Positions 1 to 46,363 of a stretch of 46,363 nucleotides of DNA are shown piece after piece. A model generated the notes under the pieces. That model was given only the letters and a program-made list of their open reading frames with translations. It did not search any database and was not told the origin of the DNA. Source of the DNA: Clostridia bacterium (lineage in GTDB: Bacteria; Bacillota; Clostridia; Oscillospirales; Acutalibacteraceae); contig JAGAQV010000010.1 in NCBI GenBank assembly GCA_017622555.1, forward strand, positions 1-46,363, in the 5' to 3' direction. The translations under genes and the position numbers were made by a program. Positions within the stretch are counted from its first letter, which is position 1. Each line of letters opens with the position of its first letter.

Positions 1-432
1 ATAAGCGAAGGCAGATCGCAGTCGAACAATCCTCGTTTCGTAACGGCTCTGCTATCCGCACTTTTTAGTTCACATAGCCTTTGTGAAGGGCTTTGTATAT
101 CACGACTTTTCCTACTATCATATTTCGGACCACTGTGTAAACGTGGGTTCTAATTTTTTACGGAAATCATAAAACCGAGCAACGTAATAGGTCGATTAAA
201 AATGTGTCGCCTATCTTCCATATATCACCCTGTCCGTCGCCGCAACCGTGATAGCTCTTTAGTTCCATATTTCCACTTCTTCGGTCCTACGGATAATCAG
301 CCTTAGAGCATCGGCTGATAAAGTCTAACCTGACTTTAAAGGTTTTCTGCTAGTGATTTACAGCCTGTCGCAGAATTCAGACTGTAGCTCTCGGCACCAA
401 TCCTTTGGTGCAACTAACTTCCCGTGTCACAC
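1..432 (-). mobile_element. Probable group II intron, 5' part (runs off the left edge)
   Basis: Read on the minus strand, the segment from 432 downward begins GTGTGACACGGG, which fits the GUGYG 5' end of bacterial group II introns. It continues as a long structured sequence without a good ORF, as expected of ribozyme domain I: short GC-rich helices, several GNRA-like loops and purine-rich joints. The intron-encoded reverse transcriptase and domains V/VI would lie to the left of base 1, so the identification cannot be completed here. The upstream exon is a leader with a promoter, an attenuator and a strong ribosome-binding site, so the intron seems to have landed just ahead of a start codon. 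It could also be another large structured RNA. Confidence 0.5.
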
Positions 433-449
433 AACAAAATTTTTAAAAA

Positions 450-458
450 CTCCTTCTT
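450..458 (-). promoter_or_regulatory. Orphan ribosome-binding site ahead of the intron
   Basis: The minus strand reads AAGAAGGAG here, an excellent Shine-Dalgarno sequence. No start codon of a long ORF follows at the usual distance. Instead the putative group II intron begins 18 bases downstream. The site probably served the gene controlled by the leader at 477-710, now separated from its coding region by the intron. Confidence 0.5.
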
Positions 459-479
459 AACTCCGCCACACGCCAATTT

Positions 480-662
480 TCAAACGTATCGACAGGAATA
501 TATTTGAACCTCATTTAGAGGAAACAAAACACCATAAAACAAAGAAAGACACCTATCACGAAAGATAAGTGTCTTTGTTTGCTTTATCGTAAGCCTTACG
601 AAAGAGCAAACCAATACACTTAACCTTCTCGGTTTAATGTATTTTTTGAATAACTCCTTCAT
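480..662 (-). CDS. Possible leader peptide of an attenuated gene
   Basis: A 60-codon minus-strand ORF beginning MKELFKKYIK, with start ATG at 662 shortly after a consensus promoter and with GAAGGAG overlapping the start region. Its codons run through two stable hairpins (about 577-650) and then the terminator at 545-576. This is the arrangement of short translated leaders that control antibiotic-resistance genes by attenuation. The peptide is basic and Cys/Phe/Leu-rich and I recognise no family. The part beyond the terminator stem is probably not meaningful, so the functional leader may be only the first 20-35 codons. It may not be a true gene. Confidence 0.3.
   Translation of the reverse strand: MKELFKKYIKPRRLSVLVCSFVRLTIKQTKTLIFRDRCLSLFYGVLFPLNEVQIYSCRYV
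530..576 (-). terminator. Intrinsic terminator / attenuator in the leader
   Basis: On the minus strand a 13-bp stem is formed by 564-576 (AAAGACACTTATC) and 545-557 (GATAGGTGTCTTT), with one U-G wobble and a 6-base loop. It is followed by a T-rich tract (CTTTGTTTTATGG). It lies between the consensus promoter and the orphan ribosome-binding site, so it would stop transcription before the downstream gene. Two more hairpins just upstream (arms near 612-650 and 577-609) could form alternative pairings. Confidence 0.65.
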
Positions 663-681
663 TATTTTAAAGCTCGTATAT

Positions 682-710
682 ATTATACTGTATAGACTTT
701 ACCTTGTCAA
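682..710 (-). promoter_or_regulatory. Consensus sigma-A promoter (leftward)
   Basis: Minus strand: TTGACA at 710-705, exactly 17 bases, then TATAAT at 687-682. Both boxes are perfect. Transcription would start near 675, a dozen bases before the leader ORF. Confidence 0.85.
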
Positions 711-733
711 ATTGCTTATTGGCCTCTTATTTT

Positions 734-763
734 CGATTACAAGCGATTAGAAGCGATTACAAG
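734..763. repeat. Three 10-bp direct repeats (operator-like)
   Basis: CGATTACAAG at 734-743, CGATTAGAAG at 744-753 and CGATTACAAG at 754-763, back to back. A period of 10 bp puts each copy on the same face of the helix, which suits a protein-binding array. It lies between two divergent promoters (682-710 leftward, 909-937 rightward). Confidence 0.7.
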
Positions 764-789
764 CGAAAAAGTGGTCGTTTTAATATCGG

Positions 790-844
790 TTTTGGTCTTT
801 TTATATACATTTTGATACCTTTTTTGGTCTTTATAAACATTTTG
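790..844. repeat. Two imperfect direct repeats of about 24 bp
   Basis: TTTTGGTCTTT-N-ACATTTTG occurs at 790-814 and again, with small differences, at 821-844, a spacing of about 31 bp or three helical turns. It is AT-rich and upstream of the rightward promoter of the gene at 971. It could be an operator or upstream activating sequence. Confidence 0.45.
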
Positions 845-908
845 TGAATTTTACTTTATACCTATAGAACCATATATAATAGAAATTATATAAATTTTTT
901 TAAAAATG

Positions 909-937
909 TCGACAAAACAAGAAAATTATGGTAAAAT
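909..937 (+). promoter_or_regulatory. Promoter of the DAC-like gene
   Basis: TCGACA at 909-914, a 17-base spacer, and TAAAAT at 932-937: five of six matches in each box. The start codon is at 971, leaving a leader of about 27 bases with AGGGG as ribosome-binding site at 961-965. Confidence 0.6.
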
Positions 938-970
938 ATTTTTAGCAAATACATAAAGTCAGGGGTTGCG

Positions 971-2356
971 ATGATGTCAACTAATTCAAAACGATTAAAT
1001 AATAATTTTGTCTCAGAGTATAAATTTTTCATAGAAACATATTTATTTCGTTTGCTTGGTATTGTAAATACAGAACTATCAACCGAAATTTATCCAATAG
1101 ACAATAAAAAAGATACCGTTGAGATGTTAGACAACAAGTTGTTATTTTTTATCGGCGGTTGGTGTGTTTTTAGCGTGGAAACGCACCAACAAATATCGAA
1201 CGATAACCTTAAATTAATTAGGCGCATCATCCAGTCTTTCATTCAAGTTTCTGAATATAAAAGAATCGGTTCAGGCAAAAACAATAGCTATTTCTCCAAG
1301 ACTCAAAGGAACACTGTTTTTTGTATGGCGGTTCAAAAAGGCATTTGCAGTTGGATTGGAGGCGATCCACAAAGTAATGCAATTGAAAAACTCTTCAACA
1401 AGTTGGAAACTTGGTCTGTAAAAACTTATGAAGGCAAAAAGGTCACACTAGGTTTTATTATTGATCCCAACGCCAATAATAAAAGTAAATCAAAACATGG
1501 AAATTGGATTGATTTTCTTGATGATGATTCTTCTGCCGTGTTCACTGATTGCATACATTCTGTAATAGAGTTAGATACAAACTGTAACTTTGTTAATTAT
1601 CGATCCATTTCTTCTACAAACAGTATAGCATCAGGGAAACTTAGTAACAGAATACCATTACGTTTTACACAAGTTATTCAAAAATATGTAACAGGTAAGA
1701 AATTTGGAATATTTTTATTGAATAACGGCGATATAATTTTAGCTCGGAATCAATCCGTTTGTTTTGTAAAAAGAAATCTACAGTGGTTAAATCTTAGTTA
1801 TGATGCATTTGCCGGAGCTCTTGATGATTTTATTTCAAGATATAGTGACGCCGAAAGTAAGCAACTGCTTTATAATTTAATAGAGAACATTTTTGCTTCT
1901 GTTTTAGATGTATCTTTTTCGCATGCAGGTGGTATTATTTCGATTGTTGGCGAATCCTGGCCAGGCTCAAAAGCAGATACCTCCGCTTCAACTCCAATAT
2001 TACATCCGTGCGATGATTTTCTAAATGATTACAATATTTCCTCAAAAGAAAGTGAAGAAATAAAACGCATTCAAAAACGGACTATCTTAACAAGATTAAC
2101 AAATAAAAAACATTTTTCTGAGATAGATAGAAAACTACGCAGTGAGTTAATCGCACTTGATGGCGCATGTATATTAAATTGTCGCGGGGAAGTAATTTCT
2201 TTTGGTGCTATTATTAGAAATGACAGTGGTTCTACTGGCGGCGGAAGAGGTGCCGCTGCGAAAAAATTATCGCAATATGGTATGGCAGTTAAAATTTCTA
2301 CAGATGGATACATTGAGTTGTATGTAGATGGAGAAAATATATATGCAATAAAGTAA
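971..2356 (+). CDS. Protein with a degenerate diadenylate-cyclase-like (DAC/DisA_N-fold) C-terminal domain
   Basis: A 461-residue soluble protein. The C-terminal about 75 residues follow the DAC pattern: LDGA near 396-399, then about 25 residues on, GGGRGAAAKK (423-432), then an alternating segment ending in TDGYIELY. In true diadenylate cyclases the second motif is RHRAA/RHRTA. Here the histidine and flanking arginine are replaced, so cyclase activity is doubtful. Families of DAC-derived sensor domains are known in bacterial conflict systems, and this may be one. I do not recognise residues 1-380. Start: ATG 971 (or the in-frame ATG 974) after AGGGG. The gene is monocistronic with its own promoter. 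It could sense a nucleotide signal, but that is inference. Confidence 0.55.
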   Translation: MMSTNSKRLNNNFVSEYKFFIETYLFRLLGIVNTELSTEIYPIDNKKDTVEMLDNKLLFFIGGWCVFSVETHQQISNDNLKLIRRIIQSFIQVSEYKRIGSGKNNSYFSKTQRNTVFCMAVQKGICSWIGGDPQSNAIEKLFNKLETWSVKTYEGKKVTLGFIIDPNANNKSKSKHGNWIDFLDDDSSAVFTDCIHSVIELDTNCNFVNYRSISSTNSIASGKLSNRIPLRFTQVIQKYVTGKKFGIFLLNNGDIILARNQSVCFVKRNLQWLNLSYDAFAGALDDFISRYSDAESKQLLYNLIENIFASVLDVSFSHAGGIISIVGESWPGSKADTSASTPILHPCDDFLNDYNISSKESEEIKRIQKRTILTRLTNKKHFSEIDRKLRSELIALDGACILNCRGEVISFGAIIRNDSGSTGGGRGAAAKKLSQYGMAVKISTDGYIELYVDGENIYAIK

Positions 2357-2395
2357 CTTCAGCTGCATATAATACTAATGAATTTCAAAAAACAC

Positions 2396-2424
2396 TTGAC
2401 ATATAAACGATGTTGTGTTATAAT
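2396..2424 (+). promoter_or_regulatory. Consensus promoter of a non-coding RNA
   Basis: TTGACA at 2396-2401, a 17-base spacer and TATAAT at 2419-2424, both perfect. Transcription should begin near 2431. No ORF follows, so the product is probably an RNA. Confidence 0.85.
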
Positions 2425-2430
2425 TTACGA

Positions 2431-2600
2431 AATTCACAAGGTAATACTGCGAGAGATCGTACGTATTAGATTACAAGAGCTGAGTCTTTTGTAAGCGAGG
2501 CAAGTTTGGACACTTGCACATTTTCTAAGTAAATAAACTTAGATCAAGACACCCATTGAGTTCTAGTTTTTAACTGACTATCAATGGGTGTTTTCGTTTT
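2431..2600 (+). ncRNA. Structured small RNA of unknown family
   Basis: About 170 bases between a perfect promoter and an intrinsic terminator, with no ATG-started reading frame. Four consecutive hairpins can be read: AATAC/GTATT around a GAGA-containing centre (about 2443-2468), ACAAGA/TCTTTTGT (about 2473-2493), CAAGT/ACTTG (about 2502-2517) and CTAAGT/ACTTAG (about 2525-2542), then the terminator stem. I do not recognise it as 6S, tmRNA, SRP RNA or a riboswitch. It follows the DAC-like gene in the same direction but has its own promoter. Confidence 0.6.
2549..2600 (+). terminator. Intrinsic terminator of the small RNA
   Basis: ACACCCATTGA (2549-2559) pairs perfectly with TCAATGGGTGT (2581-2591), and TTTCGTTTT follows. 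Confidence 0.85.
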
Positions 2601-2842
2601 ACATAGAAGGAAAGCTACAGCAAATCTGGTAGTTATAACTCTTTATAATATTTGTAATTGATTTATCTTTTCAGTTGTTTGGTCTTAAACAAAAAATTGC
2701 TATATATTTGTTATAGCCGATGTTCTTTATATGCCAAAAGTGCAATTTTTATATAGACTTCCGTTTGACCAATTCAACCTCGCATTTATTCTAAATGATC
2801 GTAAATATTTATCGTTGCACCAAAAGCCGAACTACTAACTAA

Positions 2843-3496
2843 TTAATTATTATATTTGCGTAATTTCACATACTGTAAATCATTAATCATTGACTCATAT
2901 TTCTGTCTTAATGTATCGAAACTTCGATAACAATATATTAATGCGCTCACAAAACCAATTATCAATAAAAGAAACATCGCGATACTTAACCAACTTAAAA
3001 AGTCAATCCCGATCACATCTAAATTCAAAAAAGAAGTTGATAAAACACCAGCTAAAGCTGTAAACAATGTGAAAATAATTTTATTTTTCTTCTTATCATC
3101 TTTGTTCTGTTTGTCTATGTATCCTTGATATTTGTTTATTAATATGTCGATTTTATTAGCAGAATCAATAGAAAACTCCGTTTTCAATATATCGTATAGT
3201 ATATCAATCTTTTTGTTGTATTCTTTTACATGTTGATAAGCATTAATTCTACGGTCTCTATTATCTAAAATCAAAAGTGTTAATACTGCAAGAACACAAA
3301 GAATTGATCCAAGCGGAAACCATACAGGATTTGGCAAGACAGTCATAAGCACTATCATTCCCAAAAACAGTAGTACCATTGAAATAAGTAATGATATAAC
3401 GATGATTTTCTTGCATTTTGAAAATCGGTTTATCCCTAATCGTATGCCTGCTTCTTTGTTCTTCCATTCATAAAATTTCATAATATAATATTCCAT
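2843..3496 (-). CDS. Four-TM membrane protein of unknown function
   Basis: 217 residues with two membrane hairpins: TM about 31-53 and 59-77, then TM about 139-158 and 166-188. A charged, Lys/Asp-rich stretch of about 60 residues (78-138) lies between them and looks helical. The tail after TM4 is also helical and charged. Start ATG 3496 has AAAGGAG seven bases upstream. The layout recalls membrane effectors of bacterial conflict systems such as the SLATT type, but I see no diagnostic motif, so this is only a comparison. It sits downstream of two tiny genes, separated from them by a hairpin terminator. Confidence 0.7.
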   Translation of the reverse strand: MEYYIMKFYEWKNKEAGIRLGINRFSKCKKIIVISLLISMVLLFLGMIVLMTVLPNPVWFPLGSILCVLAVLTLLILDNRDRRINAYQHVKEYNKKIDILYDILKTEFSIDSANKIDILINKYQGYIDKQNKDDKKKNKIIFTLFTALAGVLSTSFLNLDVIGIDFLSWLSIAMFLLLIIGFVSALIYCYRSFDTLRQKYESMINDLQYVKLRKYNN

Positions 3497-3511
3497 TTTT
3501 ATTCTCCTTTC

Positions 3512-3547
3512 AAAATAAAATGGCAGAGGAAGGAAGTTCCTCTGCCA
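3512..3547 (-). terminator. Intrinsic terminator after the zinc-ribbon gene
   Basis: An 11-bp perfect stem (TGGCAGAGGAA at 3521-3531 with TTCCTCTGCCA at 3537-3547), followed on the minus strand by TTTTATTTT (3520-3512). It lies directly ahead of the ribosome-binding site of the four-TM gene. Confidence 0.7.
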
Positions 3548-3558
3548 ACGCTTACTAA

Positions 3559-3699
3559 TTATCTAACTTTATAGTATGTTGTCTTATGACACTTAGGACA
3601 AGGTGGAAGTGTATCTGTATTATCATCAAGAACAACTTCGGTTCCACAATACAAACACTTATAAGTGCCTTTGCCCGGCTTTTCACCAGTAGTATACAT
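3559..3699 (-). CDS. Small zinc-ribbon protein (46 aa)
   Basis: A 46-codon ORF starting at ATG 3699, with AAAGGAGG about nine bases upstream. The protein has two CxxC knuckles, YKCLYCGTEV and PPCPKCHKT, spaced as in rubredoxin-like zinc ribbons, plus a short basic tail. Such mini-ribbons often act as nucleic-acid-binding or regulatory proteins, but no substrate can be read from this sequence. It follows the basic 39-residue gene by about 40 bases on the same strand. Confidence 0.75.
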   Translation of the reverse strand: MYTTGEKPGKGTYKCLYCGTEVVLDDNTDTLPPCPKCHKTTYYKVR

Positions 3700-3740
3700 T
3701 GCCAGTCCTCCTTTCAAGATTAATTTGTGCTTTAACAGGT

Positions 3741-3860
3741 TCAGTTAGGTGTAGACCTACGATGGCCCCCAACTTTTGTCCCATCAGACCTTTTGTACGG
3801 CTTTACGGGGACAATTTTCTTTTGAGGCTTACCTCTGACGCTTGACTTTGTTTTTGCCAT
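3741..3860 (-). CDS. Tiny basic protein (39 aa)
   Basis: A 39-codon ORF starting at ATG 3860, with AAGGAA upstream. It begins MAKTKSSVRGK and is strongly basic. Its second half, PYKRSDGTKVGGHRRS, matches a motif I know from phage and mobile-element proteins (P-Y-x-R-x-DGT-x-V-x-G-H-x-RS), usually at the end of longer virion-associated proteins. Here it stands alone, followed by the zinc-ribbon gene. Function unknown. Confidence 0.6.
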   Translation of the reverse strand: MAKTKSSVRGKPQKKIVPVKPYKRSDGTKVGGHRRSTPN

Positions 3861-3930
3861 AGCTAAAAATTTCCTTCCCTGACGGCGCACTTTTAATCTT
3901 GAAGTCATTGACAAATCAGATTTTTTGTGT

Positions 3931-3960
3931 TAACATACTTTATACAGCTTAGGTATGTTA
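3931..3960. promoter_or_regulatory. 8-bp inverted repeat, probable operator
   Basis: TAACATAC (3931-3938) and GTATGTTA (3953-3960) form a perfect inverted repeat with a 14-bp gap. It lies between the tiny minus-strand genes and the ImmA/XRE pair, in the expected promoter region of the tiny genes. The XRE regulator at 4551-4910 is the natural candidate to bind it. Confidence 0.45.
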
Positions 3961-3990
3961 CGGGTTCAACCGTCAATATTCCCTATTTGT

Positions 3991-4021
3991 AAGAGAGCGT
4001 CTTTATGAGAGATGCTCTCTT
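3991..4021. terminator. Hairpin after the ImmA gene
   Basis: AAGAGAGC (3991-3998) pairs with GCTCTCTT (4014-4021). An AT-rich run follows on the plus strand and none on the minus strand, so it is a weak terminator for the leftward immA gene or a plain hairpin. Confidence 0.4.
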
Positions 4022-4035
4022 ATTTTATATAACGC

Positions 4036-4554
4036 CTAAGCGATATATTTAAGAGCAATTTCTGCAGACTTCAATGAAGTTTTGCATGCTAATGCTACTT
4101 GCTCCGCAGTCATACCAGTTATCAAATTCTTACTCATTAAGAATTCCGATGCAAAAACATTCGCCTGCCATTCAGGGTCTCTAAATGTAGGAACCGTAGC
4201 GTTTTTAGGACATCTTGAAAACGCTGTTACATCATCGTGAATAAAATAGTGACCAAGTTCGTGTGCTACTGTAAATCGATGCCTAGGGTCATCAGAACAA
4301 GCAGCTATATATACATCTTGACGTATGCTCAATGTGTTTGTCTGTGGACAGTAGTTTGCATACTCATTGTTCATTTCCCCTTCATATGTGGTGTCCAGCT
4401 GAAATGAAGGGTCAAGCGTAGGTATTACGTGCTCTACGATTTTCATTATGGGCACATACAAACATTCACCTATATTTAGTTGATATCGTACATAGTTTGC
4501 AAACTGTTCAATGGTTCGCCTGCTAAGCGGCGGTGCCATTAGGGGTAAATTCAT
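4036..4554 (-). CDS. ImmA/IrrE-family metallopeptidase
   Basis: 172 residues with the zinc-protease motif HELGH (in FTVAHELGHYFIH, near 94-98) and the conserved downstream region that places the third ligand (NVFASEFLM). ImmA-type proteases cleave a partner XRE repressor and so switch on mobile-element genes. The partner lies immediately upstream: its stop codon overlaps this ATG (ATGA), indicating translational coupling. Similar repressor-protease pairs control ICEBs1 and occur in the Bacillus skin element, which fits the location here. Confidence 0.9.
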   Translation of the reverse strand: MNLPLMAPPLSRRTIEQFANYVRYQLNIGECLYVPIMKIVEHVIPTLDPSFQLDTTYEGEMNNEYANYCPQTNTLSIRQDVYIAACSDDPRHRFTVAHELGHYFIHDDVTAFSRCPKNATVPTFRDPEWQANVFASEFLMSKNLITGMTAEQVALACKTSLKSAEIALKYIA

Positions 4555-4910
4555 TTATTAGAGACCTCCAATATTTTTTTGATTTCCTCAATTTGTGCAT
4601 TGTTGAGATTATTAAATTTTCTTGCAAAAGAAATGCATAAATCTCGTTGTGTAGCAGTGGCATTTTTGGTGCACAAGTTAACTTCATCAAGGGTTTCAAA
4701 AAAAGCTGCGTTAAGTTCTAATAGTTGTGCTTCAGTTAATTTATAACTATCAGCGATATTGTTAATGAGCTTTTTTGTTGCAGACCTTTTACCATTTTCA
4801 ATTGATGATAAATATGCAGGGGCAACATTCAGCTTGTCAGCCATATCCTTTAATAATTCACCTTGTTGTATACGGAATGTGCGTAAAAACTTGCCTAAGC
4901 TTGTCAACAT
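4551..4910 (-). CDS. XRE-family repressor paired with ImmA
   Basis: Start placed at ATG 4910 because GAAAGGAAG lies just upstream; the longer reading from 4946 has no ribosome-binding site. The 119-residue protein has an N-terminal helix-turn-helix (FLRTFRIQQGELLKDMADKL, then APAYLSSIENGKR) and a C-terminal helical region. It is co-transcribed and coupled with the ImmA-type peptidase. It probably represses element genes, with the inverted repeat at 3931-3960 and its own promoter as candidate targets. Confidence 0.85.
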   Translation of the reverse strand: MLTSLGKFLRTFRIQQGELLKDMADKLNVAPAYLSSIENGKRSATKKLINNIADSYKLTEAQLLELNAAFFETLDEVNLCTKNATATQRDLCISFARKFNNLNNAQIEEIKKILEVSNK

Positions 4911-4936
4911 AGCAATCTTCCTTTCTGTTTGATAAT

Positions 4937-4965
4937 ACGATACCATATTGCTTACGATTTGTCAA
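4937..4965 (-). promoter_or_regulatory. Likely promoter of the XRE-ImmA operon
   Basis: Minus strand: TTGACA at 4965-4960, a 17-base spacer, then TATCGT at 4942-4937. The -35 is perfect and the -10 weak, as is common for regulated promoters. Confidence 0.5.
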
Positions 4966-5430
4966 CAGTTTTTTTAATAAATATTAACTTTTTTGTTAAT
5001 ATCAAAGTTTGGGTTGGCATAACGCTGAAACTAAACATAATTATAGTTTTTTAAACAAATTTGAAATCACTATTCTAAAACTTCTCCAATAATATCAATA
5101 TTGTCGATAGTGTTTGCTAACTTTAATATAATTTTACAACATAAAAGACATCGCACGGAGCAATGCCTAAATACTTTTTCGTAATATTTATTTTATATCG
5201 ATTGAGTAGTTCCTTTGGATAGAATAAATATTGAAACATATTGGTTAAAAATCATATAAATATTAGTTACTTTAATTAAACCGTCGCTATATTCAAGAGT
5301 AATTACCATTGAGTCATTAAACAAACTCACTTAAATAAATATTTGGATTTTCATTAATCAAAATACTTTTAGGACTCTGACCTCTGTGCTATGTATATTG
5401 TATCAAAAAATGGATTATAAGTATTTTATT
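4966..5430. other. AT-rich non-coding gap
   Basis: About 465 bases without a plausible ORF on either strand. I see no RNA gene, no strong hairpin with a T-run and no clear repeat. Confidence 0.5.
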
Positions 5431-6108
5431 TTATAATTGCGTTTTGAATCTGTGATAGGCGTATCCAGGATTTGATGTTGTGTATTTAGACAAACAGCTA
5501 CAATTCAAAGAACATTTCCTAACGTTTACCGGAACACGAATACCTATTATGTTCAGAGATGATTCTATACTTTCTTTAGCTTTATTTAACAACTCTATAT
5601 GTTCCATTCCCGGATCGTCTATTACAATTTCCTCTAAATAGTTAAAAGGCAATGGTACACTAATATTTCTAACGGTAATATGCTTATTAAAATCACCTTT
5701 TGAAAAGCCAAAAAGTATTTCTTGTTCACTACTAAAATATTTTTCATTATCTTGCATTCCGTCTTCCCAATAAATCGGATTATCTCTGGTAATGCAAATA
5801 TCGTATTCTGTCAGCGTATCTAAAACATCTACGGAATAAACAAACATAACCGGACCATAATCATTAGGACGCTTTGCTCTGTCGTGTATATCTACAGAAT
5901 CGAAAAATATGTCATTGTATATACCAAATTCTCTATCAATATCGTCCGAGCTTTGGGGTGTTTGTGGAACGCCCATGATTTCTGCTGTTTGGCGTGATAA
6001 AAGACCGCCTTGATTAATAAACGAGAGAGAAGTTACAACAGTATTAACATGATATAACTTATCTACTCCAGAATTAATCAGACTTCTTTTGACTTGTAAA
6101 GCATTCAT
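5431..6108 (-). CDS. Unknown protein, possibly ADP-ribosyltransferase-fold (DarT/DUF4433-like)
   Basis: 225 residues, soluble. The N-terminal pattern LYHVNTVVTSLSFINQGGLLSR resembles the first strand and NAD-contacting region of DarT-like and related ADP-ribosyltransferase folds (hydrophobic-YH-x-T, then a helix ending in G-G-L-L). The next block, YNDIFFDSVDIHDR, then YGPVMFVYSVDVL, looks like the strand that follows. The expected catalytic glutamate is not obvious. Start ATG 6108 has AAAGGGG seven bases upstream. The gene follows the Ig-like surface protein by 15 bases, so the two are probably co-transcribed. It might be a toxin, an immunity factor or a nucleotide-handling protein; the assignment is tentative. 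Confidence 0.4.
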   Translation of the reverse strand: MNALQVKRSLINSGVDKLYHVNTVVTSLSFINQGGLLSRQTAEIMGVPQTPQSSDDIDREFGIYNDIFFDSVDIHDRAKRPNDYGPVMFVYSVDVLDTLTEYDICITRDNPIYWEDGMQDNEKYFSSEQEILFGFSKGDFNKHITVRNISVPLPFNYLEEIVIDDPGMEHIELLNKAKESIESSLNIIGIRVPVNVRKCSLNCSCLSKYTTSNPGYAYHRFKTQL

Positions 6109-6123
6109 TTTATTACCCCTTTA

Positions 6124-7263
6124 TTACCAAAACCAATATTTGCGTTTAAATATTATATAAATAATTGATAGTATTACTAAAACCGCAGTACCAACTATAA
6201 TAAAAAATAATGGAGTATTAAAATAATTGATTTTTGATTTTGTAAGCATATATCTTCCTGCTGAGCTTAAATTTAAGTTTTTGAAATCCGAAGTTTCTAT
6301 AAATTTATACTTATCCTCAGTTTCATTATACAAATAAAGATATTTATAATTTTCAGCATTCTTAATAGTAAGCGTAATATTACCGCATAAATTTCGTTTT
6401 TCATTTAATGTGAAATATAGATTATCATCTTCTTCCACTAGTTGAATGTCAGAACTTAAAGAATTGTTTATGTTTTTTATTTCTTGACCATTTATTTGAA
6501 AACTGTAGTTGTTACCAACTACATTGAGTGTTTTTTTAGTTTCATATAGTTGTTCTAACATTTCTTCCGTAATAATAGGACAATCCGTTGCATTAATAGT
6601 TTCCGGTACATATATACCTGTTGACTGAGTTTGATTAACTGTTGTGTCTCCAATTTTATTAAAATTTTTATTAACCACGACTGATATCATAGCCATTGTA
6701 TCAGCGGATTTTACTACAATTGATGTACTGCCACAATTAATAGCCCTAATCAGTCCCGTATCAGAAACTGTTGCCACGGCGGTGTTTAAAGAACTGTAAG
6801 TAAGATTTTTTTGGGTGGTATTATTAGGAAATATATCAGCAACTATTTGTTGCGTTTGATCGGGCTTTAATATAATATAATCGTTTTTAATATTTATACC
6901 TTTTGCCGATACTTTAACTGTTAAATCAATTTCTTTTTTTATTGCCCCTGCTGATACTTGTATCTTTACTTTGCCAGAAGCAATTCCCTTAATTTCACCC
7001 GTTGGTGACACAGTTGCAATAGCTTCGTTTAAAGATTTGTATGACACCGTTTGTTCAGTTGCATCAGACGGCAAAACGGTAACCGACAATGTAAGTGTTT
7101 CTCCTACTTCTAAAGTGCTATTATAATCTGCTATAACAATGTCTGTAACTTCTATTTTATCTGTTTCAAATTCAGAAGCATCAACTTTAATTGAAATACC
7201 ACACAAGAAAATTGCAGTAAACAAAATACATAATAAATTAAATAATTTTGAACATCTTTTCAT
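6124..7263 (-). CDS. Secreted, membrane-anchored protein with two BIG2 (Ig-like) domains
   Basis: 379 residues. A signal peptide covers about 1-29, followed by two bacterial Ig-like group 2 repeats (about 37-115 and 122-200), each with the LEVGETLTL/LKPDQTQQI start, an AxATVSxTGxIxAI centre and a final strand. An unrelated extracellular region follows. A TM helix (about 350-372) ends in a short basic tail, so the protein is held outside the cell by its C-terminus. It lies at the downstream end of the bacteriocin cluster and may help present or export the peptides, but BIG2 domains alone give no specific role. Confidence 0.75.
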   Translation of the reverse strand: MKRCSKLFNLLCILFTAIFLCGISIKVDASEFETDKIEVTDIVIADYNSTLEVGETLTLSVTVLPSDATEQTVSYKSLNEAIATVSPTGEIKGIASGKVKIQVSAGAIKKEIDLTVKVSAKGINIKNDYIILKPDQTQQIVADIFPNNTTQKNLTYSSLNTAVATVSDTGLIRAINCGSTSIVVKSADTMAMISVVVNKNFNKIGDTTVNQTQSTGIYVPETINATDCPIITEEMLEQLYETKKTLNVVGNNYSFQINGQEIKNINNSLSSDIQLVEEDDNLYFTLNEKRNLCGNITLTIKNAENYKYLYLYNETEDKYKFIETSDFKNLNLSSAGRYMLTKSKINYFNTPLFFIIVGTAVLVILSIIYIIFKRKYWFW

Positions 7264-7461
7264 TTATCTCACCATAATTACAATAATATAGTAACGATCC
7301 AACTTCTCAATTTTCAAATGGGCATAATGCCCAATACAATCTTGTTATTTAAGAATACATATTCATTTTGAGAGTATTTTTATTCACTCACACATAATTT
7401 AAAACCTTATTAATTTTTTAAAGTATAATATCTTTTATAATATCTTTCATAATGATTTTCA

Positions 7462-7509
7462 ATTCTAAATCTTGCAAATAAATATAAACCCATCCACAAG
7501 ATTTAGAAT
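7462..7509. repeat. 13-bp perfect inverted repeat
   Basis: ATTCTAAATCTTG (7462-7474) and CAAGATTTAGAAT (7497-7509) are exact reverse complements with a 22-base loop. It lies just after the stop of the 51-residue gene read leftward. No T-run follows, so it may be an mRNA 3'-end stabiliser or a small repeat rather than a terminator. Confidence 0.5.
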
Positions 7510-7545
7510 AAATAACATATAACTCAATTTATCAGGGTGGTTATA

Positions 7546-7701
7546 CTATTTTTTGTGTTTTTTTCTAAATAAATATAATACTATAATACTATACATAACA
7601 ACGCCCGAAATCAGTACAATAAAATCATTTCCACTTCTAAAATAAGCAATAAGGAAAAAGGTGATTATACTTATTCCAGTTAATTTTTCCAAAAAATCCA
7701 T
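7546..7701 (-). CDS. Small two-TM protein, immunity candidate of bacteriocin 1
   Basis: A 51-codon ORF starting at ATG 7701, with GGAG nine bases upstream. The peptide has two hydrophobic stretches (about 7-20 and 27-45) joined by a short polar turn and ends in a basic run (RKKHKK). It begins 25 bases after the stop of the first bacteriocin precursor. Small membrane proteins directly after a precursor gene are usually the cognate immunity proteins; that role is inferred from position and shape. Confidence 0.55.
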   Translation of the reverse strand: MDFLEKLTGISIITFFLIAYFRSGNDFIVLISGVVMYSIIVLYLFRKKHKK

Positions 7702-7726
7702 CAAGAATCACTCCAGCAAATACTAA

Positions 7727-8107
7727 TTAATAATTATCAAATACATCAAATGATCTCATTGAAACTTGTAATACACCTCGTGAACCAGATCCAAAATTTC
7801 CAAACACAAATGTGACACCGCTATCGTTTTTGTTGTATTTTGAAATTACATTATTATATAGAGCACACCCTAAAGAAACGGCAATTCCAAGCGCAGTATT
7901 TACAAAACCAAACAAAGCAGAATAAATAACTGACCTGTAGCTAAATTTTGATAAATATTTATCAGTTTCCGCTCCGTTTAATTTAACAAATCTGAAAGCA
8001 CCTGAACTCCATTTTTTATAACCCCCCTCTACATACTCCATTTCGTTGTCGTTGACAACAGCGTAATTGCTGGGCATTACGAGGGTTCCATTATAACACA
8101 TTTCCAT
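7727..8107 (-). CDS. Double-glycine bacteriocin-like precursor 1
   Basis: 126 residues. The N-terminal 29 form a leader ending in MEYVEGG, and C39-peptidase ABC exporters cut after GG. This leader is nearly identical to those of the precursors at 11210 and 11940. The cargo is unrelated to theirs: about 97 residues with a Gly/Ala-rich hydrophobic helix (FGFVNTALGIAVSLG) and an aromatic, glycine-rich tail. That is large for a class II bacteriocin. Ribosome-binding site GAAAGGAG. Upstream lies a 110-bp block shared with precursor 2, including the paired GCTAAC boxes. Confidence 0.8.
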   Translation of the reverse strand: MEMCYNGTLVMPSNYAVVNDNEMEYVEGGYKKWSSGAFRFVKLNGAETDKYLSKFSYRSVIYSALFGFVNTALGIAVSLGCALYNNVISKYNKNDSGVTFVFGNFGSGSRGVLQVSMRSFDVFDNY

Positions 8108-8217
8108 TTGTTTTTCTCCTTTCCAACGTTATAATAACATCTTTTTTATTTTTTCGCTGTCGGTTAGCTACTCCGTTAGCATTTGTGATTATATGTAAAT
8201 GCATATGCATAACCACT
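8108..8217. repeat. Duplicated upstream block A (bacteriocin 1)
   Basis: About 110 bp closely similar to 11591-11702. It holds the ribosome-binding site, an AT-rich promoter-like stretch (TTATTATAAC on the minus strand) and two direct repeats read on the minus strand: GCTAACGGA at 8180-8172 and GCTAACCGA at 8168-8160, 12 bp centre to centre. A GCATATGCAT palindrome is further upstream. Similarity extends into the leader codons, so whole cassettes were duplicated. Confidence 0.8.
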
Positions 8218-8234
8218 TATACAAAATCAGGTTA

Positions 8235-9362
8235 TCATCTCACCAAAAAACCGATTTTTTCCATAACATAGTTAAAATATGTAACTTTATCATACTGTAT
8301 GCTAGCTTCTACTGCCATACCGTTAGATAAATCTATTTTATCGCCAGATTTACTTATTAAATAACTGTAATTAGGCTTTATTTTTACTTTAAAAGCCGAA
8401 CCGTTTTCGCCTTTTTCATTTTCTTGCGCAGTAACATTACTATCGATATGTTTTACTTGTCCACTGATTTTTCCGTAAACTGATTGTGTCAGTCCCGAAA
8501 CAACAATTTCCACATTGTCATTATTGTTCATTCTTGCCCTGTCCGCAGGGGTAACATAGGCCTCTATAATAACTTCGTCATTTTGTGGTGTTATAGTTGC
8601 AATCGCAGCACCCGCTTGAACCACCATACCGTTTTTATAATCGGCCAATAAATGCAATGTGCCCGAAGCAGAGGCTGTTATTTCATATTCGTTTTTGCCC
8701 GACTGTAAGGCTGATAATTGTGCATTTATGGAAGCCACTTGCAATTCACATTCTGCAATGGCATTTTCTGCGTTTTGAATAGCTGAATAATATATTTCTG
8801 CCGTCTTGGCTTGTGCCTTGTTTATTTCAACTTCAATTTGTTCATCAGTATAACCATAATTTTTATATGTACTTGCATCGAACTGATTTTGTTCCACCTG
8901 TGATTTATAGGCTTCAAATGCTGTATAATACAGGTTGTCCTCAGCATTTACAGGGCTGAAATAATTTTTATCATCCTTTATTGATTTAATGAGCAATTGA
9001 TATTTTTCAATTCGTGTTTGATATATTACACGGTTTTCAGTCAGCTGTTTGGACTGTACGTTATACTCACTGCTGTTTACACAAAAGAGAGTATCACCTT
9101 TTTTTACTAAAATTCCTTCTTGCATTTTGGAATCTGTAATAGTTCCGCCAAAAGCCGACATTACATAATTAGCGTTTTCACTTGTTACTGTTCCGTTTGC
9201 TTTTATCATATAGGTTTTTGGCGCAAAAACACTCCAAATAATTACGCCTACTAAAAGAGCTGAAACAACTAAAATCAGCATATACCCGAATGCAGGAACA
9301 TTTTTATTAAATAAAATTTTACTGTCTCTCAGTTCATCAAGCGTTTTGATTTTTTTATTCAT
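8235..9362 (-). CDS. HlyD-family secretion accessory protein
   Basis: Start taken at ATG 9362 (MNKKIKTLDELRDS), overlapping the stop of the preceding gene and served by GGAGAG; the longer frame from 9386 lies inside that gene. 375 residues: a short cytoplasmic part, one TM helix (about 25-47), a lipoyl-like half motif (ANGTVTSENANYVMSAFGG), a helical coiled-coil hairpin (about 95-215), the second lipoyl half and a beta-barrel end. Such proteins bridge bacteriocin ABC exporters to the cell surface. The partner exporter is encoded at 12395-14638. Confidence 0.88.
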   Translation of the reverse strand: MNKKIKTLDELRDSKILFNKNVPAFGYMLILVVSALLVGVIIWSVFAPKTYMIKANGTVTSENANYVMSAFGGTITDSKMQEGILVKKGDTLFCVNSSEYNVQSKQLTENRVIYQTRIEKYQLLIKSIKDDKNYFSPVNAEDNLYYTAFEAYKSQVEQNQFDASTYKNYGYTDEQIEVEINKAQAKTAEIYYSAIQNAENAIAECELQVASINAQLSALQSGKNEYEITASASGTLHLLADYKNGMVVQAGAAIATITPQNDEVIIEAYVTPADRARMNNNDNVEIVVSGLTQSVYGKISGQVKHIDSNVTAQENEKGENGSAFKVKIKPNYSYLISKSGDKIDLSNGMAVEASIQYDKVTYFNYVMEKIGFLVR

Positions 9363-9825
9363 TCTCGGATCTCTCCATAAATACATCTGCTATAATATCA
9401 TCATCGATCTGATTAACAAACACAGTATAACTGTCGCCCTTTAATTTTATATCTTCTTCAAAGGCGGTAAGGTTGATTTTATCATAAGCAAATTTGAGAG
9501 AAGTCTCAGGTCCTGTATAACGCACATACATACAGTTTTTTATTCTCATTAAAGATTCGCATTTATACGGTTCTTCTGTGTGGTTAATAAATTGGCTGGA
9601 CTGCCTTATAAGTTTTACCGTAATATCCAGCTCACCTGCTTCATTGATTTTAGTGCCCGAATATTGAATTAATGGACCTACAGGCATATAACCCTTTGCT
9701 TTTATGTAATTTTCCATCTTCTCAACAACAAGATTTATATTTTCAAAATCTTCTTCACCGAGTTCTATAATAAGCGCATTTGTAAGTTTCAAGGTTTTGT
9801 CATAGTCTAAATTTAATTTGCTCAT
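9355..9825 (-). CDS. GyrI-like (AraC effector-binding fold) protein of the bacteriocin operon
   Basis: 156 residues, soluble. The middle and C-terminal parts follow the GyrI-like/SOUL small-molecule-binding pattern: MPVGPLIQYSG early, then a beta-strand with charged ends, KNCMYVRYTGP as the characteristic YxG strand, and YTVFVNQIDDDIIADVFM at the end. There is no DNA-binding domain. It is translationally coupled to the HlyD-like gene. Stand-alone GyrI-like proteins bind or hydrolyse small aromatic or cationic molecules. In this operon it might bind an inducer or give protection, which is inference. Confidence 0.6.
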   Translation of the reverse strand: MSKLNLDYDKTLKLTNALIIELGEEDFENINLVVEKMENYIKAKGYMPVGPLIQYSGTKINEAGELDITVKLIRQSSQFINHTEEPYKCESLMRIKNCMYVRYTGPETSLKFAYDKINLTAFEEDIKLKGDSYTVFVNQIDDDIIADVFMERSENE

Positions 9826-9879
9826 ATTTTACGACCTTTCAAATTTTTAATTTACCCATAATTGTTAGGATACAGAGAG

Positions 9880-9912
9880 GAATGGAGACGTGAGAACTGT
9901 CCCCTTGTCCTC
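9880..9912. repeat. REP-like GC-rich sequence
   Basis: Read leftward it contains GGACAAGGGGACAGTTCTCA, a type of sequence (AGGGGACNGTTCT) that recurs as REP elements in Firmicutes genomes. A related palindrome with ACAAGGGGA occurs at 10833-10860. It contrasts with the very AT-rich surroundings. Confidence 0.45.
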
Positions 9913-10398
9913 TTAATTTAATCCACCTACCAAACTCAAATCAATGATAGCAATAATGTTTAATGCTAAAATAGCCAGTATGAATATCGACAAAACAACT
10001 ATTAACGTAATGTTTTTCGGTGTTTTAATGTTGCCTTTTACTTTTTTGTCAAATATAAACGCCCATAGCGGCAACGCTAATATATACAATGGAAACAACG
10101 GAAACAAGACACTATTTGGATTATGTAATTCATATAGGATCACTTGTGTTGCACTTAATATAAAAGAAAAAATTGAAATAATGACTAACCCTAAAACAAA
10201 TTTTTTATTATTAATATGGTCGTTGCAAAATTTTAATAAGCTATATAATAAAAATGAATAGAAACAAATATTCTGAACTATTTTAACCGCAACAATAACT
10301 CCAAAAGGAAAAATCGAAGCATCATCTAAACAAATACTTACAAACCAAAAGCAAGCAAGTGAAATATATACTAACTTTTCTGATTTTTCCAACTTCAT
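9913..10398 (-). CDS. Multi-TM protein of the bacteriocin operon
   Basis: Start placed at ATG 10398 (MKLEKSEK) because TGGAGG lies nine bases upstream; the frame opens further up without a ribosome-binding site. 161 residues with about five hydrophobic segments, a short polar N-terminus and a small cytoplasmic loop KKVKGNIKTPK. No family recognised. Its place among bacteriocin precursors and other small membrane proteins suggests immunity or export help. Confidence 0.65.
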   Translation of the reverse strand: MKLEKSEKLVYISLACFWFVSICLDDASIFPFGVIVAVKIVQNICFYSFLLYSLLKFCNDHINNKKFVLGLVIISIFSFILSATQVILYELHNPNSVLFPLFPLYILALPLWAFIFDKKVKGNIKTPKNITLIVVLSIFILAILALNIIAIIDLSLVGGLN

Positions 10399-10440
10399 TT
10401 TATATGACCTCCAAAAGATCAAACTCAATATGTTAAAAGA

Positions 10441-10671
10441 CTATTTTTTGTTATTCATAACCCTTACACATAACAAAATTGCCCCAACAACTACATATAC
10501 AAAAACCGAACTTGCCAAAATTGCAAAAATAATATCCTTTGTTGTATTTATAACACCGATAGTCCATAAAATTCCGTTTACTGAAATAAGAAACAATAAA
10601 CTAACAATAATACACAAAACAATTCGCCTTTTAACTCGAATGTTTTGATTATCATTTGAATTTTTATTCAT
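10441..10671 (-). CDS. Small two-TM protein, immunity candidate
   Basis: 76 residues beginning MNKNSNDNQ, with a basic stretch RVKRR before TM1 (about 17-36), TM2 (about 45-68) and a basic end. AAAGGAG lies upstream of ATG 10671. It is in a row of small membrane-protein genes downstream of precursor 2. The two-TM, basic-tail shape resembles several bacteriocin immunity proteins, but there is no specific family match. Confidence 0.6.
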   Translation of the reverse strand: MNKNSNDNQNIRVKRRIVLCIIVSLLFLISVNGILWTIGVINTTKDIIFAILASSVFVYVVVGAILLCVRVMNNKK

Positions 10672-10689
10672 AATTCATTCTCCTTTAAC

Positions 10690-10832
10690 TAATTAAATTG
10701 AATTGCAACTATCAAAGCCGCTCGCTGATTCTTGAAGAATAGTTTCACAACTTAACATGTGAAGCACTACTTCTTTATTTTTTATAAAAAATTCAGCAAT
10801 CACTCCGACAAATATTAATTAATAATTATTAG
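10690..10832 (-). pseudogene. Remnant of a fourth bacteriocin cassette
   Basis: The minus strand at 10832-10798 reads AATAATTATTAATTAATATTTG then a GGAGTGATT site, almost the same as the 3' end of precursor 1 plus the ribosome-binding site of its two-TM gene (7738-7707). The following bases also resemble the start of that two-TM gene (AATTTTTTATAAAAA against GATTTTTTGGAAAAA), but the start codon is lost and stops interrupt the frame. This looks like a decayed precursor/immunity pair whose 5' part is gone. Confidence 0.45.
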
Positions 10833-10860
10833 AACACAAGGGGACTATCCCCCTTGTGTT
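10833..10860. repeat. 11-bp GC-rich palindrome
   Basis: AACACAAGGGG (10833-10843) and CCCCTTGTGTT (10850-10860) form a perfect hairpin with a 6-base loop. It directly abuts the cassette remnant and shares ACAAGGGGA with 9880-9912. It could be a REP-like insertion or a terminator; no clear T-run follows on the minus strand. Confidence 0.5.
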
Positions 10861-10885
10861 ACCTGTACATTTTTTGTTTGTTTAC

Positions 10886-11146
10886 TTACTGTGTTAAAAA
10901 CATTAATACAACTAAAAAGAGGAATAATATTATGGCAATTGAAGTAAGAATGATTATACGAACGATTTTATGATGTTTAATATCGGTTTTATTGCTCTTC
11001 ATATGCAGAAATAACCCTATCATGTAGGGCGCAAATATAACCCAAAATCCATTAATTTTCTCTGCCCATATAAGTTCTATTATTATACCTAAAAATGATA
11101 AAAAGTAAAAAATATAAGGGATATATTTTGTAAAAGATTTTTTCAT
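10886..11146 (-). CDS. Small multi-TM protein, immunity candidate of bacteriocin 2
   Basis: Start taken at ATG 11146 (MKKSFTKYIP) after GAAAGGGTGA. 86 residues with about three hydrophobic segments (about 7-22, 27-45, 60-84) and a basic loop KSNKTDIKHHK. It lies 63 bases downstream of the stop of precursor 2, the usual place for an immunity gene. No named family recognised. Confidence 0.6.
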   Translation of the reverse strand: MKKSFTKYIPYIFYFLSFLGIIIELIWAEKINGFWVIFAPYMIGLFLHMKSNKTDIKHHKIVRIIILTSIAIILFLFLVVLMFLTQ

Positions 11147-11209
11147 TAAAATCACCCTTTCATTACAAGGTAGCGTAAAATACGCTACTTTGTAATTTAG
11201 AAATTTACA

Positions 11210-11590
11210 TTAAATAGATAAAGATATACCTGTGCACCACAGAATTGCCCATGTTGATGTCATTTTGCATTTTTTGTTTTTACCATATTTTTTAATCCAA
11301 CCTTCAGCTTTGCTATGTGCATCTGAAGCCTTACTTAAAATATTAGTAAACCATCCGCCTGAAATTCCGGCAAAAACAATACCCGCAATACCGCCTAAAG
11401 CACCTACAGCGATGCTAACAGCATCGCCGGTAATACAAGCAGTAATAATCGCTGATAATCTATTTCTAATTGATGAAACAGTTCCAGTTACTGTAGCAGA
11501 CCAGCCTCCCTGCACATATTCCATTTCGTTGTCATTTACAATAGCGTAATTGCTGGGCATTACCAATGTTCCATTATAACACATTTCCAT
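11210..11590 (-). CDS. Double-glycine bacteriocin-like precursor 2
   Basis: 126 residues with a 29-residue leader ending MEYVQGG, nearly the same as in the other two precursors. The mature part has a glycine/alanine-rich membrane-active region (VGALGGIAGIVFAGISGGW, with GxxxG-type spacing) followed by a strongly basic segment (KKYGKNKKCK) and a hydrophobic end. Two cysteines in the last third could form a disulfide. Ribosome-binding site GAAAGGAG. It shares its upstream block (11591-11702) with precursor 1. Confidence 0.82.
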   Translation of the reverse strand: MEMCYNGTLVMPSNYAIVNDNEMEYVQGGWSATVTGTVSSIRNRLSAIITACITGDAVSIAVGALGGIAGIVFAGISGGWFTNILSKASDAHSKAEGWIKKYGKNKKCKMTSTWAILWCTGISLSI

Positions 11591-11702
11591 TTGTTTTTCT
11601 CCTTTCCGATGCTATTATAACATCTTTTTCTTGTTTTTTCGCTATCGGTTAGCTACGCCGTTAGCATTTGTGATTATATGTAAACGCATATGCATAACCA
11701 CT
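11591..11702. repeat. Duplicated upstream block B (bacteriocin 2)
   Basis: Close copy of 8108-8217: the same ribosome-binding site, AT-rich stretch with CTATTATAAC (on the minus strand, GTTATAATAG), paired GCTAAC boxes (11665-11657 and 11653-11645 on the minus strand) and GCATATGCAT palindrome. The order and 12-bp spacing of the two boxes are kept. Confidence 0.8.
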
Positions 11703-11724
11703 ATGATTTAAGAATATTATTATT

Positions 11725-11919
11725 TTATTTTTTATTCTTTGCAATTTTACGAAACAATCGTAAATCTATAAATACCAGCAAACCACCTATTATACCCATA
11801 ATAAGAGATTGTAGCAATATATTTTCGATATATTGAGAGAAGAGGTTTCTCAATATACCGAAATACAGAAAAAAGTAGATTAAAGCAGTTAAAACAATAA
11901 TAAATATCTTTTTGAGCAT
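11725..11919 (-). CDS. Small two-TM protein, immunity candidate of bacteriocin 3
   Basis: Start taken at ATG 11919 (MLKKIFIIV) after AAAGGTGAGAG; the frame also opens at 11955, overlapping precursor 3. 64 residues with TM about 3-22 and TM about 34-55 around a short polar loop, ending RKIAKNKK. It follows precursor 3 by about 20 bases. Position, size and the basic tail suggest immunity. Confidence 0.6.
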   Translation of the reverse strand: MLKKIFIIVLTALIYFFLYFGILRNLFSQYIENILLQSLIMGIIGGLLVFIDLRLFRKIAKNKK

Positions 11920-11939
11920 ATTTCTCTCACCTTTTATTT

Positions 11940-12284
11940 TTAATAAATTGTCCATGCTTTGCTACTGACTAAAGGTACCCAGACACTAAATTTTAAGTCT
12001 TCGTTTATAAATTTCCTTGAAAGCGTTCCACCAATTATCCATCCAAGAGCTCCTCCAATAGCACCGCCTACAACAGCTGCTGTTCCAGCAGAGGAACCTC
12101 CTACAATGATAGTACCTATAATTATACCAATGGCCGAGCAAGATGCTGTGACAAAATCACGTAAAAACTCTTTCTTTAAAGTTATAGCAAGAGTTCCACC
12201 TCCCTCAACATACTCCATCTCATTGTCATTGACAACAGCGTAATTGCTAGGCATTACCAATGCCCCATTATAACACATTTCCAT
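11940..12284 (-). CDS. Double-glycine bacteriocin precursor 3 (GxxxG-rich)
   Basis: Start taken at ATG 12284 (MEMCYNG) after GAAAGGAG, matching its two paralogues; a longer frame upstream has no support. 114 residues: the leader ends MEYVEGG, then an amphipathic basic helix (KKEFLRDF) and a long Gly/Ala/Ile-rich helix region with repeated GxxxG-like spacing (VVGGAIGGALGWIIGG). That is typical of two-peptide and circularised membrane-active bacteriocins. It is the first gene after the exporter. Confidence 0.85.
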   Translation of the reverse strand: MEMCYNGALVMPSNYAVVNDNEMEYVEGGGTLAITLKKEFLRDFVTASCSAIGIIIGTIIVGGSSAGTAAVVGGAIGGALGWIIGGTLSRKFINEDLKFSVWVPLVSSKAWTIY

Positions 12285-12362
12285 TTGTTTTTCTCCTTTC
12301 CGATACTTATGTATCAATAATTTTTCTTTCCGACACGCTGTACACTCATATCGAAAATATAT

Positions 12363-12393
12363 GTGAACGCTTCTGCGCATGAAGCGGTTTCAC
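12363..12393. repeat. Inverted repeat between exporter and precursor 3
   Basis: GTGAACGCTTC (12363-12373) faces GAAGCGGTTTCAC (12381-12393) around TGCGCAT. It sits in the intergenic stretch right after the exporter stop. It could be a partial terminator or processing hairpin that sets the ratio of peptide to exporter mRNA. Confidence 0.5.
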
Positions 12394-12394
12394 C

Positions 12395-14638
12395 TTATGT
12401 ATAACTTAATGTTGCCTCGTCATCCTCAAAATCTTCCACAGCTGATTCAGGCATTATTTCTGCCTTACTATCAACTATGAAATTGCCTTGCTGCATTTCC
12501 CACAGTCTATAATATTTGCCTTGTTTTGCAATAAGTTCATTATGGGTGCCGCACTCTGCTATTTCGCCGTTTTCAAGAACTATGATTTTGTCGCAATTTT
12601 TTACAGTAGAAAGCCTGTGTGCTATTATAAGCATTGATTTGCCTTTAAACTTATTATAAATCATATCAAATATTATATTTTCTGTTGCAAAATCAAGGTT
12701 ACTTGTGGATTCGTCAAGAATGTAGAAATTATTCTTTTTAAGGAAAGCCCTGGCGAGTGCAATTCGTTGTTTTTCGCCTCCCGAAAGACCGTTTCCCGCC
12801 TCTTCAAGATATGTATAGTATTGCATAGGCAACTTTCGTATAAACTCGTGCGCATCAGCCGCTTTTGCCGCTTCTTTTACTTCTTCAAGAGTTGCGGACA
12901 TTTTTGAAACACGTATATTATCATAAATGCTTTTTGAAAATAATTCAATATTCTGTGGAACATACGAAATAGCACGACGTAGGGAATGGTTGGTATATTC
13001 CTCAATGTCAACACTGTCAATCGTAATTTCTCCACTTTCGGGTTTATAGTATTTTAAAAGCAGTTTTGCAAGGGTAGATTTACCGCTACCTGAAGAACCT
13101 ACAACCGCTACCTTTTCACCTTCTTTTATTTCAAAGCTAATATTATTGAGTACAGGCTTGCGGTTCCCGTAACGGAATGTGATATTTTTGATCTCAATAT
13201 CACCGTTTATCGCTTCTATATCGCTATACAAACCTTTGCTTTCAATATCCTGTTCTCTTTCATAATCAAGAATTTCAGATATTCGTTTCATAGAAATATT
13301 AGCTTCCTGTATGGTAAGCTGAAGTTCTACCAACCTACCTATTGGGTCCATAAAATAACCTGAAAGCGTTGTAAATGCCATCATAGTTCCAAGTGTAATA
13401 TCACCGTTTATCACCTGCATAATACCTAAATAAGTAAGAAGCAGGTTACCTAATGTAGAAATAAAGCCCGAAATTAATCCTTGAATATTAGATAAATGAC
13501 CTTCTTTTAGCCCGATTCGCAAGGATTTTATATATTCTTTTTCTATGTTTTCAAGTTCAGTATCCTCATTGGCATTGCCCTTTATGGTTTCTACGGCACG
13601 CAAACCTTCAATGATTTGTGAATTAAGAACAGATGCTTGCTGCATTTGCTCCTCATTTATTTTTTTATAAGGCTCTTTAAATAGCAATACAAGTAAAACA
13701 CTTAATATAGTCATAAATAAAATAACAACAAAAAGCGAAGTATTCATTTTAAATAGTATTACACCCGTAATAAGCGCCATTGTAATATCTATAATTAAAG
13801 TCAATGCAATATTTGTAAATATATCTTTAATTGTAAAAGCATCTGAAAATCTTGTTGTTATATCTCCGGTTCTTCTTGTAGAAAAGAATTTCATAGGTAG
13901 CTTATATATATGCTCAAAATATCCAAGCATAAGCGGTATATCAATTTTAATTGACAGATGAATCATCATCCATTGTCTTATAAAACCAACAACTATTTGA
14001 GTAATGCTGATTCCAGCAAATACAATAAGCACCATTTTCAAAGTGTTAACCTGACTGTAAGGTAATATTTCATCATATATTACACTGTTAATCAGCGAGG
14101 AGATTATACCGAAAACGGTGAGCAAAAGCGAAGCGATAATACCATAAATAAATAGCTTTTTTTGCGGAAGTAAAAGTCTTATATACCTATCTAAAACCTT
14201 TTTACCCTTGTTTTTTTGAGTGACAAATCGCTCATCAGGTTTTAATATTAGCAAAACACCGGTGAACTGTTTATAAAACTCATCCACCGGAATACGCATT
14301 AAATCCTTTGCAGGATCACCAACAACAACATATTTTTTTGTCTTTTTAAAAACTACAACAAAATGGCTTAATCCCTCTTTGGTTATTATATTAGCTATGG
14401 CCGGAAGTGTAAAATCACTTAAAAATCCCTCCTTATCAACTCGCACTGCCTGTGAAACAAAACCAAGTTGATCCGCACATTTTGACAAACCTATAAGATT
14501 CGTTCCTTTAATATCTGTTCCCATCATATCTCGCAACTTGGTTATGGTGGTTTCTTTTTTGTAATGCAAGCTTACCATTGCAAGACAAGCTGCGGCACAA
14601 TCTGTTATATCATGCTGCTTAACAAATGTATATTTCAC
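12395..14638 (-). CDS. Bacteriocin ABC exporter with N-terminal C39 peptidase (PCAT)
   Basis: 747 residues starting at GTG 14638, after AAAGGAGG with six bases spacing. Residues 1-130 are the C39 peptidase: catalytic Cys14 in DITDCAAACLAM, the histidine in GLSHFVVV and the aspartate in VGDPAKD. A six-TM domain (about 150-440) follows, then a nucleotide-binding domain with Walker A GSSGSGKST, signature LSGGEKQR, Walker B FYILDES and the H-loop IIAHRLST. It removes the double-glycine leaders and exports the peptides. All elements look intact. It is the first gene of the leftward cluster. Confidence 0.95.
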   Translation of the reverse strand: MKYTFVKQHDITDCAAACLAMVSLHYKKETTITKLRDMMGTDIKGTNLIGLSKCADQLGFVSQAVRVDKEGFLSDFTLPAIANIITKEGLSHFVVVFKKTKKYVVVGDPAKDLMRIPVDEFYKQFTGVLLILKPDERFVTQKNKGKKVLDRYIRLLLPQKKLFIYGIIASLLLTVFGIISSLINSVIYDEILPYSQVNTLKMVLIVFAGISITQIVVGFIRQWMMIHLSIKIDIPLMLGYFEHIYKLPMKFFSTRRTGDITTRFSDAFTIKDIFTNIALTLIIDITMALITGVILFKMNTSLFVVILFMTILSVLLVLLFKEPYKKINEEQMQQASVLNSQIIEGLRAVETIKGNANEDTELENIEKEYIKSLRIGLKEGHLSNIQGLISGFISTLGNLLLTYLGIMQVINGDITLGTMMAFTTLSGYFMDPIGRLVELQLTIQEANISMKRISEILDYEREQDIESKGLYSDIEAINGDIEIKNITFRYGNRKPVLNNISFEIKEGEKVAVVGSSGSGKSTLAKLLLKYYKPESGEITIDSVDIEEYTNHSLRRAISYVPQNIELFSKSIYDNIRVSKMSATLEEVKEAAKAADAHEFIRKLPMQYYTYLEEAGNGLSGGEKQRIALARAFLKKNNFYILDESTSNLDFATENIIFDMIYNKFKGKSMLIIAHRLSTVKNCDKIIVLENGEIAECGTHNELIAKQGKYYRLWEMQQGNFIVDSKAEIMPESAVEDFEDDEATLSYT

Positions 14639-14760
14639 TAAAAAACCTCCTTTACAAAGCGGTGTACATCTTTGTAATTGTATATTAATATGTAGGTTTT
14701 TTCTTGACGGGTGGGAGTTTTTTGTCGAAAAATCGGAGTATTATGTAAAATACATCGTAT

Positions 14761-14789
14761 ATTATATCAAAAAGCGCACATAATATCAA
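14761..14789 (-). promoter_or_regulatory. Promoter of the bacteriocin operon
   Basis: Minus strand: TTGATA at 14789-14784, a 17-base spacer, then TATAAT at 14766-14761. The exporter start is about 115 bases downstream of the expected transcription start. Confidence 0.75.
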
Positions 14790-14828
14790 CTTATAGATTA
14801 ATATTTAATTTATAGGTCAATTCTAAAA

Positions 14829-14852
14829 TTAAGTTATAACTGTTATACTTAA
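14829..14852 (+). promoter_or_regulatory. Palindromic operator overlapping the -10 of the XRE gene
   Basis: TTAAGTTATAAC-TG-TTATACTTAA is an imperfect palindrome that includes TATACT (14844-14849), a plausible -10 of the rightward XRE gene starting at 14867. The position suggests autorepression by that XRE protein. It is also close to the divergent bacteriocin promoter. Confidence 0.5.
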
Positions 14853-14866
14853 CTTGGTGATGGAAT

Positions 14867-15199
14867 ATGTTGGATTATAAAGCAATAGGCAGACGAATAA
14901 GTCTATATCGTAAAAAAATTCACATGACACAATCGAAATTATCCGAAAAATTAGATATCTCAGAAAGTTATGTAAGTCAAATTGAGTGCGGAGCTACAAA
15001 AGTTGCCCTTTCAAGACTTGACGAAATAGCCGAGATTTTAGGAGTTGACATAGTGTGTCTACTCTCTGATAGAGTTTTAAACCATGATGTCCCTGTTAAT
15101 TCAGAAATTTGTGAGATTATTAAAAATTGGGACAAGGATAAGGTCGATTTATTAATAAAATTACTTGCATGCGCAGAGGAAAATTTCACAAGCAAATAA
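14867..15199 (+). CDS. XRE-family regulator of the bacteriocin locus
   Basis: 110 residues with an N-terminal helix-turn-helix (HMTQSKLSEKLDISESYVSQIE, about 19-41) and a small helical C-terminal part. It is divergent from the exporter, with about 230 bases between the starts, and is followed by its own terminator. Likely targets are the palindrome over its own -10 and the neighbouring bacteriocin promoter. Proteins of this size are often SinR/phage-repressor-like; no effector domain is visible. Confidence 0.85.
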   Translation: MLDYKAIGRRISLYRKKIHMTQSKLSEKLDISESYVSQIECGATKVALSRLDEIAEILGVDIVCLLSDRVLNHDVPVNSEICEIIKNWDKDKVDLLIKLLACAEENFTSK

Positions 15200-15203
15200 T
15201 AAA

Positions 15204-15235
15204 GCGGCCCACAAAAAGTGGACCGCCTTATTATT
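15204..15235 (+). terminator. Intrinsic terminator after the XRE gene
   Basis: GCGGCCCAC (15204-15212) pairs with GTGGACCGC (15218-15226), one internal mismatch, followed by CTTATTATTT. Confidence 0.75.
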
Positions 15236-15268
15236 TAGTAAAAAAGTCTTAGTAAAGCTCTTAGAAAA

Positions 15269-15326
15269 TATAACATAAAACTATTTCCTTTCTTTGTTTT
15301 TTATGTTATAAATTAAAGAAAGGAAA
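15269..15326. promoter_or_regulatory. Two interleaved 12-bp inverted repeats (pseudoknot-like)
   Basis: TATAACATAAAA (15269-15280) pairs with TTTTATGTTATA (15299-15310). TTTCCTTTCTTT (15284-15295), inside that loop, is the exact reverse complement of AAAGAAAGGAAA (15315-15326) outside it. The loop of hairpin 1 can therefore pair with sequence after hairpin 1, the topology of an H-type pseudoknot or of mutually exclusive hairpins. It lies about 50 bases ahead of the LytTR regulator gene. Confidence 0.6.
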
Positions 15327-15378
15327 AATCATACATATCTTGGAGTATGGTGTATAAAATTTGGAGGTATCTGGGAAA

Positions 15379-16086
15379 ATGCAGATTGCTATTTGTGATG
15401 ACGACAGCTTTTTTCGTAGTCAATTAAAGGATATTCTTATTAAATACAAATCAGAAAAAAGAGTCCATATTGATATATTCGAATTTGAAAGCGGTGAAAG
15501 TTTTCTTGCAGACAGTACCGTTTGGGATGTTGTTTTTATGGACTATCAAATGAATGGATTAGATGGGCTTGAAACTGCTCGTATTTTAAGAAAGAAAAAT
15601 CCTATTTGCAGTATAATTTTTATAACAGCTTACCCCGAATTTATACTTGAATCCTTTGAAGTTCAGCCGTTTAGATTTATGTTAAAGCCCATGGAGGATA
15701 AAAAAATATACGATGCTTTAAATGACTACATAAAGCAACAAAAGCTTCTCTATCCACTGATAATAGTTGAAGACGGAGAACAAAAAACCGTCAACTCTCA
15801 GGATATTTTATACCTTGAAGGTGACGGAAAATATTGTATTGTTCGAACATCAAAGGACACTATTCATAGTTCAAAGACAATAGCTCAAGTATATAAACTG
15901 TTACCGGAACATTGCTTTTATCGAGTACATAAGTCATACGTGGTTAATATGTATTGCATTGATAGTTTTAAAAATAATATAATAACACTCAATAATGGCG
16001 AAGTGGCAGTTATTGGTAGAAATCATATTGCTGAGTTTAAAAGGGTATATATGAATTTTGTAAAAAACTATTATGTGAGGTTATAA
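15379..16086 (+). CDS. LytTR response regulator (AgrA-like)
   Basis: Start taken at ATG 15379 (MQIAICDDD); GGAGG lies upstream and a TTG at 15361 is less likely. 235 residues: a receiver domain with acidic pocket D7-D9, phosphoacceptor Asp55 (VVFMDYQMNG) and LKPM lysine, then a LytTR DNA-binding domain (about 135-230) with the conserved FYRVHKSYVVN block. Such regulators bind paired direct repeats; the GCTAAC pairs upstream of precursors 1 and 2 are candidates. The kinase gene follows after two bases. Confidence 0.93.
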   Translation: MQIAICDDDSFFRSQLKDILIKYKSEKRVHIDIFEFESGESFLADSTVWDVVFMDYQMNGLDGLETARILRKKNPICSIIFITAYPEFILESFEVQPFRFMLKPMEDKKIYDALNDYIKQQKLLYPLIIVEDGEQKTVNSQDILYLEGDGKYCIVRTSKDTIHSSKTIAQVYKLLPEHCFYRVHKSYVVNMYCIDSFKNNIITLNNGEVAVIGRNHIAEFKRVYMNFVKNYYVRL

Positions 16087-16088
16087 TA

Positions 16089-17375
16089 ATGCCATTTTTA
16101 CTAGTATTAGAAACACTTGTATATTATATTTGCCTTATATTTATTTCAGTTAAAATATTAGACGGGGTTTTACATAAATTAAGTATTGCTCTGTCTTTTT
16201 TTGTGTATATACCTGTATTATTTGCATGGGAAAATTTACAAGAATCATCACAACTTTTATTAGTTCTCGCACTTTTAATTTTTCAGGTTGTATTTTTAAA
16301 ATTCAGCTCTAAAGGTTTGAATTTTGTTTCACTTGTTTATTCTTTTTTATTGGTTTTTTGTATGAATTCTATTATAAATTCAATTTTGATTTCATTTATA
16401 TCAATAAACAATAAAAGTGATATAATTATTGAAATCATAATACATTTTTTATTTATTATTTGTTGCGCTATTCTCTGTCTGTCTAAGGTTCGGTACAAGA
16501 TTAAAAGTATTATAAATTGGACTCCCATGAATATTAAAGGAATAGTTTTGTCTATTGTTATTATTGGTGCTTTGCTAACCGCATTAATACTTGATATGAA
16601 AAGCCAAACGCAAAGTGTGATTTTATACTTTACTAGATTGTTTATGATTTTGATACTTTTGGTTTGCACAACATTTCCGATAATGATATTAAATGCTACG
16701 ACAAATACATATCTAAAGAAGTTAACTCATGATTACGAGGAACAAATAAAGGCACAGGCTGAACATTATTCCGCCTTAGCAAAAGCTAATTTCGAACTTA
16801 GAAGATTTCAACATGACTTTAAAAATATTAAGGTTGGAGTAAGCAAGTTAATAGCCGAAGAAAGACTGACCGAGGCTATGAGTATGCTTGATAGCACCCA
16901 TGAAGATATTTACAATACGACCCATTCTTTATTATGCTTTGATACGGGTAATGGTATAGTTGATGCCTTGCTTGCAGATAAACAGCGCAACGCTGCTCTA
17001 TCAAATATCAAAATTAAATTTGAGGGTGCTGTGCCATCAAATAGCATATCGGCTACGGAATTATGTGTGTTATTTGGCAATACAATTGATAACGCGATAG
17101 AAGCATGTGAAAAAATTGATATTGAAAATGAAAAAATAATTAATATTACCTGCAAGTGCAACAGCAATTTTATGTTTTTAGATATCACCAATCCGGTAAG
17201 TAAGCCCATTGCAATTAAAAATAACACTCTTGCTACTACAAAAGCTGATAAAACTCTCCATGGTTTTGGATTATATTCCCTTGATCAAATTGTAAGAAAA
17301 CATAACGGAGAACTTAATTTGTCTTGCGATAACTACGAATTTAAAGTTAATATCAGTATGTTTGTTAAAACCTAA
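16089..17375 (+). CDS. GHKL-family sensor histidine kinase (AgrC/HPK10-like)
   Basis: 428 residues. The N-terminal half is a multi-helix membrane sensor (about six TM segments within 1-200), followed by a short coiled region and the phosphoacceptor His242 in RRFQHDFKN. The ATP-binding part has the N-box FGNTIDNAIEAC and a GFGLYSLDQIV G-box. Kinases of this class sense secreted peptides. No agrB/agrD pair is present, so the signal may be one of the double-glycine peptides exported by this locus, which is inference. Confidence 0.92.
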   Translation: MPFLLVLETLVYYICLIFISVKILDGVLHKLSIALSFFVYIPVLFAWENLQESSQLLLVLALLIFQVVFLKFSSKGLNFVSLVYSFLLVFCMNSIINSILISFISINNKSDIIIEIIIHFLFIICCAILCLSKVRYKIKSIINWTPMNIKGIVLSIVIIGALLTALILDMKSQTQSVILYFTRLFMILILLVCTTFPIMILNATTNTYLKKLTHDYEEQIKAQAEHYSALAKANFELRRFQHDFKNIKVGVSKLIAEERLTEAMSMLDSTHEDIYNTTHSLLCFDTGNGIVDALLADKQRNAALSNIKIKFEGAVPSNSISATELCVLFGNTIDNAIEACEKIDIENEKIINITCKCNSNFMFLDITNPVSKPIAIKNNTLATTKADKTLHGFGLYSLDQIVRKHNGELNLSCDNYEFKVNISMFVKT

Positions 17376-17524
17376 AAACACTAAATTAAGTTTCACATCA
17401 AAGTTCAAAATACGGTTCATAAAACCCGATAGATGTAACTATACCAATTTGTCACCTTTACAATCTCGTTACTTTATGATATACTACTATATAGAATATA
17501 TCACGAAGCCTAAGGGGGATGTTT

Positions 17525-19360
17525 ATGAAGAATACGTCTAATGTAATAGCCATTTATTCACGAAAATCTAAATTCACAGGCAAGGGTGAAAGTATCGGAA
17601 ATCAGGTGGAACTTTGCCGTGAATACATACGAACTCATTACGGTGATGAAGCCGCAGAGAAAGCGGTAGTATTTGAAGACGAAGGTTTTTCGGGTGGAAA
17701 CGTCAACCGACCTGCCTTTAAAAAAATGATGGCTCATATTGAGCGTGGAGAATTTAAGGCACTTGTGGTTTACCGTCTTGACCGTGTTAGTCGTAATGTC
17801 AGTGACTTTTCATCACTTATCGAAGACCTCAACCGCCGAGATATAGTTTTTGTGTCTATCCGTGAGCAGTTTGATACGGCAACGCCGATGGGCAGAGCAA
17901 TGATGTATATTGCCTCTGTATTCGCACAACTTGAACGTGAAACCATTGCCGAGCGTATCAGAGATAATATGCACGAATTGGCAAAAACAGGCCGATGGCT
18001 TGGCGGCAATACACCTACGGGCTATTGCAGCGAAAGTGTTAAAAGTGTTACGGTTGACGGCAAAACCAAAAAAGCTTGTAAATTAAAACTTATTCCCGAA
18101 GAAGCCGAGACCGTAAAACTTATCTTTGATTTGTTTATTAAAACAGGCTCTTTAACACTTACCGAGGCAGAGCTGATACAGCGTAGAATAATGACGAAAA
18201 ACGGCAATCACTTTACTCGATTCTCAATAAAATCCATACTGCAAAATCCTGTATATATGATTGCAGATGAAGAAGCTTACGAGTTTTTCAAACTAAAAGA
18301 TGCAGATCTATTTTCGTCAAGAGAAGAATTTGACGGTGTTCACGGAATCTTGGCATACAACCGTACCGACCAAGAAAAAGGCAAAGCCACAGTTTACAAC
18401 CCTGTCAGTGATTGGATTGTTTCGGTTGGTAAGCATCAAGGTATTATCCCCGGCAAGATTTGGGTAGGTGTTCAGGATAATCTTGAACGAAACAAATCAA
18501 AATCCTTCCGCAGACCAAGAAGAAACGAAGCCTTACTTACTGGCCTTTTGTTCTGCTCTTGCGGCAACCGAATGTACCCCAAGCTCTCTAAACGAAAAAC
18601 TGCTGACGGTGAAATCATATATACCTATGTCTGCAAGATGAAAGAGCGTAGCAAAAAAGACCTTTGCAATAAGCGTAATGCAAACGGTAACACATTAGAC
18701 CTTGCGGTTATTGAGAAAATCAAGCAACTCGCATACGAAAAAAGTGATTTTGTCAAGCAGCTTGAAAAAAGTAAGATTTTCTACACAGGCAATCGTGAGC
18801 AGTATGAGCAGAAGTTAAGTACGATGAAAAAAGAAAAAGCCGACCTTGAGAAAAAGGTCAGCTCACTCATAGACACACTTGCTGAGTTAGATGATAATTC
18901 AGCAAAAAAATCAATAGTCGCCCGTATTAACGATATGAATACTGAAATTGATAAAATCTCACAGGGCATTGACGAAATGATAAGTCTTACCGCCGAACAC
19001 GCTTTCAGCGATATTGAGTTTGACGTGCTTCGTCAGATGCTGGGCGTTTTCAAAAACACTATTGATGATATGTCCTACGAACAAAAGAGAGCCGCCATTC
19101 AAAGTATTGTACGCCGTGTAATTTGGGATGGCGAAAATGCACACGTTATTTTATTCGGTTCGCAGGACGGTGATATTGAACTACCCGATATCACACCTTA
19201 CATAAAACACATTGAAATAGAATCGGAAGAAGACGAAGAACTCATTGAGTTTTCGGACGTAGATTACGACGAAGATACTACTGAGGATTTTGGTCGTCAT
19301 ACTAAAACCGATTTGTGTGAGGATAGCAAACGAAATTTTAATGTTTTTCAGAAGCCTTAA
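17525..19360 (+). CDS. Large serine recombinase of the sigK-intervening element (SpoIVCA-like)
   Basis: Start taken at the second ATG, 17525, since AAGGGGG would be too close to the first at 17519. 611 residues: a resolvase domain with catalytic Ser12 (AIYSRKSK), an arginine-rich active site (VYRLDRVSRN; RETIAERIRDN), a recombinase domain (about 165-290), a zinc ribbon (CSCGNRMYPK ... CKMKERSKKDLC) and a coiled-coil region. Its last codons overlap the sigK 3' half in another frame. That is the expected position of the enzyme that excises a skin-like element in the mother cell to rebuild sigK. I found no clear sporulation-sigma promoter. Confidence 0.9.
   Translation: MKNTSNVIAIYSRKSKFTGKGESIGNQVELCREYIRTHYGDEAAEKAVVFEDEGFSGGNVNRPAFKKMMAHIERGEFKALVVYRLDRVSRNVSDFSSLIEDLNRRDIVFVSIREQFDTATPMGRAMMYIASVFAQLERETIAERIRDNMHELAKTGRWLGGNTPTGYCSESVKSVTVDGKTKKACKLKLIPEEAETVKLIFDLFIKTGSLTLTEAELIQRRIMTKNGNHFTRFSIKSILQNPVYMIADEEAYEFFKLKDADLFSSREEFDGVHGILAYNRTDQEKGKATVYNPVSDWIVSVGKHQGIIPGKIWVGVQDNLERNKSKSFRRPRRNEALLTGLLFCSCGNRMYPKLSKRKTADGEIIYTYVCKMKERSKKDLCNKRNANGNTLDLAVIEKIKQLAYEKSDFVKQLEKSKIFYTGNREQYEQKLSTMKKEKADLEKKVSSLIDTLAELDDNSAKKSIVARINDMNTEIDKISQGIDEMISLTAEHAFSDIEFDVLRQMLGVFKNTIDDMSYEQKRAAIQSIVRRVIWDGENAHVILFGSQDGDIELPDITPYIKHIEIESEEDEELIEFSDVDYDEDTTEDFGRHTKTDLCEDSKRNFNVFQKP
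19323..19343 (+). other. Putative attachment/crossover site at the sigK junction
   Basis: The sequence ATAGCAAACGAAATTTTAATG encodes IANEILM. The homologous part of sigma-K and of this genome's own sigma-E (CIENEILM, near 131-138 of the 44610-45302 gene) starts exactly at NEILM, with unrelated residues before it. In Bacillus the skin crossover is at the same NE codons (AATGA). The true crossover is therefore probably within about 19326-19336; the matching left site is outside the window. Confidence 0.65.
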
Positions 19361-19679
19361 AAAGAATTCACAGGAGGTTTTTATAAGCGACCCTATAGAC
19401 ACTGACGGTCAAGGAAATGCCTTAACCCTTATTGACGTTATTGCCGACAAAAGTGACATTGTTGAAGAACTTGATACAAAATTAAAGCTTCAAAAACTGC
19501 GGCTTATAATAAACGGTGCTTTAGATGAGCGTGAGCTAGAAATTATAAGGTATCGTTACGGTATTGGTGGTTACCCCGAGCTTACTCAGCGTGATATTGC
19601 TAAAAAACTCGGCATTTCGCGTAGCTATGTATCACGAATAGAAAAATCCGCCTTAGAAAAACTAAGACGGAGGTTTTAA
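19329..19679 (+). CDS. sigK: Sigma-K, 3' half (interrupted gene, SpoIIIC-like)
   Basis: About 116 codons homologous to the C-terminal half of sporulation sigma-K: NEILMFFRSLKK, DPIDTDGQGN then TLIDVI, and a complete region 4 with ELTQRDIAKKLGISRSYVSRIE. There is no start codon of its own for a functional protein; the open frame merely continues upstream to 19290. Promoter-binding region 2 should be encoded by the missing 5' half beyond the left window edge. After excision of the element the halves would be joined into a gene for mother-cell sigma-K. Its stop touches the stop of the convergent gene at 19680. Confidence 0.9.
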   Translation, partial: NEILMFFRSLKKNSQEVFISDPIDTDGQGNALTLIDVIADKSDIVEELDTKLKLQKLRLIINGALDERELEIIRYRYGIGGYPELTQRDIAKKLGISRSYVSRIEKSALEKLRRRF

Positions 19680-20006
19680 CTATTTCCTATAATATTTATA
19701 AAAAATCATAATATGATCGTCTTCACCCGTAACGGTGTTGGGGCCTTTAACGGTAATGCCGTCGCCCGACATATGAATAAAATATTCACAGCGGTCCATG
19801 TTACAGCGAAAAACATCTTCTTCACCACATAGCACCCTGATTTCATCATCAATTAAAACTATGCGCCCTGCTTTACCAACAATAATGCTTTTTTGCTCAC
19901 CACTTTCATCTCGGTACATACGGGTAACGTACTTTACTTCCCTGCCGTCCATTTCTCGCAAAGCGGGATTATTACGTATTTTTTTCTTTTTAGAAAACCA
20001 AAGCAT
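19680..20006 (-). CDS. Conserved-looking small protein of unknown function
   Basis: Start taken at ATG 20006 (MLWFSKKKK) with AAAGGG eight bases upstream; a GTG at 20015 is possible. 108 residues: a hydrophobic-basic start (LWFSKKKKIR) then a beta-rich soluble domain containing VGKAGRIVLIDDEIRVLCG and ending in aromatic YKYYRK. I do not recognise the family. It is convergent with the sigK 3' half with no bases between the two stops. Confidence 0.7.
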   Translation of the reverse strand: MLWFSKKKKIRNNPALREMDGREVKYVTRMYRDESGEQKSIIVGKAGRIVLIDDEIRVLCGEEDVFRCNMDRCEYFIHMSGDGITVKGPNTVTGEDDHIMIFYKYYRK

Positions 20007-20357
20007 AAAAGCCACCCTTTAAAAATTACATAAAGTGTTTAGAAATCGCATACAATAATTAACGGTAAAACAATTGTTACCTAATAAATATACCATAAGG
20101 CTTTAAAAATGTAAAATTTTTTAAACACAACATTTAGGTGCTATAGCTTAAACACCACACAAAAACCACTACTTTTTGTGATTTTGGCGGTTATTATGCT
20201 AAACATATAAACCAGAGGGTTGATTTTTTGGCACTTTGCACAAAAGAATTGTTAAAAAATGTCAATTAAAGGTGTTTTTTAAATAGTTACAAGTTTGTAA
20301 CCTTTTATTTTGTAACCTTTTTTGCGCAAATTGACCAAATTTCGCTACTTTTGAATT
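20007..20357. other. Intergenic gap with small hairpins
   Basis: No ORF. Small inverted repeats are visible: GGTAAAACAATTGTTACC (about 20064-20081), CACAAAAA...TTTTTGTG (about 20157-20179) and repeated GTAACC near 20298-20320. Nothing matches a riboswitch I know. They lie upstream of the promoter at 20359, so they are not part of that mRNA. Confidence 0.45.
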
Positions 20358-20358
20358 T

Positions 20359-20387
20359 TTGACATTTGGGTTAAAAATGGCTATAAT
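20359..20387 (+). promoter_or_regulatory. Consensus promoter of the G5/3D protein gene
   Basis: TTGACA at 20359-20364, a 17-base spacer and TATAAT at 20382-20387, both perfect. The start codon is at 20458, with AAAGGAG seven bases before it. Confidence 0.85.
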
Positions 20388-20457
20388 ACCATAGGCTTTG
20401 AAAAAATGGGCAGTTAAAAACAAAAGCTTAACACGCCCAAATTAAAGGAGTTATTGG

Positions 20458-21522
20458 ATGATAGAAAAAATAAAGTATCGCTTGTCACAGTTGATTAATG
20501 ACAAGTATATGCGATTAAGAGCATTAAGCATGCTTACCGCCCTTACCATCGCAGTAGTTACTTTACTGCACACATCAATCCACACGATTGAAGTTTTTGA
20601 CGGTGAAAAAACCTATGTCGTAACCTCGCTTACAAGAAACGTTGCGTCGGTTATGGCTAAAATGAAGTTTAAGTCCGACAAATACGCAATTTTAGACACT
20701 AACGTTTCCCACGGAACAACTTCTGTTCAGATTACCTACGGTTTCCCCGTCTACGTTACACAGGGCGACAAAACAACCGAAATTGAATTCTTCGGCGGCA
20801 CAGTTGCTGATGCTTTGAAGCAAGCAGGCTTTACCGTTGATGAACACGACTTTGTAGAACCCGCACTTGATACTGTTATCAAGGCAACCGAATATATCGA
20901 TTATACCGATATTGGCTACACCAGCGGTAGCTATACCGAAGCAATTCCCTTTGAAACTAAGACTGAATATACTTCAACCTTAAATAAGGGCGTTAGCAAG
21001 GTTACAACAAAGGGTGTTAAAGGCAGTCAGCTTGTAAATTACACCCAAAAAACCGTAAACGGTGTGCCCACATTAAAAGAAATTGTTTCTACAACAATTT
21101 TAAGCCAACCTGTTAATGCAGTTAAGCTTGTAGGCACCAAGGCAATTATTGCAAATCCTAAAAACTGGATTTCAACACTTGCTCCCGCAAATGCAATTGA
21201 GCTTGATGAAAACGGCGTTCCCGTTAAGTACAAGTCTAAAATGACTGTACGTGCTACCGCATACACCCACACAGGCAACAAATGTTCAACAGGTGTTAAG
21301 CCTCAGCCCGGTTATATTGCGGTAAACCCCAAGGTTATTCCCTACGGCACAAAAATGTTTATTAAAACAGTTGACGGTAAATATATTTACGGTTATGCCG
21401 TTGCTGCCGACACAGGCGGATTTATTAAAAAGCACCCCACAGGAATTGACCTTTTTATGAATACCAAAAAAGAATGCACAAACTTTGGTGTTCGCAAAGC
21501 TGAAATTTATATTTTAGAATAA
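20458..21522 (+). CDS. Exported G5 and 3D domain cell-wall protein (YabE/Rpf-like)
   Basis: 354 residues. An N-terminal membrane anchor or signal (about 22-42) is followed by DUF348-type repeats (about 43-80 and 98-137), a G5 domain (about 150-228, with TLKEIVSTTILSQPV) and a C-terminal 3D domain (about 262-353). The 3D domain keeps its acidic residues in AADTGG and GIDLFM, seen in MltA/Rpf-type lytic transglycosylases. It probably remodels peptidoglycan outside the cell. Monocistronic: own consensus promoter, then a terminator. Confidence 0.92.
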   Translation: MIEKIKYRLSQLINDKYMRLRALSMLTALTIAVVTLLHTSIHTIEVFDGEKTYVVTSLTRNVASVMAKMKFKSDKYAILDTNVSHGTTSVQITYGFPVYVTQGDKTTEIEFFGGTVADALKQAGFTVDEHDFVEPALDTVIKATEYIDYTDIGYTSGSYTEAIPFETKTEYTSTLNKGVSKVTTKGVKGSQLVNYTQKTVNGVPTLKEIVSTTILSQPVNAVKLVGTKAIIANPKNWISTLAPANAIELDENGVPVKYKSKMTVRATAYTHTGNKCSTGVKPQPGYIAVNPKVIPYGTKMFIKTVDGKYIYGYAVAADTGGFIKKHPTGIDLFMNTKKECTNFGVRKAEIYILE

Positions 21523-21523
21523 T

Positions 21524-21553
21524 AAAAAACCACCCAATCGGGTGGTTTTTTTA
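21524..21553. terminator. Bidirectional terminator
   Basis: AACCACCC (21528-21535) pairs with GGGTGGTT (21540-21547), with A-run and T-run on either side. It serves both the 3D protein gene (+) and metA (-). Confidence 0.9.
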
Positions 21554-22468
21554 TTTTATCTGCTCAATATCGTACGGTGTGGTTTGATATACAAAATAGT
21601 TAAGCCAGTTACTGTAAAGCAAATTGGCGTGTGAACGCCAGGTTACCAAAGGCTCGTTTTCGGGGTTATCATCAGGGAAATAATTTTTAGGTATTTCAAT
21701 TGATTTACCTTCACCTAAATCCCTAAAATATTCCTGCGCTAAGGTGTTAGCATCGTATTCGGAATGGCCTGTTATAAAAATTTGCTTACCCTCAGCGGTT
21801 GCCATAGCGTAAACACCTGCTTCTTCAGAGGAAGCCAAAATTTTTATTTCAGGTACTTTTTTAACATCCTCAATATCAACCGTTGTATGACGGGAATGAG
21901 GCACCATAAACTCGTCGTCAAAGCCACGGAACAAAATTGATTTTTTATAATCGGCCTTGTGCTTAAACACTCCAAACATCTTTTTATCTAATGGCTTTTT
22001 TTCAATGCCGAAGTGGTAATAAAGCCCTGCCTGTGCGCCCCAACAAATATGGAAGGTGGAATGAACGTGGGTTTTGCTCCATTCCATAATTTCGCACAGT
22101 TCATCCCAATACTCAACCTCTTCAAACGGCATATTTTCAACAGGTGCGCCCGTGATAATAAGACCGTCAAAGGTGCGGTGCTTTACATCGTCAAAGGTTT
22201 TGTAAAACGCTAAAAGATGCTCAGCAGGAGTATTTTTAGATTTGTGGCTTTTTGTGTGTATAAGTTCTAATTCAACCTGAAGCGGTGAATTACCGAGAAG
22301 ACGGGATAACTGAGTTTCCGTTTCGATTTTTTTTGGCATCAAGTTTAAAAGTAATATTTTAAGTGGGCGAATATCCTGTGTGATGGCACGGGTTTCGGTC
22401 ATAACAAAGATATTTTCGTCGTTTAAAGTTTTAACGGCCGGTAAATCGTTTGGTATTCTTATCGGCAT
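21551..22468 (-). CDS. metA: Homoserine O-acetyltransferase (MetA family)
   Basis: 305 residues, usual length for the family. The nucleophile is Cys142 in HICWGAQAG, and the His/Glu of the active site are in TGHSEYD. Residue 111 is glutamate (in GAPVEN). In this family Glu111 goes with acetyl-CoA use and Gly111 with succinyl-CoA (established for Bacillus cereus and E. coli enzymes), so the product is predicted to be O-acetyl-L-homoserine. The gene upstream encodes the enzyme that consumes O-acetylhomoserine, which agrees. It is the last gene of the T-box operon, 19 bases after metY. Confidence 0.94.
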
Positions 22469-22487
22469 AAATTATCCTAACCTTTAG

Positions 22488-23771
22488 TTAAATTTTATCA
22501 AGCGCCTGCAAAATATCGGCAATAATGTCCTCAGCGTCCTCAATACCGCAAGAAAAACGGATAAGGTCGGGGGTAATACCTGCAGCTGCCAATTCGTCAT
22601 CATTCATTTGACGATGAGTTGCATTTGCAGGGTGCAAACAACAAGTGCGTGCATCGGCAACGTGGGTTGCAATGGAAGCTAATTTTAACTGCTTCATAAA
22701 GGCTTCGGCAGCCTTTCTTCCACCCTTAACACCAAAGCTTACAACACCACAGCCGCCGTTTGGCATATACTTCATTGCAAGTTCATAATTTTTATCGCCT
22801 TCAAGGTGAGGGCAACGAACCCAAGCAATGCGGTCGTCAGCCTTTAATGCCTTTGCAACCGCAAGTGCATTTTCAGCATGCTTTTTAATACGCAAGTGAA
22901 GGCTTTCAAGGCCAAGTCCCAAAACGTAAGCGGTTTGTGCTTGCTGACAGCAACCAAAGTCACGCATTAGCTGTGCAGTGGCCTTTGTGATATAAGCACC
23001 CGCAAGACCAAAGCGTTCTGTATAGGTAACACCGTGATAGCTTTCATCGGGTGTGCAAAGACCAGGGTATTTTTCGGGGTATTTGGTCCAGTCAAACCTA
23101 CCGCTGTCAACAATACAGCCGCCAACAGCACTTGCGTGACCGTCCATATATTTTGTAGTAGAATGAACAACAATGTCAGCGCCCCATTCAAAAGGTCGGC
23201 ACTGAACAGGGGTTGCAAAGGTATTATCAACAATAAGCGGAACACCGTTATTATGTGCAATTTTTGCAAATTTTTCAATATCCAAAACATTAAGTGCAGG
23301 GTTAGCAATTGTTTCACCGAAAACAGCCTTTGTGTTGGGCTTAAATGCGGCTTGTAATTCCTCTTCACTGCAGTCGGGGTCAACAAAGGTAAATTCAATA
23401 CCCATTCGCTTCAAGGTGACAGCGAAAAGGTTATAAGTACCGCCATAAAGTGCAGAAGATGCAACAATATGGTCGCCACAGCCCGCAATATTGAAAATTG
23501 AAAAGAAGGAAGCAGCCTGACCTGATGAAGTAAGCATTGCAGCTGTGCCGCCCTCCATCTCGCAAATCTTAGCTGCAACCATATCACAAGTTGGGTTTTG
23601 AAGACGGGCATAAAAATAGCCGCTTGCTTCAAGGTCGAAAAGCTTGCCCATATCCTCGCTTGTATCGTATTTATAAGTAGTACTTTGATATATAGGAATT
23701 TGACGAGGCTCACCGTTTTTTGGGGTGTAACCGCCCTGAACACATTTGGTGCCCATTTTAAACTCGCTCAT
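22488..23771 (-). CDS. metY: O-acetylhomoserine sulfhydrylase
   Basis: 427 residues, a Cys/Met-metabolism PLP enzyme. The PLP lysine is in VVHSTTKYMDGH; the phosphate-binding SSGQAAS and the YARLQNPT region are present, and the internal insertion (YHGVTYTERFG) is typical of MetY rather than MetB or MetC. It makes homocysteine from O-acetylhomoserine and sulfide. The start ATG overlaps the stop of the amidohydrolase (ATGA) and GGAGG lies inside that gene, so translation is coupled. Confidence 0.94.
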   Translation of the reverse strand: MSEFKMGTKCVQGGYTPKNGEPRQIPIYQSTTYKYDTSEDMGKLFDLEASGYFYARLQNPTCDMVAAKICEMEGGTAAMLTSSGQAASFFSIFNIAGCGDHIVASSALYGGTYNLFAVTLKRMGIEFTFVDPDCSEEELQAAFKPNTKAVFGETIANPALNVLDIEKFAKIAHNNGVPLIVDNTFATPVQCRPFEWGADIVVHSTTKYMDGHASAVGGCIVDSGRFDWTKYPEKYPGLCTPDESYHGVTYTERFGLAGAYITKATAQLMRDFGCCQQAQTAYVLGLGLESLHLRIKKHAENALAVAKALKADDRIAWVRCPHLEGDKNYELAMKYMPNGGCGVVSFGVKGGRKAAEAFMKQLKLASIATHVADARTCCLHPANATHRQMNDDELAAAGITPDLIRFSCGIEDAEDIIADILQALDKI

Positions 23772-24583
23772 ATTTTTCCCTCCAAATTAAATAGTTTAAT
23801 TGCATTCATATTTAGTATACTACTAATTTCATTTTTTTCAAGTGGTAACGACAAAAAATATTCCATTTCACTAGTCGGTGACCACATTGGATAATCGGTA
23901 CCAAAAAGAACCTTATCCGCACCGTATTTTTTTATAATTTTATAAGCGGTTTCTTTAGAAATCCACGGAAAGCTTGATGAACAGTCAACGTAAAAATTAG
24001 GTATGCCCGAATAAACCTCGGCTGCTTCTTCCCAAATGGACCAACCGCCAAAATGTGCGCCTATTATAGTTAGGTTTTTATAAATTTCCAAAATTGGAAG
24101 TAATCGGTTTGGGTTTGAATAATCGTAACGGTTATCCCCTGTGTGCATTAAAATTTTAAGCCCTTGCTTTTCACATTCCTCATAAATTTTAAGGCAACGA
24201 TAATCGTCTATTTTAAACGCCTGAATGTCAGGGTGAAGCTTAACACCCAAAAGGCCAAGCTCCATTAAATGCTCAATATCACCCTTAATATCATCACTAT
24301 CGGGATGTAAAGTTCCAAGTCCTGTCATTTTACCGCTGGCGGATTTAACTGACTGAGCAATAAATTCGTTAATACTTTTTACTTGCTTTGGGGTTGTTGC
24401 AACCGACTGCACAATAAAATGGTCTATCCCTGCCTTTTCGCCTTCGTCTAGCAAATCGCTTACCGTACCCTTACAAAAGGACTGACATTCATAAAAATTG
24501 TCAGTCCCTTTAACAGCACGTTCGGCAATTTTTTCGGGATAAATGTGACAGTGTGCGTCAACAACCTTTATTCCGTTTACCAT
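23768..24583 (-). CDS. Amidohydrolase_2-family metal-dependent hydrolase
   Basis: 271 residues. Metal-site motifs of the family are visible in order: DAHCHIYP at the N-terminus, GVKLHPD, MHTGDNRYD, GAHFGG and FGTDYPMW. Members are hydrolases or decarboxylases acting on small organic substrates; the exact substrate cannot be read. It is placed between the fused TIM-barrel/AMP-ligase gene (15 bases upstream) and metY (4-base overlap), which implies co-regulation and possibly a shared pathway. Confidence 0.85.
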   Translation of the reverse strand: MVNGIKVVDAHCHIYPEKIAERAVKGTDNFYECQSFCKGTVSDLLDEGEKAGIDHFIVQSVATTPKQVKSINEFIAQSVKSASGKMTGLGTLHPDSDDIKGDIEHLMELGLLGVKLHPDIQAFKIDDYRCLKIYEECEKQGLKILMHTGDNRYDYSNPNRLLPILEIYKNLTIIGAHFGGWSIWEEAAEVYSGIPNFYVDCSSSFPWISKETAYKIIKKYGADKVLFGTDYPMWSPTSEMEYFLSLPLEKNEISSILNMNAIKLFNLEGKI

Positions 24584-24598
24584 TTTTAAAAAATCACC

Positions 24599-27085
24599 TT
24601 AAAGTCCTAATTTTTTAACAGCGTTTTCACGCATCTTATATTTAAGAATTTTACCTGCGGCATTCATTGGGAATGAATCCACAAAGTCGTAATAACGGGG
24701 CACCTTATGCCTTGCCATATGGTCAGCAATATACTGGCGCATTTCGTCTTCACGCATTTGCTCGCCTTCCTTAAGGATAATGCAAGCCATAATCTCTTCG
24801 CCGTATTTTTCGTCCGGCACACCAATAACCTGAACGTCGCTTACCTTTGGACAGGTGTAAATAAATTCCTCAATTTCCTTAGGGTAAATATTTTCACCGC
24901 CTCTGATTATCATATCCTTAAGACGACCTGTTATGCGGTAATTGCCGTCATCATCCTTACAAGCAAGGTCACCTGTGTGAAGCCAGCCTTCCTTGTCAAT
25001 TGTTTCAGCCGTAGCCTTAGGCATCTTATAATAGCCCTTCATAATGTTGTATCCACGGGCAACAAATTCGCCGTTAACACCGTTCGGACAATCCTCCCCT
25101 GTTTCAGGGTTAATAATTTTACATTCAACGTTTGCAAATGCGCTACCAACTGTTTCGGTACGAACAGTTAAGTTGTCGTAATAACGGCTCATTGTACAAC
25201 CCGGTGCGGCTTCGGTCTGACCGTATACAGACACAATTTCCTTCATATTCATAACTTCGGTTGCGCGCTTCATAAGATCAGCAGGACAGTTCGAGCCTGC
25301 CATAATGCCTACACGCATATATGAAAAGTCGGTCTTTTCAAAATCGGGGTGCTCCATCATAGCAATAAACATTGTAGGAACGCCGTTGAAGGTTGTGATA
25401 TGTTCTTGGTTTACACAAGCCAAAGCCGACTTTGGTGAGAAATAAGGAAGCGGACACATTGTAGCGCCGTGTGTCATTGCAGCAGTCATAGAAAGCACCA
25501 TACCGAAGCAATGGAACATAGGCACCTGAATCATCATTCTATCAGCGGTTGAAAGCTCCATTTGGTCGCCGATAAACTTACCGTTGTTTACAACGTTATA
25601 ATGGGTAAGCATAACACCCTTAGGAAAGCCTGTCGTACCCGATGTGTATTGCATATTACAAACATCGTCCTTATCCACCTTAGCAGCCATACGGTACACT
25701 TCAGAAAGCTGAACCTGACCTGCGCGCTCCAGAGCCTCACCCCAAGTAAGACAGCCCTTTTGCTTAAAGCCAACGGTAATTGCGTTTCTAAGGAAAGGCA
25801 AACGCTTACTGTGAAGCGGCTCACCCGGCTTTGTGTTTTCAAGCTCGGGACACAATTCTGCAATAATTTCACCGTATTTACAGTCCTTAGCGCCCTCGGT
25901 CATAATAAGGGTGTGTGTGTCGGACTGGCGGAGAAGATATTCAATCTCATGTATTTTATATGCAGTATTAACTGTAACAAGAACTGCGCCGATTTTAACA
26001 GTTGCCCAGAAAGCAATATACCACTGGGGTACGTTAGATGCCCAAACAGCAACGTGTGTACCTGCTTTAACACCCATAGAAATTAAAGCACGGGCAAATT
26101 CGTCAACGTCGTCACGGAATTCACTGTAGGTACGGGTATAATCAAGTGTTGTGTATTTAAAGGCATACTGGTCGGGAAATTCTTCAACAATACGGTCAAG
26201 CATTTGTGAAAAGGTTAAGTCAATAAGGCGGTCCTTTTCCCAAACGTAAACACCGGTATGCGCACGGTTATAGTAAAGCGAATTATCACTTTTTGAGGTA
26301 TCGCTAAACTGCTTCATAAAAGCAACATACTGCGAGAAGATAATTTCCATATCGTCAATTTCTTCACACCACTCGGGTACCCACTCAAGCGAGATAAAAC
26401 CGTCGAAGTTAACCGAACGAAGAGCCAAAACCATTTCCTTAATAGGCATTTCACCCTCGCCCATAAGACAAAATTCTACGCCGTCGTCAGTTTTAACGGC
26501 ATCCTTAAGGTGTACCTGCTTAACATAGGCGCCAAGGTTTTTAATAGTGGTTTCGGCATCCTCACCGTTGTAAAAATAAGGTGCATGCATATCCCATAAA
26601 GCTGCAAGGCTATCGTCGGCAAAGCTGTCAAGCAAATCACGAAGAATAGCAGTATTTGCAAACACGCCCGAGGTTTCTAAAAGCAATACCTTACCCTTTT
26701 GCTGTGCAACAGGTAAAACCTCACTTATTACCGAATTTATATATTCAATATCATCATAGCCATAGGCCTTAACACGAATATAAGGTATGTTAAGGTCAGC
26801 TGCAATTGAAGCACAAGCAGTAATTTCCTTTATTGTTTCTTCCTTTTTAGAAGCATCAGCCAAATTGCAAATACTGTCAATACAAGGAATTGAAAGCTTC
26901 TTTTCGTAAAGCTTTCTTACTGTCTTGGGTGTTGAGGTTTTGGTAAAAGCGCCGTCACGGTCGGTGAAAAGCTCGTTATGAATATTGTGAAGCTCAATAC
27001 CTTGAAATTTAAGCTCTGTAGCAATATCACAAAATTCATCAAAAGTGCGGCCATGCCAGCCCTTTGTTGAAAAAGATAATTTCAT
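24599..27085 (-). CDS. Fusion: sugar-phosphate isomerase/epimerase-like TIM barrel plus acyl-CoA synthetase
   Basis: 828 residues. Residues 1 to about 262 form a xylose-isomerase-like TIM barrel (STKGWHGRTFDEFCDIA; LLLETSG; WDMHAPY; VHLKDA; FISLEWVPEW), with the acidic and histidine metal ligands of that fold apparently present. From about 280 to the end is an ANL-family adenylating enzyme: YTSGTTGFPKGVMLTHYN P-loop, YGQTEAAPG, TGDLACKDDDGN, GRLKDMIIRGGENIYP and the final PMNAAGKILKYKMR lysine. The AMP-ligase half looks like a medium-chain acyl-CoA synthetase. Such a single-chain fusion is unusual. GAGGAGG precedes the start, six bases after the LeuA-like gene. Confidence 0.88.
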   Translation of the reverse strand: MKLSFSTKGWHGRTFDEFCDIATELKFQGIELHNIHNELFTDRDGAFTKTSTPKTVRKLYEKKLSIPCIDSICNLADASKKEETIKEITACASIAADLNIPYIRVKAYGYDDIEYINSVISEVLPVAQQKGKVLLLETSGVFANTAILRDLLDSFADDSLAALWDMHAPYFYNGEDAETTIKNLGAYVKQVHLKDAVKTDDGVEFCLMGEGEMPIKEMVLALRSVNFDGFISLEWVPEWCEEIDDMEIIFSQYVAFMKQFSDTSKSDNSLYYNRAHTGVYVWEKDRLIDLTFSQMLDRIVEEFPDQYAFKYTTLDYTRTYSEFRDDVDEFARALISMGVKAGTHVAVWASNVPQWYIAFWATVKIGAVLVTVNTAYKIHEIEYLLRQSDTHTLIMTEGAKDCKYGEIIAELCPELENTKPGEPLHSKRLPFLRNAITVGFKQKGCLTWGEALERAGQVQLSEVYRMAAKVDKDDVCNMQYTSGTTGFPKGVMLTHYNVVNNGKFIGDQMELSTADRMMIQVPMFHCFGMVLSMTAAMTHGATMCPLPYFSPKSALACVNQEHITTFNGVPTMFIAMMEHPDFEKTDFSYMRVGIMAGSNCPADLMKRATEVMNMKEIVSVYGQTEAAPGCTMSRYYDNLTVRTETVGSAFANVECKIINPETGEDCPNGVNGEFVARGYNIMKGYYKMPKATAETIDKEGWLHTGDLACKDDDGNYRITGRLKDMIIRGGENIYPKEIEEFIYTCPKVSDVQVIGVPDEKYGEEIMACIILKEGEQMREDEMRQYIADHMARHKVPRYYDFVDSFPMNAAGKILKYKMRENAVKKLGL

Positions 27086-27091
27086 AGTTTA

Positions 27092-28444
27092 TTATGCCTC
27101 CTCGTAAACAATTTTGTTTACAGCATTTATATAAGCCTTAATAGCGGCTGCAATAATGTCGGTCGAGATACCATTGCCCGAATAAAGCTTGCCGTTTACA
27201 CGAAGCTTAACAACAGCCTGACCAATAGCCCCCTTGCCTTCAGTAACCGACTGAATTTGAAAATCATCAAGCTCATAATGACAACCGATAATTTGTTCAA
27301 TTGCATGGAAGGCGGCATCAATAGGACCGTCGCCTGTGCTTATGCCCTGCTTTTGTTCACCCTTTACGTCCATTGTAATTTGAGCAGATGCAGTAATAAT
27401 ATTACCACTGTTTACAACAAAGTTTACTAGCTTAAATGTAGGCTCAACCTGAAGCGCAACAGTAGCAACAATAGCATCAAGCTCTTTAGAAGTAACCTTG
27501 CGGTTAGCAGCGACACGCAAAAATTCCTCGTAAACCTTCATAGCATCATCATCCGACAAATCATATCCAAGTCGCATAATGGTGTCCAAAACGGTTTGCT
27601 TATCGTCGTTTTGGTCAAGTGACAATTCTTCCTCAAAATCACCTGTTTTAACAGCAACCTTGGCCGATTTTGTATTGCCCATTATCCAATTAATTTGGTT
27701 TATAATGCGGTTAAGCTCGGTATATTTAATGCCCGATTCAAAGCCAAAGCTGTTACCGCAGTTTTTGATTACACCTGCAAAGGTTTCAAGCGAAATTTCA
27801 TTAGAAACAGCGGTTTTAACGGTATTAGCGCCACTTTTAACCGCCATAACAGCGTTTGCAACTGCAAGGCCGTTTTTGTTTTCACAAGCAACACCGTCAA
27901 CCGCAAGCTCTTTTACAAATGCGCCAAATTCATCGGGCATCATTTCAGCAGCGGTATCACAAACTGTAACAACTGTTGCGCCTGCATTACGTGCTGTAGC
28001 AATTGCTTCTTTTAAAAAGTCAAATTCAGCACGGGTAGCGTCAATAGCAACAAATTCAACATCATCTTTTTTTGTTTTAGCATAAGACACAAGGTCATTT
28101 ATCATAATAAGCATTTTGTCGGGCTTTTTATGACAGCTGTATTCCATTCCAACAACCGAAACGGGAAGCTCAATTCTAATTCTGCCCTTATTAGCAGTAG
28201 CTAAGGCGGCTGCCACGTCGTCAATGCCCTGCTTTGTGGGTACTGCCGCAACTGAAATGACACCGTTTTTAACAAAATATGCCATTGTTTTAACAAGCAA
28301 AGCGTCGGTCTTAACGTTCTCCATTTCGTGTATTTCAATTGCTGATACACCTAGCTTTTCAAGCTGGCGTGCAATTTCAATTTTTTCCTTAAAGCTAAAG
28401 CGGTCCTTAATTGATAATGTTCTGTCAGCAATTTTGATGTTCAT
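27092..28444 (-). CDS. LeuA/homocitrate-synthase-like protein lacking catalytic metal ligands
   Basis: 450 residues, HMGL-like TIM barrel (about 1-270), linker and a complete LeuA regulatory domain (about 330-447, with STGDGPIDAAFHAIEQI and GISTDIIAAAIKAYI). In true isopropylmalate synthases the start reads DTTLRDGEQ and a later strand HxHND. Here these are DRTLSIKDR and CENKNG, so the catalytic arginine, the metal aspartate and both histidines are gone. The leucine-sensing end is intact. It is the first gene after the T-box. It may be a regulatory or newly specialised paralogue; aldol condensation by the usual mechanism is unlikely. Confidence 0.85.
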   Translation of the reverse strand: MNIKIADRTLSIKDRFSFKEKIEIARQLEKLGVSAIEIHEMENVKTDALLVKTMAYFVKNGVISVAAVPTKQGIDDVAAALATANKGRIRIELPVSVVGMEYSCHKKPDKMLIMINDLVSYAKTKKDDVEFVAIDATRAEFDFLKEAIATARNAGATVVTVCDTAAEMMPDEFGAFVKELAVDGVACENKNGLAVANAVMAVKSGANTVKTAVSNEISLETFAGVIKNCGNSFGFESGIKYTELNRIINQINWIMGNTKSAKVAVKTGDFEEELSLDQNDDKQTVLDTIMRLGYDLSDDDAMKVYEEFLRVAANRKVTSKELDAIVATVALQVEPTFKLVNFVVNSGNIITASAQITMDVKGEQKQGISTGDGPIDAAFHAIEQIIGCHYELDDFQIQSVTEGKGAIGQAVVKLRVNGKLYSGNGISTDIIAAAIKAYINAVNKIVYEEA

Positions 28445-28464
28445 AATAGATCCCTCTCAAAATA

Positions 28465-28741
28465 AAATTAAAAAAGCCCTGAGATTGCATAATGCAATCT
28501 CAGGGACGAAAATTTTCGCGGTACCACCCTGATTACCGTTATATAAAAACGGTCACTCAAACAAAGCTCCAACAAGCTTTTTGCCTTGGTAACGGGGCAA
28601 GCCGTAACAGCTTACTGTTGTTTCAGCTGTTCTGCTCGGGAACGAGACTTGACATTTCTTACCGTACCGCACTTTCACCAAAACGGCGGCTCTCTTAACG
28701 GGTGGGAAAAGCAATAATTCCGTCAACGCATTTAAGAATAT
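28465..28741 (-). promoter_or_regulatory. T-box riboswitch (probably leucine)
   Basis: Read on the minus strand the leader has the canonical features: AGAGAG and GGTGAAA in Stem I, the T-box AGGGTGGTACCGCG (28529-28516) and a final terminator CCCTGAGATTGCAT/ATGCAATCTCAGGG followed by CTTTTTT (about 28503-28465). The likely specifier is CTC (in AAGTCTCGTTCCCGAG), set ahead of a purine and CCGAG as in other leader RNAs, giving leucine. An ATG a few bases upstream is a weaker alternative (methionine). The first regulated gene is LeuA-like. Confidence 0.9.
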
Positions 28742-28747
28742 GGAAAG

Positions 28748-28776
28748 ATTATACCACCGCAAAACGCCTTTGTCAA
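28748..28776 (-). promoter_or_regulatory. Consensus promoter of the T-box operon
   Basis: Minus strand: TTGACA at 28776-28771, a 17-base spacer and TATAAT at 28753-28748, both perfect. Transcription starts near 28741. Confidence 0.88.
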
Positions 28777-28802
28777 GCGTTTCTAAGCAATTTTTGAAAA
28801 AA

Positions 28803-29063
28803 TTATTCGATTTCTTCCTTTAATTTTTTCAGCTTCTCAATGCATTCCACACATACGCTGTAGCCATTATAATTAACGATTTCTTCAAGTGTGTCACAAA
28901 AAAAACAAGCAGGCTTATATTTGCGCAAAACAATGCTGTCGCCATCCATAAAAATTTCAAGACTGTCAACGTCACTTTTAATATTCAACTGGTTGCGAAT
29001 TTCCTTTGGAATTACTACACGACCCATTTTATCAACGTCACGAATTATACCTGTGGATTTCAT
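28803..29063 (-). CDS. AbrB/SpoVT-type transition regulator with a zinc knuckle
   Basis: 86 residues. The N-terminal swapped-hairpin AbrB domain is typical (GIIRDVDKMGRVVIPKEIR, then IFMDGDSIVLRKY). The C-terminal part has a four-cysteine knuckle, C53/C56 (CFFC) and C71/C74 (CVEC), and a charged helix. AbrB proteins bind AT-rich promoters during growth and repress stationary-phase genes. Start ATG 29063 has AGAGGTG upstream. It lies upstream of the T-box operon on the same strand but separate from it. Confidence 0.9.
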   Translation of the reverse strand: MKSTGIIRDVDKMGRVVIPKEIRNQLNIKSDVDSLEIFMDGDSIVLRKYKPACFFCDTLEEIVNYNGYSVCVECIEKLKKLKEEIE

Positions 29064-29127
29064 TTTTCAGCACCTCTTATTAAAAAAGCTTAACATTATT
29101 ATACCACAAATGTCAAAAAATGTCAAA

Positions 29128-29784
29128 TTACCAGTTTATTGGCTGTTGACCACTTTTAGTAAGGATTTCATTTGCCTTCGAAAAATGCTTACAGCCAAAA
29201 AAGCCTCTATATGCCGAAAGCGGACTTGGGTGTACAGTTATAAGCTTTTTATGTATAGGATTTGTAATTATTTCAGCCTTTTTTTCGGCAGGCTTGCCCC
29301 ACAGCAAAAACACAACGGGGGTTTGCTTATTATTAAGCTCACTTATAATTCTGTCGGTAAATTGCTCCCATCCCATATCCTTGTGGCTTTGGGGCTGACC
29401 TTCCCTAACCGTCAGCACATTGTTAAGCATTAAAACGCCTTGACGTGCCCAATAGGTTAGGTCACCGTTTAATACAAACCTGCGACCCACGTCGCTTTCA
29501 AGCTCTTTATAAATGTTAACAAGCGACGGAGGAAGCTTAACCCCTTCCCTTACAGAAAAGCAAAGCCCGTGCGCTTGGCCAAAGCCGTGATATGGGTCTT
29601 GCCCGATAATTACCACCCTTGTTTCTGAAAAGGATGTATATTTAAGGGCGTTAAAAACCTCACGCTTAGGCGGATATACGGTATGTTCGTCATAATCCTG
29701 CTTTAAAAAAGCAAAAAGCCCCTGTAAATAGGGCTTTTGCCATTCGTCCTTTAAAATTTCGTCCCAATCGTTTTGAAATTTCAC
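29128..29784 (-). CDS. ung: Uracil-DNA glycosylase
   Basis: Start taken at GTG 29784 (VKFQNDWDEI), overlapping the stop of the upstream gene (GTGA) with GGAG eight bases upstream; a longer frame from 29856 lies inside that gene. 219 codons including stop, the usual family length. The catalytic aspartate is in GQDPYHG, and the uracil-binding and histidine loop is HPSPLSAYRG. It removes uracil from DNA. It is coupled to an XRE-membrane regulator gene. Confidence 0.95.
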   Translation of the reverse strand: MKFQNDWDEILKDEWQKPYLQGLFAFLKQDYDEHTVYPPKREVFNALKYTSFSETRVVIIGQDPYHGFGQAHGLCFSVREGVKLPPSLVNIYKELESDVGRRFVLNGDLTYWARQGVLMLNNVLTVREGQPQSHKDMGWEQFTDRIISELNNKQTPVVFLLWGKPAEKKAEIITNPIHKKLITVHPSPLSAYRGFFGCKHFSKANEILTKSGQQPINW

Positions 29785-30359
29785 GACTTTTTCTCCATCC
29801 TTGACCAAATAATTACCGCAATTTGAAGCGGAATACCTATAAGTAATATTTTCCAAATATTAAAGGTTAAAAACTGCAGTACAAAACACAACAAAAGTGA
29901 CCACATAAGCAAGGAAATTAACACGTAAAGTCCCTTATGCTTGTGCCAAATGCAGTCAAAAATTAATGCCACAAGAAAAGATGCAGGTGTTGCCCAAGCA
30001 AAAATCATCCACTGACTTGTGCTTGTAATGATATCAAACAACACAAACAGCAAAAGCGCAACAAACCAAATTGCAAGCACCGCCAAATTAGTAATACTTA
30101 AATAAATACGCTTGCGGTCATCATTTTTAATTGGTTGCGGGGCAGCTGTTTCATCGCCTATTATAAAGTCAAGACTAACCCCGTAAAGCTTACTGATTTT
30201 ATAAAAAACCTCAACCGACGGGAGTGATTCCCCCTTTTCCCATTTAGAAATTGCCTTGTCGGAATAATTTAGTTTTTCAGCCAGCTCTGCTTGGGTAAGC
30301 TTGCTTTTTTTACGAAGATATAAAAGTTTTTTCCCAATTGTTATATTTAAATTTTCCAT
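29781..30359 (-). CDS. XRE-family regulator with a C-terminal membrane domain
   Basis: 192 residues. An N-terminal helix-turn-helix (KLTQAELAEKLNYSDKAISKWEKGE) is followed by four hydrophobic segments from about 88 to 187 with short loops. The soluble regulator is thus tied to the membrane, a layout common in Firmicutes for stress or signal-dependent regulators; the signal is unknown. It is co-transcribed and coupled with ung. The upstream region contains no obvious operator. Confidence 0.85.
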   Translation of the reverse strand: MENLNITIGKKLLYLRKKSKLTQAELAEKLNYSDKAISKWEKGESLPSVEVFYKISKLYGVSLDFIIGDETAAPQPIKNDDRKRIYLSITNLAVLAIWFVALLLFVLFDIITSTSQWMIFAWATPASFLVALIFDCIWHKHKGLYVLISLLMWSLLLCFVLQFLTFNIWKILLIGIPLQIAVIIWSRMEKKS

Positions 30360-30438
30360 AAATTAATTATACCATTTAAAAGCATTTTAGTCAATAAAAT
30401 GAAAAAAATAGTCAATATTAAAAAGTAGGAGTGATTTT

Positions 30439-30639
30439 TTGAAAATTATACAATGCGCCGAAATTTGCCGTTTTCAAAACGATGGATACTGCTCACTTGA
30501 AAGCTGCACAAACATAAATTCCGTAAAGCACCCTTGTCCTTATTATATTCCAAAATTAGCTGAGGGCAGCAATGGCCTGCTTGAGATTACTGACACCGAC
30601 AAGCTCCATGCCGACAGGACAATCGGTAACTTGTTTTAA
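30439..30639 (+). CDS. Small cysteine-rich protein
   Basis: 66 residues starting at TTG 30439, with AGGAGTG upstream. Cysteines at 6, 10, 18, 23 and 33 (CAEIC, GYCSLESC, HPCPYY) suggest a small metal-binding or disulfide domain, then an acidic-polar tail. The 3' end overlaps the 3' end of radA on the other strand (30556-30639), which weakens the case for the last third. I do not know a name for the family; the good ribosome-binding site and cysteine spacing argue that it is real. Confidence 0.6.
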   Translation: MKIIQCAEICRFQNDGYCSLESCTNINSVKHPCPYYIPKLAEGSNGLLEITDTDKLHADRTIGNLF

Positions 30640-31920
30640 CGAGGCTTTAGGTAAAATGCATTTTGTAAAGCCAAGTCGGGCAGCCTCGTTAACCCTATAT
30701 GCCGCACGTGCAACCGACCGCACCTCGCCCGAAAGACCAATTTCACCAAATGCTACGGTTTTTTCATCAATTGGCACGTCACGAATACCCGACACAAGCG
30801 ATAAAGCAACCGCTAAATCAGCTGCAGGTTCGTCAACACGCATACCGCCCACAATATTAAGGTAAGCATCTAAATTAGAAAAATAAAGACCTAAACGTTT
30901 TTCTAAAACCGCTAAAATAAGGCTTAAACGATTATAATCAAAGCCTGTTGAGGTACGCCTTGGGTTACCAAAACCGGTTGTGGTGACAAGCGCCTGCACT
31001 TCGGATAAAATTGGGCGTGTACCCTCAATAACACAGGTAATACAGGTGCCCGAAACATTGGTCATACGGCCCGTTAGCAAATGTGCCGACGGATTTTTAA
31101 CCTCACACAGTCCATTATCCCGCATTTCAAAAACGCCAATTTCGTTAGTAGAGCCAAAACGGTTTTTAATTGCCCTTAAAATACGGTAAGACTGGTTTCT
31201 TTCACCTTCAAAATAAAGCACGGTATCAACAATATGTTCCATAACCTTAGGACCCGCAATATCGCCGCCTTTATTAACGTGTCCTACAATGAATATGGGG
31301 ATTTCGAGGCTTTTGCCTGTGCGCAAAAACATATTTGTACATTCACGCACCTGAACAATACTGCCAGCTGACGATGAAATTTCGCCTATTGTCATGGTTT
31401 GAATAGAATCTATCATAACAATATCAGGTTTCGCCGAATTTATATATTCACAAATAGCCTGAGCATCGGTAGCGGTCATTATTTTTACGTTATTACCGCA
31501 AACGCCCAAACGTTCAGAGCGCATTTTAATTTGTGTTGCAGATTCCTCGCCCGATACGTAAAGCACTTCCATTTTATCCTGCAGTGCTCTGCACATTTGC
31601 AAAAGAATTGTAGATTTACCAATACCGGGGTCACCGCTTAACAGCACAACCGAGCCTTTGACAATACCGCCGCCAAGCACACGGTCAAGCTCATGTATAT
31701 TGGTTTTAAATCGTACCTCTTTATCAGTATCAATTTCACTTAGGGTTTGCGCAAAGGCCTGACTTTGATACACCGCCGATGCGGCACGTGAAGTAGTAAT
31801 ATCCGCACGGATATCCTCCTGCAAGGTACCCCAATTATTACAGGACGGGCATTTACCCATCCATTTTGCAGTTTCATACCCACATTCACTACATACGTAA
31901 ACAACCTTTGTTTTTGCCAT
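30556..31920 (-). CDS. radA: DNA repair protein RadA
   Basis: 454 residues, the standard length. N-terminal four-cysteine zinc finger (CSECGYETAKWMGKCPSC), RecA-like core with Walker A GDPGIGKST, the RadA-specific KNRFG motif, and a C-terminal Lon-protease-like domain (about 350-450). It promotes branch migration in recombination. Its ribosome-binding site AAGGAG is in the last codons of cwlD and the genes are separated by one base, so it is co-transcribed with cwlD. Confidence 0.96.
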   Translation of the reverse strand: MAKTKVVYVCSECGYETAKWMGKCPSCNNWGTLQEDIRADITTSRAASAVYQSQAFAQTLSEIDTDKEVRFKTNIHELDRVLGGGIVKGSVVLLSGDPGIGKSTILLQMCRALQDKMEVLYVSGEESATQIKMRSERLGVCGNNVKIMTATDAQAICEYINSAKPDIVMIDSIQTMTIGEISSSAGSIVQVRECTNMFLRTGKSLEIPIFIVGHVNKGGDIAGPKVMEHIVDTVLYFEGERNQSYRILRAIKNRFGSTNEIGVFEMRDNGLCEVKNPSAHLLTGRMTNVSGTCITCVIEGTRPILSEVQALVTTTGFGNPRRTSTGFDYNRLSLILAVLEKRLGLYFSNLDAYLNIVGGMRVDEPAADLAVALSLVSGIRDVPIDEKTVAFGEIGLSGEVRSVARAAYRVNEAARLGFTKCILPKASLKQVTDCPVGMELVGVSNLKQAIAALS

Positions 31921-31921
31921 T

Positions 31922-32611
31922 TTATGACTCCTTAAAATATTGTAAAATTCCGTCTGTTATACAAAAAGCCAATTTTTGCTGATATGTGCTATCCTTTAAC
32001 CGTAATAGCTCGGCTTCATTACTTAAAAAACCGCATTCCACCAAAACCGCAGGCACAACTGCATTATAAAGCAAATATGTGCTGCTTGTGGCTTGCTTAT
32101 TAACCCGTTTGTTTTCAATTTGCAAATTTTTAATTATTGATTTTTGAATTGTGTCACCAAGCGCTTTCGCTGCTTCGCCCTTACTGTAAAACACCTGTGA
32201 CCCCTTCGCCGCCGAGGTGGTAAACTTGTTTAGGTGAATACTTACAAAAACACTTTCGGGGTTATTTTTCATTAAATTTAAGCGGTTTTCCAAATCCTCG
32301 CGCTTGATAAATGTATCACCGTTACAAGTGTGGGTGTCACTTTCTCTTGTCATTATAACCTCAAACCCATAAAGTTTCAAGAATTTAGCAGTTTGCAAAG
32401 CAATTTTTAAATTGATATCCTTTTCCACCGTTCCGTCAGCCGCTACCGCGCCGCCGTCTTCTCCCCCGTGGCCTGCATCAATAATAACAGTTTTTGTGGG
32501 ATATATATGGGACGCAACCGCCACGTTGGGTGAAACACCAACGTCCGCAACGTAAATTACCGCACAAACCATAAACAGCGCCAAAAGCACAATAAGTCGT
32601 TTTTTTAGCAC
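31922..32611 (-). CDS. cwlD: N-acetylmuramoyl-L-alanine amidase, CwlD type
   Basis: 229 residues starting at GTG 32611 after GAGGGGTGA. One N-terminal membrane segment (about 5-22) is followed by an Amidase_3 domain: zinc ligands in DAGHGGEDGG, SIHLNKF, and catalytic glutamate in VECGFLSN. The length and short signal anchor fit CwlD, which prepares muramic-delta-lactam in spore cortex. It could be another Amidase_3 protein, but the sporulation setting fits. Confidence 0.82.
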   Translation of the reverse strand: MLKKRLIVLLALFMVCAVIYVADVGVSPNVAVASHIYPTKTVIIDAGHGGEDGGAVAADGTVEKDINLKIALQTAKFLKLYGFEVIMTRESDTHTCNGDTFIKREDLENRLNLMKNNPESVFVSIHLNKFTTSAAKGSQVFYSKGEAAKALGDTIQKSIIKNLQIENKRVNKQATSSTYLLYNAVVPAVLVECGFLSNEAELLRLKDSTYQQKLAFCITDGILQYFKES

Positions 32612-32687
32612 AGTATCACCCCTCGAAAAAACACTTTACTTAAAATTATGTTTTTATGTTCGGGTATAGAACAAGGGCGATAAATAT

Positions 32688-32723
32688 AAAAGCACCCGAC
32701 GCTTTAAGAGGTCGGGTGTTTTT
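32688..32723. terminator. Hairpin terminator upstream of cwlD
   Basis: CACCCGAC (32693-32700) pairs with GTCGGGTG (32711-32718), with A-run and T-run on the outside. It works in either direction and would stop leftward transcription from the remnant genes. Confidence 0.75.
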
Positions 32724-32732
32724 ATCAAATAT

Positions 32733-32909
32733 TTAATTGCACTCTTCAAATATAGCGGCAACCTTACACGCCCGTTCATAAGCTTTACAAAGATATTCTT
32801 CTATTGGCATATTCATATAACGGTCGTTTTCGTGCCTGTTTGGTTTAGATTTGCGAGTTAATTCAAATGTAAGTATTTCATTATAACCGCATTTTGCAAG
32901 CCGTTGCAT
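32733..32909 (-). pseudogene. C-terminal remnant of a sugar-phosphate isomerase/epimerase
   Basis: 58 codons read leftward with no ribosome-binding site. The translation (GYNEILTFELTRKSKPNRH..., then MPIEEYLCKAYERACKVAAIF) looks like the last barrel strand and closing helix of xylose-isomerase-like TIM-barrel proteins. Upstream codons are missing; the sequence breaks at about 32910 where a different gene end begins on the other strand. Confidence 0.55.
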
Positions 32910-33047
32910 ATCTTAATAAAAGACATTATTAATTTCTTTGAAGAAAAATCCGCAAGCTTCAACACTAAAGAAACGTTGGAAGTAAATAAAATACTTGTAT
33001 CAGCAATTAAAGCTAAGTCTGACTTAGACGAGTGGATAGAAATTTAA
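32910..33047 (+). pseudogene. C-terminal remnant, possibly of a Gfo/Idh/MocA oxidoreductase
   Basis: A plus-strand reading frame of about 45 codons with no start, ending SLFNTKETLEV-like: SFNTKETLEVNKILVSAIKA, then DEWIEI and stop. That resembles the end of NAD-dependent sugar dehydrogenases of the Gfo/Idh/MocA family. It abuts the isomerase remnant head to head at about 32910, as after a deletion or inversion. The family assignment is tentative. Confidence 0.45.
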
Positions 33048-33063
33048 ATTAAAAAGACATAAT

Positions 33064-33105
33064 AAAAACACTCAGGTAACCCTTAAAGGTCACCTGAGTG
33101 TTTTT
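33064..33105. terminator. Bidirectional terminator
   Basis: AAAAACACTCAGGT (33064-33077) pairs perfectly with ACCTGAGTGTTTTT (33092-33105). It serves the glycosidase-like gene read leftward and the remnant read rightward. Confidence 0.9.
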
Positions 33106-33119
33106 ATATCAACAATATT

Positions 33120-34664
33120 TTATTTTGTAACAACCTGATAAGTCTTACCCGCAAATGCCGTAAAGGATTTATCTTTAACCTCAACATCGCCCTCGCTTAT
33201 CCACTTATCGCCCTCATAATGACCTTCAGTAACAGTTATGTCACTTGTGAAGGTAAACGAAGAGTCACGGGTTGCGAAGCCATAGAAATTGCCGTCAGCA
33301 GCCTTAAGCATAAAGCCCGCAGGACCATATTTCTTGCTTGTATCCTTATACGTCATATGAATTTTTTCATCGTCAAGGTTCTTTTTACCGCTAAAGTCGT
33401 TTTTACAATTATTATTAAAGCAAACCATCATCTTTTCTCTGTTGGTGGCAATAAGCTCATCCATAGCGAAAATGCTCTTGTTCATATTAACAATTTCCTT
33501 GTGGTCCACTTCTAAATGACCTGCGAACTGTCCCATAAGAAGATCAGCCGTGCCGTCACGGCTGCCGTAAACAGTGTCGCCAACCTTTTTATCATTCGTA
33601 TAGCTGTAATAACCGCCGTCGCCTTCACCATAGTTAACAAACTGATAATAACAGTAACCGTAACCATTCGCTATCGAATAAAGCGCTTGACCGGGTGTTA
33701 CCCATGAGGAAGGATTAAGTCCAATCCATACAGGGAAGTTACCTTCCTGCTCCAGCGACTTAAATCTAGGTGTTGTATCAGGCGCATAGATTGAATAGCC
33801 AACAAAATCAAGATTAGGAAGATCTACAAGATATTTTAAGCGTTCATCAAAGCTATATCCTTCGATTTCATCATTATAGCCTGCGCTCATAAGCACGGTA
33901 TAGGTCACCATCGAATATTTGCTGGTTTTTACAACCTCGGCCAATTTTTCCATATAATTTGCATAATTGACAAACTGGCTCATCCACTGGCCATAGCCAC
34001 CCTCGTTATTATTGGGCTCGTCACAAATTTGAAGCGCAACAGTGCGACGGTCCTTATCGTTTTCATAAAGCCAGTCGCAAATTAAGCGAAGAGCTTGGCT
34101 TTCTTCTTCAAAAAATATAGGCTGTGAAAAATCGGGTATTCTTTTGCCATCAGCAAAACCTGTACCCACAACGGGACGGCCGTAATCATCCATAAGGGAA
34201 GGGTATTTTTCATAATCTTTTTGCCATGACATATAACCGCCAAAGCCGCAAACGTTACTGCCAAACCAGTTAATAAGAACCTTTAAATCGTTCTTTTCGG
34301 CTTCTTTAAACTGCTTTGTAAACCAGGTTAAATCATACTTTTCACCATCATAAATTTTGCCCCAGTTAACATAAATAATAACGGTTTCAAAGCCGTTTTC
34401 CTTAATGAGTCGCATACCGTCAGCCAAAGCCTTATCGGCTGCAGAATCAAGATTAGTTACCAGATGATCATAGCGCAAATGCATTGCATTAAAGAAAAAC
34501 GGACTGCCTTTATGGTAAACAACCTGACGGCCGTTTATTTCCTTCATGGTCGATACAGTGACACCCTGCTTTTTGTTGGGTGTGGTGTCGTTATTACAGC
34601 CCACTATTGAAAATGTCATACACATAACAAGAATAAAAGCCAAAACCTTGATAGCTTTTTTCAC
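33120..34664 (-). CDS. Secreted lipoprotein, GH-A-clan glycosidase-like
   Basis: 514 residues starting at GTG 34664 after GGGAGATG. The lipoprotein signal has Cys23 (SIVGC). Residues about 45-390 look like a glycosidase TIM barrel: GSPFFFNAMHLRY, ETVIIYVNWGKIYDGEKYD and KVLINWFGSN, as in GH42/GH35-like proteins. Glu216 in QICDEPN is a candidate acid/base. At the expected nucleophile strand the sequence is VWIGLNPSSW with no glutamate, so activity is uncertain. A beta-rich C-terminal domain follows. It could be a binding or degraded-catalytic relative. Monocistronic. Confidence 0.7.
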   Translation of the reverse strand: MKKAIKVLAFILVMCMTFSIVGCNNDTTPNKKQGVTVSTMKEINGRQVVYHKGSPFFFNAMHLRYDHLVTNLDSAADKALADGMRLIKENGFETVIIYVNWGKIYDGEKYDLTWFTKQFKEAEKNDLKVLINWFGSNVCGFGGYMSWQKDYEKYPSLMDDYGRPVVGTGFADGKRIPDFSQPIFFEEESQALRLICDWLYENDKDRRTVALQICDEPNNNEGGYGQWMSQFVNYANYMEKLAEVVKTSKYSMVTYTVLMSAGYNDEIEGYSFDERLKYLVDLPNLDFVGYSIYAPDTTPRFKSLEQEGNFPVWIGLNPSSWVTPGQALYSIANGYGYCYYQFVNYGEGDGGYYSYTNDKKVGDTVYGSRDGTADLLMGQFAGHLEVDHKEIVNMNKSIFAMDELIATNREKMMVCFNNNCKNDFSGKKNLDDEKIHMTYKDTSKKYGPAGFMLKAADGNFYGFATRDSSFTFTSDITVTEGHYEGDKWISEGDVEVKDKSFTAFAGKTYQVVTK

Positions 34665-34783
34665 AAAAACATCTCCCTATAGTATAATATTTTTATATCA
34701 ACATAATAAAACATTACTTTTTAAAAGTCAACAACCCCATATCTTAAATGCCCGTTTTTTTACATAAATATGTAATTTTTTTA

Positions 34784-34811
34784 TATAAAAAAGCAGCCAA
34801 AAGGCTGCTTT
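34784..34811 (-). terminator. Terminator of rnpB
   Basis: AAAGCAGCC (34811-34803 on the minus strand) pairs with GGCTGCTTT (34798-34790) around TTTT, followed by TTTTATATAA. Confidence 0.85.
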
Positions 34812-34815
34812 AAAA

Positions 34816-35146
34816 TGAGTCGGTCTGTAAGCCGAGTTCTGTCGTGGACGGTTATCTATCTCGACGTGAAATTGCTCCCACGCTCTAGCCGTATTTCGTG
34901 GCACATCGGGCAAATGTATAGCCACACTTTACGTTGCTCCGAATAGGGTTTACAGGGCTTCGACGTTCCCGTGAAGCCGGTGAGCTCTTACCTCGCCTTT
35001 CCACCCTTACCGAAATAAATTTCGGCGGTATATCTCTGTTGCACTTTCCCTAAGGTCACCCTCGGCGGCCGTTAGCCGTTATTCTGCCCTGCGGGGCTCG
35101 GACTTTCCTCAGGCATTACTGCCCGCAACCGTCTAACCGACTCGCC
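34816..35146 (-). ncRNA. rnpB: RNase P RNA
   Basis: Read on the minus strand it has the universal blocks of bacterial type A RNase P RNA: GAGGAAAGTCCGAGC near the 5' end, AGGGTGACC-like P-helix, GTAAACCC, and ACAGAACTCGGCTTA at the 3' end pairing back to the P4 region. GCGAGTCGG at the 5' end pairs with CCGACTC at the 3' end as helix P1. It is the catalytic subunit that matures tRNA 5' ends. Confidence 0.95.
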
Positions 35147-35149
35147 TAC

Positions 35150-35178
35150 ATAATAACATAAAACTGCCCTTGTGTCAA
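35150..35178 (-). promoter_or_regulatory. Promoter of rnpB
   Basis: Minus strand: TTGACA at 35178-35173, a 17-base spacer and TATTAT at 35155-35150. The RNA starts a few bases downstream. Confidence 0.8.
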
Positions 35179-35221
35179 AACCTTTTTAAAGGAATAAAAT
35201 GTATTGATTGGAGGCATTTTT

Positions 35222-36268
35222 ATGCAAAAAAATACTGAAAAATACTTTTTGGCGGCAAATTCCTGCCGCGGCTTTATAAGTGAATTTGCAAGTAATTGTG
35301 ACAATGAATACCACACCTACATAATTAAAGGCGGACCAGGCACAGGGAAGTCATCATTTATGAAAAAAGTTGTTGAATATGCCATTGAGGAAGCCATTAT
35401 TTGTCCCTGTTCGTCCGACCCCGACAGCCTTGATGCCGTAATTTTTAAAAAAAGCAAAATTATGCTGCTCGACGGCACTGCGCCGCATACTGTCGACCCA
35501 AGATACCCTGCTGTTTGCGAAGAAATTTTAAACTTTGGCGAATTTTGGGACAGCGAAAAGCTTAAAAACAAAGAAGAAATTATTGAAATTACCGACCGCA
35601 ATAAAGCGCTTCACAAAACGGCATCAAGATATATTGTTGCGGCAGGTGAGCTGCTACAGGACAACTATAAAACTGCCGCCGCTTGCTGTAACTTAAAAAA
35701 ATGCAAAAGCTTTGCCGAAAAGCTTTGTCAAAAATATTTTACCGTAAACAAAAACAACCCAAAAGAAACCATTCGCTTCTTAAGTGGTATTACCCCAAAG
35801 GGATATATTTCATTCCCTGAAACCATTACTAAAAACAACACCGTAATAATTATAGAGGATGAATTTTTTGCCGTATCATCCTTTATTTTAAAGTACATTC
35901 GTGATAAATCAATCCAAAATGGTTATGAAATTATCACACTTAAAAACCCTTTTTTCCCCGAGCTTATTGACCACATTATAATTCCCGAATTATCATTATG
36001 CTTTGCAACCGAGAACCGATTTGTAAGCTTAAATTATGACACACGGCGCGTGCATTCCCGTCGGTTTTACAGCAATCACCTTTTACACCAAAGCAAAAAC
36101 CGCATTAAATTTAACCGCCGTGCAGCTGATGAATTACTGCAAAGCGCATATTTCACATTAAGTGAGGCCAAAAAGGTACATGATGAGCTTGAAAAGCATT
36201 ATATTAATGCAATGAATTTTGAAAAGCTTAATAATTTTACAGATATGTTTTGCAAAAAACACTTTTAA
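35222..36268 (+). CDS. P-loop ATPase of unknown role (PRK06851-like)
   Basis: Start taken at ATG 35222 (MQKNTEKYF), with TGGAGG seven bases upstream. 348 residues. The first half has Walker A GGPGTGKSS and an apparent Walker B-type IMLLDGTAPH; a second strand TVIIIEDEFF follows. This layout matches a Firmicutes family of paired nucleotide-binding domains of unknown function. It is upstream of, and probably co-transcribed with, the SDR gene (32-base gap). Confidence 0.75.
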   Translation: MQKNTEKYFLAANSCRGFISEFASNCDNEYHTYIIKGGPGTGKSSFMKKVVEYAIEEAIICPCSSDPDSLDAVIFKKSKIMLLDGTAPHTVDPRYPAVCEEILNFGEFWDSEKLKNKEEIIEITDRNKALHKTASRYIVAAGELLQDNYKTAAACCNLKKCKSFAEKLCQKYFTVNKNNPKETIRFLSGITPKGYISFPETITKNNTVIIIEDEFFAVSSFILKYIRDKSIQNGYEIITLKNPFFPELIDHIIIPELSLCFATENRFVSLNYDTRRVHSRRFYSNHLLHQSKNRIKFNRRAADELLQSAYFTLSEAKKVHDELEKHYINAMNFEKLNNFTDMFCKKHF

Positions 36269-36300
36269 ATGTTATACTAAAAGCAAAGGAAGTGTTAATT

Positions 36301-37059
36301 ATGAAAATTGCCGTTATTACAGGCGCATCTTCAGGTCTTGGTACCGAATATGCCAAGGCTGTTAACAAAATGCGACAGGACATTGATGAAATTTGGCTAA
36401 TAGCTCGCCGTGAAGATAAGCTAAAAGAGGTTGCAGCCCTTTTAAATAAAAAGGTGCGCACATTAAAATGCGATATTACAAACAAAGACTGCATTAACGA
36501 ATATGTGAGTCTTTTGAAAAGTGAAAACGCCGAGGTTAAATTACTTATAAACAACGCCGGTTTTGGCAAACTTGGCTATTTTTATGAAATATCGACCGAG
36601 GATAACGCAGGTATGATTCGCCTTAACTGTGAAGCGCTTACCGTTATGGCAAGTGTAACACTTCCCTTTATGAAGGAAAACAGCGAAATTATTAACACCT
36701 GTTCAATTGCATCCTTTGCGCCCAACAGCAGAATGGCGGTATATTCGTCAACCAAAGCATATGTTATGAGCTTTTCTCGTGCCTTAAGACAAGAACTTAA
36801 AGGCCGCAAAATTAACGTATTAAGTGTTTGTCCCGGCCCTATGGAAACTGAATTTTTATCCCTTGCGGGTATTGGTAAGGGCGACAGCAAAACCTTTGAT
36901 ACCCTACCCCGTGACAACGCACAAAAGGTGGCTGAGCATTCACTTAAAGCATCCCTTAAGAAAAAGGCTGTTTTTGCCGACCATATTTTTTATAAATTCT
37001 ACCGCTTTGCATCTAAGGTTTTACCCACAAGCATAGTTATGAAAATAGCGAAGACATAA
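36301..37059 (+). CDS. Short-chain dehydrogenase/reductase
   Basis: Start taken at ATG 36301 (MKIAVITG) after AAAGGAAG; the frame also extends upstream without a ribosome-binding site. 252 residues with the cofactor motif TGASSGLG, the NNAG signature, catalytic Ser (NTCSIAS) and YxxxK (YSSTK). Substrate unknown; the pattern PGPMETEF is common in general SDRs. Terminated by the hairpin at 37062-37087. Confidence 0.9.
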   Translation: MKIAVITGASSGLGTEYAKAVNKMRQDIDEIWLIARREDKLKEVAALLNKKVRTLKCDITNKDCINEYVSLLKSENAEVKLLINNAGFGKLGYFYEISTEDNAGMIRLNCEALTVMASVTLPFMKENSEIINTCSIASFAPNSRMAVYSSTKAYVMSFSRALRQELKGRKINVLSVCPGPMETEFLSLAGIGKGDSKTFDTLPRDNAQKVAEHSLKASLKKKAVFADHIFYKFYRFASKVLPTSIVMKIAKT

Positions 37060-37061
37060 AC

Positions 37062-37087
37062 AAAACGCACCCTGTTGGGTGCGTTTT
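37062..37087. terminator. Bidirectional terminator
   Basis: AAAACGCACCC (37062-37072) pairs with GGGTGCGTTTT (37077-37087), placed between the convergent SDR and DUF2344 genes. Confidence 0.92.
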
Positions 37088-37090
37088 TTA

Positions 37091-37726
37091 TTATGCAAAC
37101 TGATTTAAATTTTTATCATAAATCATTGTGCGGGTAACATCGTAAAAATCGGGCTTTGTGCCGCAAAAATCATAAAACGCAGTCATTACAAGCGACGGGT
37201 TTAAATTGTTTTCGTTGCCCGCAGTTAAAATTAAGGTGAGTTCATTACCATTAAGCTCTGCCTTTTTAATGAGAGGTGCTATATCAATATCCTTAATGCC
37301 GCCCTTTTTGGTTTTCTTTTTAGTAATTATTGACTGCTGTGCAAAAAAGTCATTAACCATTTTGGCGTCAATACAGTCAAAAGAAAGGTTGAATTCGGCA
37401 AAGGCAATTTCCTTTGTGTGCATAACACTTTCACTTGCTTTTACAAAGTGTATATCGGGTGTGGAAACGGCATTTAAATCATCCACCAATTTTTCAAGCG
37501 AATATCCGTCATCAGTAATTTTAATGTCCACAACCTCGTAAAGACCAACATAGCCGAGAGAAAGTGGCACAGCAAAGTTCATATAAGCGTGTTGGTTAAA
37601 GCCTTCGGTAAACCAAACAGGAATTTTTGATTTTGCAATAAGGCGAGACATAAAACGGTTCATATCAAGGTGAGAAACAAACTTCATTCTACCCTTTTTC
37701 TCGTAAAAAATTCTAACGTTTCTCAA
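37091..37726 (-). CDS. DUF2344/TIGR03936-family protein
   Basis: Start placed at TTG 37726 (MRNVRIFYEKKG), with GGGGAGG eight bases upstream inside the preceding gene; the frame continues further without support. 211 residues with the family hallmark RIFYEKKGRMKFVSHLDMNR, then FTEGFNQHAYMNFAVPLSLGY. These proteins always accompany or are fused to radical SAM proteins of the TIGR03960 type, as here, and are thought to act with them in an RNA or ribosome-related reaction. The role is not known in detail. Confidence 0.85.
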   Translation of the reverse strand: MRNVRIFYEKKGRMKFVSHLDMNRFMSRLIAKSKIPVWFTEGFNQHAYMNFAVPLSLGYVGLYEVVDIKITDDGYSLEKLVDDLNAVSTPDIHFVKASESVMHTKEIAFAEFNLSFDCIDAKMVNDFFAQQSIITKKKTKKGGIKDIDIAPLIKKAELNGNELTLILTAGNENNLNPSLVMTAFYDFCGTKPDFYDVTRTMIYDKNLNQFA

Positions 37727-39557
37727 AGCAGACACCCTCCCCATAGCAATTTGCCCCACAAGCCGAGCATTTTTCACGGCAGTTGGGTGTGGTTTTTTCG
37801 TTTAGCGCTGTCTTGTGCTCACGCACTAAAAAGCCCTTTGAAACGGCATAATCAAGGTGGTCCCAAGGGTTAATTTCATCATAAGCACGAAGCCTTTGCG
37901 AATAAAAATCGGGGTCGAGGTTACACTCATTAAACGCTTCGTTCCATTTTTCTAAATCAAAGCATTCGCTCCAGCTGTCAAACTTACAGCCTTTTTTAAA
38001 GGCGGCCTCAAGCACAGCGCCTAAACGGCGGTCACCTCGCGCAAAGGCGCCCTCTAAAAAGCTTGTTGAAGAATCGTGCATGCTTAAATCAATTTTGCGG
38101 GTAGTAATGCAGGATTTTAAAAATGCCTGCTTTCTTTCCATTTCTTCTTTACTGATTTGCGGCTCAAACTGAAAGGGTGTAAAAGGCTTTGGCACAAAAA
38201 CTGCAACACTTAAGGATACCGAAACCGACTTGCCCTTAGGTCTATTTGGCATCGCGTAATACATATCCACAATTTTTTGGCCTAAATCGGCAATACCCTT
38301 TAAGTCCTCATCCGTTTCAGTGGGAAGCCCCATCATGAAGTAAAGCTTAACCGATGTGTGTCCGCCCGCAAAAGCAATTTTGCAGGTGGATAAAATTTCC
38401 TCTTCGGTAACGTTTTTATTTATAACGTCACGAAGGCGCTGTGTACCTGCTTCCGGCGCAAAGGTTAAACCGCTTTTACGAATATGACTGATTTTTTCCA
38501 AAAGTTCTTCCGAAAAATTATCAATTCTAAGGGATGGCAAGGCTAGACTTATATGGTTTTGCTGTGTCCAATCAAGCATTTCGTTTAAAAGTGGCTCTAA
38601 TTCGGTATAGTCACTACTGCTGAGGGAAGAAATTGAAATTTCATCATAACCCGTATTCTCGCAAAGGCATTTTGCCTGACGGTTTATAACCTCAGCCGAT
38701 TTTTCACGCACGGGGCGATAAATAAAGCCCGCCTGACAAAAACGACAGCCACGAATGCAACCACGGAAAATTTCCTGCACGGCACGGTCATGCACAATTT
38801 GAATAAATGGCACAACAAAATTTTCGGGGTAATGACAAGTGTTTAAATCCTTAATAATGCGCTTTTTAATTACTGTAGGGGCATTACCCTTAGGTGTAAC
38901 AGCCTTAACAGTTCCGTCATCGTTATAAGTAACGTCATAAAGCGAGGGTACGTAAACACCTTCAATTTGTGCTGCTTCACGCAAAAATTCAGTCTTAGTG
39001 CTGCCAAGTGCCTTGTGCTTTTTATAAAGGTCAATAACCTCTAGATCAACCTCTTCACCTTCGCCTAAAAAGAAAATGTCAATAAAATCAGCCAAGGGCT
39101 CGGCATTGCAAACACAGGGGCCCCCCGCAACCACCAAGGGCGATAAATCCTTACGGTCGGCGCTTTTTAGGGGCACATTCGCTAAATCGAGCATATTAAG
39201 CACGTTTGTGTAAGACATTTCGTACTGAAGCGTAAAACCGATAAAATCAAAATCTTTAATCGGGTCACGGCTTTCAAGGGCGAAAAGCGGAATATTATAT
39301 TCACGCATAACCTCTTCAAAATCAAGCCAAGGGGCAAAAACACGTTCGCACCAAATATCTTCCCTTGCATTAAACTGCGAATATAAAATTTTCATACCCA
39401 GGTGCGACATGCCAATTTCATAAGTATCGGGAAAGCAAAATGCAAAGCGAATGTCGACCTTATTTTTATCCTTAATGACGCTGTTTATTTCACCGCCCGA
39501 ATATCTACCGGGCTTTTGAACGGTTAATAATAGTCTTTCAAATTCCTTATTATTCAT
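37713..39557 (-). CDS. TIGR03960-family B12-domain-like radical SAM protein
   Basis: 614 residues. An N-terminal B12-binding-like region (about 30-190; ICPDTYEIGMSHLG-type motif, VVAGGPCVCNAEP) is followed by the radical SAM domain with cluster motif CIRGCRFC (near 262-269). The C-terminus has a cysteine-rich tail (NCREKCSACG...CYGEGVC), perhaps another iron-sulfur or zinc site. Overlaps the downstream DUF2344 gene by 14 bases. Start ATG 39557 has GGAG. The substrate is unknown. Confidence 0.9.
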   Translation of the reverse strand: MNNKEFERLLLTVQKPGRYSGGEINSVIKDKNKVDIRFAFCFPDTYEIGMSHLGMKILYSQFNAREDIWCERVFAPWLDFEEVMREYNIPLFALESRDPIKDFDFIGFTLQYEMSYTNVLNMLDLANVPLKSADRKDLSPLVVAGGPCVCNAEPLADFIDIFFLGEGEEVDLEVIDLYKKHKALGSTKTEFLREAAQIEGVYVPSLYDVTYNDDGTVKAVTPKGNAPTVIKKRIIKDLNTCHYPENFVVPFIQIVHDRAVQEIFRGCIRGCRFCQAGFIYRPVREKSAEVINRQAKCLCENTGYDEISISSLSSSDYTELEPLLNEMLDWTQQNHISLALPSLRIDNFSEELLEKISHIRKSGLTFAPEAGTQRLRDVINKNVTEEEILSTCKIAFAGGHTSVKLYFMMGLPTETDEDLKGIADLGQKIVDMYYAMPNRPKGKSVSVSLSVAVFVPKPFTPFQFEPQISKEEMERKQAFLKSCITTRKIDLSMHDSSTSFLEGAFARGDRRLGAVLEAAFKKGCKFDSWSECFDLEKWNEAFNECNLDPDFYSQRLRAYDEINPWDHLDYAVSKGFLVREHKTALNEKTTPNCREKCSACGANCYGEGVCFEKR

Positions 39558-39615
39558 TAAATCTACTCCAATAGGTTATTAAACTTATGATACAATAATT
39601 TTCCTTTTCTTTCAA

Positions 39616-40209
39616 CTAAAATTTCATTAAACCCATAACCAAAAGATAAATTCCCACAATAAAAAACGAAATATTGAATTTATGGCGAAAAGCTAAGGTT
39701 ACAGCCACAAAAATTACCGCTACCGCCAAAATCAAAGTAACTAACCGCATAATTAGTGCGGCTTTGGCCTCGCCCCAAAATTTACAAATTAAGGTATATA
39801 AAATTGTTCCGCCGTCAAGCCCCCTTACAGGCAATAAATTAAAGCCCCCTATTATTAAATTCAAAAGCGAGTAATAAAGCACGGTTAAATTTCCAAAAGC
39901 GGCATAGTTAAAATAAAGACAGGCTGAAAGTGTTAAATTTGCCACAGGACCTGCCGCCGCAATTAAAATATCGTTTTTAGGTGAAAAAGAAAATTTTTGG
40001 TTTATTTGAACACTTGCAGGTATCAGCCTAATGGACAATGGGGCCGAGTCCTGTACCCACATAACAAATAAATGCGCCGCTTCGTGCACTATAACTGCAA
40101 AAAGGGTTGGAAGCATATAGCCTGTACGGTCAGTTGCAAGCATTAAGGTTATTGCCGCCATAAAGAAAAAGGAAACATATATTTTAGTGCCTAAAAAACT
40201 AAATTTCAC
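39616..40209 (-). CDS. SpoIVFB-like site-2 protease (M50 family)
   Basis: 197 residues starting at GTG 40209, overlapping the stop of the small upstream gene (GTGA). Membrane metalloprotease motifs: HEAAH (VIVHEAAHLF) and NLLPVRGLDGG, several TM helices between and after them. SpoIVFB cleaves the pro-sequence of sigma-K in the mother cell. A general M50 role is possible, but the split sigK in the same window makes a sporulation function attractive. Confidence 0.82.
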   Translation of the reverse strand: MKFSFLGTKIYVSFFFMAAITLMLATDRTGYMLPTLFAVIVHEAAHLFVMWVQDSAPLSIRLIPASVQINQKFSFSPKNDILIAAAGPVANLTLSACLYFNYAAFGNLTVLYYSLLNLIIGGFNLLPVRGLDGGTILYTLICKFWGEAKAALIMRLVTLILAVAVIFVAVTLAFRHKFNISFFIVGIYLLVMGLMKF

Positions 40210-40382
40210 TCTATCACCTCGTAAATATTGGTGTCGGTCATTACATTTTCGCTATACCAATTAAAAAACTGCTTATATGTTTTGCTAAAGCCGAATTTTA
40301 AAATCAAAACACTTGCAAGAACAATAAAAACCGTTATGCCTTGAATTATTATCACCTTTATAAAGCAATCCCAAAATTTCAA
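40206..40382 (-). CDS. Small single-TM protein coupled to the SpoIVFB-like protease
   Basis: 58 codons starting at TTG 40382, with AAGGTGA seven bases upstream. Begins MKFWDCFIKV, one hydrophobic helix (about 9-28), then a polar tail ending YEVIE. The stop overlaps the protease start (GTGA), so translation is coupled. In Bacillus the equivalent position holds spoIVFA, which is far larger and has a peptidase-like domain; this could be a minimal SpoIVFA-type partner. No sequence match to SpoIVFA can be claimed. Confidence 0.6.
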   Translation of the reverse strand: MKFWDCFIKVIIIQGITVFIVLASVLILKFGFSKTYKQFFNWYSENVMTDTNIYEVIE

Positions 40383-40455
40383 TTAAATCACCTTGTGGAA
40401 ATTGTTTTTGTGTGTTATACTCTTAATAAAGTATAGAAAGCTAAGGGGGGATATT

Positions 40456-42321
40456 ATGCCTTTTTTACCTATAACCGTTAAAGAAATGAACCAGCGTGGT
40501 TGGAGTCAGGCCGATTTTATAATTGTAACGGGTGACGCTTACGTTGACCACCCATCCTTTGGCACGGCTATAATTTCACGTGTGCTTGAAAATGCTGGGT
40601 ACAAGGTGTGTATTATTCCCCAACCAAGAAGTGAAAGTGATTATAAACGCTTTGGCGCACCGCGCCTTGCCTTTTTAGTAAACGGCGGTAATATTGATTC
40701 AATGGTAGCACATTACACAGCCGCCAAAAAGCGCCGCAGTGATGACGCTTACACCCCAGGCGGTAAGGCTGGCGCACGACCCGACCGTACAACAATTGTT
40801 TATTGCAAGAAATTGCGTGAACTTTTTGGCGATATTCCCATTGCTATTGGCGGTGTTGAGGCTTCCCTTCGCCGTTTTGCCCATTACGATTATTGGGACG
40901 ATGCTGTCCGCCCCTCAATTTTGATTGACAGCGGTGCTGATTTGCTTATGTACGGTATGGGTGAAAAGCATATTGTTGAAATTGCAAACCGACTGAATAA
41001 CGGTGAAAGCATATCAACCCTTACCGATATTTTAGGCACCTGCTATTCGATAAAAGCAAGTGATTTTACACACATTTCGGGCAGTCGCGAATGCCCAAGC
41101 TTTGAAGCGGTAAAGGAAAATACCGAAAACGGTAAAAAGCAGTATGCAATAAGCTGTAAAATTCAGCAGGATGAAATGGATGCTGTTAGGGGCAAAACCC
41201 TCATTCAAAAGCACGGCGACACACTGATTATTCAAAACCCACCTATGCCCCCTTTAAATGAAGCCGAAATGGACAAGGTTTATTCCCTGCCCTTTATGCG
41301 TAACTACCACCCGTCTTACGAAAGCCAAGGCGGTGTAGATGCTATTAAAGAGGTTAAGTTTTCTATAATTCACAACCGTGGCTGCTTTGGCAACTGTAAC
41401 TTTTGCTCGCTTGCCTTTCATCAAGGCAGGGTTGTAACCTCAAGAAGTCACGAATCTGTTATAAAAGAAGCTAAAGAAATCACACAAATGAGTGATTTTA
41501 AGGGATATATTCACGACGTGGGCGGTCCTACCGCCAATTTTAGAAAGCCCGCCTGCAAGGGTCAGCTCAAAAAAGGTGCGTGTGCTGACAAAAAATGTCT
41601 TGCCCCCACAATGTGCCCTGCGGTTGAGGTTGACCACAGCGATTATTTAAAGCTTTTACGTGAGCTTAGGGCTTTACCAAAGGTTAAAAAGGTGTTTATT
41701 CGTTCAGGCATTCGTTTTGACTATTTGATAGCCGACAAGAATGAAGAATTTTTTAAAGAGCTTATAAACCACCACGTAAGCGGACAGCTTAAGGTTGCGC
41801 CCGAGCATTGCTCAAACAATGTTTTAAAATATATGGGCAAACCACCAATTGAGGTTTACAACCGCTTTGAAAAACGCTTTTATGAGCTTACAAAATCTGC
41901 AAATAAAAAGCAGTATTTGGTGCCATATTTAATGTCGTCCCACCCAGGAAGCACAATGAAAGATGCTATTGAGCTTGCGGTATTTTTAAAGCGCAACAAT
42001 ATGCACCCCGAACAAGTGCAGGACTATTACCCCACCCCAGGTACAATTTCAACCTGTATGTTCTACACAGGCATTGACCCCAACACAATGAAGCCCGTTT
42101 ACGTGCCGAAAACCGCAAAGGAAAAGGCTGAGCAGCGTGCTTTACTGCAGTACTTCAAGCCTGAAAACCGTCAGCTTGTGCTGTCAGCCCTTAAAAAAGC
42201 GGGTAGATACGACCTTATAGGTACGGGTAAAAACTGCCTTATTGCACCCGATAGAAACGATAAAACGGTTAAGCCTCAAAAGAAGAGAACCATTCGCAAC
42301 ATTCATAAAAAGAAGAAATAA
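40456..42321 (+). CDS. YgiQ-family radical SAM protein
   Basis: Start taken at ATG 40456 ([11 protein letters not shown]), with AAGGGGGG upstream; the frame opens earlier without a ribosome-binding site. 621 residues. The N-terminal half resembles the YgiQ family domain ([26 protein letters not shown]), followed by a radical SAM core with cluster motif CFGNCNFC. Cysteine-rich stretches [15 protein letters not shown] follow. Basic tail [16 protein letters not shown]. The reaction is unknown. Confidence 0.92.
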
Positions 42322-42410
42322 AATAGGGTTTATCACTTACGCGATGAAATAATAAACTAGAAAAAACAGATTTATATGTCGTGCCGCAAGTACACATTTT
42401 TCATTCTTTT
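42321..42410. repeat. Dispersed non-coding repeat, copy 1
   Basis: Shares GGGTTTATC, GCGATGAAATAATAAA and ACAGATTTATAT-TCGTGCCG-AG-ACACATTTTT with the right-edge sequence 46207-46363, in the same order and orientation, but lacks the middle hairpin. It lies just after the YgiQ gene. Confidence 0.65.
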
Positions 42411-42450
42411 TGATATTAGCTTAATAAACTGTAATTTGAAAATTTTAACA

Positions 42451-42483
42451 AAAAAGTCTGCAGTACCTCTGCAGACTTTTTTT
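42451..42483. terminator. Bidirectional terminator
   Basis: AAAAAGTCTGCAG (42451-42463) pairs with CTGCAGACTTTTT (42469-42481), between the convergent YgiQ and MFS genes. Confidence 0.9.
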
Positions 42484-43780
42484 ATTTCTTCTCTTTATTT
42501 ATAATTCCAAGTTGTAAAAACAGCATTATACCAACGGTTATAACAGCAGCCATCAGATTAAGCACCTGCTGTGCATAAACCGTTACACCGAAAATACTGT
42601 TGCCGTTTTGCTGAATATAAGTAACTAACAGCCCTGCCACAAAGGTGGAAAGAAAGCCCATAAGCCCTGAAAATGACTGTGTGACTGCTAATGAATCGGC
42701 ACGAGTATCAAAGGGAACGTAATCAAAAATTAAATTAATAAGAGCACTGTTTATACCCGCCATGGCAACGCCGTGGGTTGCAAAATGCAAAATACAAGCA
42801 ATTTTTCCGTAGGTTAGGTTGTAACCAAAAAGGTTAATTCCCTTATTTGTCGGGAAAGCAACCGTAACCGCCAAAAAGCCTAAAAATGCAAACACAAAAC
42901 AAATGCGAAGCATTTTGGCAAATGAATTTTTATCGGCATATTTACCCAATGCACGTGAACAAAGCACACGTATAACGGCTTGTATAATTCCAAGCACCGA
43001 AATAAAGGTTAGGCTTAAACTAAGCTCTTTAATCATATAAACCGAATTAAATGGTTCGGCAATACCTGTTGCAATATGCCAAAGTATAAACAAAAGGGTT
43101 ATTTTTTGAACGTCTTTGTTTTTAAAGGCTTCACCAATTTGTGAAAACAACTTTTTGTTTTGTGTGGAGGTGTTTTCTTCCACCTCGCTTGTTAACAGCA
43201 TCGAAAGTGTGTGCCCCATCATTAAAACAAAAATGGTTATGCCGCAAATAATAAATGCGGTTTTAATTTCACCCTTGGCTTTAAAATGGTCAACCATATT
43301 ACCCATTAAAAAGGTAAAGGCCATACCGCCCACAAGCGAAACAATTTCTTTATTAGCGGTAAAACGACCACGTATTCCGTCATCCACAAGGGACATCATC
43401 CAATTTATTTTTTTAGGATGCACAACGTTATAAACAAAGTAAGCCAAAACAATTATAGCCACAAAAATTATTCGCTTTAAGTTTGCCGAAAGGCTGAAAA
43501 AAGGCACAACATATAAAAAAGCAAATAAAAGCTGATTAGCAATGCTAAAAATTACCACAAACCGTTTCATCTTGCGGCGGCGAATAAGCATTGATATTAG
43601 CTGAAACAAGCCACCTAAAGATATTATCGCTGACAAAATACCCGTAAGGCTGTCAGAAAAGCCAAGATATGTAGTAAGGGTTGCAAGGTACGACCCCGCC
43701 ACAACAATTGATATAAAATATTCTAACGTAGCTTCTAAAATATACAAAAACTGATTTTTGTTATACTTTGCTTTTTGCAC
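42482..43780 (-). CDS. Major facilitator superfamily transporter
   Basis: Start placed at GTG 43780 (MQKAKYNKNQF), with AAGGTG six bases upstream; GTG 43789 also reads in frame but overlaps the ribosome-binding site. About 432 residues with 12 hydrophobic segments in two halves, a short basic loop after TM2 (RRRKMKR) and a longer central loop (EVEENTSTQNKK). No substrate can be told. Monocistronic, terminated by the hairpin at 42451-42483. Confidence 0.85.
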   Translation of the reverse strand: MQKAKYNKNQFLYILEATLEYFISIVVAGSYLATLTTYLGFSDSLTGILSAIISLGGLFQLISMLIRRRKMKRFVVIFSIANQLLFAFLYVVPFFSLSANLKRIIFVAIIVLAYFVYNVVHPKKINWMMSLVDDGIRGRFTANKEIVSLVGGMAFTFLMGNMVDHFKAKGEIKTAFIICGITIFVLMMGHTLSMLLTSEVEENTSTQNKKLFSQIGEAFKNKDVQKITLLFILWHIATGIAEPFNSVYMIKELSLSLTFISVLGIIQAVIRVLCSRALGKYADKNSFAKMLRICFVFAFLGFLAVTVAFPTNKGINLFGYNLTYGKIACILHFATHGVAMAGINSALINLIFDYVPFDTRADSLAVTQSFSGLMGFLSTFVAGLLVTYIQQNGNSIFGVTVYAQQVLNLMAAVITVGIMLFLQLGIINKEKK

Positions 43781-43893
43781 TTTTTTCACCTTCTAACAGG
43801 TCAAGATTTAAAATTCACCTTTATTATATCACTGCAAATTTTATTTGCAACCAATTCGACAAGATTTTACAAAAAATATAAATTGTTAGATTA

Positions 43894-43980
43894 CCTCTCA
43901 GGGTTCGAATCCCCTACATTTATATAAAATAAAAAACCGACCCAAAAGGTCGGTTTTCTATTTTGGTGATCCATCGGGGA
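43894..43980. repeat. 87-bp direct repeat, copy 1 (truncated tRNA 3' end)
   Basis: Identical to 44094-44180 with an offset of exactly 200 bp. On the minus strand it holds the last bases of tRNA-Lys including CCA, the terminator hairpin (AAAACCGACC/GGTCGGTTTT) and a stretch with GGATTCGAACCC. Only 17 bases of the tRNA are included, so it is not a functional tRNA. Confidence 0.9.
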
Positions 43981-44093
43981 TAAATCCGCTTCGCGTTTTC
44001 CGTCCTCGGCGACCGTTTACCTTGCAAACAGTACCCGCCTCACACTTCGTCACTAAAAACAGTTCGCCGAACTGTTTTCTTTACGCTCCTCAC

Positions 44094-44180
44094 CCTCTCA
44101 GGGTTCGAATCCCCTACATTTATATAAAATAAAAAACCGACCCAAAAGGTCGGTTTTCTATTTTGGTGATCCATCGGGGA
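44094..44180. repeat. 87-bp direct repeat, copy 2 (within tRNA-Lys)
   Basis: Second copy; its right end is the intact tRNA-Lys 3' part. The 113 bp between the copies are GC-rich and contain a hairpin (AACAGTTCG/CGAACTGTT at about 44058-44077). Confidence 0.9.
44133..44157 (-). terminator. Terminator of tRNA-Lys
   Basis: On the minus strand AAAACCGACC and GGTCGGTTTT (44157-44148, 44142-44133) form a 10-bp stem followed by TTATTTTATAT. Repeated in copy 1 at 43933-43957. Confidence 0.85.
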
Positions 44181-44239
44181 TTCGAACCCCGGACACCTTG
44201 ATTAAAAGTCAAGTGCTCTACCGTCTGAGCTAATGAATC
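44164..44239 (-). tRNA. tRNA-Lys (anticodon TTT), CCA encoded
   Basis: Minus strand: acceptor GATTCAT pairs with ATGGATC; D-arm TAGCTCAGACGGTAGAGCA; anticodon arm CTTGA-CTTTTAA-TCAAG with anticodon TTT; T-arm CCGGGGTTCGAATCCCCGA; discriminator A and encoded CCA. Confidence 0.95.
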
Positions 44240-44256
44240 ATTTAGACAGCTTTAAT

Positions 44257-44285
44257 ATTATATCAAGCGTGTTAGCACTTGTCAA
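44257..44285 (-). promoter_or_regulatory. Promoter of tRNA-Lys
   Basis: Minus strand: TTGACA at 44285-44280, a 17-base spacer and TATAAT at 44262-44257, both perfect. Confidence 0.88.
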
Positions 44286-44293
44286 CAAAAAAA

Positions 44294-44572
44294 TTAAATT
44301 TTATAAAAAAAGTTGAAATAAATTATTGCCGTTAAAGCCACTTCCAGCATAATAATAACAGGTATTCCCACCATAAATTTATTCTTTCGTGTTTTGTGGT
44401 GAATTATTCGCATTGTTATATACATAGCAACACCACCGCCTATAACGGAAAGCGCCATAAGCGAATTTTCACTTATACGCCTTTCACCGTTTTTGGCGGC
44501 TGTTTTATCAATTATTACCGCTATAATTGAAATAACACTTACTGCAACTAAATACAAAAAAATATAACCCAT
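44294..44572 (-). CDS. DUF1294 membrane protein
   Basis: 92 residues with TM segments about 4-21, 38-56 and 66-88 and the family pattern DKTAAKNGERRISENSLMALSVIGGG, typical of the DUF1294 family. Function unknown. It lies 37 bases downstream of sigE on the same strand. Confidence 0.85.
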   Translation of the reverse strand: MGYIFLYLVAVSVISIIAVIIDKTAAKNGERRISENSLMALSVIGGGVAMYITMRIIHHKTRKNKFMVGIPVIIMLEVALTAIIYFNFFYKI

Positions 44573-44609
44573 ATTATACTTCCGTTTGTTTTTTTATAAT
44601 ATAACACAT

Positions 44610-45302
44610 TTACACAGCTTTTTCAATCTGCTTTTTTAACTTTGAAATAATACGCTTTTCCAAACGTGAAATATACGACTGTGAAATACCCAAAGTATCA
44701 GCAACCTCTTTTTGAGTGAATTCTTCATAACCGTTCATACCAAAGCGCATTTCCATAATTTGTTTTTCACGGGGCGGAAGCTCATTAACAAAGCTGTTTA
44801 AAATAAAACGTTCATCCTCTTGCTCTACCCCACGGCCAACCTCGTCACAGTCGCTACCTAAGATATCCGACAGCAAAAGCTCGTTGCCGTCCCAGTCAAT
44901 ATTAAGCGGCTCGTCAATTGAAATTTCGTTTTTTTGTGTAGAGTTTTTACGAAGATACATTAAAATTTCATTTTCAATACAGCGTGAAGCATAGGTTGCG
45001 AGCTTAATATTTCTGTCCGTACAAAAGGTGTTTACAGCTTTTATAAGTCCTATCGTACCGATAGAAATTAAATCTTCAATATTAACGTTTGGTGTGTCAA
45101 ATTTTCGGGCAATATAAACCACCAAGCGCAAATTATGTACAATTAAAATATCCTTTGCTTTTTTATCGTTTCTTGAAAGCAGCATTGCCTCCTCTTCGGC
45201 GTTAAGCGGCGGCGGAAGTGTTTGCGACCCATTTATATAATGTGTTGGCTTTATAAAGCCAATTTTAATTAAAAAATGATAGAATAAAGCTTTAATTCTC
45301 AT
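44610..45302 (-). CDS. sigE: Sporulation sigma factor sigma-E
   Basis: 230 residues. A short N-terminal hydrophobic-basic extension (about 1-28, the pro-sequence of pro-sigma-E) is followed by region 2 ([45 protein letters not shown]) and region 4 ([23 protein letters not shown]). It directs early mother-cell transcription. The spoIIGA-like protease gene lies immediately upstream (four-base gap), the usual spoIIG arrangement, so SpoIIGA would remove the pro-sequence. Confidence 0.96.
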
Positions 45303-45306
45303 AAAA

Positions 45307-46134
45307 TCACCCTAAAATTTTTGGATTAATTATTGCTTCGCCATCGGCCAAAGCGGTTTTTGAAATTGCCAAAATTGGCTTCGCAAGCGTAATTGTTTTA
45401 TTTTCATAACTAATTACAGCCTTGTCGCACCGCACCCCTTCAAGCATATCCACACCCGAAACCGTGCTGCAAGGCAACAGCCTGTAACGGCTTTTAAGTG
45501 CTGTATTCCCCTGAATTTCACCTTCCCCAAAAAGCTTTAGCATTACGCTTTTATCACATATAATAATTTCGCCCTGCGAAAAAACGTCTTCAATAGAATT
45601 TCCCGTATCGACAATTGCGGTAAGGCTTACGCTTTTCCCCTGTGCATAAACAGTTATATTACACCGTTTTGCCGTTATTGCTCTGCGTGAAAAAATTTTA
45701 TAAAAAACAGAAAAACCAATATACCCCAAAACAGTAAAAACAATCAAGTGAACAAGTGAAACATTAAAATAAACCACCGAATTGTTTATAATCATACCTT
45801 TTGGTGAAAAAAGCAACCACACAGCATACATACTGCCGCCATACCCTACCGTAACCAAAAACAATAGCGCTATGCTTTTTAAAAAAGGCCTACCACCGTT
45901 ATAACCGAACGCAACAAGACACATAACGCCGCAAACCGTCGTTTTTAAAACCACTTCAAGCCAAATAGATAAAGGCGGCAAAAATATGTAAAGGGATGAA
46001 AGTGCGCCCAAAAATGCCGACAGCACCAAGCGAAAGGTTTTAGGCGATTTATGTAAAATTTTACAAACCGCAAGCAGTAAAAAATAATTTACTATTAGGT
46101 TTAAAAAAATTAAAACGTCGGCATAAACAATCAA
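45307..46134 (-). CDS. spoIIGA: Sigma-E processing peptidase SpoIIGA
   Basis: Start taken at TTG 46134 ([12 protein letters not shown]), with GGGTGAT upstream; the frame also opens at 46164. 275 residues: five TM helices in the first 150 residues, then a soluble aspartic-protease-like domain with DTGNS ([11 protein letters not shown]) and the conserved LLPCSTVSG stretch. It is activated from the forespore and cleaves pro-sigma-E, encoded next door. Confidence 0.93.
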
Positions 46135-46152
46135 TATAATCACCCAAAAGCA

Positions 46153-46186
46153 ATTATACAACACTCAATTTAAAAAAATTGTCGTA
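46153..46186 (-). promoter_or_regulatory. Possible Spo0A-type promoter of spoIIGA-sigE
   Basis: Minus strand: TATAAT at 46158-46153. TACGACAA at 46186-46179 resembles the reverse of a Spo0A box (TTGTCGAA) with one mismatch and falls near the -35. The known spoIIG operon of Bacillus is driven by Spo0A with such a box; here it is only suggestive. Confidence 0.35.
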
Positions 46187-46206
46187 TATAAGTGATGAAA
46201 AATAAA

Positions 46207-46363
46207 TTGGGGTTTATCGCTGAGGCGATGAAATAATAAATAAGAAAGAATAAAGAATAAAATCGGTGTCGGCTTTGCCGACAGATTTATATATCGTGCC
46301 GTAGGCACACATTTTTTCTTATTTCTTCTTTATTATCTATTCTTTTGGGCGTCAGCCCGATAA
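46207..46363. repeat. Dispersed non-coding repeat, copy 2 (reaches the right edge)
   Basis: Same modules as 42321-42410, plus a middle hairpin (TGTCGGC-TTT-GCCGACA at about 46248-46264), GTGCCGTAGGCAC, and long complementary purine and pyrimidine arms (AAGAAAGAATAAAGAATAA against TTATTTCTTCTTTATTA). A stable folded RNA or a small mobile element is possible. Its right end is outside the window. Confidence 0.65.

Follow-up and report, generated by a model that had tools for sequence, protein, structure and literature searches.

A probable skin-type element within sigK of a Clostridia bacterium, with a bacteriocin-like cargo locus and a recombinase gene predicted to be split at its attachment site

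Genes and features of the locus

The window (the whole stretch of DNA that was analysed) is the entire contig C2 of a gut Clostridia species, 46,363 bases in length, so the region to the left of base 1 sits on another contig. Its annotated features are listed in Table 1. A search of the mostly non-coding stretch near the left end against Rfam yielded no family above its cut-off, all matches falling far below.

Table 1. Features of the window, with coordinates on contig C2.
Feature	Position	Strand	Remarks
Right-hand part of probable skin-type element	1..19330	.	From att junctions and homology to G001 contigs
Mostly non-coding backbone stretch	16..853	.	Common to elements of G001 (304-853, 90%) and G028 (16-691, 85%)
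461-aa protein	971..2356	+	No Pfam match
Hydrophobic protein, shared backbone	2843..3496	-	97% identical in G001; Pfam matches sub-threshold only
ImmA/IrrE-type Peptidase_M78 protein, shared backbone	4036..4554	-	98% in G001
HTH_3 regulator, shared backbone	4551..4946	-	97% in G001
Big_2 Ig-like domain protein	6124..7263	-	C-terminal hydrophobic segment by eye
Precursor peptide 1	7727..8107	-	Double-glycine leader MEMCYNGTLVMPSNYAVVNDNEMEYVEGG; no family match
HlyD-type accessory export protein	8235..9386	-	PF13437 above cut-off; TIGR01000 below its cut-off
Small protein, candidate immunity protein	9913..10428	-	Hydrophobic by eye; no Pfam match
Small protein, candidate immunity protein	10441..10671	-	Hydrophobic by eye
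Small protein, candidate immunity protein	10886..11155	-	Hydrophobic by eye
Precursor peptide 2	11210..11590	-	Near-same double-glycine leader; weak Bacteriocin_IIc, 17.5 bits (cut-off 27.1)
Small protein, candidate immunity protein	11725..11955	-	Hydrophobic by eye
Precursor peptide 3	11940..12380	-	Near-same leader; Bacteriocin_IIc 25.8 bits, E 1.1e-5, just under cut-off 27.1
C39-peptidase ABC exporter	12395..14638	-	TIGR01193, 582.5 bits (cut-off 523.85)
HTH_3 regulator	14867..15199	+	Family match
LytTR response regulator	15361..16086	+	Family match
GHKL histidine kinase	16089..17375	+	Family match; AgrC equivalog far below cut-off (46.5 of 500)
Large serine recombinase (LSR)	17519..19360	+	Frame crosses att site without its own stop; overlaps sigK 3′ half
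Element half of right att site	19301..19330	+	With C16:7523-7552 forms predicted attP
SigE	44610..45302	-	Named by position beside SpoIIGA
SpoIIGA	45307..46164	-	PF03419

Bacteriocin loci with a C39 exporter and LytTR regulation typically comprise double-glycine precursors, a peptidase exporter, an HlyD-like protein and a two-component system. A multi-peptide bacteriocin system had been predicted here, and the exporter, HlyD-like protein, three leader peptides, regulator and kinase were all found in the places that the prediction implied, so that a double-glycine bacteriocin locus is a plausible reading of the cargo, with its activity suggested by these components. The leaders of the three precursors are near-identical and each ends in GG. 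Matches to PF10439 occurred in two of the three, both sub-threshold and only one close to the cut-off, while precursor 3, which probably starts at an internal MEMCYNG, also gave a weak, sub-threshold match to a glycine zipper. The C39 domain of the exporter scored 114.1 bits against PF03412 (cut-off 22). The candidate immunity genes are small hydrophobic open reading frames, one of which (of four) was scanned against Pfam and gave no match. Unlike the usual loci of this kind, this one encodes long mature peptides, yielded no pheromone and sits on a sigK element.

Quorum regulation, also part of the original prediction, may be inferred from the LytTR regulator and GHKL kinase; no pheromone was found, and no relative of the AgrB of G001 was detected in positions 1-19330 of the window or on contig C16. 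Nine regions upstream of the peptide genes were searched for direct repeats of the LytTR type; the one match was unconvincing when set against shuffled sequences. When up to 15 candidates were scored in each of 70 genomes of the genus, close relatives of the exporter (E 1e-120) turned up in its own genome alone, and a tblastn search for the C39 domain in the flanks of the other loci (up to 10 kb each) returned no match.

An interrupted sigK gene

On the plus strand at 19329-19679, a frame reading N-E-I-L-M-F-F, from the Asn codon AAC onwards, opens the 3′ half of sigK, exactly as had been predicted, and the LSR gene does run into it. The 5′ half was located on the plus strand of contig C16 (10,217 bases), where it reads RCIEN up to the junction and ATLTQ beyond it. 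Joining the two halves at the Asn codon, within their shared AA core, yields an in-frame sigma-K with the motif RCIENEILM, in agreement with the expectation that a junction at NEILM would restore the protein. The further expectation, of a 5′ half upstream on the same strand, is borne out in part: the half exists in the plus orientation, on a separate contig, so that its order relative to the 3′ half is deduced from the fit of the two halves and from related elements.

The genome searched (98.93% complete by tool estimate, 31 contigs) yielded no intact sigK by a search with the sigK 3′ half and a scan with Sigma70_r2, which agrees with the original expectation. The 3′ half matched itself, SigE (C2:44628-44972, 39%) and one weaker sigma factor, and the eight Sigma70_r2 matches include the sigK 5′ half (C16:7347-7535, in a 151-aa frame); a second intact sigK elsewhere was judged unlikely. 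Of 36 genomes of the same genus, 30 have sigK as an open frame of 204 aa or more; that of G001 is split. Spo0A, SpoIVA, SigE and SpoIIGA are all encoded in the genome.

The left part of the element corresponds to C16:7523-10217 (~2.7 kb), which brings the total in assembled contigs to ~22 kb plus an unassembled gap between C16 and C2 that is probably small. The ends of C16 and C2 do not overlap exactly. When compared with their own genome, the final 200 bases of C16 and the initial 450 of C2 each returned only their own position, so that no bridging contig emerged and the physical link between the two is presumed rather than assembled. The corresponding contigs of G001 have 95 identical bases in common, at a branch and not end to end, with one contig running 779 bases further on another path. 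In G215, G169, G386, G316 and eleven of the loci numbered with L, both sigK halves occur on a single contig. A tyrosine recombinase of the element is present in two pieces.

The recombinase gene and the attachment site

The LSR carries Resolvase, Recombinase and Zn-ribbon domains, all above cut-off. The predicted attP is palindromic at 14 of its 16 arm positions, with AA at the centre, and falls within the LSR gene; integration is predicted to shorten the recombinase at its C terminus. Across 75 loci, the LSR frame takes its stop from sigK in 53, reads into sigK in 14 and meets an earlier stop in eight; the stop supplied by sigK is the TGA in AAT GAA and belongs entirely to that gene. One common frame is used at the att site in 69 of 73 loci, and 28 different tail lengths were found among the 66 LSRs measured by a motif.

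In the predicted circle, the LSR frame would run into a helix-turn-helix (HTH) protein encoded at the opposite end of the element, beside the sigK 5′ half. Such a protein is encoded at the left end of 14 of the 19 elements with both ends placed, and in 13 of these 14 a single open frame spans LSR and HTH, among them G215, in which the LSR uses another frame and that of the HTH is shifted likewise. These 13 are not 13 independent events, because the lineages are related, and seven genomes (G132, G106, G215, G169, G386, G316 and G398) were picked because they carry the HTH. Even HTHs only 30-40% identical to that of the present element are still open, and in the LSR frame, directly from the junction. 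A single HTH was detected by Pfam in the protein of this element, and two in L232, L234 and L211. On viral contig L188, LSR and HTH domains occur in one native 703-aa ORF; the palindrome in its linker (12 of 18 positions, shuffle maximum 14) is no better than shuffles, so we claim no attP there. Fusion of the two frames by chance was judged unlikely.

Not every element depends on the fusion, since five of the 19 have no HTH at the left end (three of these, L080, L116 and L123, keep the LSR frame open to the junction) and L078 has an HTH remnant together with an LSR that ends on its own stop. Defects within the HTH comprise a frameshift (L075, L095), a missing part (L071, L068) and an internal stop (G398). 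An HTH scan of viral contigs in search of excised circles found nothing with a single protein as query; with an alignment it found four left ends, two in sigK (L234, L235) and two in another context (L232, L233), with no LSR in the stretches around them. The literature that we searched contained no description of a split LSR-HTH arrangement. Neither the split recombinase gene nor exchange of cargo between species had featured in the original prediction.

Relatives of the element and its probable movement between species

The same backbone is found on contigs binned to two congeners, G001 and G028, with different, RiPP-type clusters as cargo. The LSR is 97% identical in G001 and G028 C18, as against only 65% and 59% for the respective sigK 3′ halves, a discrepancy that strongly indicates horizontal movement of the element between species. 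A sigK 3′ half adjoins the LSR in 73 of the best 80 genome matches of this recombinase. Placing of the element ends by alignment at the Asn codon was attempted in 21 cases, of which G398 and L117 gave no sigK 3′ half; in all 19 elements with both ends placed, the two sigK halves fit together. The anatomy of these elements, their complementary sigK halves and the coupling of frames across lineages can be read directly from the sequences. Outside genomes, relatives of the LSR occurred in six plasmid records (E 1e-60) and one phage record (E 1e-40), and the sigK 3′ half was absent from all four stretches examined from these seven.

Proposed mechanism and alternative explanations

We consider it very probable that a skin-type element interrupts sigK here, laid out as in C. 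difficile, with an exchangeable peptide cargo and a recombinase-HTH gene split by attP. The LSR would insert the ~22 kb element into the sigma-K motif RCIENEILM at its Asn codon, with AA as the core. By analogy with known elements, the LSR, probably with help from a directionality factor, would remove the element in the mother cell and restore sigK, while the spore would keep it. The element very probably moves between species and carries exchangeable cargo of the peptide type; in the present case this cargo is a bacteriocin-like locus comprising a C39 exporter, three double-glycine precursors and a two-component regulator. In the integrated element the LSR would terminate at the junction or a short way past it, the TGA of sigK serving as the stop in most relatives; in the free circle its frame would continue into the HTH protein to give a recombinase-HTH fusion. 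We infer that a resident element makes the truncated LSR, and that the fusion is made when the element is free or incoming. A fusion produced from the circle in the mother cell would arise in a cell about to die, and selection must therefore work by way of transfer or of some other state.

The frame coupling might have a more trivial origin, if the LSR frame were kept through att only because the att core leads to a handy stop in sigK, with the HTH match inherited or accidental and the fusion irrelevant. Exactly this stop is used in 53 of the 75 loci, and the three elements that lack an HTH yet stay open to the junction fit such a view; we nevertheless hold it to be unlikely, if deserving of some weight, as HTHs of 30-40% identity stay open in the LSR frame from the junction, the altered LSR frame of G215 is matched by an equal shift of its HTH, and a single-ORF LSR-HTH protein is native to a viral contig. 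Less credible still is that, while the element is integrated, translation of the HTH begins at a start codon within the sigK 5′ half, in another, overlapping frame, and that this sets the HTH frame at the junction. An ATG within sigK does open the HTH frame in G386 and G316 (MYRK, then C.. across the junction), but in the present genome that frame is closed within sigK by a stop directly ahead of the junction (ATG TAT TGA), as it is in L207, L209, L131 and L068 when their junction sequences are inspected by eye, and conservation of the LSR frame on the other side would be left unexplained.

A dead sigK, interrupted by a decaying insertion that is never excised in a lineage that does not sporulate, would suit the small genome (1.6 Mb), its fragmented assembly and the tyrosine recombinase in two pieces; against the presence of Spo0A, SpoIVA, SigE and SpoIIGA, and of an open LSR and two open sigK halves that fit exactly, we find it very improbable. 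As for the peptide locus, the same leader and exporter could serve a signalling or contact-dependent export system rather than a bacteriocin. That all Bacteriocin_IIc matches are sub-threshold, that the mature parts are long and that no immunity gene is identified with certainty leave this option a modest chance of being right; the above-threshold match of the exporter to a peptide cleavage and export transporter family (TIGR01193), the leader common to three precursors, the small hydrophobic proteins adjoining them and the weak, sub-threshold glycine-zipper match of precursor 3 speak for the bacteriocin reading.

Extending the skin-type reading, we lean towards the view that sigK-specific elements, widespread in Clostridia, sense their own state through a split recombinase gene, the HTH tail of which would regulate entry, expression or re-integration, and that they shuttle antimicrobial-peptide clusters between spore-forming gut species while being removed from the mother cell. 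Interruption of sigK is usually told from a few model species; this LSR group appears to be a sigK specialist in many Clostridia, apparently moves between species with antimicrobial-peptide cargo and is a source of numerous serine integrases whose att sites, with AA as the core, are defined. Coupling of the recombinase and HTH frames suggests a specific mechanism, open to experiment, by which a mobile element could register its own integration.

Comparison with known systems

In the C. difficile skin element, as described, recombinase CD1231 is encoded immediately upstream of the sigK 3′ part and CD1234 is the directionality factor (PMC5025042). The gene order here matches that published layout, with an element within sigK and a serine recombinase directly 5′ of the sigK 3′ part; excision in C. 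difficile rebuilds sigK (PMC5025042), and here the rebuilt frame is predicted from sequence. Unlike the C. difficile element, to judge from its description, the present one carries a bacteriocin-like locus; its LSR frame, which crosses att towards an HTH, may be a further difference. The skin element of B. subtilis is likewise sigK-intervening, with a large serine recombinase (spoIVCA/skr), but its recombination unit differs, and its attB and that of C. difficile are reported to lie in different regions of sigK (PMC6957869), so that NEILM cannot be the interruption point in both Bacillus and Clostridioides, as had been claimed. Prophages within sigK have been described in C. tetani, with phage structural genes (PMC5553647), in some strains of C. 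botulinum and C. perfringens (PMC5025042) and in Alicyclobacillus (PMC13141910); these share the insertion gene, and the accounts cited mention no bacteriocin cargo.

A quorum-regulated bacteriocin cluster as skin cargo had been presented in the original prediction as not known to be described. For a bacteriocin on a sporulation-excised element there is a precedent in SPbeta, a 134 kb prophage in spsM that carries the glycocin sublancin 168 and is excised at sporulation (PMC8270828). There too, excision at sporulation restores a split sporulation gene and the cargo is a bacteriocin, excision in our case being proposed by analogy; SPbeta differs in being a phage in spsM with one glycocin, and its attP is placed between sprA and sprB rather than within the recombinase gene (PMC8270828). 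In the integration-dependent immunity of mycobacteriophage BPs, attP lies inside the repressor gene, and integration gives a C-terminally shorter protein that loses a degradation tag (PMC4557955). The present element resembles BPs in having attP within a regulatory gene whose product is shortened by integration, here as predicted from sequence, and differs in that the gene encodes a recombinase and the tail an HTH protein.

Division of sigK between two contigs

The source genome comprises 31 contigs (1.6 Mb), the window being one entire contig (C2) on which the end of a large serine recombinase (LSR) gene overlaps the start of the sigK 3′ half. The original prediction was that a skin-like element interrupts sigK at this point. 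When the whole genome was searched with the 3′ half, the matches were the query itself, SigE and one weaker sigma factor; no intact sigK was found among them, which favours the skin reading, as does the presence of a sigK 5′ half on another contig (C16), one of eight Sigma70_r2 matches in the genome. This 5′ half reads ...LATYAARCIEN and then ATLTQMSFW... up to a stop. The left junction reads TGTATTGAAAA before the breakpoint and TGCAACC after it (C16 side), and the right junction GATAGCAAA before and CGAAATT after (window side). The AA of an Asn codon is common to both and the joined halves give one continuous protein reading. The splitting of sigK is confirmed. As reported in PMC6957869, the site in B. 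subtilis occupies a different region of sigK from that in C. difficile.

Coordinates of features in the window and on related contigs
Feature	Sequence	Position	Remarks
Conserved stretch	Window	16-853	Little coding; 85-90% conserved across three sister elements
Exporter	Window	12395-14638	Above TIGR01193 cut-off; C39 peptidase domain
LSR	Window	17519-19360 (+)	
sigK 3′ half	Window	19329-19679	First codons N-E-I-L-M
T-box leader	Window	28499-28735	Flanking chromosome
RNase P RNA	Window	34812-35144	Flanking chromosome
tRNA-Lys	Window	44164-44239	Flanking chromosome
SigE	Window	44610-45302	Same RCIENEILM motif as sigK target site
SigE match to sigK 3′ half	C2	44628-44972	39% identical
sigK 5′ half	C16	7347-7535	
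~205-bp insert	C16	about 9147-9352	Inside tyrosine recombinase ORF of left part; missing in G001
sigK 5′ half after LSR	L115	11756-12022	Opposite strand
sigK 5′ half after LSR	L163	9686-9988	Opposite strand
Related LSR	L236	3980-5850	47.5%; end resembles att core
HTH left end	L232, L233	around 6001	No sigK 5′ half in context

Closure and size of the element

The two halves sit on two contigs, C16 and C2, which share no exact overlap. In the congener G001, the contig with the sigK 5′ half (C27) terminates in 95 bases identical to C1:780-874, C1 being the contig that bears the LSR and sigK 3′ half; because C1 runs on for 779 bases leftward of this stretch along another path, the overlap marks a branch instead of joining the two contigs end to end. 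The end of C16 aligns to G001 C27 until ~190 bases short of the C27 end, and C2:467-559 is 94% identical to that end. If the element is collinear, the gap between C16 and C2 is small and the total length is ~22 kb (2,695 + 19,330 bases on the two contigs). Both halves lie within one contig in genomes G215, G169, G386 and G316 and in 11 loci selected by the LSR (L loci), where the elements span 11 to 22 kb and 3.6 to 11 kb, respectively; the layout is therefore not an assembly artefact.

The insert in C16 resembles a small MITE-type element. The contigs of all three sister elements start near the beginning of the conserved stretch at the left of the window, in which Rfam returned nothing above cut-off.

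Bacteriocin-type cargo

The exporter is accompanied by three precursors with a common leader, MEMCYNG(T/A)LVMPSNYA(V/I)VNDNEMEYV(E/Q)GG; two match Bacteriocin_IIc below cut-off and one has no match. The remaining members of the locus are an HlyD-like protein, small hydrophobic proteins, an HTH regulator, a LytTR regulator and a GHKL kinase. By eye, the regions upstream of two precursor genes are nearly identical; a direct-repeat scan of the regions upstream of the precursor genes gave nothing convincing. At the level of anatomy, the sequence supports a skin element with bacteriocin-type cargo.

No account of bacteriocin cargo within a sigK skin was found in the open-licence literature, which is not proof of absence; the bacteriocin part has a precedent in SPbeta, which carries sublancin (PMC8270828).

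With the best 15 candidates at most scored per genome, the exporter was found at E 1e-120 in one of 70 genus genomes, this one only. The G001 element carries two radical-SAM/SPASM proteins, an NTP_transf_5 protein, AgrB, a kinase and a regulator, and that on contig C18 of a second congener, G028, a radical-SAM protein, an S8 peptidase and NTP_transf_5; from these families, we read both cargoes as probably RiPP-type. As cargo families differ between the elements, the three sisters carry three different peptide-type clusters. In the flanks examined of the other elements, tblastn gave no match to the C39 domain, which means that cargo of this type is not general.

An apparently sigK-specific recombinase group

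LSR relatives were surveyed in the best 80 of 430 genome stretches, and the sigK 3′ half adjoins the LSR on the same strand in 73 of these 80. Two of the remaining seven (L086, L093) have the 3′ half further off, and no sigK 3′ match was found in L092, L100, L111, L115 and L117. Hosts of the 80 include many Clostridia, with one match named Holdemania and one Traorella. In the 75 loci with both LSR and sigK 3′ half, the right end of the element, GAGGATAGCA, is exact in 57, and the Asn codon at the junction takes the form AAT 60 times and AAC 15 times. The predicted attP (joined site of the free circle) of the window’s element is palindromic around AA, with 14 of 16 arm positions matching; 500 shuffles reached 11 at most.

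Faecalibacterium and Gemmiger are usually called non-spore-forming; in four loci named Faecalibacterium longum and Gemmiger (L120, L138, L091, L094), the LSR adjoins a sigK-like 3′ half, 36-43% identical to the window’s. In L115 and L163, the arrangement may represent a second layout that places the recombinase at the element’s left end. The related LSR of L236 is on the Ruminococcus albus 7 megaplasmid, with no sigK half in the stretch examined.

Probable mobility between hosts

The LSRs of G001 and G028 C18 are both 97% identical to the window’s, whereas their sigK 3′ halves are 65% and 59% identical, respectively. Given such similarity of the LSR though the hosts have diverged, the most economical reading is that transfer into the shared site was horizontal and recent. 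Of 36 genomes in the genus, 30 have a sigK whose open frame is at least 204 aa long; sigK is split in G001 and partial in G017, and four gave no sigK-level match. G028 holds an intact sigK on C26 (L147) plus the element-bearing 3′ half on C18 (L046), and C18 may therefore be mis-binned. A further congener, G088, has both a sigK 5′ half whose frame is short and a 52% LSR with a sigK 3′ half behind it.

A recombinase gene apparently split by its own att site

In 53 of the 75 loci, the LSR ends on a TGA whose T is the last base of the Asn codon (AAT GAA), so that sigK provides the stop; the LSR frame continues into sigK in 14 and stops earlier in eight. Where the sigK half lies within 3 kb (n = 73), 69 loci share one frame at att, the others numbering three and one, and LSR tail length takes 28 values, from 17 to 130 codons (66 loci measured by motif pattern). 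The window’s integrated LSR has 613 aa; in silico, the circle junction adds 200 open codons through a 192-aa HTH ORF at the left end of the element.

Both ends could be placed, using alignment at the Asn codon, in 19 of the 21 elements tried, and in each of these the sigK halves fit together. The left end bears an HTH homologue (30-56% identical to the source genome’s protein) in 14 of the 19; none was found there in L080, L086, L114, L116 and L123. LSR and HTH frames agree, and are open from junction to HTH, in 13 of the 14; in the exception, L078, the LSR carries a stop of its own and the HTH is a remnant. A frameshift lies further inside the HTH of L075 and L095, and part of the HTH is missing from L071 and L068. 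The most telling case is G215, in which the LSR reaches att in another frame and the HTH is shifted likewise. G132, G106, G215, G169, G386, G316 and G398 were selected for having the HTH, and L loci by LSR; G398 was left out of the frame count (HTH stop after 52 codons, sigK 3′ half not found). An HTH profile search of 391 class genomes matched 10, in eight of which (source genome included) the HTH follows immediately on a sigK 5′ half. The larger result is a putative state-dependent recombinase-HTH gene across a widespread group of sigK elements.

In C. difficile, excision of the element is carried out by CD1231 together with CD1234, integration by CD1231 on its own (PMC5025042); by analogy, the resident short recombinase with a directionality factor would excise this one. 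The HTH ORF, directly behind the sigK 5′ half, could be co-transcribed with it and is a candidate directionality factor or regulator. The recombinase-HTH fusion would be producible only from the free circle, which would occur in the dying mother cell and in a new recipient, the recipient mattering more for selection. Because only the free circle would make it, as in a new recipient, we infer that the fusion most likely regulates the incoming element. The open-licence literature searched yielded no account of a recombinase-HTH gene that its own att divides, which is not proof of absence; the closest published principle seen is the integration-dependent immunity of phage BPs, with attP inside the repressor gene (PMC4557955).

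The HTH left ends of viral contigs L232 and L233 may reflect a different insertion site or a rearrangement. Pfam HTH domains number one in the source genome’s protein and two in L232, L234 and L211. Viral contigs L234 and L235 have further sigK left ends with the HTH frame open from the junction, and on viral contig L188 recombinase, zinc-ribbon and HTH_3 domains lie within one native 703-aa ORF.
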